DNA of 64,000 bases from Patiria pectinifera (Eukaryota; Echinodermata; Asteroidea; Valvatida; Asterinidae), in contig CM057130.1 of the NCBI GenBank assembly GCA_029964075.1, positions 3,658,001-3,722,000 of the forward strand, written 5' to 3'. Of the stretch, positions 1 to 64,000 are shown piece by piece. Within the stretch, counting starts at the first letter, position 1, and the number at the start of each line of letters is the position of its first letter. The notes beneath the pieces were generated by a model. That model had not been told where the DNA came from and ran no database searches. It saw only the letters and a program-made list of their open reading frames with translations. The position numbers and the translations under genes were made by a program.

Positions 1-58
1 CAAAGATAATGACAACGACGACAATGATCGTGGGAGTGGTTACAGCCTAACATCTTAC

Positions 59-328
59 CCAAGCGCAGGTAACGTGTGACCTTCCCGCTCTGTACCAAAC
101 TAGCACCAGCTCCAGCGTAGGAGGAGACGCTGATAGTGTACTCCACAGACGGATCCAGAGACATCAGTTCCTGAGAGTTGTCTCCGTCGACTGCAGTAGC
201 GGGTAGATCGTTTGGTAAGTAGCAGACCAGATACTGGTGTGGTGGGTCCACCTCGCCCCAGCCTAGTGTCACGCTGGTACCGTCGGTTCCGCGGCCCAAG
301 AAGTAGAGTCCGTTGGGTTGCGGAGGTT
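59..328 (-). CDS. FN3 domain D46 (type A), last exon in the window
   Basis: 90 codons. PPQPNGLYFLGRGTDGTS, Trp in VTLGWGEVDPP, strand C YLVCYLPND, corner LDPSVEYTISV, close VTRYLRL. Donor GTAAG in phase 1, so the gene goes on below position 1. No stop codon is reached. Confidence 0.88.
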
Positions 329-3300
329 CTGTACGGTGAATTGAAATTTTAAAAAGTGTTTACGGATGCTTTCAAAAAAACTAAGGCAGCCTCTGGTGGC
401 ATTGGATAATAGATTCACAAATGGGGAAAAAAATGGTAGTTTCCACGTTTTGGAGTTTTTGTCATGAAGAACTGTGGAAATAAGTGATGGCTACAGATGA
501 AGATCGAGATGGACTGAATTTCATGAGCTGTAAATTTGTGCGCTAACCCTGAATCAGATGGGAACCAGCTGCAGGCAATGCATATTGCATGACAGTTTGG
601 CTGGTAGGCTGTGTTTTTTTCGCTAAGCAAATAATTTCAGAGCTCAGCATATTTCCACTACAAAATGCCTGAGAAATGTGGGCCATGGGTGTTCTATCAC
701 ATCACAGCAATAGTACAATGCAGAATTCGTAATAGCCCATGTGCTCCAAGCTGCTTATCAGAAAAAAACGCTTAGTAAACCTAAGGTGCTTGGAATCAAA
801 TCAACTGCCACCAGCCATAATCAATGTACAACAAGTGGTTTTGTCTACTTTGTGGCCCATTTTTTGCTAAGCGAGGAATTTATTCTGTGATTACCTCAAG
901 CAAAATTCTAAGCAAATTTAGGTTCTCAGTCAAAACTCAGCTAAAAAAAAACAAAAAACAATCTACGTAAATCACATGTCATTTCAGATGAGTGAAAATT
1001 TTGCCATGCCCAGCAAATTTATAAGCCAACTCAGTCAGGCACGCTGTCAATTCTGTGATGGAGGCCCCTTCAATGGCGAAAAGCATTATGCCAGCTATTG
1101 TTGGGATAATCCGTTACGGGGCAATTAGCTTTGCACAATGCTTTCGCCATTAAAGGCGGACTGTGCATTCAAGTGTAACAGTGATCACGTGTTCGGATTC
1201 TTCTATACTTACTAGTGAACTGGTTCAAGGTGGTGCCGGTGGAACCTACAGGTTGCACTGTGATCTCGTACTCGGTGGCCGGAACCAGACTGTTCCCGAT
1301 CACTATGGAATTGGTGGTATTTGGAACATTCTGGTTAAACACCGGAACGTTGGACTGGGCAAGGCTGGCCAAAATGAAGTAACTGGGGAAATTGCCAGTG
1401 AACTCTCCCCACAGGATACGGATGGAGTTTTCGGTCACCTCGTCCACGTAGACTTGACCTGGATCAAGCAGAGCTGAGAGGAAAGACAAGTACAGTGGGT
1501 TTAGCTTTTGCTGGTCCCAGAGGGCTAGCGTAAGGTTCTAGTTGACTGACTGACTCACTGATTGTCACTTCTTATGTCAAAGAATACAACAAATTTGAAA
1601 AGAAATTTCACCGAGTACGAACTATGGTTGACATTGATTAAATCTTCATCGAACTTTAACTATTTAGGACCCGGGCCCAATTTCTTGGAAAAATACCTGC
1701 TTACTATAGTAGACAATTCTGTGCTGACAGTAAGCGTATTTCACATGCTAGAAAGGAATTTTGGCTTCTGCGCATGCGTACATCCCATAACTAAGGATTC
1801 TGTGCTTACAGGGTTAGCACATCATTTTTCTGCTAGCGCGGTTAGCACAAAACGGTGATCGTGAGCGCGGAATTCTGTGGTTAGCAGAGCCATGATATTG
1901 GGACCAGGTCTTATCGTTATTTATCAATAGCGGCACATTTTACAGCATGCAGTTCAACAAGGGATCGCTCACATTTTGTTATTTCTTGGGCTGGCATAAG
2001 ATGTCTCAAGAATTAACCAAGCTTCTGTCACTGGTCCTGGCTCAAACTTGCTCAACCATTTCCACGATTCATACCAAATTACTACAGAACAAGACTCACG
2101 AGTCGTGATGGTCCGGGTGACCGCCTGGGAGGTAGTCTGGCGCCCTGACATCAGAACGATGGAAATTTCATAGGTGCAGCCGGGCTCAAGACCGGTGATG
2201 ACCACTTGCGGGCAGGCGTCAGGCTGCAGTGTGATTTCTACAGGCTGTGCATTTCCTAAAGGGAAAGAAAAAAGAAGGGAAAAAAAAATGTGTCGGTTGT
2301 TTCTGTCAATGCTTTAAGTGGACTACATGTATACAGGGTGGTGCAAAAAGAAGGAAACCCACTTTTGACAGCAATTTTCACCTACTTGTTGAGCATATTT
2401 CAAAAATTCAATTTAATGGTATTGAAATATTGATCTTTAAACACAAGTGACAAAAAAATGATCGCAAATGCATATTTTGTCTCTGAGATATGGTAGTTTA
2501 AAAGTTTCATGTGCCAAACCTGTTTGTCCACGGACGGCTTTATTCCATCCGCTTGACTGAGCTCCGGAGCTTGGTTTGAAGACAAAACGCACTACACTAG
2601 ACTTACATGCGGACAACAGTGATTTTGGTGACTTGTATTGAAATTAGCATAACAACACTATTCTTGTGATTTTTTTAAAAGATTTTGTTCACCACGTATG
2701 GTTGAAGAGCTATACTTCACTACATTATACAAAAACAGTTCAAATAAGTTAAGAAAGTAGGTTAAAATTCCTGTCAAAAGTGGGTTTCTTTCTTTTTGCA
2801 CCACCTTGTATATAAAGTAAATCAACATTGGTTACATAAACTATGAAATTGAGCAAGATCTCCCTTTCTATTTAAAGAAAACAAAATTGTGTTACCTTTT
2901 CAGAAATACCCCACTCAGTGGAAAGAATACAGAAATTCTGGTTTTGTATAGTATTTTGGGTCAAAAATCCTTAAGTTAATAACTACCAGAGATTGGCAAA
3001 ATATAGGGAAACGGCAGAAGATTAAGATCAAAGACATGGCAAAATGGGCTGAGTTTAAACCGGCTGTTTAGAGCTACGGCTGTGCAATTTGTCAGCAATT
3101 TTCCCCACATAGTTTTAATTATCAAAGACCTAGTCAAAGCCCCAGACGTGAGTTTTCGGATGCAGCCACAGTTTTTACCTGCACCGGCTCCGGATGTAGT
3201 AGGTGTGACTGTGGCTACGAGGTTGTTGTAGGTTCCTGGAAAGGATGGTATCAAGTTGAGAACGACTCCACCCGGAGTCACAATCGGTGTCTGTATAGTT

Positions 3301-6300
3301 GGAGCCACAGGAGCTGGAGAAAGAATGGAAGGAGAATATCGCTGAGCACAGAAACTTACTAAGCTCAAAAAAAAATCTTGCTGAAGGCCAAAAAAAAAAA
3401 AAAATCGGTCTCTGGTCAGACCGAAGTTCCAGAATTGATGCGGCGACGCGGTTGTTTCTTTTTTCTTTTTTTTTTCAAGCTTGAATTGTACAGACAAGGT
3501 GGGTACTATTTTGCTTTTTTGTGTCCTCATTACACATTGGTGTCCTCCATAATTTGCCTTGGTGCCCTTTATCATTTGCCTTGGTGCAATTTCCCCATTC
3601 CTTGGTGCTCCTTGGTACAAAATAGTTGAGGAGGTGCGGCAATAGAGGGCGCTGTTGTAGCTTCCGTGTTAATTTGAAGGGAAAAAAAAGGTTGACGCGC
3701 ATGTTTAAAATCGACGCGCGCGCTGACCAGAGACCGAGGTATTTTTTTTTTTGGCCTAACAAAGACACATCACTAGCCAAAAAACATACTATTCATATTG
3801 CTTGTAACTGACTCCCGCTGATTTTTTTGCTGAAGACATAAATTTGCTAAGTACCATTTTCTGCCTGGCAGCTCTACAAAATTGGGCTCAGCAGCCAATT
3901 TCAGAAATCTTTACGCAATGTCGTAGCTCCGCTTGCGCCGCAATTTATTGTGTTCTTTGCGCAATACTTTGCGCTGCACAACATTTCAGTCATGACACAT
4001 TTCACGAAAGTTTCAAAATGCATAAGTCAACGACTTACGTCACAAACTATGGCGCAACTTGTGCAATCATTTCACCTATTTTACCAGCAGATCGTGATCA
4101 TTGTGGAGTCTGTCACTGCACACCATATGAAGGTTGATACAAGACACTCACAGCTTTGTGTTTGCAGTATGAATTGCTATTTCAGTGGCCCCTACGATTC
4201 CGAAGAAAGCCGGACAAAACCTTTTTTTTAACGGCGGGCTGAGGTGATTCAACGACTGTTGTTGTGATTGAACAAAATCACACACGAACAGCCCTCATAA
4301 AAGCTGTTCAAGATGTTTAGATTATTTCAAGCGTTGGGCAGCTAGGCGAAATGTCGTGAAATCGAAAAATGTTCACTGCGCAGCTGCACGACAGATTTGT
4401 TGAGCAAGTCCTACGCATGGCGTAAGTTACGCACTGTTTCGTTAAATCACCTGCAGGTGCTTCATGAGACATTACATTGACAGATTCCGGGGCTAGATAC
4501 TTACGCAATGTGTACGTGGCAGTAGCGATGAGCTGCCTGTTGACAACGTTGTTCAAAACCTGGTACAATCGGACCACATACTTCTGTCCTGGAGTAAGGT
4601 TACTCAGTTGAACACTCTTGCCTGCGATCAACCCTTGGGTGCCATCAGGCGGAGTGTAAGTCACTTCGTAGTGGTCAAAATTAGCGCCGGTGTTGTGGGC
4701 ATTCCAGGTGACCTGGACGGTGCGATCGTCCAACTTGGAGAACTGGAGAATGTCATCATCTGCAAATGAAACGAGGCGAACGCGGATTATTACCCGAGAA
4801 GAGAATTAGCATCAAGTGGAAATTTCAATCATTTTTAGTAGTCATCAGTGGTGTATCCAAAGGAAGGGTGGCGGGGAGGGGGGCAAGGGGACACCCCCCC
4901 CCCCCAGTTTGCCAACTTTTTGTTTGTTCGTTTTTTGCTTGTTCGGATTTTTTTAAGGAAAGCGCCAGCATCTCACAGCTGCTACAAGTGTAAACCAGGC
5001 CCGTCGCTGGGGGGGGACCCCAGCGGCAAAAACCAAAGCATAAAAATTACTTTTACGCCTATGGTTTTGCTCCAGGTAGCGGGGCCAGGTACCATGGAAA
5101 CACTGGATGGCAACATCCTAAGTAAGTCAACCCAGGGCTGGAGTTTAGGGGCATCTCACAATATCAAACAAAGGGAGTGCCTATTCCAAGAGATTTCTCT
5201 TTTGCGGGCTAAACAAATTTTATGTCAAGCTACAAACAATGGCCGGTATCTGGAGTTGCTTTGTTTATACTTGATGCATAATTTGAGAATCTTTTGCATG
5301 TGAAATTCTGAAACTATTGTAACGAGCACCATACTTGTTCTGATGATCTTTTCGGCAGGTTGGCTTCTGACTCCGTCTCCTACAATCGTGTAGACGCGGA
5401 CGGTGTAGTCGGTCTCCGGGTTCAGTTCGTCGATCATGGACCGGATGTCCGTCCTCGGCAAGGTCTCGTGCAGCTCCTCGGGCTGGGAACCGATGAAGAA
5501 GTACACCTTGTACTCGTCAAAGGCACCGGTTGCCGAGCCCCACTCGAAGGCGATCATGGTCTGGGTGGTGCTGACTTCGGTGATGCTTGGTGGAGCGTTG
5601 GGCTCTGTTGATGAGAAAGAGGAGGAGATGCTTTGAATTGGTCGTTAGTGGATGTTGTGGATATGGAAAGATTGTGAACTCTTGGAAATGTTTTGAATGG
5701 CTTGTGAAGACTGTAGTTGATATGGTCGTGGTTGATGTGTGTGGATTGGGCGCTGTGGATGAGAAGAAATGGTTGAAGTTCATTAGAGGCTATTGGTGAT
5801 GCACCGAATTGGCCCTTTGTGGATGTTATGGTTGCGGTTGATGTGTGGATTGGGCTTTGTTGATGAGATAAAATGGCTGAATCGTATTTGTGAAGGAAAG
5901 TGGTTTTAATGATATGACAAGAACACAGTAAAACAACTTGCGGATAAAATAGTGGATGCTGTTGAGAATCCACAGGGTACCAATATCATGATATGCCAAG
6001 CACAAAATTAACTTGGTTAGCTCATGAAATATTTGCTAAGCAAAAACTGGTTACCGGCCGAAACGTCATACGATTGCAACTGCCTGTGACTGGTTCTCAG
6101 CTGACTTTAGCTTATCACATAAATTTGCTCATTAGCTTCATAAAATAGTTATGAGGGAGCTGTATAGACATCATGTTGGGAGTTAATGTGTATCCAAGGT
6201 TAAGCCCGACCCATATCTTTCCAATTTTAACGGTTCACCGGATCATCGGACGTACAGATTGGAGAGATGTGCGCTAAAATATCAGACCACTCTGGCCGTA

Positions 6301-9300
6301 CACTGGCCAGCACTCCGATTTCACCGTTCCGATATTCATGTTAACATATCAGATTTATGATGCAAGTCACATGATTCAAAATTAACGGCTGCCATTTTGT
6401 CATCGTGCGACTGGTCATCGTGTGATTGATTATCAAGTGACCGATTATAGAACGAAAATCGGGCACGTGTGTGGGTGACATTGCAGTCCCTGCAACAGTG
6501 GGAAAAAAAACAGGTGATCTGGTGATCCTGTGAACCGATACAATCGGAATGGTGTGCGGCAGGATTTACCGACATAAGTTTGTCGCTACAATTCAATAAT
6601 TACTGTTTTTACAAATTTAATTTTTAGATTGAAGTGAAGGCACTAAAGCTGCTTCACCGAATAGGATATTTCTATTGATTGTACCAGAACGTGATGTTGC
6701 ACAGCTCCAAATTATGGGCGAGATATTAACTTACTGGTATACTGTTGGACCTCGGTGATCGGTAAGTTACTGCCGATAATCTGAAGCCTAATCCTGTACA
6801 ACGTTCCGGGGGTCAGGTTCATGATGACGGTCGTGGTGGCGCCCCCTACAGGTATCTGCTGACTTTGTAGCTGTCCGCCATTCACTGGGACCGCTCTTAC
6901 GTAGTAGATGCTTCCCGAGGGGCTGGCTCCCCACGTGATGGTGATATTGGTGGTCGTGCAGTCGTCAATGGTGATTTCGCCTGGCGGTGCAGTGGCTATG
7001 ATAGACAATAATAATAATAACGGCAATTTATAACGCGCCGGTATCCGCCATAAATGACGCTCATGGTGCAATACAAAAATCAAATCAAATCAGAAATAAC
7101 AAAGCAATTAAATTGAACTCAACAAGAATATTCTGAGTGATCTGAAACAAATAGGTCTTTTACAGGGCCACTTTAAATTCAGAAAGCGATGAGATATTGC
7201 GAATGGCGAGGGGTAGTTTGTTCCATAGATGAGGACCTGCGTAAGAAAAGGATCGATCACCCCAAGGAAATAATTTTCCTGTTTTCAAGACAATATTTGG
7301 CAAGGATTTAGTTGGATTGAGTTCAGGAGATAACACAGAAGGTATACACAGATGCGTCAGAAGATGTGATTCATCCAACAAATGAAAGGATTCCTCCATG
7401 GTTACAGAAACTTTCTCGAGAGAATAAACTCTAAACTTTTTGGTGGAACTACAAAAATTCCAATTTGCCAATTTATCTCGGGTTATGATATTCCCACAAT
7501 CTTTTTCACAACCCATTCAGTAAAAAAAAATTGGAGAAAAAAACCCCAGGAAACTGCAAGTTGTGTTTTAAAAATAATACAGGAAAGTTGCTGGCTTGAA
7601 GGGGAAAAAAATTCTGTTTGGTAAAAATCAAATTACTGATGATTATAAAGATTGTTCAACAATGTTATTTGGTAAAACAAAATGAAAGACTACTGCTCAA
7701 ATGCAATCATTATTGAATGGTTTCTGTTGGGGTAACTGATGGGGAAAAATCCTTTTAAATGTCCGTTTCGATAAAAATCCCATCAGGGTATCCTAAACGT
7801 GAGCTTGATGCTTCGTTTTACAATGTTATCAATTATTTGCAAAGTGGATCAGGGCCATTTCTGAAATCTTGGCAGTGCCTACAGCTTCGGCTTCTACAAC
7901 TGGTCAAAGCCAACGTCCAAAACGAAGCAGCGATTTGAGAACAGGCATCATAAAAGCCTGATCTAACCGTACCTGTGAATGCTGACAGCGTCCGCGGTTC
8001 GCTCCTCCGAATTCCGCTCACTGTGACCACAGAAATAGTATACTCCGTGGCTGGATCCAGACCTGTCAGACTGGCATCGTATTGTGTGGCCTGAGTCAGG
8101 GTACCATCCAGGGGACTGTGGGTGACTTCAATGTTGTCATATATCGTCCCCTCCGGCGGGCACCATGAGAAGTCCAACTGATGGGCAGTGCTCAGGTCCA
8201 ACGTGATGTCGCAGGTTGGTAAGGGTACTAAGACAAAGAGCCCCCAGTAAAAAAAATCAACATTGTCAGGAATGGCAGAGACATCATAGACAGATCCGGT
8301 AAGCCCTGCCAACAGGTCTCTCTCAAAGGCGGCCATCTCTGTAGGAGAACTGCAACTGCGTATTTTACGCAATCAAGCACGCATTGAGCAGTGTTGAAAA
8401 TGTTCCAAACAAGCCTGCTTGTTGCTCGAACTGTGTTCGAAATACGACGCAGCCGACGCGCGTTATGCAAGTTGACGCTCAAAATGCCGATGCACGTGGC
8501 TGGTCTGTAGGAAATGACGTCATTTGAGAGAGACCTATGAGGTCTGACCAATCACCAACGAAGTCAAGGCACTTGTGGTAAAACACAAGTCCATCACAGG
8601 TAAATTTCAAGTCAGATCAGAGTTGAAGGTTTACATGTGTTCACAGCATTTTCAAAGCAGCCTCCAACTTTCCAATATCAATATCATCTTCGAAATCCCC
8701 CTCTAAAACAAAGTTAAACATGCCCAGAAAGGTAATCCAATTTTTTTTCAAAACTTGAGTGGAACAAAAATTCTCAGGCGCTAGCACATAGTTCACAGTG
8801 ATGCATCAGGGCAGTTTCTCAAGCAACGGTAACATCACAAAAAACACCCCCAAAAATGACAGAAAATGTGCAATGCTTTTATATCGGAAAACAATGGAAG
8901 TCCACAAGACTGTGTCCATTTCCCTTTCCTTGAGAGTTCAGATGAGGAAGGCACCGAATCAGGGATGACATTTTCAATTTCAGCAAGGTCTGAAAACTGG
9001 ACAAAAGGTCTGAAAGATTTCATTCCATATTCAGAAAGATTAAAAGTCTGAAAAACTGTCACGCCTGTCAACGAAAGAGTTTTAAGAGAGGCTACAGCTT
9101 GACCGGTTTTCAAAGTGCAAATCGTTTTAAATACTCTCTTTCACAGAGTCAGATAAAAGGGAACATTTCAATCTATTGATACTTGATTTTTTTTTTTTTT
9201 TTACCAAGAGTAGATGACTTTTTGTTGTTGTTGCAATTATTCACCTGTGTTGGTAGTGAGCGTCGACACTTGAGGACCGTTGTAGAACAGGTCGATCGTG

Positions 9301-12300
9301 ATTTCAGCTCCAGGCATGAGATCAGAGACTCTTCCAGAGTCAAGTCCGTTGGTGGGCATTCCAGGAGTGGGGGTTGCGGTCAAGGAGTAAGAGGAAGAGC
9401 TTGCGCCAGGTCTAGCAACCCAGGCCACGTCCACCGACGTCGTGTCAACGTTGGTCACGTACAGTATCTCTTGGCCAGTTGCCACTGTTGGTTCAAGAGG
9501 TGACAACAATAATATTCACTGAGTTGGAAACAGGAGACGGCGAGCTTGAATGCTACTCTAAGGCAATGATAGTTGTTCAACCAAAATGGATAGGTAACCA
9601 GTACGAGGTCAATAAAAAAAGGAAAATGAAAGAACCAAAAATTGAAAAGAGCTTGAAAATGAAAGAGGCCGTAAATGTTAATATAATGGAGAAAGAGAAT
9701 TCAAAACTGAAAACAGAGCCTGAAAAAGTGACGCTGCACAAAACGATTGCAATACACCGTAAATACTAGCATCCTGGCACCACAAAAGATTATGTCAACA
9801 CCGAACGTACAATCAATTAATATACCGCGCAAACTAGCATGGCGATCACGATGGTGCAGCGCATGCGCAGTGACCCTAGACTCGCACGCTCGTAATTATA
9901 ACCGATTTGCTTTACACATGATTTGCTGTACACATGTGAATGTTGTGTGTCCATGCAAAAAAGTTTTAATCAAGCGCACTTTATAGGAGTCTAGCACACT
10001 GACAACACATAGCACTTAACAAATTTTCTAAGCAGCTCGAAAGAGACAAAGAATGCGCTATGGTTTTTCCTATTGGCCGAGCGACAACATGTAAGCTGTA
10101 GCCCCCATTTTGCTCTTTAATAAATTCTCGTATTGCCTGCTTACACGCAATATACTGATTTATAATTCTGCCTTCAAAGGGATAGCATACCAAGATTTTT
10201 TTGTTTTTAAAAACATAAAAAGACGGCATGTTAGCTACAGCAAGGAAAACTGCTTACTTTAAATTTTGAACACAATTCACTTTCCACAAAATGTTGCCAC
10301 GAACATTTAGCGAGGTCAAATCGCTGAACATTTGCATGAAGTACGAGGCAATCTTTACCTGTAGTCGTGGTCAGCTGCCTGCTGGCACTCCTCGTCTCGT
10401 CGTAAACGGCCCACAGTCTGACTCGGTAGGCGGTACCGGACGTCAGGCCTGTCACCACGTATTCCCTGGCGTCCCGGGGTAGGTTCACCTCCTCCAGGCT
10501 GATGTAAGGGTTAACGTCCAGACCAAAGCTCAGCTTAAAGCCGTTGTACAGTCCGGTGGCCGGCGGATCCCAGGTGACTTTGAATGTGGTGGTGGTCTCT
10601 TCCGCGACCGCAGCATTCTGAACTGTCGCAGGATCTGGGTGTTACAAGAAAAATACCAACAAAAATGCGACCAAATTATCAAAGCTAAGTTAAGATACAT
10701 TTTTGATTGACTTCTTCTTTTTTTGCTCCAAATCTATACAACACAAGAGCTTAATTAAGTCAGATGTTTGATACATTGTTAAAAGGCATATATATACACC
10801 CAGAAACATCTTATGAAGAAAACTGACCAATATTACATATAATGAAATATGTGTAGACAATTTACTGGCAGACAAAAAAGATTGCCTTGTGACTGCATTG
10901 TGACTGCCTTGTGATTGCCTTGTGATTGCCTTGTGATTGCCTTGTGATGGCCTTGTGATTGACTTGTGATTGTCTTGTGCTGCCTTGTGATTAACTTGTG
11001 ATGCCTTGTGACTGACTTGTGATTGCCTTGTGATTGCCTTGTGATTGCCTTGTGATTGCCATGTGTCTGCCTTGAGATTGCCTTGTGATTGCCTTGTGAT
11101 GGCCTTGTGACTGCCTTGTGATTAACTTGTGATTGCCTTGTGATGCCTTGTGACTGCCTTGTCATTGCCTTGTCATTGCCTTGTGACTGCCTTGTGATTG
11201 ACTTGTATTGGTCTTGTGATTGCATACAACTCTGAAATTCAAATTCTTCAGAGGACTTACTGGTTCGTTTGATGACAGAATTCAGGAAGGTCTCTGTGCT
11301 GCCTTGGACTTGGTACAGCTTGATACGATACAAGGTACCGGGCACTAAACCAGCAATCGTATGCGTCCGATCGTTTTGCACGGGTACCACTTGCATCCCT
11401 GTCATGGTCTGTCCCTCTGGGGCCCAGGTCAGACGGTAACCAGTAATGCTGCCGGAAACCGGTAACCAGCTAACGTAGATGTACTCTGAGTTGGCGATCA
11501 CGTCATCGAATCTCGCAGTTGCTGGAAAAAAAAAAAAAAAAAAAACATGAGAGAAAAAATAAACTGGAATGTGTACAACAGCATTAATAATGTAAAGAGA
11601 TTTTTAGAATAAGTGGTTATTAATTCTCACTGAAATTGAAATTGCGTTCCCTGTGCTCTTCAAGAAATTCAATTATCCCCTTTTTTTGGACATCTGCAAA
11701 CCTCTGAAATAAAGATGGTTTTGTTTTCAGGTTCAAACAGATCTGCTTTGCAAGCAGACTGACTCCCGGTCTGTACATTATCGCTACTGACTGCAGGGCA
11801 GGAACCAGCCTTCCCCGCGAGAATGGAATTACTGTCTGGCAGCCAATAATTCAAAATTGCAAAGTAACAATTGAACAACTAAACCAGGGGGCCATTTTTT
11901 TTTTTTCAGAGAAGGTCTCATTCAAATGTGAAGAACTTTTGTACAGCTAGAAAATAAACCTTATACAATGCAGCAATCTTGGAGGGCCTCTTTTGATATG
12001 TTAATTTGGTAACAATGAACGCACAAAAGGTTCACTCCTGCAAATCCCACCAAAACAATGGCATTGCCCTCTAGGTAATAATTCAATAACTAAACAAGGG
12101 TCAATTTTTTTGGTCAATGTCTCATTCAAAAGTGAGTAACTTTTGCTAGAAAAATAGTGATTTTGGAAAAGGAATCTAGTTTGACTTAATGACAGATTAA
12201 CAGGCTGATCCGCTCCCTGAGATCTAGTGGCAAACATCTTCCGAAACTGGCCACAACATCAACATCATATGGTGATAGAGAATTCTCTGCAGCTGCTCTC

Positions 12301-15300
12301 AAACTTTGGAATGAGCTTGCATTGTCTATTAGATGTGCCAAGTCGGTAGATGATTTTAAGAAATTATTTAAGACTCATCTTTTTAACTGTAATTGGACAC
12401 AAGTCTGCATTTTATTCATGTTTAGTTTTCATTTCAAGTGCTACATGTATTTTTTTTTTGTCCATGCATTTACTGTAAATCACAGTGATTGGGGCTTTTA
12501 ACGTAAAACTGAAGTTTTTACAGTATTTTAATGGTATTTCATCGATGTGCGATACTGCCGTATTTTAAAAGATTACAGTAATTTACAGTTTTTTTTAATG
12601 ATAAATTATTCTGACAACAGCTGGCCCGGCCTAACTTTTTAACCAAGTTGGGTGAAAATTTGGATTAATTTTGGTTTCTTGTTCTATTGTTAAGCACTTT
12701 GAGGAATCTTCCATTCATACTGCGATATATTAACGCTGTTTTATTATTATTATTATTATTAGGCTAATTATTTTTCGGCATAAAAGTCCAAAATGGCAGA
12801 ATTTTTTTTTTTTTTCCCCACTTAAACCTCCGACTAAGAAAGTCTAGTATTCTCAATTCACTTCAATTCTCCATTTTCCAACTTTTGTTTGATCAATATC
12901 TTACCTGTATTCCCAGAGGCAGTAGATGGGTTGCTGACCGTTGCCATGGGGCCTGTTCCACTCACGGATCGGACGGACACAGTGTACGCCGTGTTTGCTG
13001 ACAAACCGTCAACAATAAAATCCTGACAAAACATAAAAATCAGACAAAGTGAACAAGAACACACATTGGAGGTTTGAGTGAATCATAAGGAACAGGGGAA
13101 AAAAGAATTCCGTTTTTTTTCCACAAGGGCATTTCGGCCATGGACAACAAAGACTTACAAATTATCGAACTTACCTTCACAAGCAAACCTCGCATTTGTT
13201 TTCAATTCAATTCAACATTTATTTCAAAATCATACAAACACTAATAATTACATGAAGTAAAAAAGCAGTTGGAGGCAAATACATAAAAAGCCGAAGCTTG
13301 TAAAGGGAATGCATTTAAAGTTAAATAAACAAAATATGATAGTAAATAATTCTAACATATACAATGAGAGTAAATAGCCAAACATGAACACTGCCTTGCA
13401 TATGGACTGATGACTTGAAGGGTGGGGATAAAAAAAAAAGGCATACGGACGGATTTTTATTTTTTAGATTTCTCCAGGGCTTTGAAGGAAAAAAGGAAAA
13501 AGCAAGCACTTTCAAATAATTTTTTTTCAGTCTGTAAAAATGCCAGGATTTCCAGTGAGGGTTCGCTTACCTGCACATTAGCTGGTACTGTTCTTTTATC
13601 GGTTTCCACGCCATTGGGAGCAGTGACGCTAACCCGGTAGGACTGCAGCTCAAACGGAGCAGGCTGCCATGTGACATGGAGACTGGCTTGGGTGGTATCG
13701 CTGGAAATGATCGTAACTGGGCCTGGCGACTCCGGTTCTAGAAAGCAGACAAGGGCAGATGTGTCATCATTGTCTACTTCTAGCATTCAAACTCATTAAA
13801 TGTTATCCATAAATAGTTCAGACGGTTGACCCATTCCTATTGGTCGAGAGCCCGTCACGTGGCTGGTTAAAAATGGTTGATAAAAACCATCTGGCTGGTC
13901 TTAGACACTTTTCCAGTGTCGCATGAAATTTGGACGCCTCTGAAATCCGCTGCCTTTTAGTTACCGTTTTGTTGGTTGAACGTTCACAATGCTCACGTCG
14001 ACATCCGCAATTCTATCAGTGAGTCAGTATTTCACAGTCCTAAATTTACACTAGTTACGCAGCCACAGCTGCATTTTGCACCACATTGCGTAGTATGCGC
14101 GACGCGTGCGCCAATCTCCATATAAGGAGTTGTTTACGACACGGACGTGCCATAATATAACTGGAAGTGAAAGGGTTGAACAAAATTGTTCGAAATTTAT
14201 AATTTGTGACTTGTTTTGTCTATTGGACTGAAAAGTTTGGATTTATTTTACCGAAAAGGTATTTATGAATGGGAATAAATTTATGCTTGTCCTGTATTAA
14301 ACACTATGTTTAAGACTGGTTGGAGTCTGGATGCTGATCCAGACTGCAACCTGTCTAAAACAAAGTGTTTAAAACCGGACAAGCACATATTCATTCCCTT
14401 ACTAAGTCACCTTTCCATAAATAACTTTTGTCCTTTTTTTGTGTCCATTTCGTAGTTAAGCCTATCATGATGTAACGACTACATTACGCAACAGACACAA
14501 GGTGGACAGAAAATGTGCTTCTTCAAGAATGTAGTTCACAATGTCAAAATATTATAGGATTTTTTCAATCTTTTTTTATAATGATAAATTAAAAAAGAAA
14601 GAAAAAGGTTTTCACGTCGGAAAGCGCCTGATTTTAGCATGGGCTTTCACAAATGTGCTTCAGGCTAAAAAAAAAACAGGAGTACAAAATCCTCGAATAC
14701 GGACATAGAATTGCAATTTGCTTTAGATGAACGGCCATTATAAGAACTTACTTGTTCGTTGCACGACACGTCGTTCCTCCGGTCCCGGTTCCGTGTCCAC
14801 CACAATACTGTATTGCCTTCCAGGAACCAGACCGGTCAGTCTGACTCGGACAGAGGTAGAAACCCCAGCGGGTACCGAGGTAGCAAAGACCTTGTCGCCG
14901 TTAGAGTTGACGGTAGAGACTCGGAAGCTCACGTCTTGGCCCGGAGTTGCATCCCAAAGGAGCTCCAGGGATGTGGTCTGGACATCGCTGACCAGGATGT
15001 CACTTGAAGGAATGGGATCTGGGAAAATGAGACCAATCAAATACACTGTGTCTTGGGTTCCATTCAACTTCAAGCAAGCTGGAACGTCAAGGAACTTGAC
15101 ATTATGACACATCTGGACATCTTGTAACATCTTATGACATATTGTGAGGTCTTATGACATCTTGCGACATCTTATGACATCTTGTAACGTCTTATGGCAT
15201 CTTGTGACGTCTTATGACATCTTGCCACGTCTTATGACATCTTGTAACGTCTTATGACATCTTGTGAAGTCTTATGATATCTCGCGACATCTTATGCCAT

Positions 15301-18300
15301 CTTGTGATGTCTTATGACATCTTGCAACGTCTTATCATATTCATTTCAATCTCTTCTTACCAGTTGTGACTGTTATCTGATCAGGGTCACTGACTAGACT
15401 GTCCGCTCCTGTGCCGACGATGGTCGCCAGCTCCACCACATAGTCCGAGTCAGGATCCAGACCCGTGATCTCGTAGTTATTGACCGTTCCGACCTCTTCA
15501 ACAAAGGTGCGGACATTGTCAGAGTCTCGGTAAGCTATCTCAAATCTGTCATAGCCGCCGTTTGGTGGCTGGCCGCTGATGACAACTGACAGGGTGTTGT
15601 TCATGAGAGAGATGACTTGAGGACTCTCAGGCCCTGCACAATGGAGAAAAATCATACAGTTTAACAGTTTTTGTCAGTGTTCTGTACAGTTTTGAAAAAT
15701 TCTTTGGAAATAATTATGAAAGGGAAAGAAACAAATAAGAATAGATTTGTAATTAATTGTACACACGGATAAACGACTTCCCCATATTTCTGGTAAGATG
15801 CGTGATACGACACTTGCACACCACACATCACTGATCTAGACACTGGAGAAAATGTAAAGAAAAGGTACAACGAATGTTCACGTTATCCATGTCTGACAAC
15901 GAGACTTACTTGTGAACTGCAAGATGGTATTCCTGTCCCCGACTGCACCAGTCAGTATGGCCTGCTTGGAGACCTCATACTGCGTTCCGGATGTCAGGCC
16001 AATGAACGTGTGCTCTAGTTTGTCATCTGGACTGTACTGCATCGGTCCCAGACTGCCAGGTACGTCGGGCAGTTTGATATCGACGAGGTAGGATAGGAGA
16101 TCAGGATGGACGGTCTGACCCCAACGGATCTTGATGGTGGCCTCAGTGACTTCCACGATGTAGATCTGGTCTTCGCCAAGCTGGACTGTTTTTCGAGGAA
16201 AGAGGTTTGGAAGGTTACATGATATATGATTTTGTAGGTACTGAGACCCCATCACATCTGGGAGAAAGGATTAAATGATAAAACCCTGACAACCCAATTG
16301 GGAGATTAACACTCCTGTTGGAAAGCTTTCTGTGGTGTCCATTCCTCCCAAAAATGACGTCACAAGCACTTTGTGCAAAAGCAACATCCGCAACTTCGTC
16401 TGAGTTTCGTGGGAGCAGTTCTCCAATTGTTCTCGCATCATTCCCACGAAGCTTATTGGTCGGAAAGTGATGTCATTTTACTCAGTCTATTACCATACCT
16501 GTCGTTCCCGTTCCGCTGGCTGGTGCACCCAGGACTGTGTTAGACCCAGTCCCAACGGTAGACGTCACGATAAAATCATAGGTGACCCCAGAGTCTAGAC
16601 CGGTCACCTTCAACTCCCGAGTGTTACTGTCTGTGGATCCAGCAGAACTCTCAACCTGCTTAGACAAAGGCAGTGAACATCATAATGAGCTGTTTAGAAA
16701 TTTACTGATGTGTACTAGTGTGTCCTGCTAACCATAAGGGCCAATTTTCAATTCGGTTGGAAAACAAGTTAATCACCAGTCCAGTCATAAGCCAATCACA
16801 AGTCAAGTCACAAGCCAATCACAAGTCAAGTCACAAGCCAATCACAAGTCAAGTCACAAGCCAATCACAAGTCCAGTCACAAGCCGATCACAAGTCCAAT
16901 CGCAAGTTCAGTCACAAGTCCAATCACAAGTTCAGTCACAAGTCCACTCACAAGCCAATCACAAGCCAATCACAAGTTCAGACACAAGCCAATCACAAGT
17001 TCAGTCACAAGCCAATCACAAGACCAGTCACAGGCCAATCACAAGTCCAATCGCAAGTTCAGTCACAAGTCCAATCACAAGTTCAGTCACAAGCCAATCA
17101 CAAGTTCAGTCACAAGTCCAGTCACAAGCCAATCACAAGTCCAGTCACAAGCCAATCACATGTCCAGTCACAAGCCCATCACAAGTCCAGTCACAAGCCC
17201 ATCACAAGTCCAGTCACAAGCCCATCACAAGTCCAGTCCCACCCAATCATAAGTCTAGTCACAAGTCCACCACAAGTAAATCTACAAGTCCAGATTCATC
17301 TATACTTTCAGATTTGTTTTTGAATTCTGTGAAGTGTGTACCTGTATTCCTTGCACTCTGTAGGACACGTCGTAGCCGCTGACCAATCCGATGGCAGGTT
17401 GCCACTCGATGATCAGGGAGACTGGAGTGACTTCACTGTTGGGTTTGACTCTCACATTGCTGGCTGGGTTAGGTCCTAGAGGGGTGGACGGGAAAATATG
17501 ATCCCATGCGTTAGATCTAAAGGCTCGAACAGAAAGTTTTTGTGATGATAACAAGGAATATGTAGGCTCACAATTAGTTCTCGGACAATAGTCTCCTCGT
17601 GAGCATGCTGACTGAAATACTGAGTTCAGACAGGCTCTTCTCAGAACTCTTAAAGGAAGAATAGATCAATTGTCATTTGTGCATTTGTTTCGTTTGAAGC
17701 AACAAAAGTGCTCAAAATCTAAACAACTAACCTGATGAAGACTTAGCTCTGTGAATGCTGTATATTCCGAGAAAACAATTTTCTAGGAACTTGATTTCAA
17801 TTCAAAAGTTGGCAAGTTGTATTTTGAATATCCCCAAATCAGCATCCGGAACACGTTCTCATTCAGCCGATTGCAGCCACAAGATGTCACACACTCAACC
17901 GACGAATAACAGTACGCACGCTCGCGCGTGTGTTGTGTCAACGATTGCGCGTGCGCACCCATTCACGGATACGCATATTACACTCCAACTACTAAAGAAA
18001 ATTTCATCTTTGGAAATGACCTTCTTTTTTTTCTGCTTGCTTCAAAATGACAGCTTGCCACAAGGATTAATTTAGCAGGGACTTTAGTGCCATTAGTATC
18101 TCTAAATCAAGTAAGCTTTTTATCAAAATTGTGGTCAGTTACTTTTTGGATAGCTGGAGATAGTCTACTCTACCTTTAAAAGATTTTTGTTGTCAAGCGG
18201 TGTAACCACAAACTTCCTGTTAGTGTTGACCATGTATCATTGAAGTTGGGAAATTTTGACCATGGTAAAAATTTAAATTGCAGGCTCCATAACCTGCTAC

Positions 18301-21300
18301 ACCTAATCTAAAATGTACATTATTTCACTTACGAATTGAAAGGTTTCATAAGAAGTAACCATTAAAGTAAAGAGCAAGCTACACTATTCTAACCCACTAG
18401 ATGCATCTCTACTTAAAAATTTAATTGAACATATTTCTCCCTTTTCTCCAATACTGACAATGGGAGATCAAAACTGTAATTTTGAATGGGGGGAAAATAT
18501 ACTAAATTCTGCACTCTTTTCAGTCTTTTAAAATATTGCTTTCATTATGTAAAATACAACAACTGACAAAAATTGAGGACACTTATGCAAGGAGAAAGAA
18601 GATTCTAAATCATAAATTTGAAACTTATTTTATCTGCCACTGATCAGTATTTCTTTATTGAAAATATTAACAAATTAGCAAATTCATGTTGATAATTTTT
18701 TCTTCTTCAGATTGTCACAAACCAAAAGAACAGACCCAAAATTTTTTAAACTTAAATTACTTCACAAAGAGTTAACTGTTTTGAAATGAAACAGCATCTG
18801 TACTCACGTGTTCGCTGGGATATGAATGAAGTCATGCTGCCACCCACCACAAACACAGTGATGGTGTATTCTGTGCCGGCCGTCAGGCCCGTCACCAAAG
18901 CGGTACGCTGGCTCTGACTGACGCTGTCTACCACGCCTTGGGGCGAGACGGACGCGCCGTAGATGGCATCAGGGCCTGCCACGGCGCCCCAGGCTATGCT
19001 GATGGTGGTGGTCGTGAAGTCCAGAACGCCAATTTCCAGCGAGGCAAATGCAACTGCGAAGGATAAAGGAAATCACGAAAATGGGTAACAAGGCGGTACT
19101 CCTATTTGTTCTTCTGTTATGGGAATGTTTCAAAACTAGGAACATTCCTTATCCTTTAAGAGCCAAAGTCATGGATATAGCAATGTCTGTAAATTCTCCA
19201 ATGACATGCATACCAGTGCTTGCTGGAGTCATAGCCGCTTCACTCTTGATAGCCGTTTCGCCTCTCCCTGCTACCGTGGTCACAAACACGTTGTACGTCG
19301 TGCCTGGCAGGAGACTCTCCAACGTGTAAGCAGTGACGTCGCTTTCAACGAACTCCACGTTGGTCCTGGGGCCGCTGTCCCGGCTGTACTCAATCTCAAA
19401 GAGATCTGATACGCCAGACGGACGTTCCCAGGTTACGGTGACCGACGTGGGCGTGGCTAAGGGGTCATTGACGGCCAGGTTGGCTGGGGGTAGGGGCTCT
19501 GTGGAGTAGGGGAGATAAGAAAAGTGGGAAGAAAAAACAAACAAATAAATTTCATGTCCCTTTGACCACTAGTGTTTTCAAATACATGTGCTCCTCAAAC
19601 TAAGAACACCTACAACATGTGCAACACCTCATTAATGGCGATCACCAAATTGGTCTGTAAAATATTCTGAGAGAGTCTCTAAAATTACTAAATTGAAAAA
19701 CCACTTACTTGTTCTCTTAACCAGGGAACTCTGCTCAGCTTGGTCCACTATCAGGGTGATGGTATACTCGGTGCCGGGACTGAGGTTGTTGAAGGTCGCC
19801 AAGCGATCCGCGTCCCTCGGCACGACCTGATCGGCGAAGGAACTGGGGCGGATCCGCAGGATGTAATTCAGGAAGGAGCCGCTGACGGCACCCCAGCTGA
19901 CAGTCAGGGAGGTGTTGTCAAATGCCAGGCAGATGATGTCGCCCGCGGTCAGCGTCACTGGGGGTAAAAGTTACGAGTCGTATTTTGTTACGTTTCTCTT
20001 GGGATTTTGAAGGAGGTCCTTAGCTTGAATTTCTGGAGGTCCTTAGATTTCTGCAGTGCAACCCAACAGGGAGACGCAAAGTACGTGCAAATCTCACTTT
20101 AGAGCCAGTATACATAGTGCAATGGAAATGCCACATTGCTGCAACTTAGCATAATTTGAACACATTTCAACATCAGTACATGTTGCTGTCAAAGACGTCA
20201 AATTCCCTTCGCATTCGCCTACACGTGAAGCATAAACATAAGATGTCACATCAGACATCGCAACCTCAAATATCGACCAAATCTATGGTACTCCAAACAA
20301 AAAGATAAAGGTTTTAAAATTTGAGTGACACTCTTAATGGCAACCTAGCTATGTTCCTCCTTTAAGTCAGTGAAATTGCTGAGGTTTATTTTGAAGGATA
20401 CAGTTAGATTCAAGTTCTCCCTCATCTTTTACGGAAATCTTTTATTCAAACGGAGCCCCTTGCCTAACAAGCAACCCTCGTGAAAAGAATTTAGTTTTCA
20501 AAAAAAAAATATCTAACCTGTAGAGAAAGCGCGAGTCAAAGGTTCGCTCTCTGTGACCAAAGTTTCCCGGCCGGAGATACTCTTAACCGAGAACGAGTAT
20601 TGAGTACTTGGCAGGAGATTCTCCACGCGGACCTCGCGGGGCGACGTCGCCTCGATGACGATGGGCGGCTGCGGGGTTCCGTCGGCCGGGGAGTACGTCA
20701 CCTCGTAGAGGGACACCTCGCTGGCACTGGCTTGCCATACGACGCTGATGCTGGTGGCCGTGGTCTGGGTGGCTGTTAGGACTTGTGGTGCAGCGGGTAC
20801 TGTGCCAAGGGGAAAATGGTTGGCAAATTGAAACTTTGGGGAAATATTTTAGGTTCATATCAATGTGTCGCATGTACTCTGGAGCTTGTTACCTTTACAA
20901 TTTGAAATTAAAGAATGTTGACATATACCTACATAATATTGTATTCTCATTTTTTGTGAATTATTTTAATAATAACAATAATAATAATAATAGTGTGGTA
21001 CTTATATAACGCTTTATACCAAAGGTCTCAAAGGACTTTACCATTATTACCCCTGTTCATCAGGTCATGAGACCACTTTTTGCAGCAGCTCGAGATCAGC
21101 GCATTCTGGTCTCTACCTTCACAGGTACCCATTTATACTCCTGGGTGGAGAGAGGCAATTGTAGTAAAGTGTCTTGCCCAAGAACACAAGCGCCATGTTC
21201 CCTGTCAGGGTTCAAACCCATGTACCATGGCACACGGGCCGAACAACCGTAACCATTGGACCACAGCGCTCCATCAATTTAGGATAGGGTTGTGATACAG

Positions 21301-24300
21301 CAACAATATTGAGAATCATGTCTAAACTGTGGTGATGGTGCTGAGTGTATAATTGATCAAGGGAACTCATTTCTGATTAATAAAGAAAAAAATGAAATCA
21401 AATGTTACGGGTAACAAAGCTGCAAAAAAGATAATACTGATGAGGTTTATTAAATGGTTCTGACAAAAAAAAGATATTTCCCTAAAAGGATGGATCATTT
21501 TGTGATCAGATTACAATATCTGGCACAAAGCCAAATCTGTAAATATTTTTGGTCCTTTTTCTTTAGGGTTGCTGTTCTGAGCAGGCGAAATGAATGCTGG
21601 GTCCCAGGTTATACAATGGGAAAATGCGTTGATTTCAAATTGGGTTTTTAAGTACTGATTACAAATTGGGTCTTAAGTTTAATTCCAAATTGGGTCTTAA
21701 GTAATGATTCCACATTAGCTCTCATGCGTTGGTTCCAAATCGGGTCCTAAGTATTAATTTCAAAATCTGGTCTCATGTATTGATTCCAAAATGGGTCTTA
21801 CGTGTTCGTCCCGACTTCTCAAAGTTGGCCACCAAGTTGCCGGGCTGGACTTGAACTGTGAACATGTATGCTCGTCCAGGGAACAGGTTGTTGAGTACCA
21901 GTGAAGCGGTGTTACCACCAGACGCTGTGACCACCCTAGGATTGGAGCCGACAGGAGGGGTAATGAAGACAGAGTAGGCCGTAGCACTGGGCACTTCATT
22001 CCAGAGGAGGGTGATGGAGTTGGTAGTGACGTCCCGACAGATGATCATGTTGTCTTCAATTTGAGCTGAAAATAAGGTAAAACAGAATTGCCATCACGAG
22101 CCCTAAAACAACTCCAGGTGCTCTGTAGGAATAGTACTTAACAGTTTGGGGAGCTAATCATCCTTACTCGCAGCTGAGAAGCTGAATTGCGAAGGACGAG
22201 GCTACAACATGGTTGAGCTGAAGGCATGTAAAAGCCACCTTAGGCCACGGAGCACAGCCATAGATCAAAAGTGTTATTTTTTTTTGCAGATGGAGGAAAA
22301 CCAGAGAACCCAGAGAAACAGCCCTCATGGCACTGGAGAGAATCAACGAACCACCTTACTCACAAATGTTCCGAGCCGGGAATCGAGCCCAGTCCACATT
22401 GGTGGGAGGTGAGTGCTCTACGCACCAGCCACCCATGCCACCAAAATATAATGCTGAATCCAACTGAATCCAAGAATGTTAAAGAACACACTTCTCGAAT
22501 CCAACAGCTTAAAACAACAAGTCTTTTGTTCCTTCTCTTATTGGAATTTGTTCACATTTATAGGAAGGAAAGGTCCATTTGTCTTGCCTTCTATCTCTGT
22601 GACAAAATGTGATCTTTAGGCATGATTCAAATTCCACCAACCAGGACCAACTTGTGGATTAGGATTTCAGCTCCGACCAAAATCTGCAGCTTTCTTAAGA
22701 ATTCCTCTTCCGGCTTTTCTTCTAAATGTCTTGTTTATTAATTTAATATTATTGTAACAGACAGTTTGTATAGCACTTCTGTTGTTTTGCTCACTAGCTG
22801 CTGCCAGAGGGCTCTGACGGCCCGTTGTTTGCAGAGCGCTGACCTAGTTCCTTTGTTACAAGAAGCGCGTGCTCCAGAGATGAGTTCTATAAATAGAATA
22901 CTAAAAGGTTTGGCCACTCCAGGGAGGGCTAAAGTTGCTACAATGTAATAAGTTTTGTCTAGCTGCACTTCTCTATGCTGGTTGTTGCTCTGAATAGCAG
23001 TGTGGTGAGTTGACCTCAGAGTTCTTTTTGCTGAATAAATTTGAGTTTCTTCTGGACTTCGAAATCATGTGCGAGTGTGTCCCCTTTTTCTGCGTTCTGC
23101 TAGACTTGGAGTACAAGAGCCCTAGAATTCAGACTACACCAGTAATTCCCCATCAATTTTATATCAAGATCCTAAATACTGATACAATATTGCATAAATA
23201 ATTATAAAAATATTCTCAAATTTATCCAAAGTCCATGGAACAGATGGTAAAACACTCACCGGTGGTGTATGTTTCTCTCTGCACGGTACTTCCCTCCTGC
23301 TCCTCAAAGTTCTGGGTGCTATCCGACAGCAGGACGGTACCGACCGCCACGGTGTAGGCAGTCTCTGGATCCAAACCGCTGAAGGCCAGCTGGGTAGGCT
23401 CAGAGGGGAACACAGGGTCGGCCTGGACCACGTTACCCGTGGGGTCCGTGATGGACACGCGGTAGAAGTCGAAGGAGTCGGCAGGGGCCGGCACCCAGGA
23501 GATGGTGAGAGAGGTCGGGGTCGACGCGACGAGGCTGATAGCGCCGGGGGAACTTGGGTCTGGAAAGAAATGAAGGGAAAGATGATCAATAAATGTTGTA
23601 CGTGATTCAAGGGGTTTAAATGGACTCCAGGAATCACCCAAGTAATTCTTTGCATCCTGTTAAAACTTTAAAAAAAACCTTAGCATGTCATAAGGAAATG
23701 AAATTCTGTGGCCAATTTGATGCAGCAAAATAGCATTCAGTTCACACACAAAAATGAAGGAACTCAATCACATTGTCAAAATGTTTACATTATGTTTAGC
23801 TCCTTTATCCTTCTTTAGACGACATCTCATTCAAGCTAATGCTTAGATTAATTGGGTGAAGTAAAAACTTAGTTGTGACCCCCAGCACAAAGTCGGTCAC
23901 AAATACAGCCTATAATACAACCTATACAACAACATATAATGCACAGAATATTGATGAAAATTGGGAACTGACAATACCTACGACTCCGTAACATTCTGTC
24001 GGACTCCCATATTCTATACATCATTGGAAAGCTCACGAGCCCAAAAATCTCAGTTTTTAAAAATTGGTTTCAAGTGACTGGCTTTGTGCTAACGAGTCAG
24101 ATTTGTCTTCTTCTTGGGCTGAAAAGTTCCTTCTTTTGGCATGGAGTGTCAAATTTCACGGGTCCATGCAGCTTAGCATAGAAATATGCCGAGTACATAT
24201 TGTCGTCTTTAGAAGCAAAACGAAGGTGGCCAGCAGAAATATTGCGGGAATCTGCTTGTCACTGGTTCTGAGTTTATTTCGCTCAAGCATTTCATTTGCT

Positions 24301-27300
24301 CAGCGATATTCTCTGCCAAGAATCTCCATGTAATTGCGCTCCGGGGTTCTGGACAAGTTGTTGTTAATTCTAAAAAAAAACTTACAAATCTGACAGAAGA
24401 CATTCATAAATTGAGAGACGAAAGGCTAGATGGCTCAGTTAATAGGTTTTTTTTTCATGACAGTTTTTATGTATTCTTAATTCAAAATGAGAACAAACAA
24501 AAAATTGACTGCAGTGGAATGTGAACCTGGGACCACCAATTCACCGTACCCCTCTTTGGCTTATATCTGGATATCCCTTTAAACCCATCAGCACTTGTAC
24601 TACATTGTATTACATTGTGTTTATTCACTGAAGAATAAAGGGTGGTTTTGAGCGCTACAGGAACAAATAATATTTTCAGACCAACGACTGTACAGGACTA
24701 AGTAAAAGCTCCTTTTTTTTTTAATCTAAACAAATTCCAGGAACTACAAACAATTTATTTTACGTACTTGTTCGAACGCTCATTTCAAATTGTTGCCCTG
24801 CGATAAAGTCGATGAGGGGCACGATGACGATGTTGTAGCGCGTGGCGGGTTGCAGTGGAGTGAATTCCATTTCCAGTATGTTGTCATTGACGGTGGGGAA
24901 GCCTGGGGCGTCGATGGTGATTGTGTAGAGTTGGGCGCCGGAAATGGCGCCCCAAATGACAACGACGGAGTTCTCGGTGACGCTTTTGACAAAAATCTCC
25001 CTCTCCATCAGAGAATCTGGAAAGGATAAAAAAAAAAGTGGTCAAAATTACACGTGTTGGAGAACTTATACCTGTATTCAGGCTTGTGCGTATACAGAAA
25101 ATTTGAACAAAATATCACTGTACAGTCATATCCACCCTAGTAATAAAGGAAGCATCGTTATAGGAGCAGTAGATAAAATACCACCATGCCTCGGCAAATT
25201 ATTGGGTCTATACAGGGTGAGCCAAAACAAACGAAACCCAAATGTCGGGACCATTGTTTTAGTGAAGTTCTGCATGCAGCACTTTCAAAATCTAGGATGT
25301 AAATGCCCAATTCATAAGCTTTCTTTTAGTACAAGAATCGTTCAAATCACTCATGCCCTTTTCAAGTTACGGAATTTTAAACACAATCACCGTTTTAAAG
25401 TTTTGTCCACGGATCACAAAAAAAGTATGTGTTCTTTCAGCAAAACGAAACAATTCACAGACATCCTTATTTGATTTGTGGACAGAACTTTAAAACAGTG
25501 GTTGTGTTTAAAATTCTGTAACTTGGAAAGTACATAGGTGATTTGAATGATTCTTGCACTAAAAGAAAGCTTATGAATTGAGCTTTCATATCCTAGATTT
25601 TGAAAGTGCTACATGCAAAACTTGACTAAAACAATGGTCACGACATTTGGAGTTTTTTGGTGTTTTTTTTTTACTCGCCCTGTATTATAACTTTTTCTGG
25701 GCCTACACTCTGTCTTGCACTGAGAAAAAAATGTGCTCAACTATAATGACTTGTCACTGTAACTCACTGTTGAATACATTTTTTTCAAACAACATGCTCT
25801 CAAGTTATGCAAGGATGTATCAGGTAATGTTTCCCATTGAATTTCTAATAATGTATGAAAGATCTGGAGAAAAAAAAAGCTTGTCTCTTCCATTTTTTAA
25901 CGAAGTTCAGATGGCAAAACACACCAATGAATTACTACTTGTTGGTTACTGACAAGAACATCTATTATTTGGGTGGTTTGTTTGGGAAGTTGCTTGTTGA
26001 GTAAATGTGACATGAGAAGTACCAAGTCTTCTTAAGAATCACTGAAAAGTGGATCGTAATTGTTTGGTACCTGTAATCCCCGACACGGAAATGGGTGGAC
26101 TCCTCTCGTCTCCTGCCACCACCACCAGTCTGAATGTGTAGTTTCGGCCCGAGTCCAGCCCAGTGATGGTGTGGGTCGTGGCACCAGAGGCTAGACTAAT
26201 GGTAGGTAGATTGACCGGGGGTCCGGCGTCGAACGAGGTCACAGTGAGGTCGTACGAGGTCAAGACACCACCGCCCGAGGCCCATCGGAGGGAGACAGAC
26301 GCTGGCGATGTCATTGTTACAAACAGGTTGGTGGCTGGGAGTGGTACTGACATTGAACAGGGAAAATTATACAATACAATTTATTCTCCATATTTACTAC
26401 TAAATACGAATCTGAAAAAAGGGGGAAAAAAGCTTGAATTTGTTGAAATGCGGTTGACCGTCTGTTCCTGGTTTCCTGCTGGCCATTTTGACTCATATTG
26501 TTATTATTCGTCATTCATTATCGTATTTAAAGTATATAGAATATTTTTTAGCGAAGTTTTACATCAAATTTACAAGAAGTTTCTAATTGTTTACAATTTT
26601 ATATATTTATTTGACTTGTAATTACTTATATAAGATTTGATTTTGTAATTACTTATAGCGTTTTTTCATAGTGAGCTGTCCAACCATATGTAATTGCCAT
26701 TTTAAGTATGAATTATTTTGAACTTCATTGAATTGAGTTGTAACCAGTGAAGGCATGAGTAAACTGGTTCCAAATCAGTTGTTTGTTTTTAAGGAAAAGA
26801 AGTCAGGAATTTCAGACAAAATTGCTGGCCTGGATTTCCTAATGGAGGGTTTGACAATTATTACACTGTTGGAGAAGATTGGGGAAACGGGAAGGAAATT
26901 CGGCACGCGGTTCAAACAACATAAAACCGAAATAGAAAAGCTAACATCTGGAACCATGACGAGGGCTAGAAAAACACCAACGGAAGGGAAAGAGACAACA
27001 GCACGCTAGACAGAGCACGCTAGAGACAACAATCATGTGATGAATTGGGCAGACCAGTGTTTCCCCTGCCCATTCAAACGTGAGGTGGCCCACCTTGCAA
27101 CTTTCAGTGACCACCTCGCTCATTTTTTTGCCAATATCACCACCTCGCTGTGAAGATTGGCAAAAAAGGAAATATCAATTGAAAAATTTACATTTTGTGT
27201 AATATATAAGCCTTTTCCTTTACCTCCATGTATCAAGAACTCACAATTTCGATGTGTTTTTGGAATCATCGCGCATTTTTGTGAGCGCTGCATTCTTTTC

Positions 27301-30300
27301 AGTTTGCAGACCGCATAAATTTTCAGTCATCAACTTGAATTGTTACCACCTCGCTCAGTTCATTAGCCAGGGGAAACACTGGGGCAGACAGTGAAATTTT
27401 GCACAGTGAGGGCGACAAATTTAGACGTTGGATACGGGAAAGTCTATGGATAAGGAGACGACGATCAACTCTTAACAGAGATGAGGGAGGGTATGAACTG
27501 TCACACATATGGGACCCCCTCATACCCCAAGTACCACCCCGGGGGAGGACACAAGCGGCCAGACCACCATCTAGTGGCCGCAACAGGGAACAGCGCCACC
27601 AACCGACTGGTGGTGCTTTGTTCTGAGGACGACTAGTGAAACTAGTCGAAACATAAACGAAACTACGTAAGTAACTGGCTGAGTTTATAGAAAATTCATT
27701 TACAAAGTTGAAATTTCACCAGGCTGATGAACTTCTTTCATAATACTATCTACTGTTCATTCACAGCCCTTTTATAATAAAAGTTTCACTTACTTGTTCT
27801 TTGTACGGCAGAGTCCTCCTGATTCGTATCAGCAATCAACGTAACAGTGATGTTGTACTCCTCTCCTGGCGTCAGACCACCGTAGGAAGCCCTACGTCCG
27901 ACCGTGTCAACGTTGGGCTGGGTTGAAGGCACGGGTTGTATGTCCAGGGAGGTAGTCAGATACCCTGGTAAGTGATCGCCGCCGCCCCACGTGATCTCAA
28001 TGGAGGTGCGAGAATACGACAGGATGATGACTTCGGCCGGGTTGGCGATACCTGAAAACATTGCCATTGTAATTCGGAGGTTTTAGGAAGTGTCTCAAAA
28101 AGTTGACAGTGGTTGGCATCGATGGTGGTTGTCGGTGCTCAAAACATGCAAATCTGTTTTAAACATTCTGAGAAATTCCCGGAAACACACGACACTTGCT
28201 AATGCAGTATGCTTTGTGCTTCTGTGTGAGAACCTCCGGTTACGCAGGTTCATACAAACTCGGAACAGTTAGCCTGGGCCATGCTGGATACAAAACTAGT
28301 TTTTCTCAAAAAAAAACTGCTCACATTCGGCAATTGAAAAGAAAAAAAGTTGAAATTGCAATAAAACAGTCATTTTCTGACGATTTTCAACATTTGTCCA
28401 ACCAAAACATGGATTTGTTCAGTAAAATGTTGTACTGTTGGTGCACTATGTTAGTGGAGGAATTTATCCCTATGTGAAAGCTCAAAATAGATGGTGTAAG
28501 TTCATTTTGGTCTTATTTCACACTCTAAGAAAGGAGCAGGACAGTTCGATCAAGGACCAATGGTTAAACAGTGGCTGGTTTGTGACGTACCTAGCGCATG
28601 CGCGCTGAAGTTGAAGTGCGAATGACTCTAGTCAAACTACTGTCATCAGACCGTGAGAAAATGCCGGTCGCACATCCGCTAAAGAATTTTTCAAGACTTG
28701 ATGTTTCCGTTTATTTACACAAATAATACTGTTTGTGTAGTTTAGGCCAACTTACATAATCAACAATCGTAAAGTAGCACGGAAAACTACGCAATGAAAA
28801 TGATATTTAGCACTCACACTTTTCATTTTTTTTTTCATCATTTTTGTTGACAGTTGGTCCCCTCTGCACTATGCTGGATTGCTGTGACAAATTGCCACTG
28901 AAAACTAGCAATAAATTGTGGCACAACCAGCCTCGGTAGGCTAGTCCTTAACATTTGGCTAGGCTAGTCCAACCATCCTCGACCAGCGTGTGTTCGATCA
29001 GGGTTAGTCGAACTACGGTTAACTGTGGTCCTCGGTAGAAATTGCCTAATATTGTAAGTTGTAGCTACTGTGAGCCTATGCAACTGATCAGAATGCCCCT
29101 CCGGCACAAAACCGGTCACTTGGACCAATTTCTGAAAACTGGGATTTTGGGCTTATTTGACAGGACATTGAATAAGCTTTCCAATGACGTAGGCCTATAG
29201 AATATGGGAATTAGGACAGAATCTGACAGAGTTATAGGTATTTTCATTTACCAATTGTTTGGCCTCAGAAAGTTTACAAAAAAAACCAAGAAATCAAAAA
29301 ATTTGTTGTTAAAGTTTCTCAAATTAACTCCTTATATTTACAAATCAACTTCATTGGAAGTGAAACATATTCATTATTCTAGCTTCCAATGCCTTAATCT
29401 GAATATCGATAATTTTCGCCTGTACAACGTATTGTAGGCTGTATTTCAAAATACGGCCGTGTGACTTTCAACCGGTTTTGTGCTGAAGGGTCACAATTTA
29501 TGTAGGACAAAAGAGACTAATGAGAGAAAACCTCGATGACCATCAAGTCTTTTTATCAAAATATAAATCTGAAGCGTGATCAATTCTAACGCTAATGACA
29601 AACAGGGATATTTTTCCATGTTTTATTTTGAAGTATCTTGTCGTAACTAATAAAGTGGACCGAGTTTAATGAAAAGCAAGTTTTCTTCTCACCAGTTGAG
29701 GCCATAATCTCGGTGAAATCACTCGTCGCCTCGCAGCCGTCGCCCGCAGACACAGTCTCGACAGAGATCCGATACGTGGTGTTGGGGAAGAGCCCCTCGA
29801 TCGTGGCACTGCTTTCTAATAAACCGATCTCAGTGGCTAGGATTCTGGGACCATCGTCGAGACTGTACCAGATCCTGAAGCCAGAAAACTCGAGCGAGCC
29901 ACTAGGTTCGAAGACGTTGACAGTGATGCTGGTGGCCGTGTGGCTGAGTTTGGAGACGAGGCTGGGTTTGAGAGGCTCTGTACAATTTTGAAGAAAACTA
30001 CCAAACCTCAACAATTGTTTCCTTGATATAACACACGTACTGGTATGAAATGTAGTATTTGTTTTGATGTGATGTGATTTTGTTATGATATATTTCCATA
30101 TATAACAATTTTAATTTACAACGACCATTTTAGAGGAATATAAAAATCCAGTGATAAACGGTGAGGGTGTCCGCAAGCTGAAACTTGGTATGAACACGTA
30201 CATTTTGTCAACTTCTCAAGTTCCTTTAAGGTTGGCATCAAAGGCTTCTCAAGAGCAGGAAAAAATGAGCTAACTTTCAGCATATTTCTCAGCCTAAATA

Positions 30301-33300
30301 TCTGGTTCATACTTGGCGCGAAAGAGAACGTGAACGCAAAGAGATTGTAAGAAGTATGCAACAGACACATTTCAACTTGGATGAATTTTGGGCAAATTTT
30401 TGCCTTGAATGTTTCATGGCGTCCTGTTCACATTATCTTTGCATTCTCATCCATGTAAATGACGAGCCGGCTTTAACTCATTAACACTTGTACTACATTG
30501 TGTAACACTGTATGTATTTGCTGATGAATCCATAAATTATAGAGTGCTTCAGCAGTTTGGGGCAGTACAGAGAGTAACAGGCAGAGTAGTTTTTGCAGTA
30601 CAGAGAACAATGGGTCAAGCTAAAGCCTGGTTCATACTTCAGGCGAATGCGAATGCGAAGCGAATTTGACGTCATAAAACATTCGCTGCAAAATTCGCCT
30701 GAGTCAAAATGTGTTCAACTTTTACGAATTCGCAGCGCGAATACTTGCCATGACGTCACAAATTCACGTTCGCTTTCGCTTTTGCGCCAAGTATGAACCG
30801 GGCTGTATGAATGCTTGCACCTGTGCGGAGATTTTCTCCCCTGCAGCGCTAGTTAAACAAATTTCTGTGTCTAATTAATATTCATTGCAATGGTTACTAC
30901 CTACAGTCACCATGACACAAACAGTGGTTGTGCTGTTACTCCATTCTAGCCGTCATCAAGAATCTTACTTGTTCTGAGTGACGTCGTTCCCATCAATCCA
31001 GCTACTGAGACGGACACGGTGTACTTCCGTCCAGGGAAGAGACTGCTGAAGTCCTGCAGTCTGGGCTGATTCTGTGGCACGAGAGAAATCGGGAAACCGG
31101 TACTCGGGGTCAGGACTATGACGTAAGGGTCAGTGGTACCGCCCACCTCACCCCAGGTGACCTGGAGACTCGTGGTTGTCACGCTTCTAACGATGACCTC
31201 GGCTGGTACAGCAGGTACTGCAAAGTTTTCACACATAAAAAGAGTCATAAATGTTTATTTATCTATCATCCATTCCACCGGGAAATGATGGATAACAGTC
31301 GTACAGGCACTTTGTACACATGATACATCAGGTTGTGGCGCGGCAACTATACAAGATTTGTGACTCAGTGGAGCAACTGAGGATAGGTACAACCTTCCTT
31401 CGACTTGACCTAAGTGAACCGAAAGTGAATTCGTCTGACACAGTGAGTATGAGCTCCCACATTTGATAGGCGCATTACAATAACTTGGATACATGCCGAC
31501 AGCATTTATGAAGCCCTGGACACCTATTTCGGACACATCACACTTCCTGACTGTGCTCCAAATATTATATCGTTATAGCGCCCTCAGTTGGCCACGCACA
31601 AGGCTAGTAAACACTGCAAAAAAACCAAAGTCCACACTCTTTGGAGTGGTCATAATTTTGAATCTGATCGTCTTATGATGACGTCATTTATGTAGACCTT
31701 TGGGGAATTTTGTCAGCTACATTTTGATACCCTGTTTGCTGCCACAAGACTGTACATCGTCCGAAATTGACAACGGTTGAAGAAAATGATGCAGTTTGTA
31801 AAGTTGCAAATTTAAAGATTACGCGAGGACATACATGCCAATAATTGGTCCCTATCAACTACACAGTGCCATAACAAATTAAAGTGAGGGTAATTCAGTT
31901 TGGCGTGCTCCAATGCATACAAGAACTGTACGATTGATATTCCCTGCCATTCATTTCAGGCAGTGTAACTTTGTCACGCAGCAATTTTCATTTGTGTACT
32001 CTTTAAATTTGCAACTTTTCAAACTGCATCATATTTAATAAACTGTTGTCAATGTTGGACGATTTACAGTCTTTGGTAGCAAATGGGGTATCAAAATGTA
32101 GCTAACAACATTCCCCTAAGGTCTATAATAAATGACGTTAAAATAAGACGATCAGATTTAAAATAATGACCCCTCCAATGAGTGTGGACTTTGGGGGGGG
32201 GGTGTTTAGATAAATGTCACTTACTGGTGGTGAATATCGCCCTCTCCCTGGTGCTCTCTGTCCTGAGCGGTGCATCCGTTATGCTGACCACCCTGAAGGC
32301 GTAGGCCGTCTCAGGGAGCAGGTTGGAGATGGTGACGTCACGCGCATCCAGCCGACCACTTGGGAACGGGGAGGCCGGCGTGCCGTCGTCAGGAAGGTAG
32401 AAGATTTCGTAGTGGGTGAAATCACCGCCGGTGGGCTCGGCCCAGGTCAGGCGCAGAGTTGTGGACGTGGGGGACGACAACAGGGCTAGGCTGCTTGGCG
32501 GTAGTGGATCTATGGTCATATTGGATACCAGAAATTTGTTAAGTCCCTGTTGTGTGTAAGAAAAATGAACTGTATCTCTCAAGACAATTTAGCTTGGAAT
32601 GTTCCTGAATCTTTCAAAATCTTTCACTCTGTAGGATTCCTATGACATAATTCTATCCTTAAACAGTAAAGAGCAATTTGCTCATAACTTTCTGAATCTT
32701 CTATCATACAACGATGCACAGACACCCCATCAAGCCCAGTGTGTAAAATAATAACTGTGGTTGCCCGTACCATAGGTATCCCTGCAAGATCCCCCAAAAC
32801 ATCCAGATGGATTTTGAAAGATCTGGCATGGTTTGGGTCAAAATTCAGAAATCGGTACAAAATTTGGTTGCTCTTTTAGATTTGATTATGTGATATTGAA
32901 AAACAGTGAAAAAGAAAAGAAAACTTCAACACGTATCAAATATTGGCAAAGGTCCGGTATAAATGTTTCATTTTAGTCGCAAGTAATTCTACTGATGCAT
33001 CAGAGATTTCCTAAGCACTCCGACTCACTTGTTCGCTGTTGCTTGCTGAGGTATTCCGTTCCGTAGCCGACATCGACGGTGTACAGCCGGCCCGGTTCCA
33101 GATTTGGGAACGTGAAGAAGAACAGATCGTTGCGTGTTTTTCTAGCCACGGGTACGATTTGAGTCGCAGTGGTGGGCCTGACTTCGCCGTCCAGGTAGAC
33201 GTAGAGAACGTAGAAGTTGTTCCCAGTAATGTGCTTCCAGACTATCGCAATGGAGTCCGTCGTGTAATCTTGAATGATGACTTCGTTGTCGGGCACTGGA

Positions 33301-36300
33301 GCTGTTGCAGAAAAATATTGCAATCATATTTATAGTCGATGAGGGGGGTCATCGTGAGATGTGGTGAGACAAACTGTGCTAGTAAGAGAGTAGTCTGGGT
33401 GTCCAAATGCATCCTTGAGCCAAAACTAGCATCGTTAACGTCAAAACTATCACCTAGGAGAGTGTCTACATTTCTCCATGCACCTATTAAAATCAGCCAG
33501 ACATACTGTACAAGAATGCTCTCAAGAATGCTCTTGAAGGCTTCTGAAGTAAGTTTTGAACCTTTTAGTGCCAAATGGTCTTGAGAAATTTCAGCAAAAT
33601 TTGGTTGGTTACCAATCACGGGCTGAATCGGGTTGGCAGCCCAACTTTTCCGATGTTAAGTAGGGACAAGTTATAGGCAGACACATCACGTAAGAACAAA
33701 AGAGAGTTTTGCCAATACTCGGTGTTTTCCACAGCCTGCCAAAAACCCAACTGAACAAAGTTGTTGTTTCCACTGAGCCAAATAGGGCTCGCTCAATGAC
33801 AGCCATCTCTGTAGGAGAACTGCAACGGCGTATTTTACGCAATCAAGCACACATTGTGGAGTGTTGAAAATGCTCCAAACACGCGCGCTTGTTGCTCGAA
33901 ATACGATGCAGCCGATGCGCGTTATGCAAGTTGATGCTCAAAATGACAATGCACGTGAATGATCTGTAGGAAATGACGTCATTTGAATGAGACCTCTAGG
34001 TCTCTCTCAAATGACGTCATTTCCTACAGACCAGCCACATGTATCGGCATTTTGAGCGTCAACTTGCGTAACGTGCATCGGCTGCGTCGTATTTTGAACA
34101 CATTTCGAGCAACAAGCGCGCATGTTTGGAACATTTTCAACGCTGCGCAGTGCTGTAAAATCTTTTGAGAGAAACCTATACACTACTAATCCTACACCTT
34201 TCTTACTTGTTTGGGTGGTCTGTATGCATGGGTTGTCGCTAGTACAGAACCCATCTCCTGCAAGGTTGTGGGCCAGGGCTTGTATACTGACAACGTAACA
34301 AGTGTCAGGCGTAAGGCCATCGATAGTGAACCTGTGGTCAGATTGAAACGAGAATTACTGGTTGCAATCAGGGACGCTGTTTAAAGTCGCGGTTACATAC
34401 GTAATGCTCCACCTTCAGTCCCCAAAACTAATTTTGACGCCCGTTCAATACAGTTCTAAAACCAAATGCAAAAACTGACTGTGATGGAGTCAGGGCTCGA
34501 ATTTCATGAAGAAAAAAAAGCACTAGACAGCAGGTCTAGTAACTGAAGAATCTTACTGGACCTGAACTATTTTTACAAGAACTATTTTACTGAAAAAAAA
34601 CAACATTTTGCACTATGTGACAGGGATACAACAAAATGCTATTTACGAGTCACCCGTTTTGTGTGTGCACTTGGCTAGTTCCCCTGAAAAATTAGTCTAA
34701 TTCTCAATTAGCAAGCACTGTCTTTTGCTTCGTAAAAGTCTGAGAACTAGACCGTACAACTAATTCCCATGCAGTACAGGGATTCTGCTTGTCTGCCCGC
34801 AGTGAACCTGGACGTTTAATAGGGAGAAACAGCGGTAATATAAATACACCGTATTGCTACCAATCTAAGTTGTGGTGGCGCGACATCGCGACATCGTACC
34901 AACGGAGCATCAATGCACGTACGTATGTCTGCAACTGGCATGACTGGCGCGTTGCCCAGGCAGCTTCGTTGCGTTTCAGCACGGCACAGGGAGTTTTGGG
35001 GTCGGTAATTTTAATCAATCAAGTAATGAACTCAAAGCACGCTATTGATCAGACCTCAACTGCTAGTATAAATGGGTGTCATTTTGTTTATATAATGCAA
35101 GAAAAAAAAACACTAGACAGCGGGACTAGTGCAGTCATACACAGCACTAGACCGATGCTGAAACCACTAGACACGGTCCACGGTCCAGTGGATATTTCGA
35201 GCTCTGCTGGAGTGCAGAATAGGTACAACACATGAACAAGGGTTAAGAGCACAAGACGGGGGCTTGTCCACAAAAACAGGACGTATGGGTCTGTGCCCTT
35301 TCGGTTGAAAATTGCACCACATGCCCGTGAAGCGGTTATTTCGTTTGGTCTTTTGGGGTACCTGGAACAAAGAGCAATGGGCAGGCCTCAACCTTACGGG
35401 ATAAAAGTGGCAGGCCACTTTGGCTTTAGTGTACATGTGAACGTACATGTGTCGTGATAAAATAGGCATGTTGGCCGACTGGGCCACGAAAAGTGTATAT
35501 TTTGAAGGGGCCAACACGGCAGGACATACGGCCAATGGCCGCGACGGCTGTGGTTAATGCCGAGGCCTGAGTAGGGACAATGAGGCCCTGCAAATCGGTT
35601 GCAGAAAACTCAGTACCTAACCAGTGAAACTGAGAGTGTGACACTTCAAAAGAAAAAAAGGAGAACAACTGTAAGTAAGTAAAGGTCTACGATACTGAAA
35701 TCAATTTACATGTTCTGTCTAACACACATGAAAGTTCTTTGGAATGGTCACACATTTACTGTTTATGCACGGATGCCGTAGGTCTGACCAAAATCACTCA
35801 CTGAGTTTCTGTATGGTCGAGCAGAGGGCTGGCTACAAACTCCCGTCCCGTGGGATCGTAGTATCGGACTCGGTAGAAGTTGAGACTGCCGACGGCTGGA
35901 TTCCAGCTGAGACTGACGGTGGTTGGGCCTGGGGTCAGACTGATGATGGTTCCTGGATCCGGCGGATCTGCAGCAGATAGATAGAAAGAACTTCCAATAT
36001 TGTGTGTTGGGGGGGGGGTGTGACCAAGTGGTAAGGGTTTGCCGCTCATGATTAGAGGGTCAGGGTGTTCGAATCCAGCGGCCGGCCATATGTCGTGTCC
36101 TTGGGCAAGTCACTTCACCCTCACTTATTTATTAGCAAGTTGTGATTGTTACAATCACCTAATTCTGCCACGTGGGATTGAAATGATTCGACATTTACAG
36201 CGCCAAAAATGACTAAAAGTATTTAAGCTATATTTGTGAGCCTTACTCGTTTTGGCCGATCCGTTGAAGCTGATCCCCCCGGCCCCAGTCACGGTAATGG

Positions 36301-39300
36301 TGTAAACCGTAGTGGGAGTCAGGTTCTCATACAGGTGAGTGGAAGCGTCGCCGATGAACTGTTGGGAGGTACCATCCGCACTGGCAATGCTGAGGACGGT
36401 CGTGTCGGAGTCGCTGAGCCACAGTATCTTGAGTGTTGTCGAGGTGACTTCCTGAAAGTATAGGACTCTTGGCTGGGCTGGTCCTAAGGGACAAGAGAGA
36501 TCCACATCTTAACCTGTTAACACCCCTACTACATTGTATTACATTGTATTACATTGTATTACATTTTATTACATTGTATTACATTTTATTACATTGTATT
36601 ACATATTATTCCCTAATGAATCCATAAAACCATTAAAGGCAATAGGATCATTTCCTTTTTGTGCATTTTTATTTCATTTCAAGCAACAAAATTGCTCAAA
36701 ATCGTACACAAGGGTGAAAACCTGAACTTTGAACTCAATGGATACTATACATTTGAAGAAAACATAGAAGAAAAAGAAAATTGGGGTTCTCGTAACTGGA
36801 TTTGGTTGTTACCTCAAGTAAAAGACTCTGCTGGTGGGCACACTTCTTTAAAACCACCTTTCGATAATTTGTTTTCTTCCAAATGATACCTTTTCAGGCA
36901 GAATAATTTCACGGGATATTTGGTACTAGTCATATCTTCGCTTTGAGCCAGAATTATTTTCACATTAAATTAATCGGTCCTTTTCCAGGTCATTACAAAT
37001 GTTCCAACGTGTAATTAAATGCTTTGGTGGTACAGAGAGTAACAGGCAGGGTGGTTTTGGGCAGTACATGGACCACTAGGTTGAAAATAGCTAAACTGTG
37101 ATCCCCACTCATGTGGAGTGCTGTGGTCCAATGGTTATGGTGTTCGACTCACGTGCCATGGTACGTGGCTTCGAACCCTGATGGGGAACACGGTGCTTGT
37201 GTTCTTGGGCAAGACGCTTTACCACAATTGCCTCTCTCCACCCAGGAGTATAAATGGGTACCTGTGAAGGTACAGACTAGAACGCGCTGATCTCGAGCTG
37301 CTGCAAAAACTGGTCTCATGGCCTGATGATCGGGGGTAATAATTGTGAAGCGTTTTGAGATTTTTGGTACATAGTGCTATATAGGCACCACATTAAACTA
37401 CTGAATACTGGGTACGGGCGACAGATTTTGCTAATCATGTGTGCATTATGGCAACACGCCTTGTTGGGGCGACAAATTGGTGTCGCCCTTTTGTTAAAAC
37501 AACCCACAGGAGAAGGAATTTTCCCGTTGCAAACAGTCTAGATCGATTCCTCATTGTCCAAAACATATGTATACCGAAATTCGTGGAGGCAGGATAAGAT
37601 AAACTTGGATTAGGTGACATTTTAGGTTTGTGCACAAGTCTGTGGGAATGTCGCCCTATTATAGCATTCAGCGAAATTATAATTATCATTAATATTATGG
37701 GGGAAAAAGTAGGAACATGGGAATTGTTACTGATCATGTGTTGTTAAACTTATTCAGAGACCTAAGCATTTGAAGCAAAATACCAATGGGCCAGAGCAAC
37801 GACACTCCAGGTTGTGGGGGCTACTAACCAAGGACACATTTCATGGAACTGAAATTAGCAGAATATTTTCCTTAGCAAATTCGCATGCTTAGCAGGAATG
37901 AGTAGAGGACCAGTCCATCAAATTGTTTTAAAGGGAATATACAACATTTGCAAACATCGAAAAATAAAACTACCAAGTTTTTACGAAATACCTAACTAGG
38001 ATGTTGGTAAATGACAGTCTCAAGCATCTTGTAAAATTATGGCACCTGGTGTGAAGTCATTTTTAAGAAAATGGTAATTTTGTAAACATTTCCAACGGTG
38101 GTCGGCCGACCAGCGTTGGGAAACCTAACTATTTTTCAACTACTGCTCCAAATTTACCATTTTTTTTTTCAGTCCAAATTTTGTTTGCTATTGGTTACAT
38201 GTTCATGAACGGGTGCAGGCCAGCTAGACTGGTTCCCTTGCCTTACAATTTTCCATCATCTATAAATTGATCCATTTTATCTTTTGTGGAGTCAGGGAAC
38301 CAGACTACTTGAACATTTTTGTTTTTCTTGGTTTTTTCCAACCTTTTCGAACACAAAACTTCAAAAATGTCAGTGTAACAATATTTGATCTATTATACTA
38401 ACCCCTCAAATAGTTCATTTCTGAAAATTACAGCAAAAGCCAATGATGTACATTCCCTTTAAGCAAATCCTTTTTCTGTTCCTTTTTCTGCTAAATTCTG
38501 TACTTAGCAGTTTTACAAAACCGGTCAAAACCGGTCCCTGTTTTTGCAAGAAAACCTTTTCTTTTCAGGGATGTAGTCAAGTCCATCACAAGTCCATCAC
38601 AAGTCCTCCAGTCCCAATTCAACTCACAAGCTGTTCAAATAAGCTTTGACAAAGGCAGTTCTTTTGTCATTATTCACCCAGTGTTTGGACTTGTGATGGA
38701 CGCACCTACATCAATACTTTTTCGTCTTAATAGATGTCTAACTATTTGCTCCGTTATGAGAAACGTACTGGTGGTGTGCTGAGTGCTCCCGGGTTCACTG
38801 GTAACCCGACAGTCCTTGGAGCCCGACACAGTCTCCACCTCAAACAGGTACCGGGTACTTGGCTGTAGGCCCGTCAACGTCACAACGCTGGTGTGCTGGT
38901 TGATTGTCGCCCCCCGTTGGCGCATCTGCCGGCCGACCACGGTGTAATAAATGTCAAACGTACCGAAGACGCCCGTTGGTTGGACGAAGAACAGTCTCAC
39001 CAATGTCGGTGTGGAAAGGGAGGAGATGAACGGGTTGCCGGGGCGGACGGGAACTTTAAAAACAAACAAAATTCAGGAATGACAACAAGAAATAGGGCGT
39101 GTCGTTAGTCTTTAGGTTTTTGCGTTGCAACGTTCGTTTGGGCTACTGCTACACGTCTAGAGCTCTCAAGCTGAATATATACAGCTATGCATGTGCATGC
39201 CGTGCGTGCACAAATTAACCCTCCTTCTCGTCTGTGTCACACGGTCCGCCATGATCGGGACGATGCGAGAGGATCGACCCACACGTCCAAATTCCTTTAA

Positions 39301-42300
39301 GGTAACCTTCTGTGGCGTATGGATAACACTTCAAATCCCTGCACAATTATTTTGTGTGGTTAAGCTCAGGGCAAGCAGGTGGGTTTGGTCACGCTTCACT
39401 GCTCTCCACAGTGCTGTTTTTTTGTGTGCAGTGACTCTCTGTGTGACACAGTTACTTTAACACTGATATCCCTTCACCTAAAGCTAGTTTTGAAGGGTTT
39501 TACATATTGCTATGAATATTGACTTCCCACTAGGAGTATCAAACGTGTTACTTTCTCTGTCACTTTTCCGGACCATGTTCATGCGCTAGATACAAACAGC
39601 CATCATATTTGATTTGTTGAATATACCTGATGCCGGGAAGGTGGACTTTAACTTTAGTGTATATTAGAGTTCTTATATTTCCACAGACTTCAATCTGAGT
39701 TAATTGAAATACAATTTTTTTGAAAGCTAATTTTTGGACAATACTTACTTGTCCGTTGACATTTGGTCATTTCAATGTCTTGTGTGGCGTCAACACGCAC
39801 TGTGATGTCATACTGTTGCCCGGGTACCAGTCCGCTGAAAACTGCAGTCCGTGCATTACCGTCAATCGCATCTGGGAGGGTACCGGTTGGATAGATGGAC
39901 GGCGCGTAGCGAATGAAGCCAGGCACACTGCTTCCGTCTCCCCATGTGATCTTGATGGACGTCTGGGTTACCTCGAGACAGACAATTTCACCCGCAGCCG
40001 GCGACACTGACGAAATAAATGACAAAACGTCAATTCATTTTGGGGTTTTGCCGTTCGAGGGCCTACTTCCATGCGCACCGTACACTCAGTGCTGTCCAAG
40101 AACATGGGATAACAAAATTTCAAACCTACTTGGGTGGGACTCGAACCAATAACCTCCTGCTTACTAGTGCAGATGTCTTACCACTCCACCACAGAGCCTG
40201 CCATGATCATTTGGCCGGTTAAAATCTGATGTAGCAGTAGGGGCCCCAATCAATCAATAGAGAGGTCAATTTATACATTTTGCTTTGGAATCGAGTACCA
40301 CAGCACGTACTGGAAGCTTCACGTTCACGTTCCAGTACTCAGAAATGAATATAAGTAAGTTTTATTTCACAGAATCCATGTAGGCAAACTTCTTTGAAAC
40401 ACTGACAAATAGTTGTGTTATGGAGTCTATTGATTATGTGACCTCTTATGAAAACTTCTCAATGAATCTTTAACATCTTTAAGTACATGAGAAAAGAAAA
40501 GGTTTTTCCTCCCTTTTCTTATAATCACTTGTTTTGGTATTGGGCACTGCAAGCCAGCAATTGTACATGTACATGAGTCGCCGACAACTCAAGAAACAAT
40601 GCTTTTTTAACTTCTTAATGAAACAATTCTCCTACCTGTTCTGGTGACTCGGGTGCAGTCATCGCTAGTCTGTGAGATTTCACCGGTTCCAGATACCAGG
40701 GCTACCGAGAGCGTATACATAGTATCTGGCAACAGGTTGCGGAAGGTGTACGTGGTGTCGCTCGGGGGTAGGAACTCCGGTTCGGAAGGGAGTCCGCCGT
40801 CCTCGGTAATTGTCAGCTTAAAGAGATCGAAGACGACCGGTCGACCCTGGTGATCAGGCGGGGATACGAAGACGAACTCGATGGTGGTCAGTGCCGGAGT
40901 GACGGTGGTGACGCACGATGATGTGTAGGATGGTTCTGGAGGCAAAAACAAAAACGCATAAATTGCATTAAAAAAAACCAGGAAATTCACAGCAGGATAA
41001 TTGTTCTGTTTGATGTGGAGTCCAAAAAAAAAGAAGATGTTCATAACTCTCTCCTTTTTATTAGTGAATAATTAATCATAATTAAACCATTTTTAGACCG
41101 ACGTTCCAAAGTTACGGCAAACACACTCTGGTTTCCGACAATCTTATACATTCCATTGTATGGACTCTTCGAGTCATTCAGTCAATGTTTTGACATTGTC
41201 GCTCCTAACTGTTTCAAAAATCAAACTTATCATGTACTTAATTTGTATCTTTCAATCATTTAGTTCAGCATGATTCTGGAATGTCAGTCTGTATCGGGTC
41301 CAAATCTAATGGGTGATTAGATCAATTTTCTCCCCTCCAAAAACTAAAAATAACAACAAATGCTTAGTTTATTTTTTATAGTTCTTTCCAAGTTTTCCAT
41401 TGTTTTGGCTGATCGGTAGGTACTTTTTCATAAAATTGTAATGAGTAGAAACTGGTGCCTCCTATCTATTTCCAAAAACCAATAAACCCAATCTCTTCAA
41501 AGCAGCTGTGAAACAAAGGCTGCAACATTTTGGTCATGAGGGAGACAAGCTGGACAAACTGATATGTTTGGTAAAGTGGAGGGGGAAAAGAAACGGGGGA
41601 AGGCAGAAACTCCGATGGACAGATGGAATTGCTACTTTTCTTACAAAGAAGTCAATATACAGCTCCTACACCAAAGCTCAAATCGCCATGAATGGAGAAT
41701 CTTCATCAAGGGTGTCATGCATACTCAATTATGAGTACAACGACGATGATTAATTATTTCTAATTGGAGCAATACCTTGGACTTTACCATGTGTGGGCAC
41801 GTGTGGTCTAGCGGTAGAGCACAGGCCCATGATCGTGGAATTGTGGGTTCGAGCCCCGCCGTGACCATGCGTGTTGTGCCCTTGAGTAAGGCGCTTTACC
41901 TCAATTACTCCTCTCAACCCATGCGCTAAATGGCTACCGGCATTATCCAATGCTGGGAAGGTAACAGACTCGCTGTGGAGGAGGTGTGGCAATCCCCGAA
42001 CAGCAGTAGCATTACTTTGAGTCTGGCCCAATCGCTTTTGAAAGAGAGTTGGCACTCCGTTCCCGTGAACACAGGTTTGGCCCCCTTGGACGCGGCCTTA
42101 GTTTTGTTGAAATAAGTAGTTCAATGTCAACATTTGTTCCTTGATTTGTTTTAATAAACAGAGAGCAACTCACTTGTTCTGACCACCTTACTGCCAGTCG
42201 GCAAGTTATCGTTGCCGGTCGACACCATGATGGTGTACTCCTTGCCGGGCACCAGGTCAGCGAAGGTCTGTACGCTAGGTCTGCCGGAAGCAGCTACCTG

Positions 42301-45300
42301 AGAGGGGGCGTCGTCGCTAATCTGTAGGCTGTAGCGGGCGTAGTCGCCGGCCACCTCCCCCCAGGTGAACTCGATGTCGGTCTCCGTCACGCTGCGGATG
42401 ATGACCTCGGCTGGACCGGCGCTGGCTGTGATTGGATTGGGAAGAGGTAAAGGGAGTGGCAAATGTGGTAAATGTGGCAAAAGATGTGGCAAATGTGAAC
42501 AGGAAGGTAGAAAACATACTGTAATATTTATTTGTTGACATAAATATTAAGATAAATTTGCAAGATTTTGGCAAATGTGACTCAAGTCAATGAACCACAC
42601 AAAATGAATCTGCAGGAGTTTTTTTCACTTGTGAGTTTTTCATATGAAAAAAAAATTACTTCGTGTTTAATTCTGATATTTCCCCTATTTGGAAAAGCCG
42701 TCTAAGTGGGTATTTGGAGTCGTATTTGTAAACACCTCTTACCTGTGGTGAAAGTATTAGAGACATCGGTGCTCGTTTCGCTGTCGTCCGCACTGCCGGA
42801 TATCGCCTTGATCGTCACCACATAGTCACTGTCCGGCAGTAGGTTCTCAAACTTGACCTGCAGGGGGCTGCCAACTCGGACGACAGAAGGCGACGGCGTC
42901 GTCCCCTCGTGGGGGAAGTGAGCGACTAGGAAGAGATCCACGTCTTCGACACCAGAGCCAATGTTCCAGGCCACGTCCAGGGACGTGGAGGAGCGGGTGA
43001 CCAATCGGAGATTTACAGGAGGGTTGGGACCTGGCAATTGACCCATCACAAAATGCATGAGAAAGAACGAAAATTATTACTACAAAGAGCACTATACAAG
43101 TTGACTGAAATATTGCTCATTGTCAAAATATGATGTGGGTGTTGATCAGGCATGGAACTTGGAAGATACACTTTCTTCAGTCGCTTTTTTCCTTCAATTT
43201 TTAATGGCATAAATTGGGAAGCATGTGCGTCGCGAGGGGGGCAAGGGGGGTGCTTGCCCCCCCCCCCCCACCCCAGAAAAGCAAAAAAAAATTAAAGATA
43301 AGGAGAAAAAAAGTAAAAAAAGAAAAAGAGGCGAGAAGTCATATTGCTGTTCATTTAATGGGTTGGGGTGGGCAAATGTGCCTGCCCAGGGATTTCGGTG
43401 GGGGGGGGGGGGGGCGGGGGAATGTACTTTGCCCCCTTTAGAAAAAATCCTGGCGATGCCATGGGGGGAAGTTTAAAATAAGGATATCAGATGATCCGAT
43501 AAACTTACATGCCTTCAGGATGACACACTAATGTTTTCGTTGAAGATGCCTTATTTCAAATTAAAATTAAACTTTTATTGTTTCCATCATTCTCTCCTTC
43601 TTCTGTGTATTTATGAGGCAAAGTATCTGTTGTTGGTGCTCCAGACACAACATCATCTTTACCCCCACTTATTGCATTCATAAAATGCTCCCAAGTCCAC
43701 ATTAGCTTCCTTGAGAGAATACAACAATCTTCAGAATTACAAGGATCTAGACATGACAACATTCTTGCTTTTCATGAACTATTACCATAAGGCCATACAG
43801 CGTGTCGCCGTAGCCATGCGCGTCAGCAAAATTAAAACTTTTTTGTTTTTTTCAATGTAAGATGATGTCTTAAAACCGCCAAACTCACTGGTTTGACTGG
43901 AATCCTGCTGCTGCACAATTTGAGCGTGTTTTTAGATGGGGCTACGATCAGTATAAGCTTTATGTGGCCTCTCTGGGCTCCCATACATTTTGCACTTAAT
44001 TTAGTCGGGCACTATTTGCAGTCACCAGCCGACATTTGAAGGGAAAAAAAAGTTAAAAAAAAAAAAAAAACGCGTCGCCGCACCACTTTTGGGGCAAGCT
44101 CCATACCAGAAACCGAGGTCTTTTTTCTTTTGGCCTAAAGACATTTTACAGATTTTCTTTCTTTTAACTTCTTTCTTTAAAGAAATTAATATTTTGGGCA
44201 GTTGTAATAGAGTCACATTTGACAACAGGTCAATCACAAGTCATCGAGTCTGAAAGGACGCGACAAGCTTTCTAATTGACCTCTTACAAAGGCATTCTGT
44301 GATCACTGTACATCCCCTGTTACTTTTAAACTGACTTGTGATTTGACTTTATGATTGACGTGAGATTGACTGAATTACAACACTGATTATGTACGAGGCA
44401 AACTCACGAGTGCGTTGCTGTCCGGTCAGAAAACTCGGGTCGACGATACTGCCTGGTATGATCTCAATGCGGATATCATACAACCTGCCGGGTACCAGAT
44501 TAAGGGCCGAGTACGAGGCAGTCGACTGCGTAGCGACTCGGTCAATGGAGATGTTGGTAAACATCGGGCGAGTTTCACTGGCCGGCCAGACGAAGACGAA
44601 GTAGCTGCTGACGCTGTCATTTGGAATTTCGGCCCAGATGATGGTCATAGCGGTGGTGCTGACATTCTGGACGATGATTTGGCCGCTTGGTACTTGATCT
44701 GGAGTTCAAAAAATGACATTATTGACGCATTTGAGGATAAATTAATAGCAGTATTTAGATGAAATGCAAACAATGCACTGTGATTTTCAATAGACGTACC
44801 AGCTTGCCATCTCCAGCTTTTGAGAAAGTTATGCTGGTTTGTTGTATGCAAAGAGTTAAAGACACCCTCTGCCGCCCTAAAATGGGCCAACTTTTGTGAA
44901 GCTATTAAGCAGAAATTATTTCAAAGCAAACTTTGGTGCTTAATAGCAGTTATGAGCCGAGAACTAATAAGCAGTGAAGAGTTTTTCCTCGGCAAATATA
45001 TTCTATGCCTGGCAATTTTTTGTGTGCTTAATCAGCCTTTCTAATAAATGTTTGCAAAAGTGTCCCCCAAATCTTTGTTTAGGCGACACGAAACTGACTA
45101 CTAACCGGTGTGGTAAGATCGAGAGACTCTGTCATCGTTCCGCTGTTGGTCAAACATCGGGTCAGCGCTGGACTGGAGAACAGCGACCACTTCGATCTCG
45201 TAGTCCGAGTCGGGGTTCAGCATCTCGAAGCGATAACGCTTGTCCTCGTCGCGATTGACGCGACCGGCCAGTGATTCCTCTCCTTGTTCGTTAGTGATGA

Positions 45301-48300
45301 AGACCTCGTAGTAGCTGAAATCGCCCACGGGCGCAATCCAGGAGACTTCGATGGAGGTGGTGGTCACGGCGATACGGTTGATGCCGGAGGGGTTGGCTGG
45401 GTCTAAATATATATTTAAATAAAAAGGCAAGTTAAACTTGTGCGATCCCCCGGGCATGCTGGCAGTATTTATACAGTAAATTTGGAAGCACACTTTTCAG
45501 TTGACCTTACCAATATCAACAATGACCTCATTTGACCCCTACATAAGCTTTGACCTCAGATGTATCAAGTCATCTGAAGTCCCCCTACCCAAAGATTATT
45601 GTCTGCAAGTTTGGTCGAGATTGAATTCTGACTTTTCATTTGACAGCACTTAACAGTTAACCTAACCAAAATGGAACACATGGACACCCACTTAGTTGTG
45701 AATGTCTTTATACACCCGAGGACAATGCTTTGTTCCTGTAATATATCACACTCTCCCAAAGACTAAGCACATGACTGTACAATAGGAACCGTTTTTAACA
45801 AAAGATCTAATGCTCGAGGACTGAAAGGATCTTTTGTTCTCCCTTTGTGTGTCTGTCGTCTATTGTAAAGCCATACATGTACACATGTTACGAAACACAG
45901 ACGGATGGACTTTGTGTGTTTGTACTAAAGGCACAAGGTATTAGCATGTTTAGATGTCACACGGAGGCAAGTCAAGGCAATCTTGACATCTTAACCCATC
46001 AGCCGTGCCTGTGTACAAGAACAGCCAGTGCGTGCTATCACATCCTCCAACGCGAACTTAAAGGTACCAACAAATAAGTTGTTAAGGAGAGGGACCTACT
46101 TGTTCGAATATGACGGACGTGTACTGGTTGGGAAGCGCCCAAATAGGTCAGCTCTACCCGGTATTCCGTGGCCGGTACTAAGGAGCCAAACTCGGCCGAA
46201 GCGATCTGTAGATTCTGGAAGGAGTTCATCAGGGCTCCGGTGCTGGTCTGGAACAGGTTCAGCAGATAGTCTGGTGCCATGCCGGGGATCCCACCCCATA
46301 CCAAGGAGACACTGTTGGAGGTCTGGGATCGGACCAAGATGGTTCCCACATCCACAGTCACTAAAAGATTGAATGAAGTCTTTGCAATTCAATGAAAGGA
46401 AACTTGACATTTGGAGGCATTTTGCATCAGAAAATGTTAACTTTAATATTTTTCTGAGTTTTGGCACTAGAGATCGTGAGTAAAGTTACAAGCTTGCTTG
46501 GGAGTTTTTCTTTCTCAAAACCTCTCAGTCATTATTGAATAAACAAGAAAGAAATTCAGTCAATAAAGAAATTCAGTCATTGAAAGAATAATTCTAAAAT
46601 ATTTGCTAGAACTCTTTTTTTATTATTCTTTGACCATAAATAGAATAACCATTTGTTCAAGAATTAGAAACCACTTTTTTTCACAAACCTGTTGATGCAC
46701 TGACATTAGCTGGTGCGCTGATCTCTTGCAAGGCATCGGTTCCCGACACCATCACCACATAGAACTCATAGGGGGTGGCGGGCAGGAGACCGGTCACCCT
46801 CAGCTGTGTGACCGTCTTAGGGGTGGAACCAGCTGGGTTGGATAGCAGGGATCCGACCTCCTTGTAAGATACTTGGTAGCCACTGAAAACGCCGCTACCA
46901 GCGTTCCACACGAGTGTTACCGACACGGCGTCAGAGGATTGAGGGAAGACAAAGGCTGGTGCGTTGGGAACTGAAAAAGCCATCGTGAAAAACAATTCTG
47001 AATTTTTACGTTTTTTGACATTTGTTTTAATAGTTTCTTGCACTATTACTTGACCTAATATACTCTTTGATCTGATATAAAAAGGTCACGCTTGGTGTAA
47101 TCAAAACTATGCACACTTGACATAAAGCTAAAGGGGCCCTTTTGAGATAAGAATGAAAAAAAAAAAGCACAAAATTTTGGTAGGATAAATTCGTGCAGAA
47201 ACTTTTACACAAATAAGAAACACTTTTACTATTTGAATAAATCTACAAACTGATCTCTTGAGAAGAAGGTGTGAGTGTCTTATATCCATAAGCTGTGCAA
47301 TAACATGCTCCACGACGATCACGATTTGGTGGTAAAAATGTCATTTTCAGTTGCTACGCCACAACTTACGCCACCTAAAATGAAGTTACGCCATAATTTA
47401 ATGTGCGAGTCGCAGACTTACGCACAATGAGACTTTTGGGAAATGGGTCATATAAAGTAAAATGTTGCACGGCATGAAATGTTGCGCAGCTTACGTAATA
47501 AATTGTGGTGCAAGCGGAGTTGCATGCGCCACTGCGTAAAGTTTTGCAAAATCGGCTGCTGTGTACATGACGGTCAGTCACTGCAATAGGCAACCAGTCC
47601 AATTCACACGTGACAGTTAGTGAGTTAGTCCGTGACGAAGAAGACTTACAATGTAAGCTGGTTCCCTCTGAGACCTACAAAACAGAGATGTCTTACTTAA
47701 ACCTCAATCTAGCAAACAAAATTAACTTCACACGTTCAAGGGTTTATGTAATACATCTCCATAATCTCAAATCTATTTTCCTTTCTGCATACTTGTCCTC
47801 TGCAGCATTGAAGTCATAATGCCGGTGTTGGTCAGCACGACTAAGCTGATGTTGTACAGCTCCCCAGGAACAAGGTTCGAGAAAGTAGCCAATCGCTGAT
47901 TAAGATCTATGGCCATGACTGCACTGGGTTCGTCGATGCTGACTGCGTAGCTGGTGAAACCAGGGACACTGTCGGCCGCACCCCAGGAGGCCCTGATGGA
48001 GGTCGTGTCGACTGACAGGATCACGATGACTCCTGGATCTGGGGCAGCTGTTCAGAAAAAAGTGTAGATGCAGAGAAACTGATTATTAAAAGTCCCATGT
48101 TTAATAGAGCGTTTGTACGATGTTCCAGTAGTAACTGCTTCAAATCCAGCTCCCGCCAAATTTAGGGTCACTGATTTTCTGTTTCTAAAATGCTCATTTT
48201 CCACTCAAGAAATAATAGAATTTATACAAATTTGGTGTCTACTTTTTTCCTGTTTCTGTTGCATCTGACATCTATTTTTTTTTATAATTTTGATGCACTT

Positions 48301-51300
48301 CTTCGTGCAATCGTCCTCCAAGAGTTATTATGAATTGAGAACTACCTTCCCAACAAATTAAAAAAAATAGTTTGAAGTCATTCTCAACAATACTTGTGTG
48401 GCAAATTACGTCCCAGGTGACGGGGACAGAAAAAAATGTCACACTTTGGATCTTAACTTAATATAATGGCCCTCTGCATACCTATGCAGCACTAAAACTG
48501 AGTAGGGTGATCTGTGTCCTACTTAATTGTTGTGTGTCATGGAGGTTCAACTGGTTACAGAACTAAAACGTAAATTGCCAATGGCTGTTCACGATGCTTG
48601 AAATTGAGAAAAGTTTCAGAAATCGTTTAAGTTCCATCGTTTGTATCTCACGCAGGGTTTGCCCAAACAGCTGAAATTTTTTTAATGACTTGATTTAAAA
48701 AAAAGAAAATTATGAACGGGAATAAATATGTGCTTGGCCCGTTTTAAACAAGTTCACCAGCTAGGAACATGGACGCAGATAATGGCCGGAGCCGAAAGTG
48801 ATGGCCATTATCGGCGACCAGGCCCTAAGCCAGTTTTAAACGTACTTGTTTAATACCGGCCAAGCACAGATTTATTGCCATTCATAAATACCTTTCAGTC
48901 AAAAGGTCAAAACAAGTCAAGAATGACAAATGTCCAATGATTTTGTGCAACAAGTTTAATTTGTTAAACACTCCTACATAGCTGCCAACTTTTCAAAATC
49001 CCAATTAGTAATCAACCCGCGCGGTCATTTTCAACTGCTCATTATATCAAAAGCTTTACCAACATCGAGTACAGATACATGGTTTACATGTACACATACA
49101 TGTGCATACCCTTCTTGTTGTGAATAATAATGTACTGTAGGCCAAAAGATAATTTAAAAAAATAATTAAAAATTAAAATTAAAAATTTTTAAAATAATTT
49201 TTTTTTTTTTTAAATTAATTTTGTTTCAATGTCTGTATTTGTTTGTTGAAGTCAAATAAATAATAACAATAATAACATGTGCGCATATTTTTTTTGAGAT
49301 GCATGCTATCGATGTGGAGTTTCGAGTTCGTATCAATGTTTTTACACACGTTGATTTAGGGCCACCATATGCAATAGAAATATCCCGTCAACATACCTTG
49401 CAAACGCATGCTGATTTATCTTTTCTGGACGTTGTGACAAACTCAAACTCTATTACCAATTATTCCAACCATAATCTTATTAAATTCCATGATTAAAATC
49501 TCGCACTGATAGACTCATCCCGGCAAAAAGCGACCAAATGTGCTCACGATCGTCACTGAAAAGTACTCACAATTCACATACAGTACACACAACCACACAT
49601 CCACGAGATGCAGCACACAAATGACACACCATTGAAAATAGTTTTAGTCTGGTCCTCAAGTACTCCACTGCGCACACTGCATTGATGTCTATCAGGTGCT
49701 TGACTGCATTCTTATTAGACTTGTCACCAGTCCATCCATTATCGCGACATTTCGCCAGAAGTTTTCGGTCAAAAACAATACTTTACAAGTATTTTTTTTT
49801 TTCGTTAGGTAGAAAATGGGAAATTCGTAATGTTTTAGTGGCATATCGTATTTTCGTAATTTAACAAACAATTCGTAATAATTACGAAAAATTCGTAACA
49901 GTTGGCAGCTATGCTCCTACAGCTATGTTTATGGCATGTGCCTCGCATGCGAGTAGCACTACAAATCCCCTTATATGGAGATTGCGCGATGTGGCGCAGA
50001 ACACAGCAGTGTGGGTGTAGTGTGAATTAAGAACCCTATGAAAAACGGACTCATTGGTTAGTATGGCGGATGCCTTAGTGAAGATAATTAGGAGAGCGAC
50101 TGTAGAATACTGTGCAAACTCCTTGAAAGGATTTCCCGCACAGGTCACGTGTGAGGGTTCAAGCAATAGAATGGTAAAAGAGACCAGATTTCATTGGAGT
50201 CCAAATTTCATTTGACACCAGAAAAAAAAAAGTGTTTAAAACCAGTCTTTTTTTTATCAAAACTTCCAACGTGACGGGCTCTCAACCAATAGGAATGGGT
50301 AAACTGTCTTAGGTGTTTATGAATAGTGAATTACTAAAAACGAAAACAAATCAAACTGGAGTATGCTAAAGATCAAGCCCTTGCACTTACTGGTGCTAGT
50401 AGTAAGGGTGGCCGGTACGCTGATTGTTCTTAACAGGCCGGTTCCGGAGCTTGCGAATACTTCAATATTGTACTCAACGGCCGGGAGCAGATTTTCTAGG
50501 GTAAAGCTGTCCACCTCCCTGGTGACGTAGATTGTGTTCAGGACGGGGCCGTCGCCGATGTTGTACGTGATCGTGTAGGAGTCAAACTCCGAGTCTACTG
50601 CTGGCTCGTTCCACGTGAATGCGATGGAGGTTGTCGTCTCACCAGATCTAAAGATGCCTGCTGGTGGGGCTGGCACTACAAAAATAAATAAAAATGAATA
50701 AAAGTAATGCTGAAAATATTGGGTAACACTGTCTTCCAGACATTTCTGAGGATCAAGACACACAAGTTAATTTCCGCAGGCAACTTGGAGGCAACCAAAT
50801 GCGCTGCAAGTTGAAGGAACCCTCGGGAAGGACATAAGATGGACTTTGCGTCGGGGTGATGTATATTCAATATTGGGTTTTGTCCTTCACCGACACATTT
50901 TCTTTTATTAACACTGTATACTCAGTGTTGTTCTAAGTGATTGTGAGAAAGCAAATCACTTGGGACAACACCGAGTACACAGTGTTTATAAGAAAAATGT
51001 GTCGATGAAGGGCAAAAACTGAAAATTGAATTTATATCACACCGTAGCAAATTCCATCTTATGAATAGTTTGGTTGCGGTACCTGCTGCTATATCAGATT
51101 CCAACCAACCAGCCGACCCCGGCAAGCTCGGTGGTCGAGTGGTAAGACGTCTGCACTAGTAAGCAGGAGGTCGTGGGTTCGAGTCCCACCTGAGTAGATT
51201 TTCTTCTCGCAATCACTCCGGACAACACAGAGTGTATAGTTTTTATTTTTAAAAATGCTTCGGTGAAGGGCATAAATCAATAGTGTAGAATAAAGTCCAG

Positions 51301-54300
51301 TTTTCCAACAGTTTGTGGAAAATACCTCAGAACAATCTTTGAGATTGTGTGGAACAAGTTGTCAGTAGACTGTCTCGAGTGAAACGACCCTTATAGTGGG
51401 GGAGGTTTTAAAATATGGGTGGAATCAGGGGACAACTTTTTGGGCACTTATTCAATAGTTGAATCCAGGCATGTGATCACTGTGCACTCACGAGGCCCCC
51501 TTCAATGGAGAAAACCATTGCGCACGCCATTGCACAAGGCAACTGCCCGTGACAGACTATCTGAACAATAGCTAGCGCAATGCTTTCGCCATTGAAGGGG
51601 GCCTTCATTATAGAATAGACAGCATGTCCGGATTGGCCTATACGGACAGGACTGGACACGATCTGATACTAGGTGGCGTTACTTGGGAGGGTGCTTTTGT
51701 GGTATATGGAAAGGGATTATGGGGAGTACTTCAGCTAAGTTGCAAAGGGAGAAATACAATTTTAAAAAAAAAATCAAAAATGCCCGATTTCTCTGCCAAA
51801 GATATCTAAAAGTGTGGGGGAGATTTCCAAAAAAAGAACTTGTGGTGGAGGACACGGCTGGCCACTTTTTGACACCAGGTGACACTAGGCTGGGGGGGGG
51901 GGAGGGGTGCTAGTTGTGGCATGGGGGAGGGGGATGGCCAAGGAAGGGGTGGGGAGGGAGGGGAGTAGGTTCACTAAGGCTCGGGGGCCCTCAGCCACCT
52001 CAGTTACCCTCTCCCCATGATACACCATTGAAAATCAATCTTATTGAAAATTTGAAAATTGAAAATCAAAATCTTATTCCTAGAAGAGCATGATTTAAAC
52101 GAAAAGTCATAAAATGGACTAAATCCTTGGTAAAAGACTTACAGGTCCGGACGCTGCCCGTATTTGTCAGACTACCAACCATGACAGTGACGTTGTAGAG
52201 ACTTCCCGGCCTTAGACCAGTGAAGCTGCCGATGCGTACAGCGTTGGGACCCACCACGCCCACGTTGGCACCGGCGGAAGGCACGATTTGATAGACGTAG
52301 TTCTGAGTGTTGCCGGTCACCTCTCCCCAGGTGAACTCGATGGAGGTCGTCGTGACCTCACGGAAGATGACCTCGACTGGAGCAGCGACAGCTGTAACAT
52401 TGGTTTCAAATGTAAGATTTCAACGATTTATCAACTGATTCATTTCCTATTATTCTAACTGGGGTAACCCCGTCAGTTTTTAATGAACTGTACTCTCTCT
52501 GGAGACCATGGATATGAACGTGGGAAAAGTCACCAAACTGGAACAGTTTCAAAACTTGATAAAATAAAAATATCTGGCAAATTCCAATATTTGATTATCG
52601 TTTTCGTTATGAAGTTAACTATGTTTCACACCCCATAATTCAAAACTCAATTTAAAAGTCTTAACTGTTTCGAAGAAAAACTTTTGTTCCAAATATTTAC
52701 ATGCTAAGCTACAAACCATACAACTAACACTCACAAACAATGTAATGTGACCAAAAATACAGAGTAAAATTGTACAATAACACATTGCCTCTTGGGCTGT
52801 TTGTTCCACTGAATTTGTCAGTGTTTCGCTTTATTTTCAGTGTTTCAAGTATTTTCAGTGCGAATTTCTAATGTCATGCCCAATCAAGCTCCAGGTTGTC
52901 ATGATCACAGCAGTGTGCTTTTTTGGTTTTTATTTTGCTTTGGATAGAAATGAATGTTATGGAAGCTCAATCAAAACTGAACTAAGAATAATGAAATAAC
53001 AACTGATGTGAATATTTCTGAAGAAAGTTATGGACTCCGATATGATAGGAACTATTCCAGGTTTATTGTACGACAAACACGAGTTCACATAGGAACATGT
53101 AAGCGGCCATGTTAGGAGTGATGCATGCCGGGATACATGGATTAGACTTGCTACAATGCATCGATTAGATGGGAATTGCTACATCCTCTCTTCTAAGTTT
53201 AGTTTTAACATTTTGAATAAAACAGCATTATGAAATAAACATTTGTTTGATCAGTGAATTTGTAAACTGGAGTCTGGTAATTTAAAGTCTGAGTATTTCA
53301 CTGATTTGAAAACACTTAATGAATATTTAAAAAACACACTGGTTATGTAAATGTACCAAGATAAACAATTACTATCCTTTCCTCTGAAAAAAACAAACAG
53401 AGGGTTAAATCAATAATATAGTAAAAAACAAAACTCAAATGCCTTGAGTACTGAGATAGACTGTCTCAGTACTCGATGTGTGTACAAGGGATTATTCTGC
53501 CCTCATCTTTGGAGTGTACAACACATAACACATGTTGAGTAGGCAAATGTAGTTACTAACAGTCCAGTAGTCGGGGACAGTCCAAAGTTATCAGCATGAA
53601 ATTTGGATCAACAACACAAATCCAGTGCGGGCAAAGCAATAACAGTCACACAAGACTGTTAAGTGTATTTAGGATTTGGCTTCGAGATGCGACCAGAGCG
53701 AGTGAGAACTGGCTGTGCTGGAGGTGCGTGGGGGATGGCAGGTTGAGGCAGTGGATCCTGTGGTGGTAAGTAGAAGTCAGGTGAGTGTTGTTGCTGTGGA
53801 GGTGGTTCAGGGACTGGCAATAAGTGTCTCCGATTGCGGCGGTAGAGTGTGCCTTGGGCATTGACGATGTACGATCTGGGGTTTCTGGAATGCTTTTGGA
53901 CAATTCCAAGCTGGTCGTGCCCTTTGGGTGATTGTAGACGAACAACTTGCCCTGGTTTCAGTGGTCGGAGGGGCTTGGCAGATTTGTCGTATGAAGACTT
54001 CTGTTGCTGTTGCCTCTTGCGTAACTGTGCTGTGACGCGTGTGTAAATGGCGGGTTTAAGGAGTGGCATCGGGGTAGGGATGGTTGTGCGAAGACGCCGT
54101 GACATGAGACGTTGGGAAGGTGAGCCAAGCTGGGGGTTGGTTGGGACATTGCGAATGTTCAGCAGGTTTCGGTAGAGGTCTGAACCATCGCGTTTTGTCT
54201 TCTCGAGGAGTTGTTTGGCGCGCTTGACAGAGCTTTCTGCAAGGCCATTGGACTGGGGAAAATGGGGACTGCTGGTTGTATGCTGGAAGCCCCATGACTG

Positions 54301-57300
54301 TGCGAATTGTTTGAAGGCGAAGCAATCAAATTGTCGCGCGTTGTCACTGATAACGATGCGGGGGATTCCATGGATGGAAAATTGTCTCTTGAGTACCTCA
54401 ATGACTGTAGAGGCACAGGTGTTGTCGAGTAAAGCGAAGTCAAACCAGCCGGAGTACGAGTCACCAAGGGCTAGGTAATCCATACCGTTCCAATGGAATA
54501 GGTCAACTCCAATGTGTTCCCATGGTAGGCTGGGTGGGGGGTAGCTTTTCAGTGGTTCTTTCTGTTGATGGGCTTTGGTAGCGTTGCAAACTGTGCATCC
54601 AGAGACGGACTGCTCGATATCAAGGCACATTGATGGCCAGTAAACTACATCTCTGGCTCTGCGTTTGGTAGCCTCGATGCCTGGGTGACCTTCATGCAGT
54701 ATTTGGATGTATTCTGCGCGTAGTGACTTGGGAATGATGGCCTTATGTCCCTTTAAGATGATACCGCGGTCGAGAACCAGTTCATCTCTGAACGCGAAGT
54801 AGGGGTGGGCCTTTGGTGGGGCATTGTTGATATGCGAAGGCCATCCGCGACTGATGACATCAGTGAGCTGTTGCATGGCAGAGTCACAGGCTGTTGCTTT
54901 CTTGAGCTGTTCAAGTCGCATGTCAGAGATTGGCAGGAGGGTCATGACTTGCAGGTCATCATTTTCAGTACCGGTCGTTGTCAAGGGTGCACGTGACAAA
55001 GTGTCGGCAAGGAACAATTCTTTTCCTTTCTTGTACACAAGGGTGATGTTATACCTCTGTAGCCGGAGAAGCATGCGTTGAAGCCGCGCAGGGGCACTCA
55101 GCAGAGGCTTTTTGACGATGGTGACCAATGGTTGGTGGTCAGTTTCGACTACGATGTCTTTACCGTATATGTAGTCGTGGAACTTGGTGCAGGCAAACAC
55201 AACTGCAAGCAGTTCTTTTTCAATCTGTGCATAGCGTTGTTCAGTGTCACTCATGGTACGTGAAGCATACGCGACAGGGGCACCCTCTTGTAGGCAGGCT
55301 GCGCCAAGGCCAAACTTGGAGGCATCGCAGGTCAACGTGACTGGCTTGCGGACATCAAAGTACGTGAGTGTCGGCGCATTAGCAATCTTGTCCTTGATCG
55401 CTAGAAATGTAGCATTGTGTTGCTCTAGCCAGCACCAGTGGAAGTCACTATGTGTGAGCTCGCGTAGTGGGGCTGTTAAGTCGCTCAAGTTGGGTACAAA
55501 CTTGGCCAGGTATGTCACCATGCCAAGGAAGCGTTGTAGGGCAGTAACGTCGTTGGGTGGAGGCATGTCGGTGATAGCACTGACTTTAGCTGGGTCAGGC
55601 TGAAGTCCATTGGCGGTGAAGACGTGACCGACATATGAGACTTGTTCAAGACCGAAGCGGCACTTTGTGGGGTTGAGGCGCATGTTGATTTTGCGTATCC
55701 GATCAAGGACAGTTTTGAGGTTTCGATCATGTTCCTCTTTAGTGCGTCCACCAACTAGTATGTCATCTACGATGATGGAGCATGGCAGATCGGCGAATAT
55801 CTGCTCCATGGTTCTCTGGTACACATCGGAGGCAGAACAGAGGCCGTAGGGCATGCGAAGATAGCGGTATCTGCCATATGGCGTGCTGAATGTAGTCAGC
55901 AGTGATGATTCGTAATCCAAGGGGATCTGCCAGAACGAGCATTTAGCATCAAGCACTGAGAAAACTGTCGCACCATCCATCTTGGCAGCGACTTCCTCTA
56001 CTGTTCGGGTAGGGTGGTGTGGGCGTTTCAGTGCTCCGTTAAGGTCGCGAGGGTCGATGCATAAGCGGATTTCTTCGCTGTTTTTCTTATGAGTTGCGAC
56101 CATGGAGGAAACCCAGTCTGTCGGTTCGGAGACTGGAGTGATCACGCCTAGGGTAGTCATCCGCTGCAGTTCGGACTTGACCTTGTCTTGCATTGCAGCA
56201 GGGATGCGACGTGGGGGTCTGACAACCGGCGTAGCATTGGGGTCTATGGTCATGGTGTAGATGACTGGAAGTGACCCGAGCGAGCTGTCAAACAGGTCTT
56301 CATAGTCTTTGAAGACTTGAGGCGATGTGGTGTCATTGGAGACATGGTAAACCAAGTTATTGACAGACAGCAGGCCTAGCAGAGGCAATCGGTTAAGCCG
56401 AGGATAGCTTTCACTTGTGTGTCAACAATGTGAAAGTCAATATTGTGGTCAGTCAGCGATGAGTCAATGCGACATGGCAGTGTAGCTAGTCCAACTGTGT
56501 GGAGCTCGGTTCCTCCATAAGCAATGAGCTTGGTTGACTTTGAATTATCAATGGACTTAGGTGGTGCGATGACATTGTAAACATTCATGGGCAGGACGTT
56601 ACAACGTGCACCAGTGTCAAGTTGGACAGGAACGTGTGTGTTATTCACCACAAGCGTAGCGTGGATGTCATGTTTCAAGTTCAAGTTGGTGTTGTCCACG
56701 GCTCGAACGTAAAATAATTCTTGCTCATCCACGGCAGGTTCATCTTCCTCCGAGTATGAATCGGGGTTTACTGTGTAGACGTGGCGGCTGCTTCTGCAGT
56801 AATCAGCATAGTGATTCTTTTTGTTACATTTGTGGCAAGTCTTGCCATAGGCCGGGCATTCGCGCCTCTTGTGAAAAGTTCCACAATTTCCACAAGGTTT
56901 TCTGGGCTTTTGCTGCTGTGTAGAACTACTGCGTGCAGATGTCTGCCGTTGATGTGACCATGTTGGTCTGTTTGGGCATTGAGCTTGTTTCTTTTTGAAA
57001 GCGTTGACAGTGGTATTTGATTCAGCCATTGTGCTGGTAGAGGCTGACAATATCTTTGCCTGATCACCTGCGAGCTGCATTGATTGTGCAAGTTCCACTG
57101 TGCGCTTGAGGTCAAGTTTGTCCTCTGGTTGGGCAAGCAGGGATTTCTGGATGCGTTCATTCTGCACGCCACACACAAGTCTGTCTCTCAGCATTTCATC
57201 AAGGTTTTGGCCAAACTTGCAGTCACTGGCCAGTGCACGTAGTGCTGCTAAATATTCGGCGATTGATTCACCAGATCGCCGACAGCGGCTGTTGAATTGA

Positions 57301-60300
57301 AAGCGAGCAATGATGCTCGACTTTGTGGGTTTGAAATGCTTCTCAAGTCTGTCCACTAGTTCTTGATATGTAGCTTCGTTTGGTTTCTTAGGGGCAAGAA
57401 GATCGCTAATCAGCTTATATGTTTGTGAACCAACGACAGAGTTGAGTATGGCCCTTTTGCGTGCTGCGTCGGAGATATTGTTCGCCGCGAAATATTCGCC
57501 GAGACGATCAGTGTACATTTCCCATGTCTCTTTCTTTTCACAAAACTCTCCAATATTGCCGAAAGTAGCCATGATGTATTAAGAAACGAATCCCGTACTT
57601 ACTGACACCATGAAGAAAGTTATGGACTCCGATATGATAGGAACTATTCCAGGTTTATTGTACGACAAACACGAGTTCACATAGGAACATGTAAGCGGCC
57701 ATGTTAGGAGTGATGCATGCCGGGATACATGGATTAGACTTGCTACAATGCATCGATTAGATGGGAATCGCTACAATTTCTATACCAAAGGTCTCAAAGC
57801 GCTTCACAATTATTACCCCTGTTCATCAGGCTATGAGACCATTTCTTTCGGCAGCAGCTCGAGATCAGCGCAATCTGAATTCTACCTTCACAGGTACCCA
57901 TTTATACTCCTGGGTGGAGAGAGGCGATTGTGGTAAAGTGTCTTGCCCAAGAACACAAGCACCATGGTCCCAGTCAGGGTTTGAACCTGCATGAGTTGGA
58001 CACTGCGACCACTGGACCAGGTGCTCCATATTGACCCGTTAGCCATTGTAAATGCATTGTATTACACCGTATTGACTTTTTGCTGAAACCATAAAACTAT
58101 AGGATCTTGGGTCGGTTTGGGGGATAGGGCTGTGCATTGGAACCATGTACCCGAGAACCCGACCGTTAATGTCAGGAACCGGTTCCAGATTATGGAATTG
58201 GCCACCCGTAACCAACTTTGCAAATTACTTATTAACTTCCCAGTCAATGAAAAAAGAAAGGTTTCGAATGTCAGTGGTAACATTTTCAAAATGAAAAAAA
58301 ACAGGATACATGGAAAACCAAAACCAATTTCACGTTTTATGATGCTTGCAAAAGTTGCAGTTTTCACCACATAGCTAAAAAGCTCACTGTATACACTCTA
58401 TCTAGATATTTTTATCTTTATTTTTTAGTAGGGTACCCCGTTCCTGTACTACCCGTAAATGCACACCCCTATTGAGGGCGGTGTAAGGCGTGTTAACAGC
58501 CAGTGCCCTTTGGGGTAGTAGGGAGTAATGCATTTAATAAAAAAGCCACATTACCTGTGGTCAGGGAGCTTGACCTGGACACGCTGGTGGTTATATCTAA
58601 CTCTTCCCCGGCCACAGCCCTGACTGACACGGTGTAGACCGATCCAGGCAGAAGCTTTCGCAGGGTAAATCTGGGCGTCTGGCTGGCCCCAACGGTGACC
58701 GAGTTAGTGGAGCTACCGTCCTGCGGCAGGTAGTCCAGGAGGTAGAAATCCACCACCCCGCTGGACGGCTGCCAGCCGACGGTGAGAGTAGTCGAGGTGG
58801 ATGCTAACCTGAACGGGATGCCCGGCTGGGCGGCACCTGAGGGTGGGGCATTGTGGGAATGTGTTTATGCGGTGTATGCATTGCTCATCGAGGGCACTAC
58901 AGGGTGTCCCAAAACAAGAAAAAGTTGTGCAAGCAGATATCCTCTAATTTATCAAAACCTACTTAACATGAGGGTTCTATATGTATGTAACGCTGTGTGA
59001 ACACACAGTGGTCTCCCCCACTGGAGCTGTCGCAAGAAGTGACAAAGCACCATGTAACCTTCATGCAGAGATTTGTTTCATTTTATATTATACAAATGTT
59101 GTGAAAACTGAAACGTGGAAAAATCCGAGAAAATTTAAAGTTTTCTTGTAAATACAACAAATTGAGTTTCAAGCTGACTTACGGGTGCGTTGGTTTATAG
59201 ACAGAGTCAGCGTGGGAGTGACCACTACCTCGATGGTGTACAACTCTCCGGGGGTCAAGACCGGGAAGTTTCTGGTCGCAAACACTCTGTTGGCATCGAC
59301 GCTCTGTACTTGTAGGGCACCCCGGCCGGAGCTGGTCGGATAGATGTAGACCTGGTAGATGGAGCCGGCGGCCAGGTTCTCATGCCAGACAACGGAGATC
59401 TCGCTGGTGGTGTAGCTGCTGACAAAGATCTCGTCCAAGTTGATGTCAGCTATAGGAGGAGAGATTAAATATCATTTTGTTACAGAAATTTAAGGTAAAT
59501 ACTTGTAAATATTTTATGACTGCCGAGGGTTGTAGTTTGCAGTCAAGACATCACAAGTGAATCACAGTCAAGTCATTCACTTCGCAGGTCATCACAAGTC
59601 AATCAGAGGTCACCAAAAGTCAATCGCAGGTCATCACAAGTCAATCTGAGGTCATCACAAGTCAATCAGAGGTCATAACAAGTCATTCGCAGGTCATAAC
59701 AAGTCATTCGCAGGTCATCACAAGTCAATCTGAGGTCATTACAAGTCAATCATAAGTCAATCAGAGGTCATCACAAGTCATGCGCAGGTCATCACCAGTC
59801 ATTTGCAAGTCATCACAAGTCAATCAGAGGTCATCACAAGTCAATCACAAGTCAATCAGAGGTCATCACAAGTCATGCCCAGGTCATCACAAGTCAATCA
59901 GAGGTCACCAAAAGTCATTTGCAGGTCATCACAGGTCATCACGGTCAATTATGGGTAGTCAGAAGTCAATCACAAGTAAATTGCAACTCAATCACCGGTC
60001 ATCGCAAGTCGTCACCGCTTACTGCTTGTGCACAAGTCGATCACAGGTCATCAAAAAAAATCACATACCAGTTCCACATCATTTTGTCATTGATTATATG
60101 TGATTTTACTTGTCATTGATGGGTGAATGAAGTGTGATTCAATTTGTGATGGACCTGACTGACACATCTCTGTATTTTCAAGTAATTTAACCAAAAGAAG
60201 CCACATCCCTTTTCACAATACCCCCCAATGTATTTGTGATGAAGATCTTTTTGCCCTTTTTAGGGAACGTCTTAATTATAAACCTTGAAACATGCAGCTT

Positions 60301-62618: not shown

Positions 62619-62654
62619 CTGAAATGACAACAACAATTGTTTAATTTTCATTCA

Positions 62655-62775
62655 CAAATAGACAGTTTACCCATTCCTATTGGTTGAGAGCCCATCACGT
62701 GGTTGGTTTTAAATAAGGGAATAAAGGTGGGCTTGGGAGGTGTTAAACACTATGTTTAAGACTGGCTAGAATCTG
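62655..62775 (+). mobile_element. Fragment of the CCTATTGGTTGAGAGCC family
   Basis: CCCATTCCTATTGGTTGAGA and GGTGTTAAACACTATGTTTA match 13,830 and 14,300. It abuts the 26-bp array. Confidence 0.65.
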
Positions 62776-62786
62776 TTATTGAATCA

Positions 62787-64000
62787 TGACAGTATGACTT
62801 GTGATTGAATTGTGACAGGATGACTTGTGATTGAATTGTGACAGGATGACTTGTGATTGAATTGTGACAGGATGACTTGCAATTGAATTGTGACAGGATG
62901 ACTTGTGATTGAATTGTGACAGAACGACTTGCAATTGAATTGTGACAGTATGACTTGTGATTGAATTGTGACAGGATGACTTGTAATTGAATTGTGACAG
63001 GATGTCTTGTGATTGAATTGTGACAGGATGACTTGCAATTGAATTGTGACAGGATGACTTGTGATTGAATTGCGACAGGATGACTTGTGATTGAATTGTG
63101 ACAGGATGACTTGTGATTGAATTGTGACAGGATGACTTGTGATTGAATTGTGACAGGATGACTTGTGATTGAATTGTGACAGGATGACTTGTGATTGAAT
63201 TGTGACAGGATGACTTGTGATTGAATTGTGACAGGATGACTTGTGATTGAATTGTGACAGGATGACTTGTGATTGAATTGTGACAGGATGACTTGTGATT
63301 GAATTGCGACAGGATGACTTGTGATTGAATTGCGACAAGATGACTTGCAATTGAATTGTGACAGGATGACTTGTGATTGAATTGTGACAGGATGACTTGT
63401 GATTGAATTGTGACAGGATGACTTGCAATTGAATTGTGACAGGATGACTTGTGATTGAATTGTGACAGGACGACCTGCAATTGAATTGCGACAGGATGAC
63501 TTGTGATTGAATTGTGACAGGATGACTTGTGATTGAATTGTGACAAGATGTCTTGTGATTGAATTGTGACAGGAGGACTTGTGATTGAATTGTGACAGGA
63601 TGACTTGTGATTGAATTGCGACAGGATGACTTGTGATTGAATTGTGACAGGATGACTTGTGATTGAATTGTGACAGGATGACTTGTGATTGAATTGTGAC
63701 AAGATGTCTTGTGATTGAATTGTGACAGGAGGACTTGTGATTGAATTGTGACAGGATGACTTGTGATTGAATTGTGACAGGATGACTTGTGATTGAATTG
63801 TGACAGGATGACTTGTGATTGAATTGTGACAGGATGACTTGTGATTGAATTGTGACAGGATGACTTGTGATTGAATTGTGACAGGATGACTTGTGATTGA
63901 ATTGTGACAGGATGACTTGTGATTGAATTGTGACAGGATGACTTGCAATTGAATTGCGACAGGATGACTTGTGATTGAATTGTGACAGGATGACTTGTGA
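62787..64000 (+). repeat. 26-bp minisatellite, about 46 copies, running off the window
   Basis: Head-to-tail units of 26 bp starting GATGACTTGTGATTGAA and ending TTGTGACAG. Variants are mostly single changes (GTG/GCG, TGTGATT/TGCAATT). It lies in the intron upstream of D1, and its far end is not visible. Long open frames in it are due only to the unit lacking stops. Confidence 0.96.

Follow-up and report, generated by a model that had tools for sequence, protein, structure and literature searches.

How did an array of FN3 exons that fills an entire stretch of a sea star chromosome reach its length, and to what kind of gene does it belong? This question is raised by the window, a stretch of 64,000 nucleotides of the genome of Patiria pectinifera (GCA_029964075.1, contig CM057130.1), in which an earlier note had recognized FN3 domains of two alternating kinds, and had suggested that they may form part of a giant adhesion or matrix protein. 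The analysis of the locus indicates that the array is, very probably, the central part of the ectodomain encoded by a single, very large predicted R3-type receptor protein tyrosine phosphatase gene. The contig is referred to here as C2 (window = C2:3658001-3722000, plus strand), and the assembly searched comprises 613.5 Mb in 1020 contigs.

FN3 Domains of the Window

The FN3 profile was seeded with 12 open reading frames (ORFs) of the window and then iterated, and the borders of the domains were taken from the splice signals, nearly every domain being a single exon with the acceptor approximately five residues ahead of the profile start and a phase-1 donor. In the window, matches at meaningful scores were restricted to the minus strand; the best E value of the iterated profile on the plus strand was 0.59, and that of the window-trained profile in a reversed-ORF control was 0.23. 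The exon model contains exactly 46 FN3 domains, the number claimed previously, which run on the minus strand from 62618, the first acceptor, down to 59, the last donor, the limits already given in the earlier note (Table 1). These domains comprise 41 single exons and five that are split in two. The same strand carries further FN3 exons beyond either border, and the array is open at both ends of the window, as had been proposed. In the numbering of the whole modelled gene, adopted here, the domains of the window are D28-D73, the former D1 being D28 and the last domain D73.

When the 41 single-exon domains of the window were scanned with Pfam, 36 matched fn3 at E <= 0.001, while five also matched PF16656, and two PF25300, an FN3 model named after Dep-1. 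The window-trained profile recognizes 116 of the 118 modelled domains at E < 1e-3, all but D1 and D118, in comparison with none of 590 shuffled copies, although this is mainly a control of composition, given that the profile was trained on the window domains and was itself used to find most of the others. The predicted structure of D55, an A-type domain, has the FN3 fold (mean pLDDT 96.3), and its best matches in the PDB are designed and natural FN3 domains, with top-ten TM-scores of 0.79-0.87 by query length.

Table 1. Predicted exons of the gene model. Plain positions refer to the window, and those with the prefix C2 to the contig.
Feature	Position	Strand	Basis
D28, B type, split FN3, first exon, inner intron phase 0	62500..62618	-	exon model
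D28, second exon	61060..61186	-	exon model
FN3 D29, A type	60402..60698	-	exon model
FN3 D30, B type	59183..59449	-	exon model
FN3 D31, A type	58555..58836	-	exon model
FN3 D32, B type	52143..52391	-	exon model
FN3 D33, A type	50391..50675	-	exon model
FN3 D34, B type	47793..48047	-	exon model
FN3 D35, A type	46689..46970	-	exon model
FN3 D36, B type	46100..46360	-	exon model
FN3 D37, A type	45106..45402	-	exon model
FN3 D38, B type	44408..44698	-	exon model
FN3 D39, A type	42743..43030	-	exon model
FN3 D40, B type	42174..42425	-	exon model
FN3 D41, A type	40636..40935	-	exon model
FN3 D42, B type	39749..40006	-	exon model
FN3 D43, A type	38769..39053	-	exon model
FN3 D44, B type	36247..36483	-	exon model
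FN3 D45, A type, first exon, inner intron phase 2	35802..35967	-	exon model
FN3 D45, second exon	34207..34331	-	exon model
FN3 D46, B type	33029..33301	-	exon model
FN3 D47, A type	32225..32509	-	exon model
FN3 D48, B type	30969..31217	-	exon model
FN3 D49, A type	29693..29977	-	exon model
FN3 D50, B type	27794..28051	-	exon model
FN3 D51, A type	26071..26346	-	exon model
FN3 D52, B type	24768..25016	-	exon model
FN3 D53, A type	23260..23559	-	exon model
FN3 D54, B type	21802..22065	-	exon model
FN3 D55, A type	20518..20799	-	exon model + predicted structure
FN3 D56, B type	19709..19957	-	exon model
FN3 D57, A type	19214..19498	-	exon model
FN3 D58, B type	18808..19053	-	exon model
FN3 D59, A type, first exon, inner intron phase 0	17342..17475	-	exon model
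FN3 D59, second exon	16499..16658	-	exon model
FN3 D60, B type	15910..16185	-	exon model
FN3 D61, A type	15361..15633	-	exon model
FN3 D62, B type	14752..15018	-	exon model
FN3 D63, A type, first exon, inner intron phase 0	13571..13737	-	exon model
FN3 D63, second exon	12905..13022	-	exon model
FN3 D64, B type	11261..11521	-	exon model
FN3 D65, A type	10359..10634	-	exon model
FN3 D66, B type	9245..9484	-	exon model
FN3 D67, A type	7973..8227	-	exon model
FN3 D68, B type	6735..6995	-	exon model
FN3 D69, A type	5335..5604	-	exon model
FN3 D70, even position, not B-like by end motif/profile	4505..4759	-	exon model + A/B profiles
FN3 D71, A position, first exon, inner intron phase 1	3179..3313	-	exon model
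FN3 D71, second exon	2100..2255	-	exon model
FN3 D72, B type	1213..1473	-	exon model
FN3 D73, A position; modelled gene continues ~78 kb below window to phosphatase	59..328	-	exon model
Juxtamembrane exon 1, phase 1 to 1	C2:3587221-3587069	-	splice signals; modest support
Juxtamembrane exon 2, phase 1 to 2	C2:3586146 or 3586107 to 3585897	-	splice signals
Juxtamembrane exon 3, phase 2 to 1	C2:3585132-3585062	-	splice signals
Transmembrane (TM) exon, phase 1 to 2	C2:3584927-3584834	-	splice signals + hydropathy

Extent of the Gene and Its 5' End

Beyond the window, FN3 exons continue on the minus strand for approximately 39 kb upstream, to 3760882, and approximately 70 kb downstream, to 3588456, which brings the gene model to a total of approximately 118 FN3 domains. 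Ninety-six of these domains are encoded by one exon, including D90, for which a second exon was not found, and 22 by two, with inner introns of phase 0 (13), phase 1 (6), or phase 2 (3). The FN3 exons are mostly bounded by phase-1 introns, with the same phase and spacing on both sides of the window, and the introns between consecutive domains have a median length of 917 bases, with a maximum of 6163 (D31-D32) and otherwise no more than 2350. A break in parity between D20 and D22 led to the search for a missing domain and the recovery of D21, a split A-type domain, with modest support (21.6 bits). The first domain, D1, is a weak FN3 match (E 0.038), and D3 has a poor donor, the end of this domain being the modeller's choice.

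Upstream of D1, a signal-peptide-like exon, MGDRNLACFCLILATLLFK, is found at C2:3768028 (hydropathy 2.85, donor 6.4). This exon ends in phase 0 and is joined in that phase by D1, whose acceptor at 3760886 is likewise in phase 0, with a T-rich tract. The signal exon is conserved in an inverted partial copy of the gene, described below, and most of the surrounding DNA is not. In the interior of the array, a scan of the sequence outside the FN3 exons recovered no signal-type exon from either strand with a hydropathy of at least 2.5 and a donor above 4.0, while loose thresholds gave 20 weak candidates on the gene strand versus nine on the other.

The gene model occupies the minus strand between C2:3768028 and a stop just below C2:3579558, a span of approximately 188 kb with approximately 154 exons, in which the last coding exon may either read to this stop or splice at a donor at 3579617 to another exon. 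From this model, we infer a protein of some 11,260 residues, encoded by a single continuous transcript. The 118 domains contain only two RGD triplets, in the neighbouring D4 and D5 (C2:3756897-3755621), in the last third of each domain, near the tip.

The Membrane-Proximal Region and the Phosphatase Domain

Below D118, the last FN3 domain (27.9 bits with Pfam fn3, against a cut-off of 25), the same strand contains a predicted juxtamembrane domain, a TM helix, and a phosphatase domain, with matching phases and GT-AG borders (Table 1). The TM and phosphatase exons are phase-coherent, with AG before and GT after in 12 of 12. The phases of the juxtamembrane exons match the R3 signature, 1-1-2-1-2, and this domain includes a furin-type site, RKRR; phases of 1,1,2,1,2 have been described for R3 juxtamembrane exons, and a furin motif for many invertebrate R3 proteins (PMC5242461). 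The TM-proximal domain model named after PTPRJ, PF18861, scores 33.8 bits (cut-off 26.3) when the first juxtamembrane exon is included through a hand-made joint, but only 19 bits, below the cut-off, without it; an exon-wise search of the whole genome with this model returned no match, with an equally silent control. A single TM helix is predicted, with a hydropathy of 3.6 over 19 residues, in comparison with a maximum of 1.69 in any of the 118 FN3 domains.

The phosphatase domain matches PF00102 with 273.8 bits (E 1.6e-81) over profile positions 1-233 of 234. This is the one PF00102 stretch at the locus, and no second PTP domain was found below C2:3579618 among the matches listed, for which the best candidates were scored. 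The active-site motif, HCSAGVGRSG, is intact, while the general-acid loop reads SWGDHGIP, that is, WGD instead of WPD, with the Asp kept and the Pro changed. Two sea urchin proteins with changed loops, WVD and WTD, have been described (PMC5336234), in which the middle residue is likewise altered and the Asp kept, the difference being the G found here.

Among the single-domain chains of the PDB, PTPRB is the best match of the phosphatase domain (275.4 bits, versus 236.2 bits for PTPRQ). PTPRH and the LAR-type single domain 2nv5 both score 259.1 bits, the LAR-type first domains 253.7-256.9 bits, and PTP10D 249 bits; the two-domain LAR-type chains score higher in total. These scores favour PTPRB as a single domain, but PTPRH and the LAR type come close, and the phosphatase domain alone is compatible with other subtypes. 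Like the present gene, PTPRQ combines many FN3 domains with a single PTP domain, and a role in linking the shafts of cell protrusions has been suggested for it (PMC10815196), but its loop reads WPE (PMC5336234), and its single-domain score is lower than that of PTPRB. By the WPE criterion of the same study, the WGD loop does not support orthology with PTPRQ.

A search of the genome with the phosphatase part returned 88 matches among the best 93 of 231 candidates, and those off the locus are only 29-58% identical, which means that no near copy is seen within this set. Clusters of phosphatase exons are found on contigs C3, C17, C19, and C21, several of them near FN3 exons, with at least 158 PF00102 matches from the 150 candidates scored, and the genome seems to be rich in receptor tyrosine phosphatases.

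Candidates were found for all three of the features for which the ends of the gene were examined, following the earlier note, namely a signal peptide, a membrane helix, and a phosphatase. The note's idea of a free giant adhesion or matrix protein does not hold, given that the predicted TM and tyrosine phosphatase exons follow D118 in phase and on the same strand. The signal exon upstream, together with the juxtamembrane, TM, and phosphatase exons downstream, indicates that the array would be the ectodomain of an R3-type receptor tyrosine phosphatase. An FN3-only ectodomain and a single PTP domain define the R3 receptors (PMC5336234, PMC5242461, PMC10815196), and the model presents both, together with the juxtamembrane phases 1,1,2,1,2 and one TM helix; for the ectodomain, the Pfam scan covered the 41 single-exon window domains and D118.

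The model shares with PTPRB, PTPRJ, PTPRH, PTPRO, PTPRQ, and the fly PTP10D and PTP4E the FN3 ectodomain, the single TM helix, and the single PTP domain, as well as the phase-1 FN3 exons, some with inner introns of phase 0, 1, or 2, and a long, FN3-like juxtamembrane domain. The FN3 exons of the R3 genes are reported to be mostly 1:1, with some 1:0:1, 1:1:1, or 1:2:1 (PMC5336234), and the long juxtamembrane domain is described as missing in human PTPRH and PTPRO (PMC5336234, PMC5242461, PMC10815196). The present gene differs in the WGD loop, in the alternating and eight-domain order of its repeats, and in its approximately 118 FN3 domains, in contrast with the 8-18 (UniProt) or 7-18 (AlphaFold) of the human members (Table 1 of PMC10815196).

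One such gene might produce, in addition to the long phosphatase, shorter or secreted FN3 forms through the in-frame skipping of domains or blocks of domains, which would be compatible with the R3 model. The 96 single-exon domains have phase 1 at both ends, except for D1, which starts in phase 0, and with D3 and D90 uncertain, which means that most domains can be skipped in frame; a soluble form of human PTPRJ that lacks the transmembrane and phosphatase parts has also been described (PMC10815196). Symmetric exons merely permit skipping, however, and these forms are considered possible, if somewhat doubtful.

Titin and other giant FN3 proteins have an FN3 count of the same order, and are also encoded by exon-rich giant genes, but the gene described here ends in a transmembrane phosphatase. 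The strongest FN3 cluster of the genome lies elsewhere, at C2:12.06-12.29 Mb, and may be titin-like.

Alternation of Two Types of Domain

The odd-numbered domains of the whole-gene numbering (D1-D118) are denominated A, and the even-numbered ones, B. In the window, the A domains have a mean length of 93.7 residues, versus 84.9 in the B domains (permutation p <= 5e-5), and start with P in 22 of 23 cases, versus four of 23. An R/K-T end is found in two of the 23 A domains and 18 of the 23 B domains, and a T/S-T end in 14 and none, respectively. Forty-two of the 46 window domains, and 99 of the 118 over the whole gene, find their best match in a domain of their own parity, while the mean local alignment score in the window, for pairs two or more apart, is 65.3 within the same parity and 45.2 between parities (a difference reached in none of 2000 label permutations). 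The alternation of ends, lengths, and starts with a two-domain period, as first described in the earlier note, is thus borne out by length, P start, end motif, and similarity. Loop lengths have been used to tell PTPRB from PTPRQ (PMC5336234); here, a crude W-to-Y measure of loop length gave no clear separation of the A from the B domains.

In the maximum-likelihood tree of the 46 window domains, a single clade (92/92, unstarred) unites 20 of the 23 B domains, with D44, D66, and D70 outside it, and the A/B label changes four times, versus 15.7 in shuffles (0/500 as low). A strict A clade was not obtained. The grouping of neighbours regardless of parity, which the earlier note had set against its own reading, was not seen, with neighbours joined in none of the 13 two-domain tips. 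Single groupings in this tree are soft, given its long end branches, unsettled bootstrap, only three of 43 inner branches starred, and a D28-D52 join flagged as two long branches meeting.

When A and B profiles were trained on D28-D65, 63 of the 80 held-out domains were placed by parity (binomial p 1.1e-7), that is, 25 of 27 in D1-D27 (including D21, itself found by parity), 34 of 39 in D66-D104, and four of 14 in D105-D118. This indicates that the alternation spans approximately D1-D104, and that the 14 membrane-proximal domains are of another, plainer kind. The blurring reported near the former D39-D46 (D66-D73) is found in the end motif, but not in the profiles, which still place seven of these eight domains by parity. 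A different C-terminal part does exist, as had been suggested, but it begins at approximately D105, some 52 kb beyond the end of the window, rather than at the former D39, and this non-alternating part is presumably older.

The limit of the alternation might also mark the junction of two or more genes, that is, one or more secreted or matrix FN3 proteins upstream, and an ordinary R3 phosphatase with only the last 14 or so domains. This is consistent with the other kind of the last 14 domains, which together approach the size of an ordinary R3 ectodomain (8-18 in the human members, PMC10815196), as well as with the inverted copy, in which array pieces occur with no phosphatase seen in the parts read, and the 20 weak signal-type candidates found inside the array at loose thresholds. 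By contrast, neither the strand nor the exon phase changes at D104-D106, where the introns are of ordinary length, and the lack of a strong signal-type exon inside the array makes two genes less likely; overall, this arrangement appears improbable, and the single R3-type gene is retained here.

The Eight-Domain Period and the Growth of the Array

A longer period is superimposed on this alternation. In the window, the mean score of two domains is 81.9 at a distance of eight, 85.6 at 16, and 72.6 at 24, whereas the remaining even distances up to 22 give about 60-66. For a period of eight, the observed difference is 15.0, against -0.03 +/- 1.96 in within-parity permutations (0/1000 as high), and for a period of 16, it is 12.9 (0/1000). 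A period of four gives 6.5 (1/1000), with distances that include the multiples of eight, while periods of six (-2.6, 944/1000), 10 (-6.6, 1000/1000), 12 (-0.8, 611/1000), and 14 (-4.4, 951/1000) were not supported as the repeat unit in the window. On the tree of 46, the position modulo eight changes 17 times, versus 28.6 in within-parity shuffles (minimum 23; 0/2000), and nine of the 13 two-domain tips join domains separated by eight, 16, or 24 positions, including the flagged D28-D52.

By eye, the excess at a distance of eight extends from approximately D18 to D57, with partners as far as D65, and the period is not significant in D1-D27 (87/1000), D66-D118 (910/1000), or D74-D118 (963/1000). 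Mean identity in D18-D66 is 31.4% at a distance of eight, 28.8% at two, and 25.7% at one. The period of eight in the window suggests that the visible younger growth copied eight domains, or four B-A pairs, together, although a mean identity of 31.4% indicates that even this growth is old. The growth by two-exon units that had been proposed is thus supported insofar as the blocks are larger than one domain, but the youngest growth visible in the window involved blocks of eight domains rather than two. Similarity would be consistent with an older membrane-proximal set of approximately 14 plainer domains arising first, followed by the alternating B-A array of approximately 104 domains, and, latest, by the copying of eight-domain blocks around D18-D66.

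The Inverted Partial Copy

The plus strand carries a partial copy of the N-terminal part of the gene, arranged head to head with it, between C2:3773038 and about 3894836, with its own signal exon at 3773038, approximately 5 kb from that of the gene. This copy repeats D1-D18 at 93-99% exon identity, in 20 exon pieces with 1571 codons, no stop, and no gap. The aligned exon blocks have 3.0% mismatch and no gap openings in 4770 bases, versus the 50.6 expected from the flanking non-exon DNA, which has 6.2% mismatch and 169 gap openings in 15,927 aligned bases. The two copies of D1-D18 differ by a dN of 0.029 and a dS of 0.037. With this ratio of 0.79 and no stop or indel, both arms look to be under coding constraint with many amino-acid changes.

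No match to D19-D27 was found in the inverted arm in the comparison, which extended up to 3822000, and the region 3882001-3952000 contains five FN3 pieces that match D27, D4, D5, D4, and D5. Further local re-duplications of D4/D5-like exons are found in the far inverted arm. In the parts read (up to 3822000, and 3882001-3952000), no phosphatase was found in the inverted copy among the matches listed, and a second phosphatase gene on the other strand was rejected on these grounds.

Different inserts and a rearranged far end favour the inverted arm as a real paralogue rather than a misplaced haplotype. It is highly improbable that the length of the array or the inverted copy is partly an artefact of assembly (misjoined haplotypes or mis-stacked repeats), given that, while misplaced haplotypes would also leave an adjoining inverted copy at 93-99% exon identity, the domains of D18-D66 have a mean identity of only 26-31% at the distances measured, a divergence much too great for errors of stacking, no N occurs in the 264 kb and 70 kb stretches, and the arms differ in introns and inserts, with the far arm rearranged.

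Other Elements in the Window

The window contains a number of other elements. The 6.2 kb D31-D32 intron includes a Ty3/gypsy-like element (window 53659-57578, minus strand), with open frames of 400 and 920 residues that resemble gag and pol. Short tandem arrays are found in three introns, at 10880-11223 (11-base unit), 16764-17293 (23), and 59549-59981 (21), and those at 16764 and 59549 have words in common, such as CAATCACA. A 26-base satellite (62774-64000, 47 copies, 94% match) extends up to the end of the window, and its blocks match DNA of the plus arm at 3887915-3888363. A tRNA-like match at 51125-51197 on the plus strand (44.7 bits in Rfam; ARAGORN names no anticodon) is perhaps a tRNA-derived short element, and an inverted repeat at 2330-2812, with 74-base arms that are 86% complementary and 335 bases apart, is like a small transposon with terminal inverted repeats.

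Possible Function and Significance

Each FN3 domain is 3-4 nm long, and 118 of them would form an extended filament of approximately 0.4 micrometre. Such a filament might keep the tyrosine phosphatase out of close contacts, or might span between membranes or into a coat, and the contact distance, or the capture of ligands along the filament, would then set where tyrosines are dephosphorylated. By analogy, the control of phosphatase placement by filament length is offered only tentatively; size exclusion has been described for CD148 (PMC10815196). The RKRR site could yield a two-part receptor, and cleavage near the membrane without release is known for other receptor phosphatases (PMC5242461). 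A more elaborate and rather unlikely scheme would combine a 0.4-micrometre rod built by two- and eight-domain duplications, a fast-evolving tip, and a facing, apparently phosphatase-free partial copy that could act as a decoy or partner. If true, the filament and its facing copy would suit contact-distance sensing, self/non-self recognition, or the recognition of gametes.

Among the open-licence papers listed, no title or abstract opening described a giant FN3 phosphatase, whether from sea stars or from other organisms. Provided that the full transcript exists, its product would have six to seven times the number of FN3 domains of the longest human R3 members, and would possess, to our knowledge, by far the longest receptor-phosphatase ectodomain. 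The array provides a clear record of growth, in which an eight-domain repeat lies on top of a two-domain alternation, and the plainest, presumably oldest, part is found at the membrane. The full transcript would also represent a natural test of size-based models, in which the length of the ectodomain decides where the phosphatase acts.
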